Source: Schizochytrium sp. TIO01 (taxonomy: Eukaryota; Sar; Bigyra; Thraustochytrida; Thraustochytriidae). Taken from it: a DNA stretch of 64,000 nucleotides. This document shows positions 1-64,000 of the stretch, piece by piece (the first letter of the stretch is position 1; the number at the start of each line of letters is the position of its first letter). The notes below the pieces were generated by a model. It saw only the letters and a program-made list of their open reading frames with translations, searched no databases and was not told the DNA's origin. Position numbers and translations under genes: made by a program. The stretch lies in NCBI GenBank assembly GCA_004764695.1, contig SMSO01000032.1:6530668-6594667 (forward strand), written 5' to 3'.

Positions 1-838
1 TTGCGCGAAGGTCTCTTCTTGAAGTGGGCGGGAACAAAATGTGGGAATTTTCATTTGTAATGCGAAGCATCGGGGCAATGCCTCGGCGTGAAGAAGGTAG
101 GACCCTTCTATTAGCACCTTTGAATTCATTCATTTTCTCCTTTCTTGCGAGAGCTTTTCCAGTCAAGAAATACATATTGGATAGACGGAGCCTGGATAAC
201 ATGGCCAACAAAAGACATTCTTTCGAGTTCATGAGTACCTTGCACGTTGTGTGAGTAGTGGAAGATTTAAAAAACCAATGATTGGTTGTCTACATTCCCA
301 ACATCCGTTTTTGGTCCTTGGAAGAAAGCACAGCAAAAAAATTGAGTTCATTTTAGCCAGCGCACACCTCGTCTTGATAAGGTCTTTGAAAGGAAGGTTA
401 GTAGTAATCACTCCTGGCAATTTCACGTTTATTAAAAAGATGCGAACAAATAATTTGTCAGATGCGCTACCTAGGATCACATTTTGAAAGGAATTAATAC
501 TTATCAATCATAGTAGTAGCATCTATATTATATTATATTATATTATAAGGATTTGTATACAAAGTAGCAAAAAATGAGTCCAGCTACAGAAAAGAAATAG
601 TGGGCGAGTCAATAATTCACACTACAGTGAGTGGAAGTGAGAAGAAAATGCAAAGACCATAAATACGACCCTTCACCATGCAGGGGTGTACCCAATTCAC
701 ATCAACCACACGCACTCCTGAGCAGGTAGGATCTGGCTCCTCAAGAGGGATGAAAGAGTGCATGCACATGGTAAAAGGAATTGATATCCTTACCAGGAGC
801 AAACACGGGGTTGACGTTGAAGAATACCAACACTATCT
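1..838. other. Intergenic left edge, no gene recognised
   Basis: This stretch lies downstream of the minus-strand kinase gene and runs to the window edge. Open frames on both strands are short and show no recognisable motif. A short AT-rich pentamer tract (TATTA-type) lies at about 524-548. Nothing else stands out. Confidence 0.6.
524..548. repeat. AT pentamer microsatellite
   Basis: About five tandem copies of a TATTA-like pentamer, seen directly. It sits about 290 bp past the kinase stop codon. Confidence 0.8.
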
Positions 839-3607
839 TTAAACCTCAACATCAAAAGTGTTGAACATTTGCTCCCAAAGTTTAGAAAGACGCTTACGTG
901 CAGATTCTGATGACATGCGAAGACCAAGTTGCTCAGCAAGACTTCCCAGAGCTTCAACACTTTTAATGTTGACCCCTGCTGCAACTGCTTTACGAACAAT
1001 TTTTTTCAATTCTGCCCATTGTCCTTCGCGGCCTCCCGATTTATTTTCTTCGGTGAAAGAGGTGCCTACAACCTTATCAAATGGGTAGCATTCTGTAAGA
1101 AATGGGTGAAGAAGAGCCTCACTCGCTGTAATTCGATGCTGCGGATCCTTTTGTAGGCACTTGGACACTAAATCACATAGACCTTCGCTAAATTTGCCTT
1201 TTGACAAGCAGGGTGGGTCTTGCTCGCTAATGGCCTGAACAAGGCCCCAATAACCTTGCTCATCATACTCTGTTTGAAATGGGTAGCTACCGACAGCACA
1301 GACTAAAGCTGACAACCCCACTGACCATAAATCAGCAGGATAAGAATAACCCTCGTCATCACCTGTAATACGTTCTGGAGCCATATAAGAAAGAGATCCA
1401 ACAAAGGTGTTTGCCGCAGATAAAGAGCCAAAGGAGTGTGCAATTCCAAAATCACTCAGCTTTACCATCCCTGAACGGTGAGAAATAAGCATGTTTGCAG
1501 GTTTAATGTCTCGATGGAGCTGGCGCAGTCCGTGAAGGTGGCGCAGTCCACGAAGAACACAATGAAGCATGCATGCAATTTCACGTTCCTCCAAAGGTCC
1601 ATGGGCACTGAGGCGATCCTCAACAGAGCCACCACCCATCCACTCTAGTACCAAATTAATCGTTGATTCATCTCGATCAACAAAGGCATTGTGCATTCCC
1701 AGAATATAAGGACACGTTCGGGGAAATGTAGCATCTGAAGAAGCCAAAGGAACAAGATGGTTCCTATAGAGAGCTTTAATCTCAGACACAGTTTGGGCAC
1801 GTTTATTATCGTCAAACACAGGAACCACCTTGACTGCAACAAGTCGCAAAGTATACCGATGCAGAGCCTTGTAGACTACTCCGCTGGCGCCTTTACCTAC
1901 CCGATTAAGAAGAACAAGCGCATCACCCTGGATCGGATCACCTTCAACGGCATCCAAACCATGTTTGTTGGCCGTATTTGACGCTGCTAGCACGCGTAGG
2001 CTACTTGCATGGGAAGGTCGGGGGCGAGAAACATGTTCACCAGGACTCAACGGAGACTTTTTTTCGTCACTTTGGGTTTTGCTTTCAACGGATGCCAAGC
2101 TACTCTGAGAAGTTGGTGATTCAAAACGAGGGGTCTTGTACAAAGGCGAGGACAACGAATGCGTGGCATTGCTATCCAAGCCAGATTCGTGAAATGAATC
2201 TACATCTGGGGTCGGAGATACGCCACTAGCACGAACAAGAAACCCAGGTACATGCAACGTACCTGAGCTACTGAGTTCGTAATAAATACTGTCAGAGCGG
2301 CTAGTTGAACGTCCCCCTCGGCTGCTGCTGCTACAGCGGCTACTACTGCCTCTTCTACTACGCTCAAAGCCAGTATTCTTAGGTGAAAATAAAACCCGTT
2401 GTTGCTCAAACCCACCCCCTGGACTGCTAGCATAAGAACGGGCTCCGTGTGGAGAGTTCGCAGTAAACAAACCAGGCAATTCTTGATTGACATCCTCATC
2501 TACGAAGATTTTATCATTTTCTTTCTCTTTGCTGTCAACTTCATCATTATCTGCATTTGTGAAATCTTCATCCAATCTTAGCTCTTCGCAGAAGCGACTA
2601 CGCCGCAAACTTGTCGGGGAGAGTTGTGGCATCTTCGCAGTGGATGAAGACGAAGCTTCAAGGTTGCAATTGTCCTGATATACAGTTTGTGGCCAGCGCG
2701 GAGGCGGGGTGTAAAATGCGCTTGTTTGCGAAAGACGGCCATTCCAGTTTTCATCGTCCTGACCCTCGTTATTATCTCCATCCTCCTCCTCTTCTTCAAT
2801 GTCAATACCCAGATTCAGCATTGGCGTGTTTTGCCCAAACATATTTCTCCGTTTTTCGCTCAAGGACCTATTGTTACCTTTTGAAGAGGAAGAAGAGCTA
2901 TAGCCCAGGGTGACTGCGTCGTCTGCAGATTTGAAGCGCGATTGTGATGAAGTAATATTTCGCACTGGTGTTTGCCACATTGGGGGTGGGGGAGGAGACA
3001 TTCCACCATCGCTAGTTTCTCTGAAAAGTTGTTGTGATTGTGTTTCCGTATCTTGTTTCATAACATTTTCATATTGGGCTCGGAAAGATGAAGTATCTCG
3101 TGAATGTTGTTGCTGCTGATGCCATGATTGGGGTTGGGATGTAGATCTTCTATAGGACTCGTCTTCGCTTTCAAATTTGGACTCAGTCGCAGCCCGATGG
3201 CTCTGTGGTGATCTCGTCTTAGTAATTGCAAAGCCACGACCATTGTGCGGGCCACTTAAAACATGGCGAGGCTCTGTCGGCGACGGGAGGAGTTTTGGCA
3301 CAAATTCGTCGGTCATCCTCATATCTGAACTTCTGGGTGCATTTGCAATACCTACCCTTGCCAATGCCAATAGCATGTCTTGATCAGACACGCCGTCTTC
3401 TTGCTCTCCGGAAGGAAAATTCTTTAAAGTACTCTGTTCCTTTTGGTGGTGCTTTTTCGTTGCATGTGACTTTGAAGAGGTTACTGGCTTAGTTTCGTTT
3501 GATGATTTTTTTGACGATGAGACAGGTGTTTGAGGCTGTGTCTTTGATTCTTCCCGTGTGCTTGGCCTTTTTCGCCGCCTCGAGAACAGCCTACGAGCCT
3601 CCTGCAT
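839..3607 (-). CDS. MAP2K-like (STE7-type) protein kinase with long disordered N-terminus
   Basis: This is a 922-residue intronless protein starting at ATG (3605-3607). Residues 1-560 are low complexity: Ser-rich, with Gln and Pro runs (SPPPPP near 204-209) and an acidic EEEEED patch near 271-276. The kinase domain covers about 562-838. It has the glycine loop GKGASG (571-576), the ATP-anchoring lysine in AVK (K593), the catalytic HRD (D700) with IKPAN following, DFG (719-721) and APE (743-745). The activation segment S-A-A-N-T-F-V-G-S plus YMAPER matches the MAP2K signature, with S730 and T734 in the places of the two phosphorylated MEK residues. The family phosphorylates MAP kinases in cytosolic signalling cascades. 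The 80-residue C-terminal tail is helical and unassigned. A STE20 kinase is the main alternative, but the SxxxT-F-V-G loop favours MAP2K. The partner MAPK cannot be inferred. Confidence 0.9.
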   Translation of the reverse strand: MQEARRLFSRRRKRPSTREESKTQPQTPVSSSKKSSNETKPVTSSKSHATKKHHQKEQSTLKNFPSGEQEDGVSDQDMLLALARVGIANAPRSSDMRMTDEFVPKLLPSPTEPRHVLSGPHNGRGFAITKTRSPQSHRAATESKFESEDESYRRSTSQPQSWHQQQQHSRDTSSFRAQYENVMKQDTETQSQQLFRETSDGGMSPPPPPMWQTPVRNITSSQSRFKSADDAVTLGYSSSSSSKGNNRSLSEKRRNMFGQNTPMLNLGIDIEEEEEDGDNNEGQDDENWNGRLSQTSAFYTPPPRWPQTVYQDNCNLEASSSSTAKMPQLSPTSLRRSRFCEELRLDEDFTNADNDEVDSKEKENDKIFVDEDVNQELPGLFTANSPHGARSYASSPGGGFEQQRVLFSPKNTGFERSRRGSSSRCSSSSRGGRSTSRSDSIYYELSSSGTLHVPGFLVRASGVSPTPDVDSFHESGLDSNATHSLSSPLYKTPRFESPTSQSSLASVESKTQSDEKKSPLSPGEHVSRPRPSHASSLRVLAASNTANKHGLDAVEGDPIQGDALVLLNRVGKGASGVVYKALHRYTLRLVAVKVVPVFDDNKRAQTVSEIKALYRNHLVPLASSDATFPRTCPYILGMHNAFVDRDESTINLVLEWMGGGSVEDRLSAHGPLEEREIACMLHCVLRGLRHLHGLRQLHRDIKPANMLISHRSGMVKLSDFGIAHSFGSLSAANTFVGSLSYMAPERITGDDEGYSYPADLWSVGLSALVCAVGSYPFQTEYDEQGYWGLVQAISEQDPPCLSKGKFSEGLCDLVSKCLQKDPQHRITASEALLHPFLTECYPFDKVVGTSFTEENKSGGREGQWAELKKIVRKAVAAGVNIKSVEALGSLAEQLGLRMSSESARKRLSKLWEQMFNTFDVEV

Positions 3608-5739
3608 TGTCAGCCGCTCCTGTGGCTTCTCTATGTCTACTCAAGGTTTGATTTTCGTAATTTCACAGCGTAATAGGCCTCACCACGTCTCCGAATCGCA
3701 GAGCGTCAAACTCTGTTAAAAACTGCAAATTTCGGCCCTCAACACGTCAAAGCCCAATAATTATTCGCGACAAACTGCAAATGGGCAGCAAAGAATGCTA
3801 GAAAGTACGAGTATATCTAGATATTTTACACTCTTCAAACCCCTTGGAACCAGCGTAAAGATGTGCGAAACCACAATGTATGTGTATGTAGAAAAGTATA
3901 GAATATGTAAATATATAGAGACAGTCGTTCCCGTGCTGCTTTCGTCGCTTTTCCTTGGGTAGTTTTTCCGTTGCTGCAATCTGGTGACTAGATACGGTTT
4001 ATATTAATCCAGTAGAGCTGTCACTGCAGCAGTCCTCCGCTCCTTCTCCTCCAAAGCGGTGGCGCTTTGTCGCGAGGGACGCCGTGGGGCTGGCTGGATG
4101 GCGTACCTGGCGTCGGCAGAACGTAGAGAATTTAATTTAGTACCGGCAGCGGGCCAAAAGAGTTTTAACGACAGCAGCGAACCCGAAGCTGAGCTCAGCC
4201 CAGAGAGCCCGGGTCCCTGCTCCTCCGGTCCTGACGCGGTCGGTGCGCGGGCCGCCCGTGCGAGCAGCTCCGGACTTGGCCTTTTAGGAAAGAGGGAGTG
4301 CGAGAGCTGATTGTTTCCGAATATTTAATATTTAGCACAATCAATCAATCAATCAATAAAGAAATTATTCACATATAAACTGTATACAAACAAAGCACTT
4401 TAGTTCGTTCTTTTGTTCAGAAATGAAACATTTTCGTTCTCACTCGCGGTAGGAGGTCTTAGCGCGGCGCTAAGAAGGCTCGAATTGGGAAAGAGAAGAA
4501 AAGGAGAAGAAAACTACTAGCAGTGTCTAGCAGTAGACTAGAGTAGCAGCAGCTCTGGAGAAGGAAAGAAAAGTTGTTGCGCACTCTATTTACTAAATAG
4601 TCGCACAAAGTACTCGAAGTTACCCAACCTTAATCACATAAGCTACTCCGTAAGCCTCTCTAGAGAGATCGTTTGAAGGTTTTAAGGGAAAGCATATATC
4701 GCTGAGGCTCTTTGTGCATTGCTTGGAATGACGTGACGAGGAGAGGTAAAGTGTAAATCAAAAGGGCGTATGAATGCAAGTGATGGGTACTTGGACAATA
4801 GATGCACGCACAAGAGCGATGAATGACGCAAAGAAATCGAACGGCTCAAGTCTTTGCAAGTAATCCTAGCAGCGCAACGCCGTTTTCAGGAGGCATGATC
4901 CTCTTGTGATTGTGTAATTCGAAGCTGAAGCTGGTGGTGAAATATGGTGAAGACTTGGAACGCAGCAGCGAAAGTGTTCTCAGAGTGTTAACACTCAAAG
5001 CTTGCGTTGGATAACTTGAGGTAAATCGTTGTCTTAGTTGTCGTGACGAAGGGAGTTTACTGAGACTTCGCTATTCGAAGTAATGTAATAAAACATGACG
5101 CCTAAGGTACATGTCTTCTCGATCTTCGTGGCGAGGACGAAGAAATGATCTAACTTGGTGTGAAGATATGCCACTACTGTACAGGAAGCAAGAGACGATA
5201 AGATGACAACCAGCGGAGGATCTCAGTTTTCTTTTCTACATCACAAGAAGAATTAACGCACTCATGAAATGCTGCGAACGAAGAGGATAAAAATAAACAA
5301 CCAAATCATCTCCTCATCTAAGCCGTTTACCGTGTTCATAGTCAAGCCCTCTTTCTTCGTCTTCTAGCCACATTTCGCAATCCCCTTCTTTCATTCTGTC
5401 CGGAGCTACACATCTTCTTCACTCAACCCCATCCATCCAAATGAAAGAAGATCTCCTATCCCAATCCAATTTTTCAAGCATGCCTAAGCCCAGCCCTCAC
5501 ATTCAAATGTCTGTCTTCATTCAACCCTTTTGCCAGTCTGCCATCGTCCACGCAACTCATCAGTTTGCGCGCTCCTTAAGGGGACCTCGATTCACGTCAA
5601 CTGCCTCTAGCTAGAGGTAAGCGACCAAGCGCTGCCAATCAACAGACCTATTTAGCGGTCTATAATAGGCCATTAGATAGCCCCCTTTCGCTGACCGTCG
5701 GCCCTGCCAATGCTAGAAGAGAGAGAAAGCGTGGTATTA

Positions 5740-5776
<37 letters not shown>

Positions 5777-5933
5777 AAGAAGAGCGCTTATAATAATAGA
5801 GACAACCACTTGGAAAAGGCAAAAGCCATCGAAATTGCGAAACAGCAGTCAATTCGTAAAAGACAGACCAAGGCAGCGAGTTCGCTTGTGCAGCTGTACG
5901 CTCGTGAACCCCCAAACCTCCTCCCCTGTGACG
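3608..5933. other. Divergent intergenic region, kinase / mL54
   Basis: These 2.3 kb separate the divergently transcribed kinase and mL54 genes, so both promoters should lie here. No open frame with recognisable protein content was found; the longest plus-strand candidate (4059-4310) begins at GTG and is Ala/Ser/Gly-rich. The only clear structure is the GA tract next to mL54. Confidence 0.6.
5741..5781. repeat. (GA)n tract upstream of mL54
   Basis: An almost pure GA dinucleotide run of about 40 bp, ending about 150 bp before the mL54 start codon. GA/CT tracts near promoters can exclude nucleosomes in other eukaryotes; that role here is only a guess. Confidence 0.85.
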
Positions 5934-6320
5934 ATGCTCCGCGCTTGCGTGTTCTCAACCCCGGCCTGCGCCGCTCGCAGGAGGCTGACTGCTGCCATGC
6001 CGCGCATGATGATGTCCACAGAGGCCTCCGCAGAGGCTGCTGCTGCAGCGGAGTCTGGTGTGCCGCCTGAGGACCTCGAGTATGGAGCACCCGGCCAGAC
6101 CATCCCGGTGAACATCATGAAGGCCGGCGCTGACCCGGTCACTCTGCCCAAGAGCGAGTACCCTGAGTGGCTCTTCGAGCTCACCAAGCCTGAGGAGACT
6201 GAGAAGGAGCTCCTCCAGCGCAAGGATGAGGTCACCTGGAAATCCGGCGGTGCCAAGTACTTCCGCCGTAAGAACCGCCAGCGCATCAAGGACAACAACA
6301 TGCGCGGAGACGCCTTGTAA
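5934..6320 (+). CDS. Mitochondrial large-subunit ribosomal protein mL54 (L37/L54 family)
   Basis: This is a 128-residue protein. I start it at the ATG at 5934 (A at -3) rather than at in-frame codons further 5', because this start gives a typical mitochondrial presequence: Arg/Ala-rich with no acidic residue before about position 30 (MLRACVF, ARRRL). The mature part carries the family hallmark around residues 67-85, a short D-P-V stretch followed by EYPEWLFEL, and a basic C-terminal segment with YFRRKNRQRIKDNNM (109-123). In yeast the homologue is Mrpl37 and in animals MRPL54, a component of the mitochondrial large ribosomal subunit. Its length fits the family. Third codon positions are strongly G/C, as in adenosine kinase, which suggests high expression. 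The gene is intronless and its neighbours give no functional hint. Confidence 0.85.
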   Translation: MLRACVFSTPACAARRRLTAAMPRMMMSTEASAEAAAAAESGVPPEDLEYGAPGQTIPVNIMKAGADPVTLPKSEYPEWLFELTKPEETEKELLQRKDEVTWKSGGAKYFRRKNRQRIKDNNMRGDAL

Positions 6321-8212
6321 GGACCTGCCTGCTCTCTTGCTTTACCTCACTGATGCGCTGCATCTTTACCTCACATCCGCTCCTCGATTGCAATTTTCAT
6401 TACACTATCCACCAAGTCAACTTGTTATCGATCTGACCTATTAGAAAAATCAAAAGCGTACGTGCTTGTGATTTTTTTTCGAAGGGTCGACTTCTCGACG
6501 ATACCTACAAAACTAACTCCTCGATCGTGTCTACGCTCGTGCCCATTGAATTAACAAACTAGCTAGCTGACTGCACATGGGCTGGTTGGGTAAATACAAT
6601 GGCATCTTCACGTAAGAGGTTTGTCTGGCCATCTAAGGCCTACATTTATTGCTCACAATATCACGCTGGGCTGCGCCACCGCGTGCATGGTGTTTTTTTG
6701 CTGCTTTTGCGCATGGCTTGGGACGAAATGAGCACTTGCTCAGGCACTGCGAAATGCCACGCGAAGGTTATAGTTTGTTTGCTACCGACTTAGATTTGCG
6801 ATGATTTAGAACCGTAAATCTAATCAGCTGCCTGCAAATTAGGCGTTCTTCAGTGTTCAACAAGTAAATTTCCCATGTTGGTGCCGTTCTCACAGCTTTG
6901 GAAGGCTGCCTTGCAAAGTCCTTTTCCTTCTTTACAGAAAATAAAAACTAAAACACATTGATAATTTCAGGATTGTGCCATACTTGCTGAATCTTATTTC
7001 AATTAATTCCAAAGAGTAAACCGTGCATGTTACATTCACATCATATATAGATCTATATCTAGTGAAAGAAAGCTATTTTGGTTTACCAAAGAAATCGACC
7101 TTCATTTCGTGTATTCCTATATGAAAATTGGAAAATAGCATGAATTAACCTGTGAACCCTTCCATACAAGCATTGGATGTATTCTTCTTCTAAATTCAGA
7201 AACTCACGTTCTCCCGCCACCTCTCTATGAGATTGCGAACATCTCATTGTGAGCAATTCAGTTCCTGTGCTCTAACAGCATTGAGTAATTGTTTTGGCTA
7301 GAGTGTTTTCATCAAGCCAAAAAATTTTAACTCAGTACCAATGACAAAATGAAAGTGGTGCTCGAACATTTACAGTTTGGACGTATATCAGAATAATGTA
7401 AAGCCTTGCACATCTACCTGCATTGATATATAACTTATAGCACGTTGTTCAGTGTTGATCGAGGGAGACTTTATTGCGGTTATTCTCATTGCAAGCCTAC
7501 GAGGTCTCATCTCTCCCTTCTTCCTCTCCACTCCAGCGCTCACCGGCAGAATTGGCAATTTTTGCGCAACCCATTTCCTTCGCACCCCACATCGTCGTCT
7601 CAGTAGGTACGCCCATTTCCCATAGTAAATTCTCCTCGACTCCAGACTGGCTGATATAATCATCACCGCTTCTACACCACTGCACTTCACATCTCACAAT
7701 TCTCTTCCACTTCGCTTGTACTGACAGCCAAGTTTCTGCGAATGCCACAGTGATAGTTATTTCACTCCTCTTTACGGAACAGAGATGAATGTATGAATAA
7801 GTTCTATTTCCAACCTGTGAATCAATCTATTCTTTCCCATTCAAAGTCTTATGTTGTGATGCTAGGCTTGCGCCCTTTCCAGTGCTGATTATAATTTGGT
7901 AGTGACAGCGTGTACTTTTCACTTAAGGTTTCCATCACCGTGATCGATCTATCCATATCTACCATCTACATAGTAGTACTAATTAGAGATCATATCTTTA
8001 CTTCTTCTTCTTCTTCTTTATCTTCTTTTTGGTTGTGCTTGGAGCCATCGGGCGTGCGGTGACAGTAAACCCAAACGCGAATACACCGTAGACTCGCCAA
8101 CTTAACAGTGCGAGTCTGTTGCGTGTCGTGGACTGCGAACATATCTGCAGCATTGTACTCTGTCTTGCTTGCAAGTTTAAGGTCGTAGTTTTATTGAACT
8201 TTGCTTGCCAGG
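6321..8212. other. Intergenic, mL54 to clathrin light chain
   Basis: These 1.9 kb hold the mL54 3' region and the clathrin light chain promoter. Open frames here are short and unrecognisable. A (CTT)n tract lies at 8001-8018, about 200 bp before the clathrin start. Confidence 0.6.
8001..8018. repeat. (CTT)n microsatellite
   Basis: Six CTT units followed by a less regular pyrimidine stretch, in the presumed promoter or 5' UTR of the clathrin light chain gene. Confidence 0.8.
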
Positions 8213-9165
8213 ATGGCAGAAGAGGAGGATCCCTTCGGCTTCGGCGAAGAGAACCACGGCGAGATGTCGCACGAGGACGATATCAATGATCCGTTTCAAG
8301 AGGGAGACGATGAGGGACAGCCCTCTATCGATGCCTTTGGAGAATCTGATGACGTCGACGGCCAGGATGTAAGTTTGTATAATGACTTAATATTGTGATG
8401 ACCGGCACTCTTTCGTCGGATACGTTGGTTAGGTGGTCTAAATAGGCGATTGTGAAGATCTCAATATTACATTCACCGTAGAGTTCTAATATCGATTAAA
8501 TCCATAATCGTAAAGTAAAGTACTATGCCCTGAAATGACACGGGTAGGGGTGCGCATACTGTTTGGGATGATAAATCTTTTGTAGAGTCGGGATTCATGA
8601 CTCACTTAAATTGGGATTTTTGTATTTGGTTTGGTACGCGCTAAAACAGGCTTTCGAAGAATCTGAGGACCCTGCAGGTGGATACGCTGACCTTGGAGCT
8701 GATGAGGACTTTGGAGGACACGATGACATGATGGGAGGTGCAGACTTGCAAACTCAGCAGCAACAGCAGCAGCCGCAGCAGCAGAGTGCTCCTTCTGACG
8801 AGGATGCTGATGAAGATGATGCAGCTTTGCGTGCTTTCCAGCGCAAGTGGGAGGCTGAGCTTAGTGAGAAGGATGCCAAAATGGAGGCTGAGCGCAAAGA
8901 AATGCTCGAGCGTGCCAAACAGGAACTTGAGCAATTTAAGGTTGACAAGCAAAAGGCTCTCGAAGAGAAGCAGAAAGCTAACCGTGCCCAGGAATCTGAG
9001 TTCCTCGAGGACATCAACGAGGCCCTTACTGCTGAAAACCCCTGGGAACGTATCCTCACCCTCGTAGACATTAACCAGAGTTCAAAGGAGGCCGGCGATC
9101 GCGATTTGGCTCGCCTACGGAAGATCTTCGTGCAGCTGAAGAACGACCCGCCTGCATCTAGCTAA
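8213..9165 (+). CDS. Clathrin light chain (two exons: 8213-8368, 8650-9165)
   Basis: The spliced product is 223 residues. Exon 1 starts at the ATG at 8213 (GCCAGG before, G at +4) and encodes 52 residues with two DPF motifs (near 6-8 and 26-28), a pattern that can bind endocytic adaptors. Exon 2 resumes in phase 0 with AFEESEDP and carries an acidic region, a Gln-rich run (about 86-97), a charged coiled-coil (about 110-170) and the family hallmark NPWER (182-186), followed by RLRKIFVQLKNDPP. Clathrin light chains bind the hub of the heavy chain through the coiled-coil and regulate coat assembly in vesicle traffic. The length fits known light chains. Without splicing, exon 1 runs to a stop 10 codons into the intron. 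The gene ends 491 bp from the convergent prefoldin gene. Confidence 0.93.
8369..8649 (+). other. Intron of clathrin light chain
   Basis: A 281-bp phase-0 intron with donor GTAAGT and acceptor AACAG. Removing it joins a short acidic N-terminal exon to the coiled-coil exon in frame. Confidence 0.88.
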
Positions 9166-9656
9166 CTGTTGGGGAAACTTTCTCGTCACCAATCTATGTC
9201 AATCACAACCACCATCTTGTGCGATGAATCAATACATTTGTACTTGTCTTCTTGCACGCATTTGACTCCTCCCCTTCATGACAATCGTTAACTTGTCTTT
9301 GATCTGTCCTCTCAGTAGTCGATTCTATAGATTTTTGAGGAACCAAATAGAGCACCAAGTTTACGAAGCGGCAGGGGCCGCAACTATAGGTATAAATAAA
9401 GAATATATAGTACTCCACAAATTCGCATTCTCTACATTGCGATTTTTCAACTTCTCTCTTATCAATATAGGTTTATAGGCTCTTTTTTTTTGCAATAAAA
9501 AAAAACAAGTCGAAATAAAAGCTTGCGAATACTGCATTTATTCCCAAGAATTGAAATTAAAGAAAAAAACAACCTTCAGATTGTATAGTCTTATGATCGG
9601 ATAGATATAATCCAAAAACATCGTTGTATTTGTTTGTGTAAAAAAATATAAGGTTA
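9166..9656. other. Convergent 3' intergenic region
   Basis: These 491 bp between two convergent stop codons must hold both 3' UTRs and terminators. The part after about 9400 is AT-rich with T and A runs (9484-9510). No coding content was seen. Confidence 0.6.
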
Positions 9657-10294
9657 TCACTCTTCATCTGCAGGTTTTTGCTGCTTCTGCTGAATTTCAG
9701 CAACCTGCTGCTGCAAGTTAGCGATCTCCGTCTGAAGTTTGCCTTTGGCAGCTTCCTTTTCTTTAAAAGTGTTATCCAAGCGCTCACTGTAATACCACAC
9801 ACAGCCCCACATTAATGCAAAATAAGTTATGTCAGTCCCTATTCAACACTCGTGGATGTTCTTGCATAAAGGCTTTACTAAAAGTCATGTTTATGATAGG
9901 CACACTTGAAGCCAATCTAATTCAAATCTCTCTCTCCCTCTCTCTCCACAAATCCTGCATTTATAATATGGAATAAGTGCATTCAAGAACTTTATCTATA
10001 TTGAAATTTTCACCTGAAGCTCACTTACATTTCAGATTGCAGACGGTCCAAGCGCTGCTTGACCATAGCCTTTGCGTCTGCGAGGTCTACCTTTACAAGA
10101 ACGGGTCCCATGGACTTGAAGACTTCAGAGTCCTCATCAAGAATCTTTAGCTCACCCTCTACAGCCTGGTTCTCCATGAGCTGGGCACGAAGCTGCTCGG
10201 CCTGCTTGTTAAGCTGCTGTTGTTCCTCGTTCAGACCCTCATACTGCTTAATCAAGCTCTGTCCACGCTGCTCGATGGCATCCACCTCCGTCAT
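9657..10294 (-). CDS. Prefoldin subunit 6 (beta-type), two exons: 10029-10294 and 9657-9786
   Basis: The spliced product is 131 residues, close to the length of the animal homologue. Exon 1 begins at the ATG at 10292-10294 and encodes helix 1 plus the beta-hairpin core, with the diagnostic stretches AQLMENQAVEGELKILD and VFKSMGPVLVK. The donor is GTAAGT, and exon 2 restores the codon split after two bases (giving Ile) and continues as the second coiled-coil helix, ending QQKPADEE. Prefoldin is a cytosolic hexamer of two alpha and four beta subunits that passes nascent actin and tubulin to the CCT chaperonin; subunit 6 is a beta-type subunit. Without splicing the frame stops right after the donor site, so the second exon is needed for the C-terminal helix. 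It is convergent with clathrin light chain; no functional link is implied. Confidence 0.93.
9787..10028 (-). other. Intron of prefoldin subunit 6
   Basis: A 242-bp phase-2 intron on the minus strand with donor GTAAGT and acceptor TTACAG. It contains a CT-rich microsatellite-like stretch near 9930-9948. Confidence 0.88.
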
Positions 10295-12115
10295 TGTGTT
10301 TATATCAAATTATGAATCTAGGAGTCCTCCTTGTCTGTGGCAACGCCCATAAAACAGTCAGTCACGTCAAGAATAGATACAGAGCAAACACGCCATTATA
10401 TCCAAAGCAGCCCCGAGTTATAGAGTGCACCAGCGATCAAGAACCCTCGTGGTATTAGTCTCCACATCATGAAATCACCACCTCGTTCACAAGCCAGGCA
10501 CCCGAGAGCCCAAATAAACCGTGGACAAACAAATAAACAAACGAACGATCGAACAAACGAACGATCGAAATAGAAGTTTGAGCTTCCGGATATCTCTCCA
10601 AAACTATGAGACTCTGCCGAATCAAGCTTCGGAAGTACATATCCCACTTCATGATGAACCTACCTCGCTCCGCGCACCAAGTCCTGCACAGAATTAGGTC
10701 TTGCGGAGTAAACTGTACTTCGATTCCTTCCTTCCTGTATCATCTATCTATCATCAGGGCGCTTCTTGCCAACGTCTTGCCGTTGGGCGCTTTGGGTACG
10801 ATCGCATCGCCCCACTCACCAATAGTGGGCTATTTAAGGTAAGTTCCCTGCGTTCCCGCTGCTTGCCTGGTGTCCATCCATTCGAATTAAAGGAGAGGGT
10901 AAGATTTTGGAGACTGGCATTTGACAAAGGCTTGGAGAAGGCAACTGAAGTAAGTGCAGAGAGGCAAATTCGGAGACTGTAGGGCCTAGCGAGTTAGAGA
11001 GAGGCTCTGGGTTTCAAAAAGACTGTTTGTAGCGCTTAAACACCAATTTTAATACTGAGATGTGACTGTGGAAATGACGAATTTAGAGACTTTTTACTTT
11101 GTTTTTATTAGATCTTTTAAACTCTAAAAATTGTTCACAGTGGTCTGCGAAGCAAAACTAGCCACGTACAATCCAAAACCAAAACCAAAACCAAAACTCT
11201 AACAATGGAAACAAGATGACCGGGCGATGATAGATGCCTGTGACCACAGGTCTCATGGTATATTGATTCGTGGCCCTTGCTGTCAAACCCATGCTGTCCT
11301 GAAGCAAAGGTAAACGAGCAGCGAGTAGCCTGGCATTGCTCTACCCTGACTGCCTACCATCCATGTGGGCTGTCCCTGGGTTGTTGCTGCTGTATTCAAT
11401 AGTCGACTATTCACAACCAATGACTCCTGCAGTTTAACTTCTCATGATAGAGTTAGCTCGAGACTTAGGTTTGCTAGTTGTCAGCGACTTGCATATGATT
11501 GTGAATATGCTCTGCGTCAGTCTTTTTCCATTCTGTACTATACTCCTTCAAAAATGCTGTTAAAGTTGATATAATGGTACGTTCAAAAGAATTTTTTAAT
11601 GGGAAAAGGTAATCCTACAAACCCCCCTCCAAACAGCCGAGTGTTCTCTACATTTCCACGAGCTTCACCAACTCAAGAGGGGGAATAGTGCCAGGGGTAA
11701 GGTTGCGCAAATTTTACTCTAAACGACAGCATACTGGGTGTCGCGCCATGGTGGCGACGCCTTTATGGTGCTGGCGGTCATTCAAAAGGCGGCTTTGCAA
11801 GGCCAATACCGATAACGTTTGTGTCTGAGTTGTTGAACAAGAGAAGACTAACCTCAAACTTACTTTGACATCACAGAATCAGGAAACATTATTTTCTCAA
11901 CCACATGAAACAACCTCGAATCCACTTTTTGCTGGAACCACTGTTTACCCCTCACAAGTATTTTTGATCCTGTAAAATTATATGTACCAAAGTTTCATAA
12001 CTTCTGTTTTATAATCCAACAAATGCTCTTTAATCATAGAAGGTGGCGACTCTTTATCTAATCTTCATGGATAAATCTTGTTCGATTTCTTTCCTTGGTT
12101 GTGTGGGTTTATCGC
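10295..12115. other. Intergenic, PFDN6 to TTC39-like gene
   Basis: These 1.8 kb hold no recognisable coding sequence. Short plus-strand frames at about 10606-10982 include a good donor-like GTAAGT at 10840 but have no conserved content. A CCAAAA hexamer tract lies at 11173-11197. Confidence 0.55.
11173..11197. repeat. (CCAAAA)n short tandem repeat
   Basis: Four tandem copies of a CCAAAA hexamer. It does not match the common TTAGGG telomere unit, so it is probably a simple repeat. Confidence 0.8.
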
Positions 12116-13987
12116 CTATTTTGAGCTCTCCAAGCGCTTTTTACATTCGCGAAGACCACCAGCACATTTGTAAGAAAGCATGTGGCTAAACGAAAAAGGC
12201 CGCTTCCGATTGTTGGCAAGTCGGGCAGACCTCTCAAAGAGCTCCTTTGCTTCTTCAAACTTTTTCTGCCGCATTTTGATAGCAGCCATTTCGTACATGG
12301 CCCAGGGCGGGGCGTACATATCATTGACTGCAAGAGCAGCCATAAGAGCAGCATCTGCATCCTTGGGCTGAGTCAACGCCTCGAGGTCAGCCTCGGCAGT
12401 AGCTAAGTCGCCACAAAGTGCGGAAATGTGTGCCGCGACTAGCGTACAAGCCGCAAGCTCCTCCAACGCAACGGGATTAGCATCTTTCGGTACGTTCAAA
12501 AGATCACGCGGTGCCTCCAGTCCAGTCTCCTGAGCTATCTTGAGCACCTCGGCTTTACGCGCATTAAGCCATTTCAAATTAGCCTCGCGATCTTTGCCCA
12601 ACACCGGAGAATAACACTTAAGATGGCCAAAGATATACAGAATTTCATAGCCGAGAAGCTGTTTGTGTGTTCGGCGCATAAGAGCCGCTTGTTTCAGCAA
12701 AATAGATTGATCCATCCGCCCAAGATCAGGTTCATCGCCCATTACCTTGATTAGGTGTGCAGCCCTTTCATTGTCCGGCTCTGACTTCATGGCATAACAG
12801 GCTGAGAGGAGCGCTGTGGCGAGAACCTTGGCTCCAAACGTGCTCTCTGGTGCTGCAAGAGGCTCAAGCAGTTCGATAGTGGTATTGAACTCAAAGCCGA
12901 CCATATGCAACGTGGCGCGGTCGTACTGCATGCGGTATGCATGAATATCAGACCGTCCTAAGGCATCAACCTCCTTAGTAGCTTTGGGCCCAATGTCATC
13001 AAGGATTTGCATTGCTGTTGTAAGCTCACCACGTCGACGTAAGATATGTGAAGCTACTAGCCTTGCGAGAATTGATTGAGGGTCGCGTGCCAGTTCCTTT
13101 GATATAGCGCTGTGAGCCTGCTCCATATGTTCTTTGATGTCGTCATTATATTCCTGCTGCGAAAGCATCAGGTGGTGAAGAGAAAGAATGATGGTGCCAA
13201 GCGTACTTGGCTCGTATTCTGAAGACTTACATACAAGTGTAAGTTGGGCTAGACCAGCCTCTTTATCTGATTCGAAGCCAATTAGCGAGAACACCTTTTG
13301 CATAAATGGCGGAAGGTTACTTAACATGAGCAAAAATACGCCTCGAACAAGTTGTGCGAATTGAGCAGGATCTCCGTCTACAGGGTCTTGCGGCGCATTC
13401 CGTGCGAGGAGCCACGAAGACCGCAAGGCCAACGCGCCCTTGAGCTGAGAATGTTTCATGAAAAGAGCGATAGCTTGAAAGAGATACATGAGCGCCTGCA
13501 TACCGACAATACGCCTCCACTCTGCCAAAGCTGTGCGCGCCTCTTCACTAAATGCTTTGTAACTGTTTCCGGTCGTGTTCGAGCTCCATGGGTGTGAGTA
13601 TGATGAAGTCCTGAGCATACTGAAGATTGAGGACCTCCCACTAGATGTGAGGCTAGAGAATTTCTTTTGTGCTGCATCAGACGCAGCGCTGCAGAGGTCT
13701 TCAGCTTTAGAGACACGATCTAAACATGCATCGGCCAAATTGCGGTCTCCTGCAAGCATCAGTCGCATTATATTCGCCATCGCGTATCTTGACGCACATC
13801 CGTAATGTGCTTTATGTGCCTTTGACTTTTCCCAAAGCTCTTCAGCTTTGCTAAGCTCGCCGGCGGAGAGGTACACGGCGCCTTGGGCCTCAAGATCGGC
13901 CCATCTTCCACTGGAGATCCTTGAAATTGAACCCGAGCTGCTAATCGATTTGCTCGAAGCAGGTCTTGTGGTTTCTGCCTCAAGCAT
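12116..13987 (-). CDS. TTC39/IML2-family protein (DUF3808-type, TPR-like)
   Basis: This is a 623-residue intronless protein with ATG at 13985-13987. It is almost entirely helical, with TPR-like helix pairs: an N-terminal pair around 33-60, a C-terminal one around 562-592 (WAMYEMAAIKMRQKKFEEAK). The best family hallmark is at about 213-250, where G-V-F-L-L precedes NLPPFMQKVFSLIGFESDKE and then GLAQL. This matches the 'LPP..K.lsliGF.gDre.Gl' block of TTC39 and fungal Iml2 proteins. Fungal Iml2 has been linked to clearance of inclusion bodies and lipid droplets, and animal TTC39 proteins to lipid metabolism; the molecular activity is unsettled. Residues 1-30 are Ser-rich and 110-140 look disordered. 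No signal peptide is visible. Confidence 0.82.
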   Translation of the reverse strand: MLEAETTRPASSKSISSSGSISRISSGRWADLEAQGAVYLSAGELSKAEELWEKSKAHKAHYGCASRYAMANIMRLMLAGDRNLADACLDRVSKAEDLCSAASDAAQKKFSSLTSSGRSSIFSMLRTSSYSHPWSSNTTGNSYKAFSEEARTALAEWRRIVGMQALMYLFQAIALFMKHSQLKGALALRSSWLLARNAPQDPVDGDPAQFAQLVRGVFLLMLSNLPPFMQKVFSLIGFESDKEAGLAQLTLVCKSSEYEPSTLGTIILSLHHLMLSQQEYNDDIKEHMEQAHSAISKELARDPQSILARLVASHILRRRGELTTAMQILDDIGPKATKEVDALGRSDIHAYRMQYDRATLHMVGFEFNTTIELLEPLAAPESTFGAKVLATALLSACYAMKSEPDNERAAHLIKVMGDEPDLGRMDQSILLKQAALMRRTHKQLLGYEILYIFGHLKCYSPVLGKDREANLKWLNARKAEVLKIAQETGLEAPRDLLNVPKDANPVALEELAACTLVAAHISALCGDLATAEADLEALTQPKDADAALMAALAVNDMYAPPWAMYEMAAIKMRQKKFEEAKELFERSARLANNRKRPFSFSHMLSYKCAGGLRECKKRLESSK

Positions 13988-15441
13988 GACGGCTGAAAAG
14001 ATCGATCCTGAGTGTTAGACTCCCAGACAACCCTTGTCTCTTTCGAGATTGCGTCGACGATGAAGACGCTCTCAGCAGACTTAAGTTCCAGGTTTGGGAC
14101 CAAATGAAGAGGATCACTTTTGCTTTTGCTTCAAGTTTGAAGGTCTGTAGTAGTAGTAGTAGTAGAGCTAGATCGTGAGCGTGGGTTTCCTTCTGTGACG
14201 ATGATGGGCCTATTCAATTTCTTCATTTGTTCCTTCATGGCAATGATTTAAGTTCATTGAAATCAATAAAAACCTTCCGAAGCGCTACTCTTATTGTTTC
14301 CCTTAATAGATGCCTAAACACTTTAATCAAAATGTGCGATTCATAGTGAATTGAATTCTTGCACTAAGAACTCTGACAAACTTCATTATTCTATTCGATG
14401 TGCACTGAAACGGCCGTTGAGCAAAACTCTTAAACGTGGTGATATATCTCAAGACAGGAAAGGCGAGACCGAAGCCCCATGAGCCTCTGGTGGCTGTATA
14501 ATACCGCCATGCCTTCTTCATAAAAGGAAGTCGCTCTTATGAGCAGGCAAGTAAATGAATAATGAATATTAATTAGAGGTAATCTTAGAAGCCAGTGGGC
14601 TTATTTTATTGTACGACAACTCTTTGTTCTTTTTAAGCCGTCAAAGAACTGGACGCTAGGGAGCAAAGAAGCGCTTCTTCTGATACTTTACATTCTCCCT
14701 AGGTAGTTGCAGGCTTTGCGATGTTAAGGAGGCACAGTGTGTTGCGCTTCACCTTTGCTTCGAGTTCTGATCAAAAGTCAAGCTCAGAAAGAGAAGCAAG
14801 CAAGCAGTCAAGGAGGATTGCGAATTGTTTTAATGGTCGAAAGGCGTCATCGTAAATTAAGTAGTGCAAGATATTATATCAAAAGTATGATGGGAAACAC
14901 AGCAGAGTTTAGAAGAATCAAACTAAAGAGTGGCGAGAAAATCAATGGTTGGTTTGCTGAGTGGAGAAAAGAGGCAAGTAAAACTCTTGCAGAGAAGCTT
15001 TTTTTACTTAAATTATCAATAGTCTACTTTTGAGGAGAATAATGGCATCCTGAGAAACGTAAATACTGCTCATGAGTTTCCAAAATACATGAGCTATAGA
15101 TGTCGTTAAATAAGATGCAGTTTGCTTGAGTTAACTAGACCATTACAACCTAGGATCACAACAAATTTAGGATGCCGCAGTGCATATGTCTGAGCCCATG
15201 CAAAGATGTCGCATCGCGTTTTTGCTACGAGAGGATTAAGCACTGAGATATTAAAAAGAGCAGATAAAGGTGATTTTCAATCGTGGGAGAGGGAATGAAT
15301 TTACGAAAATGTCAGAAAGTAGGTAAGAAAAGACCAAATAGTTTTTCAATCTATAAAGTGTCTCGGATTACAACGTAATTCCAAGGCTGAGAGGGTCAGA
15401 GTAAGGATGCAATTCGCGATGATAAAAACATGGAATAGCGC
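13988..15441. other. Intergenic, TTC39-like gene to ADK
   Basis: These 1.45 kb contain a (TAG)n tract (14148-14165) just upstream of the TTC39-like start and otherwise only short frames. One of them, ATG at 14833 to 15033, is Lys/Arg-rich with no recognisable motif. I see no gene. Confidence 0.55.
14148..14165. repeat. (TAG)n microsatellite
   Basis: Six TAG units about 160 bp upstream of the TTC39-like start codon. Confidence 0.8.
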
Positions 15442-16509
15442 TTAGATATCCGGCTGCTCCGGGGTGGTGCAGCCGCTGCGCTGGATGATAACGCGTGCAG
15501 CGTAGTGTCCACTGCGCACGCACTCGGCAAGGGGGAAGCCAGCAGCAAGACGTGCGAGGAATCCTCCCACGAAGGCATCACCGGCACCGTTGGTGTCGAC
15601 GAGGAGGTCGAAGTTAAGCTTGGGCACAGGGTAGAGAGTGACCTCACCGTTGAAAGCAACGATGGTCGGCTCGGAACCCTGGGAGAACACCACGGTACGC
15701 GGGCGAGCTCCAGAGACCTTGGGCATGGCACTGAGGCGAAGAGCCGCCTCAACAAGGTCACAGTCCCAACCCTGCTTCTTGGCAAAAGTCTCAGCCTCGG
15801 TCTCGTTGGCGAAGACAAAGTCGGTGTACGGGAGAGCCTTGTTCATCTGCTCCGCGAAGAAGTCAATGAGGAAAGGGGCCGAGAGGTTCATGGCAAAAAC
15901 CTTGCTGTTCTCCGCGGCGTGCTTGGCCACGTAGTCAATAGTCTGCGGGCCCTCAGGCACGGTCAAGAAAAAGCTGGCGATGTAGTAGATCTGGGCCTTC
16001 TCAATCACAGCCTTCACGGCCTCGCTGAGGGTGTGCTCGTGCTTGTAGCAGTTAGCGGCGTCGAGGCGGGTGACCATGGTGCGCTCCTTCTCGTGCACCA
16101 CAACGGCACACACACCAGTGGGGGCCTCGGAGGTCTCGTAGTAGTGCTGGGTAACACCAGCATCCTCGCAGGCCTTCTTGAGCTGGGCACCGAAGTCATC
16201 CTTACCGACAGCGCCGAGGAAACCGGTGGCCTTCTCGGACTGGGACATCCACTGTGCAACACGGATAGAGTTCTGAGTGGCACCGCCAGCGACGTACTGA
16301 ACGTCGAAGTTGTTTACGAGCTCCTCGTAGATAGGGAGGTGCTTCTCCTCAGCAAGGATGCCGTCGCTAGGCTTGAGACCGTACTTATCAAGGATCTCCT
16401 GAGGGCAGTGAGCCATGACGTCAAGCAGGGGGTTGCCGACACCAAGGATGCAGCCCTCAGCGAGCTTCTTGGGGGCACCAGGGCCATCGAAAACCTTAGC
16501 CTCGACCAT
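15442..16509 (-). CDS. Adenosine kinase (PfkB/ribokinase family)
   Basis: This is a 355-residue enzyme that phosphorylates adenosine to AMP with ATP, the central purine-salvage step. I start it at the ATG at 16507-16509; the frame extends four codons upstream only to a TTG. Visible hallmarks are the N-terminal GNPLLD (substrate lid, about 25-30), GGATQNSIRVAQW (about 75-87, PfkB motif 1), NLSAPF (208-213), the N-x-x-E type NETEAE (235-240) and the C-terminal PfkB signature DTNGAGDAF (305-313), with D311 as catalytic base and the preceding Gly pair forming the anion hole. The length fits eukaryotic adenosine kinases. Codons are strongly G/C-ending, unlike the array genes nearby, consistent with high expression. 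A long open frame on the opposite strand is a by-product of this bias. Confidence 0.97.
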   Translation of the reverse strand: MVEAKVFDGPGAPKKLAEGCILGVGNPLLDVMAHCPQEILDKYGLKPSDGILAEEKHLPIYEELVNNFDVQYVAGGATQNSIRVAQWMSQSEKATGFLGAVGKDDFGAQLKKACEDAGVTQHYYETSEAPTGVCAVVVHEKERTMVTRLDAANCYKHEHTLSEAVKAVIEKAQIYYIASFFLTVPEGPQTIDYVAKHAAENSKVFAMNLSAPFLIDFFAEQMNKALPYTDFVFANETEAETFAKKQGWDCDLVEAALRLSAMPKVSGARPRTVVFSQGSEPTIVAFNGEVTLYPVPKLNFDLLVDTNGAGDAFVGGFLARLAAGFPLAECVRSGHYAARVIIQRSGCTTPEQPDI

Positions 16510-17766
16510 CTTGCTAAACAAAGAGCTACGGGAAATCTAAATGCGAGTGTGTTGTCTAAAGCATTTTGCCGAAGTTGAAGAAGATTTCATTTCCAAGAGA
16601 TAATATTGAAGGCGAACAATTTGGACAATAGATATCAAAAGCAGCCGCAACAACGCATGAAGCAATGGAGTTGCAGGAGTTACATATCCAATCCAGCAAA
16701 AGCACAAGAATCGTTTTCAAATCACACTAAAGCGTTAGTAACTCAAATTATAAACCTTCAAAGTCAGCGCCTCATATCCTCAAGATCACCCAAAAGATCA
16801 GATCTCTCCCTTGCCATGACCAGGCATTTCCAAAATGGCCAGTTATGAAAGCAAGAACGGAGGAAACCCCTCCAATCACAGCTGTGTGCATGCAGTCACA
16901 GGTGTCTTCGTGAGCTCTTTTCCCATCCCGCTACCGACAACCACCAGACCCAAGAGGCGATAAGCCTGTTCAGTATTATCTCAGTTGAGATTTGTAGCAC
17001 ACGAGACGCCGAGCTGAGCAGCCGCGGCCAATCCCGCTCCCAGCGTGCACGACCTACCTTCGCGCAATCCGTTTTTGTGGAGAATCTGTGGCTGATTGTG
17101 CTTGCGCAATAGGGGCTCATAGTTTATTCTATGAAACCATAGAGGACTCCTACGTGCAGAGGTATATTCAGAGATCCTACGCTGTTCAGGAAATATGATT
17201 GGGCAAAATAAAACCAAGAAATGATATGTTTGCGATGGTGGCGTCAATATCGGACGCTGATTTAACCGTTTATTCGTCTGGCCTCTTGGCACTATGGCGC
17301 TGTGAACCATGGGGAGCTCAGCTAAGCACCAGCTACTTTTCTGACATGTGTATGAATGAATGTATGTATGTATATAAGCTAATCAGTTGTAATGAGCTGG
17401 TATCTGCAGTAGTAGCCAGGCTGTCTTAGGCTGAAGGAATGTATGAAAAGGAATCTTCAGCAGCGAGCTTCCTGGAAATTAGCGCACCAGTGCCGTGGTG
17501 AGACAATCCTGCAGCATTGACTGAAAGTTGTAGAGATGTGTAATGGGTGAATCTTTTGGCTTGAGGGGAGTTTCCAAGTTAAGAACTAAAATCGATATAT
17601 AAGGGAGTTTCGAATAGAGAGAGCAAAATCGTCGTTTTTTAACTTCAAGACATGAGAAAGTGTATGGTTCTATCCTATCGTTCTTTCTTTTGGTTTGTTT
17701 TACTTTTAAAAAGTGGTAAAGTTACCTTTGGGTTTCCAGATAAACAAACAAAATGAAGAAACTTTT
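16510..17766. other. Intergenic, ADK to first array gene
   Basis: These 1.26 kb carry the ADK promoter side and the 3' side of G1. No coding content was recognised on either strand. Confidence 0.6.
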
Positions 17767-20700
17767 CTACTGCTTGATTGTATCGTCAGTATACAAATCA
17801 AAACTAACGTTTTCAGAGATACGCAAGTTGTCTGCATACACAGGCTTGCGCAGAAAATGTTCCATGAACGTGAACAGATCATCAAGCGCGAATGAAATGT
17901 CCAGAAGGCTATCGTTCAAAAGAGGGAAATTACACATTAGTGCAAAATCCTTGGAGGCAAGAATATGTGTCAGGAAGACATCATCACTGTAAGCACGGCT
18001 CAAGACATCCTGCAAAACCTCTTCAAGAACATGAGGGGTAGCTGCTACTGGGCGAAGCACGGGCATAGCATCGCGGCTGTGAGATTTAAAGCGGGCAGCA
18101 ACTACTGCAAATGCGGAAGTCAGCCATCGATTCATTGCAAACAGATCTCTAGCTGTACCAGGACGCATGGCTACTGTCGAGCTACCGTCTGGGTCTCGTA
18201 GGTAGACATAAATTCCTCCTAAGTGGTGAAGCTTCCATAAGGCATGCCAAATTCTTCTGGTACTATTGACTGCCTTTACATATAGATCATAGGGTGCGTC
18301 AAAGTTGATGTGCTGCATAGACTCAAGCTCTGCCGAACGCAAGCGCAAAGTCATGTCAACAAATAAATTTCGAGCAATGCGATCTTCAAAGGACGTAACA
18401 TTTGGAATGTCATGGACGTGAATTCGTGGATGCTCAAACCTATCTGAAAGCATTTGTTCAAACAAGACTATAAAGTCTTGATAAATCTCGCTAAGTGACT
18501 CACGAATAATTGAACGACCACTCGTTGGCCACAAGAATAACGCTAAAGGTACAGCAACACCAGCGCCTAAAAATGATGAGCCAACCACATAGCCACCCTG
18601 AATCCAAATTTCGGTTCGATACGGATCCTCAGTTTGGACAAAAATGACTGCTAAACTCACAACGGTACGTAAGCCTGCAAATGCGATATAAAGATATTTT
18701 GGTGAAACTGTTTTGAACCAAAGATAAGCGCTCAAGGCCACGATTTCAGCGGCATAAAGGATCCATTTGTGTGTTGTGGGATTGCAAGATCCGATGCAAG
18801 CTAACTGCCATGCAATACCGACGACTATGAAACCCATAACTAGCCCAAAAAGACGATGAAAGGTGCGCTCAAGCATCAAACCAGTTTGTGATTTGTATAA
18901 GATGACTTGAAATGTGAAAACTGCATTAACTACCTGCACTGAAGAATACCAAGTTGCTGATGATTCGAGCGTTCCAGGAAGAACCAATAACGTAGTACCT
19001 AAAGCAAATTTGATTGGTGCTTTCCAAGTATAGCCAGCCAGGAAGGAACTCATCCAGTTTTCTGTGCGTGCCATACAACCATTCAAGTGAACATAAAATG
19101 ATTCACGTTTCACAACCTTTCTAGAAGTCACAAATTTCCCCGGAAATGGAAAAGTCATATACCACTCCCTTTTCCAGGATTCACTTCGAATCTGTTGCTC
19201 TTTACGAAGATCCTCGAGAGTACCTTTGTGATGTTTTACGAGCTGGAGCAGTACCAAAATATATGCTGCAAGCTTGGTCCGCTTGACAACGGCCCGGTGA
19301 TTGGGTCGTGAAGCATCATATTTTTTCGTAGCATGGATCGTCAAGTAGCGTTCCATCCAAGACATTGATAGCATATGTAGCTCCTCACTAAGAATCTCAA
19401 GTGCAGCTTGCTCTTGGTCTAGCAATGCTAATGTTGCATTTCTTCCGCTCAGCTCTTGAACTTTTAAAGGTGACTGGCTTGCTAAAATTGCAAAACGGTG
19501 AGCTCCAAGCTCCAGAATTAAATTGATTTGAGTAAGCAAGAGAGGGATACGACGACGTTCCTGAATTTTACGCGCTAAATCTGATTTGTCAGTTTTGAAA
19601 GACTCCATAGCCTCACGTTCTAAAAACATAATTTTTTCTTGCTCCAGAGCCTCTTCCGCCTCTGCAGTGTTTTCGTGAATCCGTGCGTAGTTGCGTTCTA
19701 GCTTCGCCAATAAATCGGTGGCCACTGATCGAGCACATCGAGAGGTTGAAAGAATGCGTTCGTGTCTAGAAATGTACGCCATACCTTCACCCTGGCATGT
19801 AAACCGTGTCTCGAGCAGGGCAAACTCTACCCATCTCTGGGTTCTATGCAAAGTTTCGACATCCTCCTCTCGAGCATCGGACAGGTCCTTCAGGAGACGC
19901 TCAGGCACGCCAAAAACACTCTTTTGAGCTGTTGGATCCAAAGAATTTTCCGCGATATGATCAAAGACGGGTCTAAGGCGCCTTAAAAGCTTTGCATAGG
20001 ACCGGTACCGTTCTTTCATGGAGCCCCTTGCTAAAGGTGTGGCGCGCCATGGAAACAACGCAAGCGTGCCAAACAAATGGAGGGTAAAATGACACCCAAT
20101 TGCAAATGTTGCACCGTCAACCACATCTATAGCTTTACTAAATTTAACGTCCTCTGCGTTTCCTTGCAGATGATAAACCTTCCACACATTCACCTGAATC
20201 AAGTTAAACGTAATGGTCATTACAAGCATAGGGCGCATGATGGCAGGGTTATTTAGTCCTGCATACATTGTCATTAGGTTCAAGATTCCAAGCAGAGTCA
20301 TAAAGGCACCTAGTTGCGATGTTGCAACCCCAATCATAAAGACAGACCAAGTATAAATCAGAGGCCATGAAACCGCGACAGTCAGCACCTGTTGGACTTC
20401 CACTCCAACACATGTCTCATTTAGGGGACGAAGAGCCAACGCAATTACACCGATTGGAATTAAAATTGCCAAACCATCTGCGACATCTCGTACCCGAGCA
20501 AAGAAGGGCATTACTAAAGCAACAGAGGAGATCACAGCATTGCGAATTACAATTTTCATTTCTCGGGAAATTTTGAAGCGAGAGAACCGGGAACTCTTAT
20601 GCTGCACTTCAGAACTGGGAAGCTTAATGGGGAATTTCCGTTTTTCCTCAATTTCACGGAACATGTGACAATATTTGTCACTTATCGAAATATGAATTTC

Positions 20701-21024
20701 GTCGGTGTTGTGAACTTCATGTTCGCTAGGACTATTATTGTCATCGTTTTTTTCAATACAAAAATGTTCTTCTGGCTCAACTCGTTCATCTTGAGGGGAT
20801 ACAATCTCCTCAGGCTTAATAAGATCACGAAGGTAGTTTTGCGCGTATTGATTAACCTTACCTAATACTTGGTTGTCACATACCGCCTCCGAGCTGTCCT
20901 CAAGTGAGACAAGCTCATTAAGTTCTTCCTCTACCTGTTTGTCTAGTCGCCGCTGCGCCTGTAGTAAGCGATGCGAAACTTGATTTCTCCGCTTCCAATC
21001 CTCGAATTTGCTTGTTTTAATCAT
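17767..21024 (-). CDS. G1: FUSC/ArAE-like polytopic membrane protein, clade A
   Basis: First of seven tandem paralogues; 1085 residues, one exon, ATG at 21022-21024. Layout: acidic cytosolic N-terminus (1-155), a hydrophobic bundle of about five or six helices (160-325), a soluble helical region (330-660) and a second bundle (667-835). A soluble C-terminal domain (about 840-1085) follows. The second bundle carries the fusaric-acid-exporter-like pattern, a membrane helix followed by L-E-R-T-F-H-R-L-F-G (ER-x3-R-x2-G), then a hydrophobic helix. FUSC/ArAE and plant ALMT relatives move aromatic or organic acid anions; the substrate here is unknown. A CX3C pair (C743, C747) follows that helix. G1 departs from its sisters in three places: its N-terminal box is KFEDW rather than FQEW-like, WQ replaces WE before CX3C, and RPVFDHIAEN replaces RPVYDRIA. 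It may be the most diverged member of its clade. Confidence 0.8.
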   Translation of the reverse strand: MIKTSKFEDWKRRNQVSHRLLQAQRRLDKQVEEELNELVSLEDSSEAVCDNQVLGKVNQYAQNYLRDLIKPEEIVSPQDERVEPEEHFCIEKNDDNNSPSEHEVHNTDEIHISISDKYCHMFREIEEKRKFPIKLPSSEVQHKSSRFSRFKISREMKIVIRNAVISSVALVMPFFARVRDVADGLAILIPIGVIALALRPLNETCVGVEVQQVLTVAVSWPLIYTWSVFMIGVATSQLGAFMTLLGILNLMTMYAGLNNPAIMRPMLVMTITFNLIQVNVWKVYHLQGNAEDVKFSKAIDVVDGATFAIGCHFTLHLFGTLALFPWRATPLARGSMKERYRSYAKLLRRLRPVFDHIAENSLDPTAQKSVFGVPERLLKDLSDAREEDVETLHRTQRWVEFALLETRFTCQGEGMAYISRHERILSTSRCARSVATDLLAKLERNYARIHENTAEAEEALEQEKIMFLEREAMESFKTDKSDLARKIQERRRIPLLLTQINLILELGAHRFAILASQSPLKVQELSGRNATLALLDQEQAALEILSEELHMLSMSWMERYLTIHATKKYDASRPNHRAVVKRTKLAAYILVLLQLVKHHKGTLEDLRKEQQIRSESWKREWYMTFPFPGKFVTSRKVVKRESFYVHLNGCMARTENWMSSFLAGYTWKAPIKFALGTTLLVLPGTLESSATWYSSVQVVNAVFTFQVILYKSQTGLMLERTFHRLFGLVMGFIVVGIAWQLACIGSCNPTTHKWILYAAEIVALSAYLWFKTVSPKYLYIAFAGLRTVVSLAVIFVQTEDPYRTEIWIQGGYVVGSSFLGAGVAVPLALFLWPTSGRSIIRESLSEIYQDFIVLFEQMLSDRFEHPRIHVHDIPNVTSFEDRIARNLFVDMTLRLRSAELESMQHINFDAPYDLYVKAVNSTRRIWHALWKLHHLGGIYVYLRDPDGSSTVAMRPGTARDLFAMNRWLTSAFAVVAARFKSHSRDAMPVLRPVAATPHVLEEVLQDVLSRAYSDDVFLTHILASKDFALMCNFPLLNDSLLDISFALDDLFTFMEHFLRKPVYADNLRISENVSFDLYTDDTIKQ

Positions 21025-21246
21025 ACCTGAAAACCTGTAAGTGTTATGATCGATGCAGCTGATGCAAATGTTTTACATACCCAAGCTGACGAGGGTCTGT
21101 GTTTTGGTTTTTACCTCCCAAATATTTCTGCAGTGCTTGTTTTTTTCGCAAAGATAAATAAGATACTACACCAGATACTCGCGCTCCTTTTTATCTATCG
21201 TCGTCTATCAACACCAAGAAATTTTTTGGATTATCCTAGTAGCCAA

Positions 21247-21411
21247 ACGCTGGGTTGCTCTGTGGCTGCAGGGTTAGAGAACTTCAGCACTTTTCCAGTA
21301 TGTGGTACGCCAAACCCAATCTTGCCCACTTTGGCGTGCCTCTGCGTCGCTGAGTACCTAGCTCAGACAAGCAAGGACCCTCAGACCACTCTGAAGGGGG
21401 CAACCCAGCGT
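21247..21411. repeat. 12-bp perfect inverted repeat with 141-bp loop
   Basis: ACGCTGGGTTGC at 21247-21258 is matched by its reverse complement GCAACCCAGCGT at 21400-21411. It lies about 220 bp upstream of the G1 start codon, so it could sit in the G1 promoter, in a structured RNA, or be coincidence. Confidence 0.6.
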
Positions 21412-22780
21412 CAATGGGGTCTGCCCTGACAGGTTTCATAGTTGGCTTTCTGTCAGTCACCACGATTACTGATTACCCGGGATGTTGCTACAAGTTGTAA
21501 TTGTAATGAACAATATTGCCAGTACATTATGCTACCAAGAACCTAGATAGTACCTAGGCAATCTTTTGTTTTTTCTGATGATTCCGTAGATGGGTAGGTA
21601 GGATTAACCAATCAACTCATTTTCGCTGGTTAGTTTGTACCACCTCACCTCAATTCCTTTAATCAGAGAGTTCTTAATCTCGTTGCCAACTCGTTTTACT
21701 CAGATGGAGGTTCATAGAACCGCATGTTTGTCCAAAGTCCAACCATTTGACTTAGTAATTAAGGGGGCCTTTCGCAAATCCTTTATGCTGTCAATGCAGT
21801 GCGTGTGAAGAACAGGTAGCTTGGCGACTGACTGTCTTGAATCTTATTACCGTTCCTGCCCAAAACTGGTCCACATTGGAAGGCTCGAAAGACCCTCAAG
21901 AACGACTGGAAGCGTGGAAAGGACAGCAACGCAACCGAAACGGAGTCGGCCTTGGAAGGAGAAAGTGCTACCTAGGTAACTAACTATCCTATCTAGATAA
22001 TAATAGGTAGAGATTTTCGTGTCAGTCATCTTTTTATGAGAAATGTGCTGCTCTGGAGACCACACATCATATCGTAATTTATCCATCCATTTTCGGCCTG
22101 TTCAACGTATGGTATATTTCGAGAACCACCGAGAATGATAAGAAACACATCCGGGAGTCAGTGTCTGTCAAAAACTAGCGAGATTGCACCGGCGAGGGCG
22201 GGTAATATTCAGACGGCCGGGACGCAACTCGTGGTGAAGAAATAGGATTGAGATTGTGTAGTGTCATTTGCGAGCGCTGTGAGCAAAATGGTGGCTACAA
22301 CTAACTTGGGTGGGGAAAATAAAAAAAAATAGAACCACCCAGTGTATTGACTATACGAAAAGAATACAGCTTGAGCCAGATTCAAGCGCAAATCAATGTA
22401 ATGATGATTTGTGATGAAACGAAAAGGCTCTACCTAATGGTTTGCTGAGTCTAAGTGGATAGTCCTATACGCCACGAGTTAAAGTAAATCATGGTGCTAC
22501 TTCGAAATTCTGTCAATCTATATGTATTTTAATGACTGAGGGGAGTACAAACCCTCCAAAGTATCAGGGGAGGTCCGGTTGCATTATTCGAACAGCCCTT
22601 CTGGTAATCGGAAGCTTTCGACATAACCCACCTGAAATACCTGCACATTGCGTAACTTTCATGGGTCCACACGCAGCCATGCCTCGCACGTGTGGTTATT
22701 GTTAGATAAATTAAAGTATAAAGCACAAGCCGACGAAATTACCAATGCGAGTAGTGGCCATTTGCATTCTTTTCAACAAA

Positions 22781-22820
22781 GTTGTTGTTGTTGTTGTTGT
22801 TGTTGATGATGATGATGATG
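22781..22820. repeat. (GTT)n-(GAT)n compound microsatellite
   Basis: Eight GTT units flow directly into about five GAT units, mid-spacer between G1 and G2. Confidence 0.85.
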
Positions 22821-23416
22821 CTGACGTCCTAGTACAATGACATAATGTTCAATTCTTATCCGTAATGTCAGTGAGTGTCTTATTACCATTTGCATTGAAT
22901 TGCAAGTGAACAAATTTTAAGTTTCAGATTATGAACTGAAATGATATGTGCTCTTCAATCAACCTGTAGCCAAGTCTAAATTTAAAAATTTAGAAAGTAA
23001 GAGTATGCGTGCTTGAGAAAATGAAATCAACACAAAGAAACAACCAATTATAGGTGAGTGCAAAAACAAAGATTATAGATAAACGGTTCGCAGTAATACT
23101 ATCCAGAAGCCAAGCTGATAGAACGGGAGTAATAGAGCCATGTCAATAGCATTAATTGGGATATGCATGACCAAAAATCGCTGAAAGTGGCAATTAACAG
23201 AACAGAAGACTATTTTTGCGTTCTTGGAAAGATCGCGCCCATATTATTCTAATTTTTTAATGTTATTTTGAAAATAGCATAACGTTAGATGAGCATATCA
23301 TGGTTTAATTTAAGTGCCCAACTTTGTTGAGTAGCTTTTTAAAGCGATTCTAAGCAGGAAGTTCTCTAATTGTGCACAGGTCCTACGCAATTTGCTCTAT
23401 TTAAAAGTAAGGATGC

Positions 23417-26400
23417 TTAGTCTGTTTTGTTGTAAACGTCATATGAGCGGAATTCGGCTGAGCGCAAACGATCAGCATACTTTGGCTTGCGTAGGAAAGC
23501 GTCCAGAAACTCATACAAGCTATCAAGAGCGTTACCGATATCGTGGAAACATTCCGTCATGAGGGGAAGATTAAGCATCAGAGCAAGGTCTCTTGATGAT
23601 ACGATATGGTCAAGAAACACCTCATCATTATAAGCACGGCCGATGGAGTCTTGAAGCATTTCGTTTAGCAAAAATGGCGAAGCCACGATTGGCCGTAGAA
23701 CTGGTAGGGAGTCTCGCTTTGGATTACGAAGCTGGGCAGAAATCCCTACAAATGTCTGGGTTAGCCATCGATGCGCTGCAAAGAAAACACGGGCAGTCTT
23801 CGTATGCATCGTTTTGGCTGGATGTCCTTCGTAATCAATTGAATAGATCCGCAGCCCACCAAGATGATTTAACTTCCACAGGGCTTGCCAGATATGTTGA
23901 GTTGATGTAACTGCTTTTGCATATAGTTCAAACGGCGCGTCGAAGTTATAGTGTTGCATTGATTCCAAATGGGCTGCCCTCAAGTTTATGCCAGACTCGA
24001 CATATAGTGCTCGCGCAACATTATGTTCAAAAGCTGCCACGTCCGGGCGCATAGAATCTAACACATCAGGGTGCTCATAACGATCTGTGAGAACTTGTTC
24101 GCAGATGAGCACAAAGTCATGATAAGATTTAGCTAAGGTTTCACGTAAAAAAATCCTTCCATTGGTAGGCCAAAGGAATAATGAGAGAACCGTTGCTCCT
24201 AATGCACCAATTGCAGAAGATGCAATGACATAGCCAGCGTACCTCCAGATGTCAATATCAGCTGGGTTGTCATCAATAACAAACTCTACCGAGATACTGA
24301 CCATTGTACGTACAGTTGCATATCCTATATATCCATGTTTGGGGATCGCAGTCTTCATCCACATGTAAAATGAAAGAGCCGCAATCTCAAAGGCATACAA
24401 AATCCACTTCGTGTTTGGATCTTTGCAACCATTAGCGCACGCAGCTTCCCATCCAGCACTTATAAGTATTGCACCACATGCAACACCAGTTAATCGATGA
24501 AACACTCGTTCAATGACTAAACCAGCCTGGGTTTTAAAGATTGTAATTTGGAAGGTAAATACCGCGTTTACTAATGCCACAGTGGAATAAACTTCATAGA
24601 ATGACGACAATAAACCAGGAAGTACAAGAAGCGTCGTACCAAGACCTGTTTTGAAAGCTAACTTCCAGGGCAGGTCAGCAAAGAAGTTCATAGCTCCGTG
24701 TTCTAACTTGTCCAGACGCCCCATAGGTTCATACATATTTTCTTTGCTCGAGGGATAGAGCGTGGGAATAATCGAATCATGAAAAGGAAATGTCATAGCC
24801 CACTCGCGGCGTGCACCGCCCGGAATATACTCACGTTCCTGTTTAAATGACCCGATCACCTCATGTTGCGCTTTCACCAGCTTGATGAGAATCAACACAT
24901 AGCTAACCAGCTTTGTGCGCCGGAAAAACGTTTTATCCAAGACGATATTAGAAAACGCCTTTACAGCGTGCGAGCGCAAATAGCGTTCCATCCAGTTTAC
25001 AGCAAGTTTATTGAGCTCACCAGAGAGACTTTCGAGAACAGCCTGTTCTCGGTCCAGGTATCGAAGCATGCGCTCTTTGATATCTACATCAGCAGAAGGT
25101 GTAGCCCTCGTTTTAGCCAATTGAGCCATGCGGTGCGCACCAAGTTCTAAGAGAAGGTTAATCTTTGCGATAAGCTCGGGAATGCGCTTTCTTTCTTCCT
25201 CATGGGAAACGTAAACATCGTTCGTTGAAGTTCCTGGCTGTGTAAGATCATGCATTCTCTGATTGGCGATTTCCTCACTTTCCACATCTGAATCAATCCA
25301 ATCTTTGGTACGATTCTGCTCATATGAATCTGCGGGCGAATTCTCTGAGTTAAAAATACTGTCAGCTGACTCGAGGAAGTCATTTTCATGATTTATAATG
25401 TCAGCAGCAGCATGTCGGGCGTTTCGACTAAGCCCCAAAGTATCGTTGTAACGTCTAAGGTATCGAAGCCCATTGCCGTTAAAAAAGAACCGTGTTTCAA
25501 GAATTGCTGATCCAACCCATTTCTGAGCTAACGGAATTGACGCAGCCTCTTGCTCATGTGCTTCACGAAGAGCGTGTACGAGAGCAGGTTCTAGTCGCAG
25601 TGGTGTTGAGCTTGTCGATGGTGACAAAGTGTGGTTTGCAATGCGGTCATACACGGGTCGAAGCCTTCGCAATGTTGTTGCATAAGAAATATATCTGGTT
25701 CGTAGAGAATCTCGTGCTGGAGGAATAGACGACCACGGGAATACAAGAAGTGAACATGCGTAGTGGACAAAAAACGACAGTGCAAGACCAAACGTAGCGC
25801 CCCCCAGGGCAATGTTGGACTCCTTGAAAGGATCTTCAAAGTCTTCAAAGTTGTAAATTTTCCACACCTGGACGTGGATCACAGAAAATGTAATTGTCAT
25901 GTTGATCATGGTCATGATGCTTGATGGAAAAAGATTACCTAGAAGGTTTGATCCAACAACTCCAGCAAGTAGCAGCCAGACAAACCCAACTAAATTATGA
26001 GCTGCAATCCCAATCATGAATAAAGACCACACATAGAAGAATGGCCACAGGATTACAAAAAGAATGACCTGCTGGTGCTCATGACCCAATGTAGTGAGAT
26101 GAATTGGACGCAATGCAAGCACAAGTGCAAAGATACCAATGAGGAGTGAGGTATTATAGGTAAGAGAAGTGATCTTCGCAAAAAACGGCAACATAGTAGC
26201 TATAGCTGTTGTGATTGCATTGCGTACTAAGACCTTACTCGGTCGACTGAGACTGCAAAGATTACACCGAGGTTGGCCTCCCCTAACTTTTGTTCTTGTT
26301 GGCCTGGGTTTATCTGTGTTACTACTATCTTTGCCGCCTTTAGTTTGTCCACCAATATTGTCTGCAGTGGAGATGCGCGATGATTGCCCACGCTCAAGAT

Positions 26401-26635
26401 CGTGCGAATCTGTCTTTAGGTCGTGTGCCGGCAGTGGTGCTGCCATGTCTTCGAGGCATCTTTTCACGTATTCATCGACATGCCGGAGCCAATCTTCCTC
26501 GCTCTCGTCACGTTTAAGTTCTAGTAGCTGGCCAGTTTCCTCCTCTCCAGCTTCCTGGATTTTACTTTCGAGTCTTTGTGATTCCTGCTCTTCCGCCCAC
26601 TCCTGAAATAGTGGATTTGGCGCCTTCTCGCCCAT
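23417..26635 (-). CDS. G2: FUSC/ArAE-like membrane protein, clade B
   Basis: This 1072-residue product starts at ATG 26633-26635. The N-terminal box is LFQEWAEE (9-16), followed by a charged amphipathic stretch with a V-D-E-Y-V motif and DLERGQ (79-84). A CX2C pair (RCNLC, 123-127) precedes the first bundle (135-300). The second bundle is about 655-825, with VIERVFHRLTG and the CX3C pair C733/C737. Here the spacer residues are ANG; most sisters have an Ile after the first Cys. The central region carries an acidic, Ser/Asp-rich insertion (about 425-480) that the clade A and C proteins replace with coiled-coil. The C-terminal domain keeps YNFDAPFELYAKAV, HLGG and PVLRP. It sits between the two clade A members G1 and G3, so array order does not follow relatedness. 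Confidence 0.8.
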   Translation of the reverse strand: MGEKAPNPLFQEWAEEQESQRLESKIQEAGEEETGQLLELKRDESEEDWLRHVDEYVKRCLEDMAAPLPAHDLKTDSHDLERGQSSRISTADNIGGQTKGGKDSSNTDKPRPTRTKVRGGQPRCNLCSLSRPSKVLVRNAITTAIATMLPFFAKITSLTYNTSLLIGIFALVLALRPIHLTTLGHEHQQVILFVILWPFFYVWSLFMIGIAAHNLVGFVWLLLAGVVGSNLLGNLFPSSIMTMINMTITFSVIHVQVWKIYNFEDFEDPFKESNIALGGATFGLALSFFVHYACSLLVFPWSSIPPARDSLRTRYISYATTLRRLRPVYDRIANHTLSPSTSSTPLRLEPALVHALREAHEQEAASIPLAQKWVGSAILETRFFFNGNGLRYLRRYNDTLGLSRNARHAAADIINHENDFLESADSIFNSENSPADSYEQNRTKDWIDSDVESEEIANQRMHDLTQPGTSTNDVYVSHEEERKRIPELIAKINLLLELGAHRMAQLAKTRATPSADVDIKERMLRYLDREQAVLESLSGELNKLAVNWMERYLRSHAVKAFSNIVLDKTFFRRTKLVSYVLILIKLVKAQHEVIGSFKQEREYIPGGARREWAMTFPFHDSIIPTLYPSSKENMYEPMGRLDKLEHGAMNFFADLPWKLAFKTGLGTTLLVLPGLLSSFYEVYSTVALVNAVFTFQITIFKTQAGLVIERVFHRLTGVACGAILISAGWEAACANGCKDPNTKWILYAFEIAALSFYMWMKTAIPKHGYIGYATVRTMVSISVEFVIDDNPADIDIWRYAGYVIASSAIGALGATVLSLFLWPTNGRIFLRETLAKSYHDFVLICEQVLTDRYEHPDVLDSMRPDVAAFEHNVARALYVESGINLRAAHLESMQHYNFDAPFELYAKAVTSTQHIWQALWKLNHLGGLRIYSIDYEGHPAKTMHTKTARVFFAAHRWLTQTFVGISAQLRNPKRDSLPVLRPIVASPFLLNEMLQDSIGRAYNDEVFLDHIVSSRDLALMLNLPLMTECFHDIGNALDSLYEFLDAFLRKPKYADRLRSAEFRSYDVYNKTD

Positions 26636-28420
26636 TGTTGCAATGTTTCTGCCTAAAGTTTATTGGAATTAAACAAAGTCGAGCCCTTCCCCTGACGCTT
26701 GATAAAGTGAACCCGATAATCCGTGAATCTGGAGCAGATTTGCTTCTGCTCTTGCTCCCGCTCCCAAAATCTCGAGCAGCACCTCCTGCGATACAATCAG
26801 CAACACTGTCAACCAAATACTTTGGTCGGCAATTGCCCTTTGCGTTGTTGTAGTTCTTCTGTCTCTGTCTTCAAGGCCAGCCCTGCAACTGCTGCTGGTG
26901 TCACGGTGGATGCTGTCAAGCTAAGCTCAGCCCTTTTAGTGAGACTTGGCACTTTTTGCTTAACCCTGCGTCGATTGAGTGCTTCCTTGATCGACGCAGT
27001 TGTGGCTTCTTCAAGAAGCTCTTGTCCAGCGCTCTTCTGCTCCAAAGCGAATTGCTGTTTCCACACAGCGAGTTCCTTCGCTTGAATATGTATTTGCTCG
27101 GGGCATTTTCAGCCTGTGGCACAAGAACAAGGCGGAATCATATTTTGGTGTTGGTTTCTTGCTTTCCATTTTCCCCAAACTATTGTTACCAATGCTCTAC
27201 TAGCTGTAGCACTTATTAGGTACAAATCTACGCAGTTCTTCAATTCTTCTTTTTCTCGCCTCATTCCCTTTCGTCGTTCAATGCTTTGTACACGCTGCTC
27301 TTTATTCCTTCTTCTTCAGCAGCAGCACACGATAAACGCGATAAACGTGGGCGTTGCCGCCATCCTTTTGTCATCGTGTATTCGCCACGCATCTGAGTTG
27401 CGAGGGTTGCCGCTCCTTAAGTGTAACACTCGTTGAAGCTTGACCCGTCATCATGTAGTAGTAGGTAGGTACAACCTTTCCTTAGCAACTGGACAAAGCA
27501 ATGGCGCCAGAATGAGAGAGACCAACGCGTAGCAACGTGGGTGACAGAAGGCAGCACGCGTAGTGTAAACAACAGCCTGACATCTTTTTGATTGCAAATT
27601 ATGGTTGACCTTTGGTTCGTTGGCTCCTTTAAGGCCGAATGTCTGTCAATAAATAAACCCAGCCGCTGAAGAGGCCTGGCCGATGCTAATTTCCACAGCG
27701 TCTGAGCTGAATAAGTCGATTTGTGCGGTTGATTCATTTCAATCATCTGAGCTTATTGTGTCGTTTGCTGGTGGCTTCAACTCCCTCTCCACCGCCGGGG
27801 CCTTCAAATGCGTCGAATCATGGTTCTCAGCTATAAAGAATAATCGATCGCTGCTGTGAAAGTCGATCGAGTCGGTGGTCTGGCGAACCGGGATCAGTGA
27901 TATGTACAACCTGTGGCATACGGATTCAACTCGCAGCCTACAATTAGGAAGGGAAAATTGAAGTTCGACCCTGGCAACCTCGTGCGAAGCCGAGGCTCGG
28001 AGACTTATTGTAGTAAAAGGGAATTGAAGACTTAAACTAGCTCGGCGCAACTGACTGTTAAAAATAGAACTTGAAAGCCTGGGTAGTGAATGTAATAGGA
28101 ATAGATGGCCAGGCGGCACAGCTTAGCAGGAAAGGTGGAAAATTCCTTGGCCAAGCAACAGATATAATAAAGCTCGGCACTTCCGAGAGGAAGCAATGGA
28201 TTAGGTGTCTCTCGATACATAATGAGAGGTGAGATTGTTCTAAGTTAATTGTTTTTCACGCTTTTTTACGTTTTTACTGTTATTTAGTTGTATAAAAATT
28301 AAGAAAGAGGACTAGGTAACACATATCTTGGGCTGCTCACAATGAAGGGAGAAGCCTAATTGGTTAAAAAGAAATGAAGTATTGTGTTGCTGCAAAGAAC
28401 AGTGGAGACATGCTTCAGGC
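26636..28420. other. Spacer G2-G3
   Basis: At 1.8 kb this is the shortest array spacer. Short frames on both strands near 26560-27440 are Leu/Ser/Cys-rich without recognisable motifs. Nothing was identified as a gene. Confidence 0.55.
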
Positions 28421-31400
28421 TTATTCAAGCTTCTTGGAATATATGTCAAAACTGAGTCTTTCAGATGTTCGCAAGCGATCCGCATAAAGTGGTTTTCTCA
28501 GGAAGCGCTCCATGAAGGTAAACAGGTCATCAAGCGCATATGATATGTCTACAAGACTATCATTAAGAAGAGGCAGGTTGCACATGAGCGACAAATCTCG
28601 GGATGCAAGGATACGGTCAAGAAACACATCATCATTATATGCTCGACTCAGAAAATCTTGCAAGATTTCCTGAAGGACATGGGGCGTGGCCGCAACAGGA
28701 CGTAGAACAGGCATTGCATCACGGCGTTTTGTACCGAACCGAGCCGCGACAACAGCAAAGGCTGATGTCAACCATCGATTAACGGCAAAAATATCGCGCG
28801 CAGTGGTTGGTTGCATTGTCACAGCTGCGTTGCCGTCTTTGTCCCGTAGATAAACATATATACCACCCAAGTGGTGCAGCTTCCAAAGAGAATGCCAAAT
28901 GCGGCGCGTGCTGATTACAGCTTTGAGATAGAGCTCGTGAGGAGCATCAAAGTTAATATGTTGCCATGTCTCTAGCTGCGCAGACCTCAGCATTGGAGTC
29001 ATATCACCATAAAGATTACGTGCGATACGGTCCTCGAAAGATGTGATCTTTGGTAGCTCTCGACCCATGTCCTCTGGGTGATCATATCGTTCCGTGAGAA
29101 TCTGCTCAAAAAGAACGATAAAATCCTGGTACGCTTCACATAGACTATCCCGAATCATAGAACGGCCGCTTGACGGCCATATGAAAAGCGCCAACACAAG
29201 AGCCACAGCTGCGCCCACCAGCGATGATGCAACAACATATGAACCTTGCGTCCACACCAGCACACGTGTCGGGCTTTCAGTCTCTGCAAAAACAACTGAA
29301 AGACTGACAATAGTACGGAAGCCTGCAAAGCCAATATAACCGTATTGTGAATGGGCAGTTCTGACATATAAATATAAAGCAATACTCAAGACCTCCGCTG
29401 CGTACAGAATCCATTTGTGGCTATCAGAATCACATCCACGAATGCAGGCAAGCTCCCACGCCACGCCAATAGTAATGAAACCTAAGATTAAACCAAGGAG
29501 ACGCTGCAACGTGCGCTCGATCACTAGACCCGTTTGTGTCTTGAAAAGAATTACCTGGAAGGTAAAGACAGCGTTGGTTAGCTGGACAGAGGAATACCAC
29601 TGGTAAGAGGACTCAAGTACACCAGGAAGGGCCAGCAATGTTGTGCCGAGTGCAAACTTGAAGGATACCTTCCAGAGGGTGCTTGAAAGGAAGTTAACCA
29701 GCATATCTTCGGAACGCGGAATACATCCAAGGATGGGCGTGTAAAATGACTCACGGCGCACTACATCTACAGATGATAAGAACCGACGAGGAAAAGGCAC
29801 TGTAAGAATCCATTCCCTCAGCCACGACCTTGATTTAGAATGATCTTCTGTGGAAAGTGCAGTCCATGCATTCTTATTCAGCTTGGTGAGTTTGAGCAGT
29901 ACGAGAATGTAAGCTGCAAGCTTAGTACGCTTAAAGATCATGCGCTGGTTGGGTCTGTGCGTATCATGGCCTCGACTCGCGTGCATACGGAGATAGCGAC
30001 CCATCCATGATAATCCGAGCTCATATAACTCTCCACCTAACTTATCTAGAAAAACTTGCTCCCTGGCTAGCATTGTAAACGCGTTCGCTCGTGTCTCAAC
30101 TTCAGATTTATCACCCGGCTCTGAGCTAGAGAGGATGGCGAGGCGGTGAGCTCCAATCTCAAGTAGCAAGTTGATTTGTGTAATGAGTAAAGGGATCCGC
30201 CTTCGTTCTCTCACTTTGCGATCTAACTCTGCCTTTTCGAGTTGAAATTCTTCTGTAGCTTCTCTTTCCAGAAAGAGAGCCTTTTCTTGCTCTAATTCCT
30301 CCTCAGCTTCATCGAGGTTTGAGCGAGCACGGGTGTAGGAGCGTTCGAGTTTAGTAAGGAGATCGGTAGCCGCAGAGCGCGCACAGCGTGTGATGGAAAG
30401 TGATTGTTCATATCGCGATACATAAGCCATACCCCGACCGCCTAATCCAAATCTTGTCTCTAGAAGAGCGTTCCCAAGCCAATTCTGTGCTACCTGAATT
30501 GAAGCGACTTCCTGCGCACGGGCCTCAGCAAGCTTGTCAAGGAGATCTGCTGGGATACTGAAAGGGGTTTCTTGTGCTGTCGGGTCCAACGTATAAACAG
30601 CAATACGATCATACACTGGACGCAACCTACGAAGGAGCTTCGCATAGGAGCAGTAACGATTGTTCAGAGAGTTCCTTGCTGGCTTTGTGGCCTGCCATGG
30701 GAAAATCATCACGGCACCCACAAAGTGCAAAAAATAAGGCAGCGAGATGCTAAAGGTTGCACCGTCTAGAATATCAATTGAAGTGCGAAACTTTGTGTCC
30801 TCGTCAGTGAGCCCTTTAAAGTTGTAAGTACGCCATATATTAATCTGTATAAGCGTAAAAGTAATTGATTCGAGAACAACACAAAGAGTAGTAAAGTTAT
30901 TACTCAAAAGCGCAAGCATCCCAAACATAGTTGCAAGGCCAAAAAGGAACATGAAAACTCCCAAGTTGCTTGTACCTACAGCAATCATGAAGCAAGACCA
31001 TGCGTAGAATAGAGGCCATGTAAAAACAAATGACAGCACCTGCTGCACCTCTACACCAATGCACGTATTGTTTAATGGTCGCAAAGCAAGAATCAGAACA
31101 AAAATGGGGGTCAAAATAGAGGAGCCCTGTGAAATGTCCCGGACCCTCGACAGAAAAGGCATAAGAAGAGCTATGGTGGTTACAATGGCGTCACGAATTA
31201 AGATCATTTGCAGGCGTGTAAGGCCTGGAAGTTTTCCAGTAAGAGTCAAATGCCTTTTGGAAAGTTCTGCTGTTGATCGATGTCTAGTAAACCCGCGCTT
31301 CTTTGTGCTTTTGCTATCTTCTGAAGGCGGAGATCCGAGTGAGCGGCCTGAACCAAATTTACCTCCATCTTCGCCACGCTCAAGGTTCAGGTTCAATTCG

Positions 31401-31675
31401 CCACCGATGGCACTAATAGGCGGAATAGCCACTGGTGATTGCTGTGGGTGCAACCCAGGAGAGGAGTACGGAGTGATGGGACCGTAGGGTTCATGCTTCA
31501 TCGCCTCTTTCAGGCAGGTCCTCGCATACTGTGTTACTTGCTGTAGGACATCCTGCTCACCCGATTCAATATTCTCCTCTAGGTTCACGAGCTCTTCCAA
31601 CTCCACATCGACGGCATCGTCAAGTTCTTCTTGCAGTGCAAGGGCATCAAGATCTTGCGACCAATCTTGAAACAT
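28421..31675 (-). CDS. G3: FUSC/ArAE-like membrane protein, clade A
   Basis: A 1084-residue protein starting at ATG 31673-31675, with the N-terminal box at the very start (MFQDW). Residues 60-150 are Pro/Ser/Gly-rich and include NLERGED (97-103) and a basic patch before the membrane. First bundle about 160-325; soluble helical region 330-665, with a charged coiled-coil at about 440-493 that ends in RRRIPLL as in G1; second bundle about 668-835. The second bundle has VIERTLQRLLG and the CX3C pair C744/C748 (CIRGC). The JM box LRPVYDRIAVYTLDP (351-365) follows the first bundle directly. The C-terminal domain shows HINFDAP, IWHSLWKLHHLGG, NRWLTSAF and RRDAMPVLRP. It is the closest relative of G1 although G2 separates them, and is perhaps the cleanest clade A representative. 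Confidence 0.8.
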   Translation of the reverse strand: MFQDWSQDLDALALQEELDDAVDVELEELVNLEENIESGEQDVLQQVTQYARTCLKEAMKHEPYGPITPYSSPGLHPQQSPVAIPPISAIGGELNLNLERGEDGGKFGSGRSLGSPPSEDSKSTKKRGFTRHRSTAELSKRHLTLTGKLPGLTRLQMILIRDAIVTTIALLMPFLSRVRDISQGSSILTPIFVLILALRPLNNTCIGVEVQQVLSFVFTWPLFYAWSCFMIAVGTSNLGVFMFLFGLATMFGMLALLSNNFTTLCVVLESITFTLIQINIWRTYNFKGLTDEDTKFRTSIDILDGATFSISLPYFLHFVGAVMIFPWQATKPARNSLNNRYCSYAKLLRRLRPVYDRIAVYTLDPTAQETPFSIPADLLDKLAEARAQEVASIQVAQNWLGNALLETRFGLGGRGMAYVSRYEQSLSITRCARSAATDLLTKLERSYTRARSNLDEAEEELEQEKALFLEREATEEFQLEKAELDRKVRERRRIPLLITQINLLLEIGAHRLAILSSSEPGDKSEVETRANAFTMLAREQVFLDKLGGELYELGLSWMGRYLRMHASRGHDTHRPNQRMIFKRTKLAAYILVLLKLTKLNKNAWTALSTEDHSKSRSWLREWILTVPFPRRFLSSVDVVRRESFYTPILGCIPRSEDMLVNFLSSTLWKVSFKFALGTTLLALPGVLESSYQWYSSVQLTNAVFTFQVILFKTQTGLVIERTLQRLLGLILGFITIGVAWELACIRGCDSDSHKWILYAAEVLSIALYLYVRTAHSQYGYIGFAGFRTIVSLSVVFAETESPTRVLVWTQGSYVVASSLVGAAVALVLALFIWPSSGRSMIRDSLCEAYQDFIVLFEQILTERYDHPEDMGRELPKITSFEDRIARNLYGDMTPMLRSAQLETWQHINFDAPHELYLKAVISTRRIWHSLWKLHHLGGIYVYLRDKDGNAAVTMQPTTARDIFAVNRWLTSAFAVVAARFGTKRRDAMPVLRPVAATPHVLQEILQDFLSRAYNDDVFLDRILASRDLSLMCNLPLLNDSLVDISYALDDLFTFMERFLRKPLYADRLRTSERLSFDIYSKKLE

Positions 31676-32410
31676 TGCACTAACTCTAGTGTAGCGACCA
31701 AAACTTCGTTCCGAGCTTTCCTCTGTCGGTTTTCTAAGTTCTGAGCGTAGAACTACTCAAACAGTTCAAACGAAATCGAGCGGGAGTTTACAAGTTTCTT
31801 ACTACTTGGAGAACTGTCGCGATATTTTTTACTTTGGCTAATTTGTATGGCTGTTCAAAACAGGCCAACTTGCAGCGTTCAAAATAAGAGTAAGCACTCC
31901 CACAGAAACCCTCGCAGAAATAGAATGTGACGATGAAAAAGACAGCAATATCGCAATCCTGCAAATTAAGAAACAACCTTGTCAGCTGCTCTCGAATTTG
32001 TGAAAGGCCAATCAGTTTTTTGTACGCTTCTAGGTAGCCACTCCGCTGCCTTGTTCCCCTGCGCCACCTTGAAGCCCTCTTCAAAGTTGTCTTATGCTCT
32101 TTTCTAGCGCGGACAGAGTGCGTCTGCCAGTGAAGGAGACGTTGGCCTTTTGACTTTCGATTGTTCGTACTAGCAGCGAAAAGCTCTGCTCGCGGGGAGG
32201 GTAAACGAGCTCCCTCGAACGCGCCGCTTTCCTGCAACACAGAGGAGGGGCTGGCGAAGCTGTCAAGAACCTTGCCGCAGCCGCTCCTTGCTGCAGTCGG
32301 GACGCCCCCTCGTCAACGCTCACGCATCGACTCGCGGTCAGGTCCAAGTTGGTAATGGTAATGTAATTCTGAAAGGCCGTTCTTCTTCGCTCTTCTTTCT
32401 CGCTTCTTCT

Positions 32411-32440
32411 TTTTTGTTTTGTTTTGTTTTGTTTTTCTTT
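32411..32440. repeat. (TTTTG)n tract
   Basis: Consecutive GTTTT pentamers within a T-rich stretch, about 750 bp upstream of the G3 start. Confidence 0.75.
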
Positions 32441-33350
32441 CATTTCTCGGTTATTCTTTTTATCCTGGTTTTTTATGGTTTCTTTTGGGGGGAGTTCACC
32501 TACGCAGTGGTATTCTGAAATTCTTTCGCAAATCAGTACGAAACGAAAGTAAATGCGATGGCAAGCAGCACTCGCTTTGAAAGCGCCGATGACGATGTCG
32601 ATGACGGAAAGGTATCAAGAAGATACTTACTACTTCGACACAATGGGATTGAGAAGATTTTAGGTCTTCTACAAGTTATACATACACGAACACGTCCATG
32701 AGTTTTAGAAAACTAGCAGGTGTTATTTTATATTGCACGTAAACCATACTAGGTTCAACAAAATGGGAAGCCATGGACTTATGATCAACCTAGAGGGTTG
32801 GTTCTAAGCATGGATTGAAATGCACTGACCGCGAAGGTTTACTTTCTGTGACCTCTTGCTTCGCTAGAGTCAAATGGATGAGTCCAATAACACGTTGAGC
32901 GATCCCAATGCGGTTGGAAAGAGCTGACATCTACTGATGAATTACATTTTGGAATGAGTCAATGAACCAACATCGAAAACGAACCCACGGAAAGGAGGTA
33001 AGTAATACCTAGGTAGGCAGTATAATCATGAATGCGTCTTGATCGATGCCCTCGTCGGCGATCGCTACATCGTTATTCGCCGCTTCTCTTTAGCGTTCTC
33101 ACAGTTTTCTACTTGCTCGCAAACGTGCGTATCGCATTCTTTCACTCGTTCGCGCAGTTTGCTCGCACACAGCATTTTATTACAATTCCGAGGCAGCACT
33201 CGTTTTACGAAAAAGGTTTCAAGTGCTCATAATTACGCTCGTGTTGCCATTTGTCAGCGCGTTTCTGGCGTTTATTTTACTCAGCTCTTTCTTTCAAGCT
33301 CTTCTTTTCTCCTTTCATTCATTCTTAAATCTATTTTATTTATTTATTCC

Positions 33351-33393
33351 CTTTGCTTTGCTTTGCTTTGCTTTGCTTAATTTTGTTTTCCTC

Positions 33394-33429
<36 letters not shown>

Positions 33430-33438
33430 TTTTTTTTA
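33351..33438. repeat. (CTTTG)n and (CTTT)n compound microsatellite
   Basis: Five CTTTG units (33351-33377) are followed after a short break by about ten CTTT units (33394-33430) ending in a T run. On the minus strand this yields a spurious Lys/Glu/Arg-repeat frame. Confidence 0.85.
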
Positions 33439-33935
33439 CGTTTGTAGTTGTTGCGATTGCAATTCTCCAATCTTGGCACGCCGCGTGCCCAAGCTTTCTT
33501 TGTTGGTCCTGCGAAGAGACCAACAAATGCCCGAAGGCCACACGTGCGGCGAACTTGGTGAAACCCGTGCCTCCGCCGGGACGCCGGGGCAGGTGGCACG
33601 ACCGACCGGCCTCAAAGTGAGCGAACTATGAACGAATTGACGGCATTGCTATTTATGATGATGAGTCTCACTAAAAAAAGTGAAGAGAAGAGAGAAACGG
33701 GGAAACGAGAAAGAAATAATGGGAATATATGAATGGCTGAACAGGGAATGAGCGAGCGAGTCACACAAGATGAAATTCGGAGCTCATCTTGAAACCAACC
33801 TCTCACGCGATTGATTTTGGCTCTATGGCCCCTCAGGGCGCCAATTGGTTGTTTTCGGCGCTTGATCGATGCTCAGCTACGGTGAACTGTGCCTCTCCTT
33901 GAATCGAATAAATATGGTTACAGCGTGAGCTGATT

Positions 33936-33957
33936 CATTATTATTATTATTATTATT
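33936..33957. repeat. (ATT)n microsatellite
   Basis: About seven ATT units leading into an AT-rich stretch to about 33982. Confidence 0.8.
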
Positions 33958-36133
33958 TAATATTTTTTCTATAATACCATAGAGTATAAAACGCTTAGTT
34001 GAGTTTTGATGGCGAGGATCGCGAAACCAGCATCAGCGTAAGGCAGCCAATCGGCAATTTTGAAGAAGACAGCAGCCGCTCGCTTATGCCGAAGCTGACG
34101 ATGACGCGGAAGTTGCAGGGAACTTTCATAGTTCTGTTTGACGCCGATAATGTAATAGCTTATTACTAGTTATAAATGTCAAAGTTCTGATCTCCCGGAC
34201 AATAAAATAGCAAAAGGATGAATGGAAAAATGCGAGTCGCGGATGACATAATTACAGCTCGCGAAACGTAAATTGCAAAGCTTTGCTCTGCCAAGAATAG
34301 CCAGGATCATTGTCATGAGGTTATTGAGTTTCAAATAATGCGAATGCGTTCACATGGACATGCAACGAATGACGAGAGTACGACAACATGCTACAAGAGC
34401 GAGGTTTATATTCATGGCAGCTCTAGCTAGATGACTCCGACTTATTCATCCTAATTTCGCGGTATTTGGCACCTGGCGAGTCTTGCGGCACAAATCATCG
34501 CTGCGCTGCTGCATTTCTGGAGTTCATATCCAAGGCACCCTTTTGTCTATCTGGATGTAGGTCGTTTGGTCACGAGGATGCCGTACGAAAGCCTTTAGGA
34601 GATGGCGACTAGTTCTTTCCTTCCATAGACTGCAGCAACTCTTAAATCTGCCTGAGTGAACCTAATCTGTCGTCCTTGGGGCAGTATGTAGGTAGCTCTA
34701 GGTTTCTCTTTCGCACTTGTAAGCCACACCCCCAACTCAATAAATTACATACACACAATCAATTCATAGTCTAAGTCGCGCGCTTCCAAGCTTCTTTCAT
34801 GAAAATCCACAAGTACAAGCAAATAGAGTGCCTGCTTTCAATGTTTAAACGGATCCCGTCGCGCTTTTTGACAGCCAAGTTTTCCTTTGTAAATAAAAAC
34901 AAATTTGCTTCTTTAAGGCGCCTACTTTGGTAGGTAGGTACTACTACTGAGTTCCCCTTTTTCACGGCCTTTACATTTTCTTTCAAGTTCATAGTGAATA
35001 TTTAATGGGGCCCTGTAATGCTAAGAAGCATGAAACTATATTACCTATTTTCCTCTAGAGGTACCTCTGGCAAGGAGAAGAGTGAGTTTCATTTTTTGTT
35101 ATTGCAAAAACTTTCTGGATAAAGGTGAACATAGTTTGGTGACTTGAAGGTGTTGAGAGCGTAAGGCAAATTCAGAGCACCTTGAGGATGGTTTGTTTCG
35201 TCGAGCTGGGTCTATGTCTGAATATCTCATTCCTAGTATCATACCTCAAGAGGAATTGTATTGCTATTTGCTGTGGTGGGCGAGCTTTGTCAAGACCCAG
35301 ACTGAAACATGTATCATGACATAGGGATTAGCACTTACTACCAAAGTACACAAAGTCTTACCGATCGCCGACTCTAACTAATGGGATGTTGGAGAGGACT
35401 GAGTTGAAAACTTCCGGCCAAAGCATCGAACCTGGCCGCCGAGAAACTCGTCGGACAACTAACTATCGCTTAGAGATCATAGAAACTGTAGTTAATGAAG
35501 AAAGAAAACACAATTTGGGCTAATTGACGCACTTCTGTGAGGCTCGTATCTATGTTGTCTACACCATCGCGAGCAACGGGACAAGCTTTATTCAGGCAGT
35601 GATGATGTTTTCACTATGTTTGACAGTGGGTATTGACTCTGACCGACTGACTAGAAAGCCTGACTAACTAGGGTATCCATCAGTACGTAGAGGACAAGTG
35701 CGGCCAAACCCACAGGTTTGCGCTGGTTCCATGCGCCATTCTTTCCTAAGACCTGTTCAATTTGACGACGGATAGACTGACCTAGAGATCTTATGCAAAG
35801 ATGTATGATCCCCAATGACTTCATAAAGACAGATAAGAACCATCTATGAGAAGCATATGTATGGTGGAATCCACATATGACACAGATACCAGTTGCTAAA
35901 AGATACATTAACTTGAATTTATATAATTAGCGAGTTGATTTCTCGTCAAAAATCATCAGGAATGGTGTTGTTACATTGTTTAAAGTGTAAGAGTTGACGA
36001 ACTCATTTTGCCACTGCTCCGGTGCTGCAGAATGTGTGTGTTAAATGAAACTAATCAAAAGTCAACAATTGTCTGACATGCAGCTTAATATTCCAATACG
36101 GATCCACAAAATTCATATTCAGTCGCAAAAGGT

Positions 36134-39100
36134 TTATTCGATCTTATAGAGGTCGAATGACAAACGCTCTGCTTCGCGAAGGCGGTCTGCATAGATCGGC
36201 GTGCGCAGGTATGTCTCCATAAGCTCGTATAGACCATCCAGAGATCGGCTGATCTCATGCAAACAATCTGCCAACAAAGGCAAATTGAGCATGAGTGCCA
36301 AATCTCGCGAAGACATGACATGATTGAGAAAGAGTTCATCGCGGTACGCACGGCCTACAAAGTTATGAACAACCTCATTCAGAAGTCGTGGTGAAGCAGC
36401 AATAGGTCGAAGAACTGGGCTAGAACTGCGATCACGTTTGTTCAATTGTGAGGCCACTGCAGCAAACGAAGTTGTGAGCCAGCGGTTAGCTGCAAAGAAA
36501 ATTTGCGCAGTATCGGTATTCATGGTCTTGCTTGGGTTTCCCTCTTTATCGCGAAGATAAATCTGAACGCCACCTAGATGATTCAGTTTCCAGAGTGATT
36601 GCCAAATCTCCTGCGAACATTTCACGGCCTTTGAATAAAGAGGAAGAGGCGCATCAAAGTTGACATGCTGCAAGTCTTCAAGCTGGACAGAGCGAAGCAT
36701 CATACCCGTTTCTAAATAGAGAGTACGCGCTATCCGATGTTCAAATGCAGCTAGGTGAGGAGACATTGTATCGATCTTGTACGGATGTTCATACTGATCT
36801 GTGAGCACTTGCTCAACAAGAACAATGAAATCGTGATATGAGCCAGCAATAGCCTCGCGGATAGAATCGCGACCACTTGTAGGCCAAAAACATATCGAGA
36901 GGAAAAGCGCACCAGTAGCACCAATTGCAGACGATGCGATCACGTAACCACCTTCCTTCCATACATTGATTTGAGAGGGGTCACTTGACTTCACAAAGCC
37001 AACAGAGATACTCACCAGTGTACGAACCATACTGTATCCAGCATAACCCCAAGGGGGCCACTTTGTCTTGAACCAGAGATAACATAGGAGTGCGACCACC
37101 TCAAATGCAAACAAAATCCACTTCCTGTTTTCATCTGTGCAGCCATTGATACACGCCAGCTCCCAAGCGACTCCAATAATTATGGCACCTGCAATGACAC
37201 CACAAAGACGATGAATTACGCGTTCAATCACAAGACCAGTCTGAGACTTGAAAAGCACAACCTGGAATGCGAAAATGCCATTGACAAATTGCATGAGTGA
37301 GTACCATTTGTAAGATTGTTGTAACATTCCAGGTAGAACCATGAACGTAGTACCCAAAGCAAATTTGAAGGAAAGTTTCCATTCATTTGAGGAAAACAAA
37401 GTAAGTGTTGCATGTTCCCATCGAGAAATCCAGCTATCAAAAGGTTTGTAAAGATTCTCTTTGTCCGAGGAGTGTAATGTTGGAATGATCGGATCGGCAA
37501 AGGGGAAGGTCATATCCCACTCCTTCTGTGCAAGTGTTTTATCAGGGATACTCTCTTTGGCAAACTCCTCGGTAACCTGTTTCTGTTCCTTGACAAGCTT
37601 GAGAAGAACCAGCACATAACTAATGAGCTTTGTTCGTTTGAAAAACACGTGATCTGGGATTTCAGTATTGCTGCTATCATATGCCTGAGTTGCGTGCGTC
37701 CGCAGATAACGTTGCATCCAGGTGATAGCCAAATCCTCCAACTCTTTTGCAATTTTCTCCATGGCGCCTTGCTCACGCTCAAGTTGCTTTAGCGTATGTT
37801 CTCGAGCCTCGTCGTTTGACCTGTCGGAGGGTACCATATAGACAAGCTTGGCCATACGGTGCGCACCCAGTTCGAGCAAAAGGTTAAGCTTTGTAATGAG
37901 CACAGGAATATTCTCCCGCTCCAATGCCTTACGTTCTGCCTCGGCATCATCAATGGTTGCATGCTCAATACTATCTTGTCGACGAAAGATACTCTTGTGA
38001 AATTCCAAAGTCTCAGAAGGGCCATCTTCCTCATTATCAATCTCAAAGTCCTCTCTGTTATTGACCACGTCGGCAGCTGCAGCTCGTGCACTTCGAGAAA
38101 TGTTCAAAGTGTTTGTGTAGCGTTCGAGATAGCGGTAGCCGTCGCCTTTCCGGAAAAAACGGGTTTCCAGGAGGGCCGCATTCACCCATTTTTGCGTCAC
38201 AGGAATGGATGAAATTTCCTTCTGACGGGCGTCATCCAAGGCATCAATGAGATCCTTTTCAATGCGAGTGTGGCACGATGATGCTTTCGGGTTGAGCGTA
38301 TGAATTGCAATTCGGTCATAGACTGGTCGCAGATGTCGCAAGACGGAAGCATACATTGCATACCGGTTTTGAAGAGACTGCCTTGCATCTTTATTTGCCG
38401 ACCAAGGGAAAATGAGTACAGCACTGAGCCAGTGCACAATAAAAGCGGCACCAATACCAAAAGTCGCACCTCCCAGCGCCAGCATCACCTCTGTAAAAGG
38501 ATACTCATAGTCGTTCATGTTATAAATCTGAAAAATTGCGACATGAATAATCGAGAACGTGATCGTCGGACCCATGAGAGTCATAAGGACAGAAACGCGT
38601 AAGACACCGATGAGAAATGCTATCAAGACACCGACGAAAAAGAGAACAAGATAGCCAACAATATTGCGAGGAGAAATTGCCACAATCAGAATAGAGTAAA
38701 CAATGTAAAATGGCCACGCGCTGAGAAGGACCATAATTTGTTGCATCTCATATCCTAAGCAAGTCATATGGATAGGGCGGAGGGCCAAAATCAGAGCCAG
38801 GATGGGAATCATCAGAGAGGTATTGTATGAAATAGTCTGAATAATTTCCCAGAAAGGAAGGAATAAGGCGATTGTTGCGACAACTGCATTTCTCACCAAA
38901 ATTTTCTCCGGAAGGCCGAATGTGAACTTGCACCATCGAGACCTTTTAGGTTTCTCGTCGACAGGAGTTGCTGTGGGCAGCGGAGGTGGCGCAGCCTCGC
39001 CTTTCTCCAGGTCGTATGATGTGTGACCAGGAGCAGACATTTCCCTCAAGCACTTGCGTGCATATTGATCAACTTTTTCCAGCCATTCGTCTCCAGACGC

Positions 39101-39229
39101 ATCTCTGCGCAACGTGTCGAGCTCCCTGCGCTCGGCAAGACTAGCCTCAGCTAATTGGCTCTCCTGTAGTCTCTCATATTGTTCTTCGGACCATTCTTGA
39201 AAGAGCTGTTCGGCTCTGCCGTCTGTCAT
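36134..39229 (-). CDS. G4: FUSC/ArAE-like membrane protein, clade B
   Basis: A 1031-residue product with ATG at 39227-39229. Box LFQEWSEEQ (9-17); the amphipathic segment with DQYARKCLREM (54-64); DLEKGEAAPPPLP (73-85) where a proline run links to the first bundle (about 108-277). Second bundle about 617-790 with VIERVIHRLCG and C693/C697 (CINGC). The soluble region is about 50 residues shorter than in clade A, because the long coiled-coil is replaced by an acidic stretch (about 397-440). Conserved blocks include KRTKLISYVLVLLKLVK, WDMTFPFADPIIP and, at the C-terminus, NFDAPLPLYSKAV and SPVLRPIAASP. Its nearest relative by eye is G5: the N-terminal 80 residues, the DLEKGEA-proline segment and the acidic stretch all match. 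Yet the largest spacer of the array (8.1 kb) separates them. Confidence 0.8.
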   Translation of the reverse strand: MTDGRAEQLFQEWSEEQYERLQESQLAEASLAERRELDTLRRDASGDEWLEKVDQYARKCLREMSAPGHTSYDLEKGEAAPPPLPTATPVDEKPKRSRWCKFTFGLPEKILVRNAVVATIALFLPFWEIIQTISYNTSLMIPILALILALRPIHMTCLGYEMQQIMVLLSAWPFYIVYSILIVAISPRNIVGYLVLFFVGVLIAFLIGVLRVSVLMTLMGPTITFSIIHVAIFQIYNMNDYEYPFTEVMLALGGATFGIGAAFIVHWLSAVLIFPWSANKDARQSLQNRYAMYASVLRHLRPVYDRIAIHTLNPKASSCHTRIEKDLIDALDDARQKEISSIPVTQKWVNAALLETRFFRKGDGYRYLERYTNTLNISRSARAAAADVVNNREDFEIDNEEDGPSETLEFHKSIFRRQDSIEHATIDDAEAERKALERENIPVLITKLNLLLELGAHRMAKLVYMVPSDRSNDEAREHTLKQLEREQGAMEKIAKELEDLAITWMQRYLRTHATQAYDSSNTEIPDHVFFKRTKLISYVLVLLKLVKEQKQVTEEFAKESIPDKTLAQKEWDMTFPFADPIIPTLHSSDKENLYKPFDSWISRWEHATLTLFSSNEWKLSFKFALGTTFMVLPGMLQQSYKWYSLMQFVNGIFAFQVVLFKSQTGLVIERVIHRLCGVIAGAIIIGVAWELACINGCTDENRKWILFAFEVVALLCYLWFKTKWPPWGYAGYSMVRTLVSISVGFVKSSDPSQINVWKEGGYVIASSAIGATGALFLSICFWPTSGRDSIREAIAGSYHDFIVLVEQVLTDQYEHPYKIDTMSPHLAAFEHRIARTLYLETGMMLRSVQLEDLQHVNFDAPLPLYSKAVKCSQEIWQSLWKLNHLGGVQIYLRDKEGNPSKTMNTDTAQIFFAANRWLTTSFAAVASQLNKRDRSSSPVLRPIAASPRLLNEVVHNFVGRAYRDELFLNHVMSSRDLALMLNLPLLADCLHEISRSLDGLYELMETYLRTPIYADRLREAERLSFDLYKIE

Positions 39230-41143
39230 GGTTTGGTTTGCACAAACACTAGATGGCGGACCCCTCCAAAGTAGGTTTGGTGGTGCCCGAAATGAAGTAT
39301 TACCTCAAAGACTGCCTGTATCAAATTTTTGTATACTTCACCCTAATAAATACTGGACTCTGAAGTTGTGGCTGAAAGCGGCGAAAATATCGCTCGGCTT
39401 TCCCGCTTTACTCTTGACAAGGAGTCTGCTGTCTTCTGGAAAGTACTCTTTATCACTACAATGCACAGTACAGAGTAGACCGCGGCTCAATCGACTCTTG
39501 AAGCGAGATCGTCGATGGCGATTTTGTGGATGTGTGCAAATATTGTATCGAACTTTTCTGAAACTTCACGTGTACTGGCAACAGCGAATTACTTCTCAGT
39601 CGCGACCCGCTCTTCCACGCAGACGCAAGCAAAACCAAGCCTCGTTGTCCTTCTTGTACTACAAGCAGCAGAAGACAAAGGTAGCTGCAGGTGCCGTGAC
39701 TGCTCTCAAGTTCAGGTACTGCTCAAACAATCGGACCAAGCTCCTCCCGATTTTTAATTTTCTGTCCCAATCTTCCCGTTGCGGCTCTCGGGGTCTCAGA
39801 TCACCACCAGCCGTGAATCGGAGAAGCCTCTAGTATAGTACTGTTTCTCTGTTTTAGAAATACGCAGTAGGTCTCTAATGATGATTGGCCTATTCGTCGT
39901 TTCTTCCTCCACGTCGTCGATCGCGACGGAAGTCGCCAATTCAATCCCAAGCCTTCTACTACTACTTCCCCTCCTTTGCCCTTCTCGCCAGACTTTGACG
40001 CTTCTGTAAATTACCAGCTTCGTTCGGGCCAACCGCTGAGCCAAACTCTCGGGTAAAGCTTCTTTTCGACGTTCTCACCGTTCCGAGCAGTATGCCTCTA
40101 TAAGGTCAAGCTCTCGAATAGAAAATTAAGCGATACCAGCAGCAACCGCGGCAGCAACGACAAAGGCACCCGCAAACCTGAGCAGCTCTAGGTCGGCGTC
40201 TGATAAGGGGTCGAAGTTGATAAGATTTGATGCTAGCTAGCTAGCCTGTTAGTGTTTTGGAGATCGTTTCTGAGTGAGGTCTGAGGTCTCCTTATTACAA
40301 CAGCTCTCAAAGCGTTTAATTGTAGTAGAAAACTAGACAAATGGGCCACGAACCACGTTGCAGGCGACTACAATTGCACAATGAAGAAAGCAGTTGCTAG
40401 CCACCTAGTATCTTCTTGACGTTGAGCAGTTGCCAGCCTTTATTGATCTCCACGAAGCGAGCACCGCGTATGTGACGTACTTTTAGCGAGTAGGAGTGCG
40501 GGCGAGCTGGCGCTGATCCACAGGAATAGTCGAGTTGAAGATGCGACGCAGGTATAGGAAGGGCTCTGCAAAGCGGTTTAGATCTGCGGGTCTGTTCTTT
40601 CGGTGGGCAAAGCTCTGTTTGTGCTACCAGCGGTGCAGGCTTTTATTCTGCAGCGGCACGTTTAATCTGGGTTTGTTGCGGGCCCAGGACACAAGAACTC
40701 TGGAGCCTCTTAGAGTCGGAATTCACGAACAGAAACTTTCAAGAAACGTGAAGAAAAAAACAAAGAAAAAAAGAAAAATGCCACTAAAGCATTTTCTTTT
40801 AAAACTAAAAACATTTTCTGGGTCATTTTTTCTTTTAAATAATTAAGTTGATTATATATATACATGTACTAATGAAAGGTTCAGATGCGAGTGAAAGATT
40901 GCCACGGATAATTCGTCGAGCAAGCTGTACGATTAATAACACGTGGTCGCATGTAAGCATGCGCAGCAGTCGTCGCCAAACTTGACTGTTGTGATGCGTC
41001 TATATTTACAGCCGCTGTGCCGATGGACCTCCGAAGTCATATCTACACGCTGCCGTGCCGCCCTTTATCTTTTCGTTTTCCTCTTCCTCAAATGATGTAC
41101 AAAAAGAGAATCCCATATTGTTATCATATATCCATGTTGTTAG

Positions 41144-41178
41144 AAAAAAAAAAAAAACATTTTTTTATTTTTTTTTTC
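41144..41178. repeat. A-run followed by T-run
   Basis: Fourteen A residues (41144-41157), then after CA a T-rich stretch to about 41178. It is self-complementary and could fold into a weak hairpin. Confidence 0.75.
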
Positions 41179-41252
41179 CAAAAATGTCTAGAACACCTTT
41201 TCTCAATAGTAAGTAGTAAATAGTAAAGGTAATAGAAGCAGGGCGTGACCTT

Positions 41253-41441
41253 TTAATGAAAATAAAATCTCACGGAAAATCCAACTTCTTTTCTCCTTCT
41301 ACTTTCTCCATTGCTTTTTCTTCTCAGCTGAACAAATGAGAAGTTTTTGCCACTCTGTGCTTTCCAACTTACAAGACCCGGTATTGCGGCAGTGTCAGAG
41401 GGCGATGATGGAGTGCTTGACGATGAAGTGGAGCTCAGCAT
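41253..41441 (-). other. Possible small spliced frame (very tentative)
   Basis: An ATG at 41439-41441 opens a Ser/Thr/Pro-rich frame. After 23 codons it meets a perfect GTAAGT donor (first base 41372), and 45 bp later a pyrimidine-rich acceptor ending TTCAG (41328-41330). Splicing would give a 47-residue Arg/Lys-rich product; unspliced it gives 62 residues. The product resembles nothing known, the intron is much shorter than the two supported introns in this window, and a frame of this size can arise by chance. I list it because the splice pair is good. Confidence 0.15.
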
Positions 41442-42652
41442 GATCGATCTCGTGGCGTTTCTTTCTCGAGAGAGAACAGGCGAAGACGGTTATTTGATTG
41501 CTAAGCAGCAAGGTCGTCAGAGCTGATTGACGGTAATGAACCGCTCAGAACACTGGGATTTCCACAAGTTGTAACCATTGGTGGTTGCCGCTATTTGAGT
41601 TCAACCTACGAACGTTGTGCCAAAAAATAGAACTCATCGTTGCATATGCACCGAGTGGTACATGATGATAGTCGTAGTCGTCATCACTCAGGATAACCTT
41701 GCATAAAATGGTACCACCATTGTATATCTTTTACTCTCAAATTGGGGTTTAGCAATAATTGTCGTTCGCTTCAGCGCGATCCTCTTTCATGTTCAAGAAA
41801 ATCCATCGTCACCCCCCAAAATATCGCTCCTACTAAAACCTTACAACAAAAACAAATCAAAACAAAATAAAACAAGAAACTTAGAAACCAGAAAACGAAG
41901 CTCTTCAAAAGTTGACGAGCATGCACGTTTTTATGGTATCCTTTACTCGCAAGGCCATGATCCCAACTTGCTTTCGAGAGTATTCAACAGCTCAATTACG
42001 TACAGTTACGATGAGTCTCTAGAACCGACTCGTGAATACCCCTACTCTTGTGCGGTCTGCACTGAAGAAATTGCTTCACATTCGTTCGATTGATTGATCG
42101 GCAATTGACTGGTCACCTTTAGAGATTGCTTTCTAATTTCTCCTACTCCCTGCTATCAAGTAGATAGAAGAAGGGTTTGTTTACCCTCTGATTGACGATG
42201 CGATGATGATTGTTCACTTGAATTGGGAATGTATGCACACATACCATTCATTAAAAGCTCAACAAACCAAAATTACTACTTTAAAGTAAGAATAACAATA
42301 CTCCTAATAGTGGTAACTTCAAAAGAGGGTGAGAATTGATTGCTTTCTTTGTGAAAATTGACTAAATTTGTCAACTTGAGCCCTCAGACAGAGGGGTACA
42401 AAGAAAGCAAACCAGGCCTCCTCATCTGCGATTTGTTTCCTCGCCTTCGTTCGCTCTGGATCCACCCACGCTTCTATTCTGTGTAAACGCTGCGGAGTCT
42501 CCGTGGCAAGCAGGCGGCAAGCGTTTTATGCCATTCGCTTCTTGTGCTCGCCCGACACTGCTACGGAATGGTTTTGATGTATGAGCACGAGCATATTTCA
42601 TCATTGCGCGGTTATGGCGGCGAGTCGGAGAAGCGCTACTTCGACGAGGCAG

Positions 42653-42736
42653 TCATTCATTCACTCATTCACTCATTCACTCATTCACTCATTCACTCAT
42701 TCACTCATTCACTCATTCACTCATTCATGCATTCAG
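42653..42736. repeat. (CATTCACT)n octamer tandem repeat
   Basis: Roughly eight to nine tandem copies of an 8-bp unit, decaying into CAGTCGGT-type units to about 42755. On the plus strand it yields spurious Ser/His repeat frames. Confidence 0.85.
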
Positions 42737-42875
42737 TCGGTCAGTCGGTCGGTCGCCCTCTTCATCGTCTTCACCTTCAGGTTCTTCGCCGACGACGTAC
42801 AAAACGCCACCAGCTTGCAACAAGTTCTGCTTTAACGCAGCACCTAGAGCACGGCCAGGGACTGCTGCTTCGAGT

Positions 42876-43122
42876 GAATGAATGAATAATCAATTGAATG
42901 AATGAATGAGAATGAATGAATAATTGAATGAATAATTGAATGAATGAATTAGAATGAATGAATGAATGAATGAATAATTGAATGAATAATTGAATGAATA
43001 ATTGAATGAATGAATTAGAATGAATGAATGAATTAGAATGAATAATTGAATGAATAATTGAATGAATGAATTGAATGAATAATTGAATGAATGAATTAAT
43101 GAATGAATGAATGAATGAATGG
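42876..43122. repeat. (GAAT)n-derived degenerate tandem repeat
   Basis: About 245 bp built from GAATGAAT and ATAATTGAATGA units in irregular higher-order order. It is largely complementary in sense to the CATTCACT tract 140 bp upstream, so the two could pair as imperfect arms. On the minus strand it yields a spurious Phe/Asn/Ser-rich frame. Confidence 0.85.
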
Positions 43123-43298
43123 CCACTGACCAGACTCCAGTCTCAGTCCTGGCGAGCTGGGCCTGCTGCCCTTCTTCCTGCCCGCCCGAGACACTCTCCG
43201 CACGGTGCCTGGCGCAGCCTTCGCCTCGGACCTGTGAATTAACTAGCTGACGCCTGAAGAGTCTTACGAGCGAGCGAATATATAAGTTTGCATTCCTG

Positions 43299-43349
43299 AT
43301 GCGATGCAATGCAATGCGATGCGATGCGATGCGATGCGATGCGATGCGT
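43299..43349. repeat. (GATGC)n pentamer repeat
   Basis: About ten copies of GATGC/AATGC pentamers, soon followed by GCTT tetramers near 43362-43378 and 43440-43455. Confidence 0.85.
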
Positions 43350-45029
43350 TGAGGCCCTCTTTGCTTGCTTGCTTGCTTTGTTTGTGGGGCTCGCCTTTTT
43401 CGCAGACCGGGGGTCGTGCAATCCATCCATTAGGAACCTTGCTTGCTTGCTTGCGCTCTCGGCTTTAGGCTTGCAGGAAGCGAAGTCTGGATTGTAAGAA
43501 CCTGAAGGTACCTGGATTCCTACCTAAGTGGATTGATTATCTGTTTGTATGTGCCAGAACTTGAAGAAACGACGAAGACCTCTGGAATCTGCACGCTTCC
43601 TTCCTGTATAATAGACGACGATGACGACGTGGCATTCTGGCGGTCATTTGGGTAAACTGGATTATGAAGTTGGGGGCCAAGGAAGCTGAGCGAGAGTCTG
43701 GACCGGAGGTTTGAAGCCAGGTTTTCTTTTCGTTGTTTCTTGCGCTATGCATTATAGCGCTCGCTTTTAAAGTTAGACGAAAGCAGTTCAAGCGCAATTC
43801 GCAAACTGTGCGAATTGCACTTATGACCTTCATTCAATACTGAATAGCGAATATTGTGCCTTTGAAGGAAAGTCCGTGCTCGGGTGAACTCGGGTCCTGG
43901 GGCAAGGGGACAAGGAAACTGACAATGGACGTACAAAGACGATTGTTGGCATCATATGAAAGCTATCTCCAGAGATCGACGCGCAATTAAAGCTGTGTTG
44001 CTACTCGAGGAAAACTTGTGCACGCTCGTAATGTAGTAGGTATGAGTATAATTCAACATTTTTTTTAAATTTTCAAATAACTTTTTTTTAAAATATTTTT
44101 TCTTAACATTAAAGTCTTTAGTTATTTTTTTAATTGAAATAAATTTATATAAATGTATTTAATTAAAAATTAAAAATAAATCATTAAAAAGTACTCCTCA
44201 GGCTACTACTTAGAGTAAAATGAACAGACGTACGGGTAGGTTTGTCCTCAGAGAGTCAACGGCGTATGTGCCGTGGGTGTCGGAAACTTTGCGTACCCTG
44301 ATAGAGACGCTGTACATAGCTTGAGTGAATGTAGCACGCACTCTCTTCCAAAGGGAGGAATGACAGAGAAAACTCAATGGATAACCCGATCGATGGTCAT
44401 GCCGCTCGCTGTTCATTTTAAATAAAGCCAAAACAATCTCTCCTCACTTGACTCAGGCCAAGTACCTTCTACCTAGCTAGAATAAGTGTTTCTCCTTACA
44501 CCTCTCTTTCGCTTTCTCTTTCCTTCTTTCTTCATTGTTTCCATGTCTCTAGATGTCACCACTGAATTTGTCAACTGATAACACTCACTTCGAGTCCTTT
44601 AGCCCTTGGTGTTCTTTATTCGGCAGAATGGGCGCCAGAGCTCTGAATTTCCGTTCAAGAGCCACAAACATCCGAGCTTCGAAGGAGGCTTTCTTTATTG
44701 GCCAAAGCGACGTGTGTTTTCTTTCACTCGCTCTTCGTTGAAAGAAAGAACTTAAACTTGACTTTGAACCTCAAGTTATTAGTTGCCGTCTCCTCGCCTT
44801 AGAATCTGGAGTCGCATACGTACGTGGCATACTTACATACATACGCCACAAGACGATTCAAAAGGCTCCAGACTCCTTAATGGGGGGTAAGCTGAGCTCT
44901 TGGGTTCGTGTTTAGGCTTTCGAGTGTTACCGTGTTGTTTTAGAAACCCTTTGGCATTCGCCTGGATTAGTTGGGCTCGCGAGAGCTCCTGGATTCCACC
45001 CAAGCTTGGCAAGACTTACCGCTGCGCTA

Positions 45030-45074
45030 TAAACAAACAAACAAACAGACGAACAAACAAACAAACAAATAAAT
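45030..45074. repeat. (AAAC)n microsatellite
   Basis: About eleven AAAC/GAAC/AAAT units on the plus strand. Confidence 0.85.
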
Positions 45075-45610
45075 ACTGCTACACGACACACCGTGGCTTC
45101 CTGACGTGTGTGCTCGCCTGCAAGATCGACACTTTATGATATTGTCTTCGCCTTCTCTGCCTCAATAACACACGGATTGTTTGCAATCTCGACGGATGCG
45201 CTGTCTTTCTGTAAATCCAAATTAGGGCGGTCAAAGTGCCTTATGCGCAATAAAAGCCACAGCCTCGCCAGCGTTGACACATTAAGGGGGCACATTCGCC
45301 CGTGCGTGGAAGTCTTCTTCGGAATGAATGTGTTGGATGCTTATAGAGATGTAACGAATTGATCGTTGGAATGGACATCGTTAGTTTTTTGCAGCATACC
45401 TCAACATGCCCCGTCATTTCGTGAGCAAAACGAAGGCTCTTTGATCGATGCGGTTGCTCCCTTATGAAGGTGGGTCGAGTCTGAACTGGGCCTGGGAGGT
45501 ACATTCCTAAGTAGCGGCACCAAAGACTGCGCTCTTCAACGCAGCTTCAGCAGCAACTTTATTCAGAGTTCAACTTGGCACCATCTGGCGCTCTGCTATG
45601 GCGCAATTGA

Positions 45611-45636
45611 TAGCTAGCTAGCTAGCTAGCTAGCTA
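45611..45636. repeat. (TAGC)n self-complementary tract
   Basis: Six TAGC units. The unit is its own reverse complement in register, so the tract can form a cruciform or hairpin. Confidence 0.85.
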
Positions 45637-47287
45637 TCTGATTGTGCAGGAGAAGCAGTGGCATTGATTTGATAGAGCCTTCTACTTCGAGGCTGGTCTG
45701 ATCTCGTGAAGTCGTGTCTTAATATGCAAGATCGATAAAGATAACGGCTTCGCAGATGGTCTAAATCAGTTCGTGGAGGGCGTGCCAGTTTCTTCACTTA
45801 GCTAGGGATATCCTGCGGCTTGAGCGCAGACCTTAGTGCACCAATCCACCATAAAATACATGAAACTGTCTGTCTATAAACAAATAGAACGATCTCTTTC
45901 TTTGAGTTTCACTCCTCCGTTGTGCTTTGCGCTTGACTACGTTCTTGCGTTTGATCAACTCGAACTTGAAGACGTTCGTTTCCGAATCCAATGAACTCAT
46001 TCATCTTAGGAAGATGTTGCTCTTATGAATTGTTAATTTTAAAATAAGTATTAATTAAGTGTTAAAGTTTTAAACAAAATAGGACATAATACTACCCTGA
46101 GTAAGATGCCTGATTTTGCTCATTCTATTTTATCATTTTCCCCCACAAATTAAATTAAATTTACTTACAATCAACAAAGGAGGACTGGAAAAATAGAACA
46201 GTGGCGCTGTGTTTTCTACACAGATTCAATTTGCTACAGAGTTCAGACACCGTTTAAGTCCTCCTTCCAACTATTGAGAGTTCGGCTCAAGGTTGAATTG
46301 AGTGATGGAAGAATGCGACATTTGGGGTGTTATAGTAAATGATATGTGGTGAAATAGGAGTGACTCTGGCGCATCGGTCTTTCTCTTTTGCATTCAGCGG
46401 TGATGATGACAAATTGATGATCAACCAACAAAAGCAGAAGTTATCTAGAAACTTCGGATGCAGGAGCAGAAGGTGGCGCTTCTAGAAAAGCATCGTTTGC
46501 CTCTAAATGTGACGCTCGAAGGTGGGATTTCAAGGTACCTTTTGAGAGGTCCGTGTTAGGATAGGTTCCGGTTTTATATTCGTGGGACAGGGGACCCGCT
46601 CTACGTTGCTACGTTGATGTTTTGTTTGGGAAAATCGAAGCTTTGGAGGTTGACAACTGCGGAGGATATGAACTGTTCTGCAAGATAGCGTTATGAATGC
46701 GGTTGAAACAAAAGGTGCCGAGTGAAGATGATGTAGGGTGTGTGAGCAGATATCAGGAAGTCTTGGTTCTGGTTTCGTCATTTGAATTTTAAAATGGAGA
46801 TATGATAACCATTTTGATATTCCTTCGAACATTGGGCTTTAAAAAATCTTAATTTGCATTCTTGAAGCGAGAAATTCACAGCAAAATAGGATTGCCAATG
46901 TTGTAAAAACTATGTCATGTGCCAGTGCGCATAGAAGATTTCAAGCATTGTTGTCTAAAGTAAGGTTTAGAATACGGCACCTAAGCAAAGTATCAATACT
47001 TCATCCAAGACTGCCTATAGGGTGAGTCTATGTGCGCATTCCTTATTTTTTAGGCGGAGGTAGTAACTATAGTTTGACCAAATACTTATGATGAGTTGGG
47101 TGAATCTTCATACATATAAATTCTAAGTGATTTGCACACTTTCAGGATAAAAGAAAACCAGAAACGAACGAGCGGGCGGTTACTATTGATTTTTTACGAA
47201 TGCACCACAAAAAAAAATCCCTAAGAATTTCAACGACGAGAAATAATCGCATGTAGATTTTCAGATTAAGGAAAATAGATAATCAAT

Positions 47288-50200
47288 TTAAACGATTTTG
47301 TAAAGGTCATAGGAGACGCGTTCAGCTTCGCGCAAGCGCGCTGCATAAATCGGTTCACGTAAGTATGCTTCCATAAGTTCATAAACCCCATCAAGTGATC
47401 TACTAATTTCGTGCAAGCAATCACCCAAAAGCGGAAGATTGAGCATAAGGGCGAGATTTCGAGAAGATACTACACTCTCCAAGAAAAGTTCATCCCGATA
47501 TGCCCGGCTTACGAAATCATGCAGAATTGCACCGAGCAGTCTTGGAGACGCAACAATCGGACGGAGGGCTGGGCTTGACCGTCGTTGCCGATTGTTCAAT
47601 TGAAAAGCAATTGCAGAGAAGGATGTAGTTAACCATCTGTTGGCTGCAAAGAAAGCACTTGCAGTAGTCCTATCCATGGTCTTTGCGGGTTGACCATCCT
47701 TGTCGCGAGAATATATCATAACACCACCAAGATGATTAATCTTCCAAAGGGAAAGCCACACTTGCTGAGAACTCTTTACTGCTTTTGCATATGCAGGGAG
47801 AGGCGCGTCAAAGTTAATTTTTTGCATATCCTCAAGTTGAATCGATCGCAACAGGAGACCAGTCTTAAAGTATAATAACTGGGCAAGTCTATGCTCATAT
47901 GCAGCCAGCTGAGAGGTGCCGATGGTGATGTCCTCTGGATGCTCATACTCATTGGTCAAGATCTGCTCCGTAATGAGGGTAAAATCATGGTACGCATCCG
48001 AGATAGCTAAGCGAATAGATTCCCGTCCATTTTTAGGCCACACAAGAGTCGCCAGAATAAGAGCTCCTCCTGCACCCACAGCGGTTGATGCAAGCACATA
48101 TCCACCTTCGCGCCAGATATTGTTTGTTGCGGGATCTGACAAAGTTACAAAGCCAGTAGAGATACTTGCTAGAGTACGCATCATACTGAAGCCAATGTAG
48201 CCCCACCCTGGCCACTTGGTTTTAAACCACAGGTAGCAAAAGAGCGCAACAACCTCAAAGCCATAAAGGATCCATTTGCGGTTATCATCTGTACAGCCAT
48301 TGATACATGCTAACTCCCACGCAATACCAATAACAATACAACCAACGAAGACGCCAACAATACGTTGAATGACACGTTCAATCACAAGGCCTGTTTGAAT
48401 CTTAAATAAAACCACTTGGAAAGCGAAGATACCGTTCAGAAACTGCACGACTGTGTACAATTGATATGACCGCTCCAATAGGCCAGGTAAGATCATTAAG
48501 GTTGTGCCTAGCGCAAATTTGAGAGCGAGTTTCCATTCATCTGATGAAAAGAAATTTATAATTTTGTATTCCCAACGGGCAACCATAGAGCCCCATGGTT
48601 TGTAGAAATTCTCCCGGTCCGTGTTTTCTGAAGACGGAACAATCACATCATGAAAAGGATATGTTAAATGCCATTCCTTACCAGCCAATGAAGAATCTGG
48701 TGTAGACTCCTTTTCGAGCTGCTTCACAACATTTTTTTGCTCTTGAACGAGTTTGAGAAGAATGAGTACATAACTGACTAGTTTTGTACGCTTAAAGAAA
48801 ACGTGCTTGTCTGGGGAACCTTCAAAAGATTGGTCATATGCTTTCCCCGCATGCGACCGAAGGTAGCGTTCCATCCACGAAATAGAAAGATCTTCGAGAT
48901 CTTGAGCAATTTTCTCCATTGCGTCTTGCTCGCGTGCCAGGAACCCAAAAGTACGTTGGCGCTCCTCATCCATAGATTTATCCGAAGGCTTCATGCCCAC
49001 CAACTTTGCCATACGATGACCACCGAGCTCTAGCAATAAACTCAATTTAGCCATAAGAATAGGAATATTTTCGCGCTCAAGCGTTTTACGCGCAGCATCT
49101 TGAGAGTTTATTGTAGCGTCCTCGATACAATCCTGCTTGATAAAGGTCTCTCGATGGTACTCCAAAACTTCAGATGGTCCCTCCTCATCACCAGATGGTT
49201 CAAAGTCAGCACGTGAGTTAATCACATCACCAGCAGCTGCACGAGCTATACGTGAGAGACTCAAGGAACTTTCGTATCGCATCAAATAGCGGTAACCATC
49301 GCCTTTGAAGAGAAAACGCGTCTCTAAGAGCGTGGAATTAACCCATTTCTGCATAACAGGAATTGATCCTAGCTCTTTAAGACGCGCTTCATCTAGCTGG
49401 TCCAATAATTCCTTTTCAATCAACGTTTGTTCTAAATTGCCCCTTGGGTCCAGCGTGTGCGTGGCGATACGGTCATAAACAGGGCGTAGATTCCGCAACA
49501 TACTAGCGTAAAGGGAGTAATGATTCCGAAGGGCAGATCGCGTTTCGCTTCCGGTTGACCATGGAAAGATCGTCATAGCTCCAAGCCAATGCAGGAAGTA
49601 GGCTGCTGCAAGACCGAAGGTTGCACCACCAAGGGCAATCATGGCTTCTTTAAATGGTTGCTCGTAGTCATGCATATTGTAGATCTGGAAGAGGGACATG
49701 TGTATAATTGAGTAGGTAATAGTGGGACCCAAAAGTGTCATCATACCTGAAGCGTTGAAGGACTGCACAGAAAAGGCAATCATAACGCCAACAGAAAAGA
49801 GAATCAGGTACCCCGTGATATTTCGGGGCGAAATAGCGAGAATTAGGAGAGTATAAGCTACATAAAATGGCCAAGAAGAAATCAACAGTATGAGCTGATG
49901 GCATTCATGGCCGATGGAGGTCATATGCAAAGGACGCAATGCCAGAATCATTGCCAGAATTGGCAATAAAAGCGATGTTCTGTAGGATATTGTTTGAATA
50001 GGTTCGAAGAATGGAAGCAGGAGTGCGATTGTTGATACAACTGAGGTACGCAGGAGAATTTTTTCTGCGAGGCCAAAAGTAAATCTCCTTTTTTTAATAG
50101 GTGGTGGAGGAGGTGCCGTCTGTTCCTCGCCAGCCTCTCCCTTTTCAAGATCATGCATGGAATGACCAGGAATTTTCATGTCTGCCAGAGATTTCCGGGC

Positions 50201-50368
50201 ATACTGATCAACTTTCTCAAGCCAGTTGTCGCCCGCAGAAATATCATGGCGGAAGGTCCGGTATTCGCGACGCTCTTGCTCACCAGCTTCTGCAAGCTCA
50301 CTCTCGTGGCGGCGTTCCGCTTCATCTTCAGTCCAATCCTGAAAGAGTGCATCCGCCCGGTCAGCCAT
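47288..50368 (-). CDS. G5: FUSC/ArAE-like membrane protein, clade B
   Basis: At 1026 residues this is the shortest member; ATG at 50366-50368. Box LFQDWTEDE (8-16); VDQYARKSLADM (53-64); DLEKGEAGEE followed by a six-proline run (85-90) and a basic patch KKRR just before the first bundle (about 104-270). Second bundle about 609-780, with VIERVIQRIVG and C688/C692 (CINGC). The LELGAHR block of the soluble region reads LELGGHR only in this protein. The first bundle contains SPRN between two helices, as in G4. The C-terminal domain has KINFDAPLPAYAKAV, WLSLWKINHLGG and SPALRPIVASP; the Val of PVLRP is replaced by Ala, unlike all others. These substitutions suggest mildly relaxed constraint rather than loss, since the frame is intact over its full length. 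Confidence 0.8.
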   Translation of the reverse strand: MADRADALFQDWTEDEAERRHESELAEAGEQERREYRTFRHDISAGDNWLEKVDQYARKSLADMKIPGHSMHDLEKGEAGEEQTAPPPPPIKKRRFTFGLAEKILLRTSVVSTIALLLPFFEPIQTISYRTSLLLPILAMILALRPLHMTSIGHECHQLILLISSWPFYVAYTLLILAISPRNITGYLILFSVGVMIAFSVQSFNASGMMTLLGPTITYSIIHMSLFQIYNMHDYEQPFKEAMIALGGATFGLAAAYFLHWLGAMTIFPWSTGSETRSALRNHYSLYASMLRNLRPVYDRIATHTLDPRGNLEQTLIEKELLDQLDEARLKELGSIPVMQKWVNSTLLETRFLFKGDGYRYLMRYESSLSLSRIARAAAGDVINSRADFEPSGDEEGPSEVLEYHRETFIKQDCIEDATINSQDAARKTLERENIPILMAKLSLLLELGGHRMAKLVGMKPSDKSMDEERQRTFGFLAREQDAMEKIAQDLEDLSISWMERYLRSHAGKAYDQSFEGSPDKHVFFKRTKLVSYVLILLKLVQEQKNVVKQLEKESTPDSSLAGKEWHLTYPFHDVIVPSSENTDRENFYKPWGSMVARWEYKIINFFSSDEWKLALKFALGTTLMILPGLLERSYQLYTVVQFLNGIFAFQVVLFKIQTGLVIERVIQRIVGVFVGCIVIGIAWELACINGCTDDNRKWILYGFEVVALFCYLWFKTKWPGWGYIGFSMMRTLASISTGFVTLSDPATNNIWREGGYVLASTAVGAGGALILATLVWPKNGRESIRLAISDAYHDFTLITEQILTNEYEHPEDITIGTSQLAAYEHRLAQLLYFKTGLLLRSIQLEDMQKINFDAPLPAYAKAVKSSQQVWLSLWKINHLGGVMIYSRDKDGQPAKTMDRTTASAFFAANRWLTTSFSAIAFQLNNRQRRSSPALRPIVASPRLLGAILHDFVSRAYRDELFLESVVSSRNLALMLNLPLLGDCLHEISRSLDGVYELMEAYLREPIYAARLREAERVSYDLYKIV

Positions 50369-53041
50369 TATGATTGGTCCGTGCTTAGTAGGGTTGTGCT
50401 GTTTGAGTGAAATTTGTCGTATGAACCTGCAACCCTAAACAATCCGAGCCAAAGCAAGATGATTGAGCAGAAATATACTAAAATTGCGTTCCTAGTATGC
50501 AACCCCGAACGAATAGTCCCCAGCCAGTTTGCGAGCCCACCTGAGCAGAGAATGTACGGATGCAGTCAGGATTCCTTCGATCCCGCTGAGCTTGCTCGCA
50601 GTAATAGCTCGAGAGAGCCACTTATTGAGCTGAGCAAATGCGATCCCTCAACGAATTTCAATTAATGGAAGACTGAGTTAAAGCGAAGCTACGGTTCCCT
50701 GAGGATCTCGACACGCTTTCGCCTTCGGATCAAAGATATGAGTAGCGCCAGACGATACCTATTCTTCAGATACTGCTTTGTCCAATGCACTTATGGGCGG
50801 AATTTAATCGACTTGGCAGCCTGATATAATATTGAGAAGGTTATGAAGCGTTGGACAATCACCTCATTCAAACCTGCTCACTACCGAAGGGCTTGTTTCC
50901 CCTTCTTTGGAGCCTTGTCGAACACTTACAAAGAATTCTGCTGAAGGCTGCCAGGCTCAGCCACCCGACCTCGAGGTTTCTGACCGTTTCGCCTTGAGGA
51001 CTGGCCGCGAGAGATGTTACTGCTTTGCTTCGCCTTGCTTTGGTTATGGTGTATGAGGTTTGTTCTGTTTTGTTTCGTTTTTATAGTTGCTTTCTTTTTA
51101 CTTTAACTCAAAGTTATTTGTTGTTTGTAGTGGCTTTTTGTATTTTTTCAGCCGATAGCCTTGCGAGTTTGAGGCGACCACAGAGTAGACTCGGTAAGCC
51201 AGAATACGCTCGCCAACAGAATTGACTGGCAGAAAAGAGAGAGAAATCTGGAGGTGGAATAGGTTTTGCACGCATCTTGGTGGCGTCAGTATTCATTTAT
51301 CTCATTCGAATTGGAATGATTGGAACGTATCGGGTGCAGTGTTAATACTTTCGCTACTTTTAAAAGACGAACACAGAAAGTGGCGCAAACAAACATAACC
51401 AAACAAATCAACCTCTGACGCTATTTACGGTCGATTGTATGTTCTGATTCAATGTGTCAGAGGTTGAAAAGTAAAAGTGGATGTGAAATGCGAGCGATTG
51501 ATTGATTGTGTAATCAAACTTGATTTGTTAGTAGGCCAGGTATGAAAACAACTCTAATTTATACTATAGTAGTGGTAAGGGTTATATAAAATTACCACAT
51601 CAGCACCTTTTTTACCGTAGCATTCTTCTATATTTATTTAAATAAATTGAATTAAAAAAAAACTTTTTAAAAAACTTTAAAACTTAAAAGCGTGACTAAA
51701 CCTTAGAGACTCTAACTTTACAAAAATAAAAATAAATAAAAATTGACGCTGTCTTTTTGTTGTGCATGGAATTTTTACGATATTTTTACGAGAGACAAAC
51801 ACTGTTGTATATACTAAAGCGATAGCAGCGCTTCATTCCAACCGTGGCTTATTAGTCTCGTGGTCGCATTTAGCACATCCGCAACACCACCTTGACCGAG
51901 GTAGCCATGCTAACTAGTTTCTTAGCTTCTAGTCGTACTTATTCATTGGTCTGGGTGCTACGAATTTGTGACGCAAGGTACATCGTCGTCATCCAGTTCC
52001 TCTCATCACTATAATCTTTGAAAACTGCTCGGTGCATCTCCGTGTTGTACCCATCGACACAAGTCGCCAGCAGTGGAGACAATGATGATGAGGTGCGCAG
52101 GACAACCACGATCTTTGGATTGACACATATGTATTTAAGAGCAAGTTATGATTGATTGCTGATCTGCACATGAATTTTTATTTTTGTTTTCACTTTTACT
52201 TTACTTGCTAGACTTTTATTTGTGAATAACCATCTTCACTTCTTTTGTTTAGGTGAACTGAGATAGATCCCTGAAGTATATTAGTGCTTCTTATGGACCC
52301 ATAATATATCGTGACCGGAACAATTTAGCTACTCGATGCGCCCACTTGAGAAAACAGGAGCTTCTACTCTCCTTAACTTTTCAATGCTTTTTATTTATTT
52401 AATTAAAAATAAGTAAAAAAGATCTTCTTCTTTTTTCAACATAAGCCTTACTTAGATTGTCGTTCAAGGAAGCAACTAATCACCAAGACTTTTTAATCAG
52501 TAAAAACTGCTAATACAGAGATAATAAACTTCTTTTGAGATAATTCCAGAACCCTTGGGGTCACTTTGTGCTCAAGTGCTGGTGATGTATATTTACTATT
52601 TGAAGCACGGTAGAAACTTTAGACAGTTCTACTCAAGCAATAAATTATAGGTGTTTTTACATTACATATTTTTAATTCTAGATGAGCGTCTCTAGGAATA
52701 GGTTTGAACTCATCGTTGAACTGCTAAGCAATAACATTTAGCTTTGTTACGAACCATCTCGCCCTCAGGTTTAGAATTGAACAGGACAATCTCGCCAAAC
52801 CTGCGCCTACATTGCCACCATATCTCAGACATAGCAATTTTGACAAATTTTCTACTCTGACGTCCTTAATTTACTTACAGGACGCTCAAGGTTATTTTTA
52901 GTGACCAGCCCTCGTTTCTGCTTCGATCCCAAAACCGAGCACGAAACCTAGCTTAGGTAACTTCAGGTGCATTTGCATCGCTCAAGGAAGAATGTATTAC
53001 CCCCAATTCTAAGAAGCACCTACTAACAAGAGCGTGTTTAC

Positions 53042-53519
53042 ACCTTAGTCAGAGGTTGCATACGTGAGTTTGGAGGATTCTATACTCTCAGATTATATGA
53101 GTTTAAGATTGCTCCATTTCAAAATCAAGTTGCAGAAAAGACAAGACAAGAAGCAGAAAAGACAACACTGTTAGACCTGTGGATTAGCGTAACGCTAAAA
53201 AAGCAAAAGCTACGCAATCGCTTGCCGTAAATGCACGTATCTCATTCGCCTCATACTTAATACCACAATCCATTAGACGTAGTATTACATATAATGTGCT
53301 TCGATGATTATACTATAAAGGCCAGCTTCCCTCGGGACATGAAGCAAGAACGAGATATGTAATAATTGCTTGCTTTGTTATAAAAAGACATACGTGGGCT
53401 TATAAACCCATTTCGAAATGTTACACGTTAGCGTGTTTGTAAATATATTCGTCATCTATACAAGCGCGTTGAAGGGTTGATGATTTGTATAAACGTCAAT
53501 GTGATTTTTTCTTCCACAT
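53042..53519. repeat. Diverged direct repeat, left unit
   Basis: Blocks of this unit align in order with the region 53604-54043. 53042-53130 matches 53604-53695 (shared cores TTGCATA, TTCTATAC, CCATTTC). 53174-53245 and again 53311-53385 both match 53762-53845 (ATTAGCGT; ACTATAAAG; TTGCTTGC). 53420-53519 matches 53950-54043, which runs into the G6 coding end. The internal double match indicates more than one duplication event. Confidence 0.7.
53456..53519 (-). pseudogene. Decayed fragment of the 3' end of a G6-like gene
   Basis: Aligned by eye, 53458-53519 matches 53984-54043 (the G6 C-terminus and stop) at about 48 of 60 positions, with a 2-bp insertion that breaks the frame. The stop-codon position is preserved as a TAG. 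The match continues into the 3' flank (shared TAGCGTGT) but fades quickly upstream, so no longer coding remnant can be followed. It is either a short local duplication or the last trace of a lost array member. Confidence 0.6.
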
Positions 53520-53603
53520 TTGGTCCACTCACGTCGGTAAAGGAAGAAAGGATCACATCAAATTCGATTCATTATCAACTATCAAAGAGCCTGTATGTTT
53601 CTG

Positions 53604-54043
53604 CCACTTAATTCAGAAGTTGCATATGTCTCAAAGCTAGGTTTGGTGATTTCTATACCGAATGGATTTAGCATCGTCCCATTTCCAATTTGAAAGAAAG
53701 AAAAAAAAAAAAAAAACTAAAAAGAAGGAAAGAAAACAAGAGAGTAGACGTTTGCGTTGCCACTATAAAGCCTTTGAATTAGCGTCATGCCCATACAGCA
53801 AGGAGACGGGTGATTGCTTGCTCTGTGAATGTGCATAGCTTTTTGCTTCCGTGGTACAGTAGTAACAAATGCCACCATTAAGGACATTATAGATTTTCAC
53901 TTTGTTTTTCATTTTAAAAAATTAACTCAAGAGCATATGGAAAAAAACAAAAAATGTAGCGTGTGTCAATATCTGCAAGATTTACACAAGCGAGATGTAG
54001 GGGTGATGATTGGTATAGACATCAAAGGTTTTCTCTTCGGCAT
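53604..54043. repeat. Diverged direct repeat, right unit
   Basis: The counterpart of the left unit. It comprises the presumed G6 3' flank and the last 20 codons of G6, so it is probably the parental copy. It is interrupted by a poly-A run at 53700-53716 that the left unit lacks. Confidence 0.7.
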
Positions 54044-57000
54044 CCCGGAGATCTAAAGCATAGGTTGGTTTGTTCAGAAAATGCTCCATGAAGGTAAAAA
54101 CCTCGTCCAGGGAATGTGAAATAATCGTCAAGTTCTGCGCGAGTAAAGGCAAGCTCAGGAGCTTGGACAGATCATTTGATTGAAGTAAATGATCAATAAA
54201 TTTCTTGTCTTGGTAGGCTTGGCGCAGAAAACCATGAACCATACTTTTCAACAAAGGTGGAGTTGCTGCCAAGGGCCGCAACACAGGGAGAGAATCACGA
54301 CGATCCGAAAGCAAACGCGCTGACACTGCTGTAAAGGCTGATGTGAGCCATCTATTTACCGCAAAAAAGGCTTGCGCAGTTTCATGTTGCATAGCCTCAA
54401 CTGTATTACCTTGGGCATCGCGCATATAAATGCGAATGCCTCCAAGGTGATGCAGCTTCCACAAAGAGTGCCAAATGCGACGGGTGCTCTCGACTGCTTT
54501 GACGTACTCTTCATGAGGGGCATCATAGCGAATTCTTTGCTGAGTTTCAAGGAGGGCTGATCGCAATTTGCCTGCCATATTCACGTATAACGTGGATGCA
54601 ATTTGGTCTTCAAATGCAGCCACTTTTTGCGACGTGCATTCTGACATTTCTGGATGCTTGAGCCGCTCCGTGAGAACCTGCTCGTACAAAAGAATGAAGT
54701 CATGATATACTTGAGCTAGATTTTGACGAATCAGCAATCTCCCACTAACGGGCCAGATACAAAGTGCTAAGAACAAAGCACCAACAGCACCAATTACGCT
54801 CGAAAGCATTACATAGCCCGCAGTTATCCAATAGTAAGAATGCGTTCTTTCCGAGGCATTAAAATAAATAATCACCATACTAGTAATGGTCCGCAACAGA
54901 GAGAAGAACGCGTATGCATAATTTGGTTTCGTTTGCTTGATAAAAAAATATGCGCCCAAGGCGAGCATTTCAAAAGCAAAAAATATCCACTCATGGTTTT
55001 CCGTACCACAGCCACCAATGCAAGTGAACTCCCATGCAATGCCGGCAAGAACTAGGCCTGCAGCAATCCCACCTAAACGATGAAAAAATCTCTCGATAAT
55101 CAGACCTTCCTGAGTTTTCAATAGAACAACCTCAAATGTAAAGATTGCATTGATGAGCTGTACCGTAGAGTAAGCTTGATAAGAAGAGGGAAGCATAGCC
55201 GGGAGTGAGAGCATGGCTGTTCCAAAGGCAAATTTTAAAGACCCTTTCCATCCAAGGTCCGAAAAATATTTGACCATTGCGGACTCTAATCGACCAACCG
55301 TTCCCTCCGGTGGCACATAGAGGGCGCGCCGCGCTGCGTACTGTGCCCCTTTTAGGAGCTGATCAACAAATGGAAACGTTGATGTCCATTCTTTTTTCCA
55401 ATTATTTGGATTGGCGCGACTCTCGGCCTGAAATGTTAGCAATGTGTCTTCATGTGCCTTGACGAGTTTGACCAGAGCACGCACATATGTGATGAGTTTG
55501 ATGCGTCGAAAGAATGCAGCAACGAGTTCTGAAGATCTACTTTCTGCCAGAGTTGCATGCATGCGGATGTAACGTTTCGTCCAGCTCACTGCAAGTTTAT
55601 CAAGCTCTTCAGCTATGGAGTTAAGGATTTCTTGCTCTTTCAATAACACACTAAAGTCTTCTGTGTAGGTATTGTCTCCGGGGCGAGACCTGGCAAGGTC
55701 TGAAAAGCGATGCGCTCCAAGCTCCAGCAACAAGCTCAACTCCGTTATCAGAACAGGTATGCGATCTAGCTCAAGCTTACGCTGCTCATCATTTTCTTGA
55801 GAATGGGCATTCTTATCACGAAGAGTTGATCCCTCGTTTTCGAAAAGCTCCTTCTCGTCGCGAAGTTCGTTGGCAAGTTTCTCGAAGTCCTTGTTCGTCA
55901 TACCAAGGATATCAGATGCCGTACTTCGTGCAATGCGGGTTAGATGCAAACTTTTGTCGTATCGATCGAGATAGGCCATACCTTCTCCATTGAACTTGAA
56001 ACGAGTCTCTACCAGAGCGGCCTCTAACCAGCTTTGCGTCAGAGTAATAGAGTTAATTTCCTGATCTCGAACCTCGTCAAGTTTTTGAAGCACGTCTGCC
56101 TCGATGCAAGAATCATCATACTTTGATTCGTGCAAAGGGTCAAGTGTATACACAGCAATTCGATCATACACAGGCCGAAGTTTATGGAGAAGACTGGCAT
56201 ATGCAGAGTATCTCGCACCAAGCGCATCCTGCAAGCGGCCAGTAGCCATAAAAGGAAAGAAAATAAAGGAAGCAACAAGGTGCATGGCTATCGGCATTGC
56301 CATAGAAAAGGTACCATTATTAAGAATGGTAATACTTTTTGCAAAAATTTCATCTTCCGAGGTGAGACCTTTGAAATTACCAGCTGAGTACATTGAAACG
56401 GCTGTGACGGAAAAGTTAATGAGCTGGACTACCGTGGTTGGGAGATTTGGAGGGTGTTTCCATACCAATAAAATGAGGCCTCCTACTGCAAGCGCTTGAA
56501 GTGTCATGTACCCGCCTAAATTGTGAATAGTAACAGCCACCATGAACACGGCATAGGCATAAATGCATGGCCAAATAGCAATAAAGATCATTGCACTGTT
56601 TACCTCCATACCAATGCTTGTGTGTTGAAGTGGTCGCAACGTTAGTACGACAGTATACACTGGAATAAGATTTGTGAGCTGCCCTGCAAGATGACGAATT
56701 GTGACTGAGAATGGCAAAAGAAGGCCAATGATGCACACGAGTACATGTCGGATAAGGTTTTTATCTGCTTGCGAAAGACTGTGAATTTTCTGATACAAGA
56801 AACCCCATGGAGTATGGGCACTGGATAGTAAAGCTTCTTTCTTTTCGTGTACTGATTTAGCGGTATGGGAGTCCCCGCTCTCGATGTCTGACGCCGGCCC
56901 ATGACTGGAGCCCTTAACAAGTTTTGATTCTATCGGCGAAAGATCATGCTTTGACACAACAGACTCAAAGCCTGACATATTACGCAAGTAATCTCGAGCA

Positions 57001-57164
57001 TATTGCTCCACCCCGTTTGGTGAGGCACCTATTTGACTTCTAATGCGTTCAGCTTCTTCACGCTCTGCATTGTTGGCATCTTGCAGCTCACTGCGCAAGC
57101 GATCTTCCCTCCTTTCTTGGTCAAAGTCCTCAAACACTGCATCTGCTGCAGCATTGTCCGTCAT
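53982..57164 (-). CDS. G6: FUSC/ArAE-like membrane protein, clade C
   Basis: A 1060-residue product; ATG at 57162-57164. The N-terminal box is VFEDFDQERRED (10-21), with Phe in place of Trp. EQYARDYLRNMSGFES (53-68) follows; the serine-rich segment has DIESGD (93-98). First bundle about 137-303; second about 640-812, with IIERFFHRLGG and C715/C719 (CIGGC). JM box RPVYDRIAVYTLDP. The soluble region has a clade-specific charged helix (about 425-470) and RYIRMHA where the others have RYLRxHA. The C-terminal domain is typical, with RRDSLPVLRPLAATP. The tail is some eight residues longer than in clades A and B and ends Y-I-S-L-V, with Ser at -2 and Val at 0, compatible with a class I PDZ ligand. 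Its 3' flank is duplicated immediately downstream. Confidence 0.8.
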   Translation of the reverse strand: MTDNAAADAVFEDFDQERREDRLRSELQDANNAEREEAERIRSQIGASPNGVEQYARDYLRNMSGFESVVSKHDLSPIESKLVKGSSHGPASDIESGDSHTAKSVHEKKEALLSSAHTPWGFLYQKIHSLSQADKNLIRHVLVCIIGLLLPFSVTIRHLAGQLTNLIPVYTVVLTLRPLQHTSIGMEVNSAMIFIAIWPCIYAYAVFMVAVTIHNLGGYMTLQALAVGGLILLVWKHPPNLPTTVVQLINFSVTAVSMYSAGNFKGLTSEDEIFAKSITILNNGTFSMAMPIAMHLVASFIFFPFMATGRLQDALGARYSAYASLLHKLRPVYDRIAVYTLDPLHESKYDDSCIEADVLQKLDEVRDQEINSITLTQSWLEAALVETRFKFNGEGMAYLDRYDKSLHLTRIARSTASDILGMTNKDFEKLANELRDEKELFENEGSTLRDKNAHSQENDEQRKLELDRIPVLITELSLLLELGAHRFSDLARSRPGDNTYTEDFSVLLKEQEILNSIAEELDKLAVSWTKRYIRMHATLAESRSSELVAAFFRRIKLITYVRALVKLVKAHEDTLLTFQAESRANPNNWKKEWTSTFPFVDQLLKGAQYAARRALYVPPEGTVGRLESAMVKYFSDLGWKGSLKFAFGTAMLSLPAMLPSSYQAYSTVQLINAIFTFEVVLLKTQEGLIIERFFHRLGGIAAGLVLAGIAWEFTCIGGCGTENHEWIFFAFEMLALGAYFFIKQTKPNYAYAFFSLLRTITSMVIIYFNASERTHSYYWITAGYVMLSSVIGAVGALFLALCIWPVSGRLLIRQNLAQVYHDFILLYEQVLTERLKHPEMSECTSQKVAAFEDQIASTLYVNMAGKLRSALLETQQRIRYDAPHEEYVKAVESTRRIWHSLWKLHHLGGIRIYMRDAQGNTVEAMQHETAQAFFAVNRWLTSAFTAVSARLLSDRRDSLPVLRPLAATPPLLKSMVHGFLRQAYQDKKFIDHLLQSNDLSKLLSLPLLAQNLTIISHSLDEVFTFMEHFLNKPTYALDLRDAEEKTFDVYTNHHPYISLV

Positions 57165-58182
57165 ATTGGCGGCAGGTTGTAGTTGACGTTGAAGGCAACC
57201 TCGAGCCCGGCCCTACCCAATCTGTGTCGAGCTAAGACCTACGACGAGTAGAACTATGTCAATAGGTATAGATGTGACCTAGGCACCTTGCCAAAGCCAG
57301 CCAGCGGCTACCCGCTTGGTAGCGTCGTTGCCGCCCTAGCCCTTATAAATGATCTCGTTGTTGTTAATTTGCAGCCCTTTCTCTATTGACAAGAGCTTGT
57401 GCCTTCGATGCTTGTTGTCCACTCTTGATTTGGCCTGCTCCACGTATATTCTGCTCGTTCGAAACGTGTTTGCTTCTTCAACCCCTGGATACTCAATGTC
57501 CCTCGATAAATTCCAAATGCTCAAGAAATAGATGCTTTGGTAGCTTCTTAACATGAAAAGTAGGTCCAGGCACTAACTTTCTCAGACCACTGTATATAAG
57601 TACAGAGGCGAACCGCAGACGGATCCAGTGAGCTCTAATGCCAGTGTCCAAGGCGTCCCTCTATTTCAGAGAGATTCAACTTGCCAGCGTACGCCTTCCA
57701 AAGTTGCGGCGAGCTCAATCTTGCTCTCGCAAGTGTAATTTTCGCGTGCGTCCGTCCGTCTTCGGCACTTGCAAGCTTCCGCCCGAAGACTCGCCAGCTC
57801 AAGTAATTGGCCCTTGCCTTCTAGCCTAGCCTAGCAGCCAAACAATAAGCAAGTCTTTCGCCAGCACTCGCGATGAGCCCGACTTGGCTCCGATTTGCCT
57901 CCTCGCTTGACGCTTCGCCGTTTTCTTCCTCGTAAACTCCAATCTGTGTTTCAATATTGAGAGAACCCTCCACAATTTGCTTATGCTGGGTACTTCTCGA
58001 AATGAACCAACCAGGCAAGCCAAAGCCGGGCTTCTCCAAGCACACCACCACGATGCAGGGTTTCTGCAATGTATCAATCAGGAAAGGGTATTGCCTCTTC
58101 CCAGAAGGGAGCCAACGTAATCAATATATCCTCAATGCGGATTTGCACGAATAACAAGAAAGACCACTAAAAAACACTCTGC

Positions 58183-58208
58183 TTTTTTTTTTTTTTTTTT
58201 TTTTTTTT
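58183..58208. repeat. Poly-T run (26 T)
   Basis: A pure T homopolymer. It could be the complement of a retroposed poly-A tail, but no flanking target-site duplication is apparent. Confidence 0.85.
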
Positions 58209-58481
58209 CCTCTGTTTCATCAGCGCTTTGCAGAACGAGCAAGAGCGTTAAAATTAAAATAAGAGAAGACGCACGACCGTTCATGTTCATCATCATTAAC
58301 ATCATTTTATTGTGCGAAATGACAAACTTCGAACATGATAAAATCTTCATTTCTCTTTCAGTTCTCCTTCTGTCTCTTAATTCAAAAAGAAAGAACTACT
58401 TTGGTGGTTCTTCTTCTGAGGAATTGTTAAGTATAAAAATTGTTGGGTCATTATTACGTCCAAAACAGAGTAGGCTCCCGA

Positions 58482-58503
58482 GTGCATTCACGTGTGAATG
58501 CAC
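58482..58503. promoter_or_regulatory. 22-bp palindrome centred on a CACGTG box
   Basis: Arms GTGCATTCA and TGAATGCAC flank CGTG, creating a CACGTG (E-box/G-box) at 58489-58494. bHLH and bZIP factors bind this core in many eukaryotes. It lies 1.3 kb upstream of the G6 start codon, so a regulatory role is conjecture. Confidence 0.35.
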
Positions 58504-59528
58504 GCACGCAGGCATTCTGCGGCGCCATAAACCGTGGACCGCACCGCGTGCTAGCTGCCATGCATTCGAGGCAGCTCTTCCGTGCTGCTGCTGTTGCTGC
58601 CGCTGCTGCTTTCGGCGGCGGCGCCTCCTGCCTCAGAGCCTTTGCCGTCGTCAACCTCTGAAGCGCTCGAGACAGACCAAGGTGAGGCATTGAAGCATAG
58701 CGCACACAGAAGTAACGAAAGCCCTTCGAGCTCCACGACCAAAGCAAGTTCAACTTCAACTTGGCGGCGCAGCTTCCAGATCCTCTGAGGCGAGTGTGAG
58801 TCAAATCAAGACGCCTTTGGCAACCTGCGTCTACATCAATGGGCGAAGGGCCTTGGGTTTGAGCGTTTCAGAGTCGGATATCGTGTCACGAATTGCAATT
58901 TTATCATGTCTTGGTTTACAAATTTTTTTTAAAAATTGTTTTTTACAAAAATAATTTATAAATTGAAAAATAATAATTTTTAATCGAACAATGAAAAATG
59001 AAATTGCAATTGCTATTGCAATTGTAATTCGTTTGGCTCGCCGAGATTAGATGCGCGAGAAGATTGCAGAAAGCAAGAGCTGCGGCTCTCGAATGGAGAT
59101 CCCTTGGCATTAACAAAGTCAAAGGCGGCACGCACGCTTCGCAAGAGATAAATCACATCAGGAAAGCAAGACCTTGGCAGGAGATTGATTTAACTTACCA
59201 ATGGTTCCAGAGCTAACCAGTTTCTGGCGAGGCTGTGCGTCACACGGACTTCTTGGACGAGGAGTTCGCGTGAACCAGTCATCATGTGACCTCTCCAGCT
59301 GCCGATGCCTGCGCCAAAGTTGCCGAATCAACCAAGTGCATTTGCCGTCGCTGCTGCCATGCTTAACGCTTTCCATTCTCGTTGATTCGCACCTATCAGG
59401 TCTGAATTCTGCTCGAATTCGCAGCGACGGGGTTCAATTTTAACATGGGTAGGTCATCAGAAAACCCGGACCCTCCCGATCAGCCACGCAATAACTAGCG
59501 CTCCTCGACGAGCGCAAACTACGCCGAC

Positions 59529-59798
59529 ATGTCGAGCTCTGTCCAGACTATCATTCAGTCCTCAGGAGTACTACGCCTGCCAGTTCAGGCTCCAGCGGCC
59601 TCGCCTTCGCGGCACCAGTTCACGGTGACTACGAACGGGAATCAATTGCAGAGCGTTACGGCAGCAGTAGCAGCAGCAGCGAAACGAGAACAACATTTGC
59701 ACGACACTCCGCTGATTCTGCAGTTTGATTGCGAGGCTCAGAAGCGGAGTCGAGGCATAGAGAGAGAGGCGGAAGGCAGTGGAAGCAATAATGAATGA
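59529..59798 (+). CDS. Possible small protein, unrecognised
   Basis: An ATG-initiated frame of 89 codons, convergent with G7 and ending 73 bp from the G7 stop codon. The product begins MSSSVQTII, has an alanine stretch TAAVAAAAKR from GCA repeats, and ends in a charged Ser/Gly/Glu tail. Its base composition is closer to the coding regions than to the AT-rich spacer, but no motif, signal or membrane segment is visible. It may be a real small gene, a first exon, or chance. Confidence 0.2.
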   Translation: MSSSVQTIIQSSGVLRLPVQAPAASPSRHQFTVTTNGNQLQSVTAAVAAAAKREQHLHDTPLILQFDCEAQKRSRGIEREAEGSGSNNE

Positions 59799-59871
59799 AT
59801 AATAGAAGTTTTGGAAAGTTATAGCAGATGGAGTAAAAGCATAGATAAATAGGCGACGATTGCTGGTGGGA

Positions 59872-62800
59872 TTACATGATTGTAATCACTGGATGCTCGT
59901 GCGTGTATACGTTGAAGCTTGCCTGTTCGGACAGGCGGAGATCCTTAGCGTACGTGGGGGTGAGAAGAAAGTGCTCCAAAAAGGTATAAACTTCATCGAG
60001 GGAGTGGGAAATAAGGACCAAATTTTGCGCCATCAAAGGGAGGTTGAGCAACAACGATAAATCATCTGATTCCAACAGGTTCTTGATAAATATGTCGTCA
60101 TGATAAGCCTGTCGAAGGAAAGCATGGACCATGTCGGTCAATAGAGATGGTGTTGCTGCAAGGGGGCGTAGCACTGGGAGTGAATCTCGACGCTCAGATA
60201 CTAAACGGGCGGAAACAGCAGTAAAGGCAGATGTGAGCCAGCGATTTATGGCGAAATACGCACGCGCAGTCTCGGGAAGCATGCCATCTACAGCTTCGCC
60301 ACAGCGATTTCGAAGGTATATACGAATGCCACCGAGGTGATGCATCTTCCACAACGAATGCCAAATTCGTCGAGTGCTCTCGACAACTGCCACGTACTCA
60401 TCATAAGGCGCATCATAATGTAAGTTCTGCTTTGTTTCAAGCTTAGCAGAGCGCAATTTCATGGCCATGTTCACGTATAATGTGGTTCCAATTTGATCCT
60501 CAAAAGCAGTGATCTTCGGATCTTCTGATTCAGACATAGAGGGATCTCGAAAACGCGCTGTGAGGACCTGCTCGTATAAAAGAATGTAATCGTGGAAAAC
60601 TGTTGCAAGAGTCTTACGAATAAGCGATCGCCCACTCACAGGCCAGATGCAGAGGGCTAAGAACAAAGCACCAACCGCGCCGATGACTGATGAAAGCATG
60701 ACATACCCGGCATCAAGCCAATAGTATAATTGTGTAGGTTCCGCAACACTAAAATAAACTACAACCATGCTCGTAATGGTGCGCAATAAAGAGAAAAACG
60801 CATAAGCCTGCATTGGCATAATTTGCTTGATATAAAAGTACACACCAAGTGCAATAAGTTCAAATGCAAGAAAGATCCACTGTCGATTTGCCTGCCCGCA
60901 TCCGCCGATACAGGTAAACTCCCAAGCAATTCCAGCTAAAACTAATCCTGCAGCAATACCACCCAGACGGTGCAGAAAACGTTCTATTACAAGCCCCGCC
61001 TCTGTTTTAAGAAGAACAACCTGGAATGTGAAAATTGCATTGACAAGCTGTACCGTTGAGTACACCGCGTACGACGTCGAAAGCATGCCTGGCAAAGATA
61101 GCATGACCGTACCAAATGTATACTTAAGTGACCCTTTCCATCTTGAATCGTTGAAGAAACGGACCATCAAGGCTTCGCATCGACCTAAAAACGTTTCTGG
61201 AGCCTCGTAGAGTGCAGAGCGCGCTGCTGCTTGTTTCCCGTTGATTAGCTTGTCCACAAAGGGAAATGTATATTTCCATTCTTTTTGCCAATCCTTTTTA
61301 TCGCGAAGGCTTTCTGTGCGAAATGTAATTAATGTGTCTTCATGTGCTTTAGTGAGCTTGAGCATAGCTTGAATGTATGTAATGATTTTAATTCGCTTGA
61401 AAAAGGCTGTTACCAGCTCTGTGGAGCTTTCATATGCCATTGCTGCATGCATGCGAACATAGCGTCGAGTCCAAGTTACCGCGAGGCTTTCGAGCTCAGA
61501 TGCAATTTTATTCATGATTTTTTGTTCACTTTCGAGATCTTCAAACTCTTTCTCCAAACCTTTACAACCTGGGTCCGATCCAGCTAACTTTGCGAGCCGA
61601 TGAGCGCCAAGCTCCATAAGGAGGCTTAATTCAGTGATTAGCATTGGAATTCGTTTAAGCTCGACCTTATGACGCTCATTCTCTTCATCATTAACACAGA
61701 TATCTAGAGCTGCAGTTTGCTTCCTGAAGAGACGCTTGTCAGCGTGCAAGTCACGAGCCAGCTCGTTAAAATCTTTAGAACGAGCACCAAGGATATCAAG
61801 CGCTGTGCTGCGTGCGATGCGTGTCATGTGCAAACTACGTTCGTAGCGGTCTAAGTAAGCCATACCTTCACCATTGAATTTAAACCGTGTCTCAACTAAA
61901 GCAGCCTCAAACCAAGTCTGGGCAAGAGCAATTGAACTGATATCCCGTTGGTGAGCTTCTTCAAGCTCCTGAAGTAGTTCTGCATCCACATTTGAAGAGT
62001 CATAGTTGGCTGCGTTTGCTGGATCAAGCGAATGCATAGCAATGCGATCATAGATTGGTCGCAACTTATGCAATAATGAAGCATGAGCTGAGTATCGGGA
62101 ACTCAAAGCTGCTTTCATTCGGGTTACGCCTAAAAATGGAAAAAAGATGAAAGCCGCGGCGAGATGCAAGGCATAAGGGATCCCCATTGCAAAAGTACCA
62201 TAGTTGAGAATCTTAATGCTTGCGTCAAAAATTTCCTCATCAGTACTGGATGAGGACTTAAAGTTTGCGTTGGCGAAAATCGCAACAGCAATGAGAGAGA
62301 AGTTAACTAGCTGGATAATTGTGGCTGTTAAGTTTGTAGGATGCTTCCAGACCATGAGAATGAGCACCATGATTGCAAGCGATTGCAATGTAGCATAACC
62401 GCCAAGGTTATTTAAGGAGACTGACGCCATGAAAACTGTGTACGCATAAATCAGGGGCCAGATGATCATAAAAATAAACGAGTGATTTACCTCCATGCCA
62501 ATGCATGTTTGCTGCAAAGGGCGGAGCGGAAGGACGACAGTGTAAACAGAAATCAAATTGGTAAGGCTTCCACCATAAAGTCGAATAGTAGGAGAATATG
62601 GCAGGAGGAGACCCACAACACAGACTATCACATGTCTGATGATGTTTTTCTCAATTTGAGTAAGCCCCATAACTTTATTCCACAGCTGTTTGAAAGGTCT
62701 TAAACAAACTGGGGTTTCCTTTGCTTTTTTGTCTTCCGCTTCTCCATTTGCTGCAGGCGTTGCTGCTGGGGACTCTGATTCAAACCCAGATGATGATTCT

Positions 62801-63081
62801 GGCCGATGAAGTCGACCAGAACGCCCTCCCTTGTCTAATCGATAAAGGCTGCGTTGTGAGATAAGGGACTCAAATCCAGATATATTCCTTAAATAATTTC
62901 GAGCATAGTGTTCCACGCCTTCCTCAAGATCAGATTTGTCAATCTGCTCTTCGATCCGAGAGGCCGCTTCTCGCTCATCATTAACAGCCTCCCTGAGTTC
63001 TGTTCGAAGGCTTTCTTCACGCTTGTCTTCATCATATTCCTGAAACGGGGCTTCTGCCCCTCCTACATCTTGCTGAGCCAT
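59872..63081 (-). CDS. G7: FUSC/ArAE-like membrane protein, clade C
   Basis: The last array member: 1069 residues from the ATG at 63079-63081 (the frame extends six codons further only to a GTG). Box PFQEYDEDKREE (12-23), with Tyr in the aromatic position; EHYARNYLRNISGFES (57-72), nearly the G6 version. The usual DLExGE segment is replaced by RLDKGG (81-86). First bundle about 147-317; second about 650-820, with VIERFLHRLGG and C724/C728 (CIGGC). JM box RPIYDRIAMHSLDP. The C-terminal domain reads NLHYDAPYDEYVAVV where others have NFDAP, then IWHSLWKMHHLGG and RRDSLPVLRPLAATP. The tail ends V-I-T-I-M, again with Ser/Thr at -2. It is clearly the sister of G6 and adjacent to it, consistent with a simple tandem duplication. 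Confidence 0.8.
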   Translation of the reverse strand: MAQQDVGGAEAPFQEYDEDKREESLRTELREAVNDEREAASRIEEQIDKSDLEEGVEHYARNYLRNISGFESLISQRSLYRLDKGGRSGRLHRPESSSGFESESPAATPAANGEAEDKKAKETPVCLRPFKQLWNKVMGLTQIEKNIIRHVIVCVVGLLLPYSPTIRLYGGSLTNLISVYTVVLPLRPLQQTCIGMEVNHSFIFMIIWPLIYAYTVFMASVSLNNLGGYATLQSLAIMVLILMVWKHPTNLTATIIQLVNFSLIAVAIFANANFKSSSSTDEEIFDASIKILNYGTFAMGIPYALHLAAAFIFFPFLGVTRMKAALSSRYSAHASLLHKLRPIYDRIAMHSLDPANAANYDSSNVDAELLQELEEAHQRDISSIALAQTWFEAALVETRFKFNGEGMAYLDRYERSLHMTRIARSTALDILGARSKDFNELARDLHADKRLFRKQTAALDICVNDEENERHKVELKRIPMLITELSLLMELGAHRLAKLAGSDPGCKGLEKEFEDLESEQKIMNKIASELESLAVTWTRRYVRMHAAMAYESSTELVTAFFKRIKIITYIQAMLKLTKAHEDTLITFRTESLRDKKDWQKEWKYTFPFVDKLINGKQAAARSALYEAPETFLGRCEALMVRFFNDSRWKGSLKYTFGTVMLSLPGMLSTSYAVYSTVQLVNAIFTFQVVLLKTEAGLVIERFLHRLGGIAAGLVLAGIAWEFTCIGGCGQANRQWIFLAFELIALGVYFYIKQIMPMQAYAFFSLLRTITSMVVVYFSVAEPTQLYYWLDAGYVMLSSVIGAVGALFLALCIWPVSGRSLIRKTLATVFHDYILLYEQVLTARFRDPSMSESEDPKITAFEDQIGTTLYVNMAMKLRSAKLETKQNLHYDAPYDEYVAVVESTRRIWHSLWKMHHLGGIRIYLRNRCGEAVDGMLPETARAYFAINRWLTSAFTAVSARLVSERRDSLPVLRPLAATPSLLTDMVHAFLRQAYHDDIFIKNLLESDDLSLLLNLPLMAQNLVLISHSLDEVYTFLEHFLLTPTYAKDLRLSEQASFNVYTHEHPVITIM

Positions 63082-64000
63082 GATGTTTGTCAAGCCCACA
63101 AGTACAGTCTCTAATTCTGTATTTTGCTATAAAATTTGCAGCTTGAAGTGCCTGAGTAAAGGTTAGGCACGAGAGTTAAATTCAAGAAATCACAGAGGAG
63201 CACAAAATTTCACCAGCAACAGTCTCCCTGTCTTGACAATTGATGATTAAATTCTGCAAAGCTCTGTCACTAGGCTGTACAGCTTTGGGTATTCTGCTTT
63301 CGCCAATAATAGCTTAAGAAACACCTGCAACGCGCGATCACAGCCAATACGCAACAGTGAATATGCTATGCTACAAGAACCACCAGCGGTTGCTCTTATA
63401 CCGCCTTTGCCTCCGTGAGCCCCCCCCCTTTGCAAAGGGCAGCCCACGCCCTTCTGGCAAGCAGGATACAGCTTTGCTCTTTGAGTTCGCCGTCTTGAAG
63501 AGTGGAGCGAGCTGATCAGAAGATCTGCAGCGAACTCTACCAAATGTTAGAAGGGTGTACGAAAGAGAAAAAAGTCCTGATCACTTTTCCGACTAACTTA
63601 CAGCGGAGCAGTGACTTGTTTGGGTTCCTTCGCAGTGGAGTCCTGGTGTGCAAGCTCGTCTCCACCAGAGCTAGATTATCCTTCCCGTGCCATTGATTGA
63701 TCCCATCTACTCGCAATCCATGCGAATTTTGTTTTCCTCACCTAAGTAACCATAAACAAACTAAGACTCGAGGAATCCTCACTTTTCTTTTCATTTTTGC
63801 TCAGTCGTCGCACAGAGTTTGACGCCGAACTGGAGAGCTTCGCATATCGATTGAAACCTATCGCACGAGGATGTGCAGGCGCGTTCAATCGCTGACTCTC
63901 TGCGCCCCTGGGCACGAAGTGGGCCCCAGGAGACTCGCGGGAGCCACTTGCGGAAGATCCTGTCACTTGGATTGGCGGTCTGGAAATTGTTGAAGGTACG
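63082..64000. other. Right edge, no confident gene
   Basis: Upstream of G7. A plus-strand frame ending at 63696 contains FGFLRSGVLVCKLV, reminiscent of the 'LrdGvlLckL' stretch of calponin-homology domains, but it is short and lacks a convincing splice context. A minus-strand Ser-rich frame (stop at 63742-63744) is open to the window edge and could be the C-terminus of a gene beyond it. Neither is supported well enough to call. Confidence 0.4.

Follow-up and report, generated by a model that had tools for sequence, protein, structure and literature searches.

A two-bundle layout of about 1000 aa is familiar among eukaryotes from the fungal ER-type ArAE proteins (ArAE_2_N/ArAE_2, BRE4-like), and the motif R-x-x-G-x-x-x-G is typical of FUSC proteins. 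The ALMTs are described as one-bundle chains that form dimers, and in the same account of ALMT9 a single pore arises from two protomers, both of which contribute TM2 and TM5 to its lining, and arginines bind malate (PMC11842843). Pumps of the FusC/AaeB type are described for fusaric and p-hydroxybenzoic acid (PMC7682875), and one source argues for placing the ALMTs in the fusaric-acid-resistance group and not in ArAE proper (PMC10490231), a placement that suits the combined FUSC and ALMT result obtained below. Against this background we examined a window of 64,000 nucleotides (contig SMSO01000032.1, 6530668-6594667) from a thraustochytrid, whose genome was searched as 64.06 Mb in 37 contigs.

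The window contains seven frames (F1-F7) that run from ATG to stop and are open throughout, at 1026-1085 aa, all on one strand and intact, exactly as the original prediction had them. Their number was another matter. The prediction had taken the array to be seven genes, but a genome search with F5, which scores the best candidates only (12 here), returned nine full-length members, which follow one another on the minus strand, together with a distant match on another contig, C35. F8 and F9, the two further members, come directly after the end of the window, on the contig of F1-F7, and rule out seven as the complete count; the nine genes span about 61 kb (window-equivalent 17767-78930). The proteins F1-F9 can be aligned over their whole length with 159 invariant columns, which bears out the predicted common layout and common sequence blocks, and, judged from these sequences, chance resemblance among them is excluded. 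In each chain an N-terminal tail is followed by membrane bundle 1, a helical cytosolic domain, membrane bundle 2 and a second helical cytosolic domain (Table 1). Such an array goes unreported in the titles and opening parts of abstracts, among the matches listed, on thraustochytrid FUSC, eukaryotic ArAE, FUSC tandem expansion, thraustochytrid tandem transporters and BRE4.

Table 1. Members of the array and mapped parts of the F5 protein (window coordinates; all features on the minus strand).
Feature	Position	Strand	Basis and remarks
F1, 1085 aa	17767..21024	-	ORF and alignment; sister of F3 (100/100)
F2, 1072 aa	23417..26635	-	ORF and alignment; tree partner of F4+F5 (100/100)
F3, 1084 aa	28421..31675	-	ORF and alignment; sister of F1
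F4, 1031 aa	36134..39229	-	ORF and alignment; weak ALMT match, 10.2 bits
F5, 1026 aa	47288..50368	-	ORF; FUSC_2 19.8 bits, below cut-off 25.6; protein used for modelling
F6, 1060 aa	53982..57164	-	ORF and alignment; sister of F7 (100/100)
F7, 1069 aa	59872..63081	-	ORF and alignment; sister of F6; F8 and F9 follow beyond the window
F8, 1058 aa from first ATG	window-equivalent 64699-67872, stop codon excluded	-	Fetched stretch past the window end, same contig
F9, 1056 aa from first ATG	window-equivalent 75763-78930, stop codon excluded	-	Fetched stretch past the window end, same contig
F5 membrane bundle 1, aa 100-267, about six predicted helices	49568..50071	-	Nine-protein hydropathy; low-confidence model; nine-protein profile aligned to bacterial FUSC bundle 1
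F5 membrane bundle 2, aa 611-775	48044..48538	-	Six helices in the model, four by hydropathy alone; aligned to YccS bundle 2 and the ALMT membrane part
Conserved stretch G-L-V-I-E-R-x3-R-x2-G-x3-G, aa 660-676	48341..48391	-	Present in 10 of 10 homologues in the genome
F5 C-terminal helical domain, aa 781-1025, predicted ALMT/PhoU-like helical bundle	47294..48028	-	Model and structure search

The six gaps that separate F1-F7 measure 1.8-8.1 kb, with simple repeats within the 8-kb gap. Comparison by tblastn of the nine array proteins, C35, AaeB and YccS with 112.3 kb revealed no extra copy or fragment, and pseudogenes or fragments in the gaps are thereby ruled out (best stray match E 0.21). In a codon-usage scan, with the array as training set, the six gaps score no higher than 22, where the array genes reach 146-211 and a real small gene, the clathrin light chain, 51; three of the six gaps scored 18-22, none of 20 shuffles per gap rose above the reporting limit of 15, and the scan thus leaves room for a small amount of unrecognised coding sequence. 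The largest ORF in a gap (39201-39830, plus strand) has a Pfam match of 15.4 bits, below the cut-off of 25.9, and none of the 21 of 64 gap ORFs (at least 75 codons) scanned against Pfam exceeded its cut-off, which to that extent rules out a gene of known family. The predicted absence of any other convincing gene between the members therefore holds for unspliced genes by tblastn, codon usage and Pfam, while spliced genes with short exons might still be present. The recognised neighbours of the array are a PfkB kinase, a TPR protein, a Ser/Thr kinase, a clathrin light chain and a PI3/PI4-kinase some 13 kb past F9; a membrane-fusion gene is not among them. Within the window, which has a GC content near 45%, an Rfam search gave nothing above gathering scores and ARAGORN, run with the bacterial code, found no tRNA. 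A PfaA-type PUFA synthase, also encoded in this genome, scores above the NCBIfam cut-off (1157 bits with neighbours in frame).

Curated profiles hardly reach the array proteins and do not claim them. The best score for FUSC_2 (PF13515) is that of F5, the other six window proteins, F8 and F9 giving no match at E 1, and a six-frame search yielded 24.0 and 22.6 bits at the array. For ALMT (PF11744) the cut-off is likewise not reached, F4 being the sole array protein listed, and a genome-wide search with this profile returned only C13, a protein of 585 aa with one match to the ALMT membrane part (Pfam ALMT 48.2 bits; GmALMT12 E 4.5e-6). The fungal ArAE_2_N profile (PF10337, cut-off 23.5 bits), applied to the whole genome, gave nothing at the array, its one match being a stretch on another contig that contains stops and scores below cut-off. 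Single-protein Pfam searches brought nothing relevant for the five window proteins besides F4 and F5, nor for F8 and F9, and PDB sequence searches with F1 and with a seven-protein profile were equally without relevant result.

Profile-profile comparison is more informative. A bacterial FUSC set of 54 proteins, including E. coli AaeB and YccS, was reduced to 21 by a 70% identity filter; against these, hhalign gave 93.4% for the nine-protein array profile and 95.3% for a ten-protein profile, with 1.3 and 2.0% for reversed FUSC. Sub-profiles of YccS and AaeB, compared separately with the array, reached 72-86% (reversed 0.3-0.6%). The best profile alignments set array bundle 2 on YccS bundle 2 and also on AaeB bundle 1, and array bundle 1 on bundle 1 of the combined set, crossed pairings that are expected if all of these bundles are related. 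Within the genome itself C35, an 810-aa two-bundle relative and the sole non-array copy among the best search candidates, aligns with the array over most of its length (99.0% by profile; 23-30% identity over the matched parts). The motif R-x-x-G-x-x-x-G occurs in bundle 2 of all ten proteins (the nine of the array and C35), and its invariant residues in F5, R669, G672 and G676, align with the same motif of YccS, as does W777-P778, at the end of F5 bundle 2, with a W-P of YccS; a longer pattern, written from the array, matched neither C13 nor any of the four FUSC proteins of E. coli.

Tests on single sequences gave a fainter signal. Among 31 E. coli targets chosen by hand from annotated regions, with the best nine per profile considered, the nine-protein profile ranked the four FUSC members 1, 2, 4 and 5 and the ten-protein profile ranked them 1, 2, 3 and 5, at a best probability of 20%, with small margins and the unrelated ActP interleaved. 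A profile of the C-terminal half ranked them 1, 4, 6 and 7; that of the N-terminal half placed YccS first and MdtO third, with AaeB and YdhK outside the best nine, and both half-profiles interleaved more unrelated proteins than the full ones. By HMMER, F4 (E 2.6e-6) and C35 (8.1e-7) were the only members of the array family for which the combined FUSC profile passed threshold; in the other direction, all four E. coli FUSC proteins stayed below threshold with the array profile (best E 0.11). In viral contigs 108 stretches matched a pattern, none encoding a relative. A PHROGs affiliation of F5, F6 and C35 was rejected (best row an unknown-function family, E 0.0046), as were relatives of F5 on plasmids, where a single row came up at E 6.

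Structure prediction points to the same superfamily through the second half of the protein. The two models obtained are weak (pLDDT 57 and 58, pTM 0.39 and 0.49), and confidence in that of the second half is low (pLDDT 57.8); its first eight PDB matches are nevertheless all ALMT channels. Over the structure searches Foldseek E-values are 7e-4 to 7e-2, with an rmsd to ALMT of 5-14 Å. PhoU bundles likewise match the C-terminal domain, and the VIA lists, which only re-align Foldseek matches, hold no family beyond Foldseek's own. In this low-confidence model, then, the membrane bundle and helical cytosolic domain of the C-terminal half are predicted to adopt an ALMT-like fold, while bundle 1 was placed by profile only, and more weakly. 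Profile-profile comparison and structure search, the two approaches by which the original assignment was to be judged, both land in the FUSC/ArAE/ALMT superfamily. The proposed FUSC/ArAE-like character and ALMT relationship accordingly stand at superfamily level, on the profiles and the C-half model, and give way at the level of individual families, with scores below the FUSC_2 and ALMT cut-offs and no ArAE_2_N match at the array. Membership at this broad level, outside every curated family tested, is upheld as far as profiles and a predicted fold can carry it: the array is a diverged group within an already known kind of protein, and what is unusual is the row of nine genes. That these are instead unrelated large helical membrane proteins, resembling FUSC and ALMT by composition and helix packing only, we regard as very improbable.

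The relationship between the two halves is less directly visible. By hhalign the N- and C-terminal halves show no internal repeat (0.3%). The N-half alone gave 6 and 17% with the two FUSC sub-profiles and 77% with the combined profile (reversed up to 3.7%), and the 77% match falls on bundle 2, with 24% for bundle 1. Given the missing repeat and the weak N-half scores, best on the wrong bundle, we only infer the pseudo-dimer considered below.

The history of the array is recorded in the divergence of its members. Pairwise identity among the nine proteins is 35-65%, and their tree contains the groups F1+F3, F4+F5, F2 with F4+F5, and F6+F7, all at 100/100; addition of the very distant C35 lowers F4+F5 to 80/100 and loses the placement of F2. 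The alternation of relationships along F1-F2-F3-F4 would fit a single duplication of a two-gene block. In five computed pairs pS is 0.77-0.83, which is saturated, and pN is 0.23-0.37, well below pS, which argues that the copies are old and under purifying selection. These values, together with open frames in all nine genes, support the prediction that the whole array appears functional. Divergence is unevenly spread over the chain, mean identity being 27% for the N-terminal tail, 37% for bundle 1, 41% for the middle domain, 51% for bundle 2 and 52.5% for the C-terminal domain. A conserved bundle 2 and C-terminal domain, a varied bundle 1 and N-terminus, and saturated synonymous sites argue for an old diversification and against a recent gain in dosage.

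The reading that we favour, at a probability of roughly 0.6, is that the locus is a nine-gene array of single-chain, two-bundle pseudo-dimers of the FUSC/ArAE/ALMT superfamily, which pass organic or aromatic acid anions outward and have been kept for differing substrates or conditions. One chain would comprise two halves, each resembling an ALMT protomer, and could in that case build the ALMT pore alone, with its two bundles paired to enclose a single central path in the manner of an ALMT dimer. The path would carry organic or aromatic acid anions out of the cytosol, through either the plasma membrane or a membrane of vacuole type, a role proposed by analogy with ALMT and the FusC/AaeB pumps. 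Bundle 2 and the C-terminal domain would form the conserved core, and bundle 1 and the N-terminal tail, which vary more, may set substrate or regulation. The copies were probably retained for having taken different substrates or conditions, and not for dosage alone. More tentatively, and with real doubt, the locus may represent a labyrinthulomycete-type class of fused, pseudo-dimeric ALMT-like transporters, whose nine-gene expansion, with one half conserved and one diversified, furnishes a set of anion exporters that differ in their substrates or switches.

Of the alternatives, the one that survives best holds that these proteins are anion channels serving ion balance, volume or signalling, in the manner of plant QUAC1/ALMT12 and ALMT9, and do not pump out toxic or waste acids. 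ALMT channels do provide the closest solved folds, and the lack of a recognised membrane-fusion gene near the array, unlike the bacterial aaeXAB, agrees with such a function; however, the best sequence profiles come from bacterial FUSC proteins with two bundles, of which some are exporters, and nine diverged copies suggest substrate variety. We consider this reading rather unlikely. On present evidence a channel and a coupled exporter are indistinguishable. Less probable still is a dosage array, in which nine near-equivalent exporters raise capacity for one substrate, for example in organic acid overflow or for a waste aromatic acid. The layout and conserved blocks shared by all nine, with their many invariant columns, on a single strand at a single locus, are what such an array would offer. 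Dosage arrays are usually young or homogenised, however, whereas these copies are strongly diverged, synonymous sites are saturated in every computed pair, and no shared 7- to 9-mers within 400 bases upstream are commoner than in shuffles. Simple dosage, which the original prediction had offered beside substrate diversity, is accordingly disfavoured, and diversification of substrate or of regulation would fit the sequences better.

Two-bundle FUSC/ArAE proteins seem to be without a solved structure, PDB sequence queries with AaeB and with the array profile having returned no two-bundle relative, and nine intact natural variants of a single scaffold, conserved in one half and varied in the other, would permit direct tests of the pseudo-dimer idea and of the determinants of substrate choice. 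The host group, the thraustochytrids, is used for omega-3 production. In other respects this is a regular, though striking, transporter gene cluster.

Fungal ArAE_2_N/BRE4-like proteins have the same two-bundle layout at about the same length, but the array has no ArAE_2_N match. C13, in the same genome, is ALMT-like with a single bundle and belongs to the same superfamily, without a detectable match to the array profile (2.0%). Plant ALMTs (AtALMT1, AtALMT9, GmALMT12/QUAC1) carry one bundle per chain, whereas the array proteins carry two; identity in structure alignments is 9-16%, and the Pfam ALMT score of F4 compares with a cut-off of 20.6 bits. AaeB (655 aa) and YccS (717 aa) are shorter than the array proteins; AaeB is without the motif arginine at the place aligned to the array, and its gene adjoins those for a membrane-fusion protein and AaeX, neither recognised near the array. 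In the bacterial FUSC/ArAE proteins (E. coli YccS, AaeB, MdtO and YdhK; FusC) two bundles are joined in one chain, as they are here, with array profile probabilities of 72-95%, and YccS carries both the arginine-glycine motif and the W-P that closes the bundle in register with those of the array.

In the window, the array of large FUSC/ArAE/ALMT-superfamily-like membrane proteins is adjoined by genes for an Iml2/TPR39-like protein and a PfkB-family kinase, the latter adenosine-kinase-like by our own reading, and the 8-kb gap between its members F4 and F5 contains tracts of simple repeats.

Features within and beyond the window (C, contig; L, fetched stretch; G053, bacterial genome)
Feature	Location	Strand
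Gene encoding clathrin light chain (Pfam match at 79 bits)	window 8575-9162	+
Iml2/TPR39-like protein	window 12116-13987	-
PfkB-family kinase	window 15442-16509	-
Simple repeats (units of 8, 4 and 5 bases)	window 42653-43348	
ALMT-like protein (585 aa from first ATG)	C13, L036:3622-5442	-
Array relative (810 aa)	C35, L016:2589-5111	+
Frame of 5651 codons	C3:857186-871321	
PUFA synthase matches	C4:591651-617209	both, opposing
FUSC_2 matches (n=4)	G053, C1:407425-416895	one strand

Elsewhere in this genome, a distant two-bundle relative of the array lies close to a UDP-glucose:glycoprotein glucosyltransferase gene, and a separate protein matches Pfam ALMT (48.2 bits), its host genome being non-plant by appearance. 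PfaA-like matches recur along the long frame on C3, which we read as polyketide-synthase-like.

In the bacterial genome G053, four FUSC_2 matches lie within ~10 kb in frames of 712-740 codons; this locus is a tandem array of bacterial FUSC genes.
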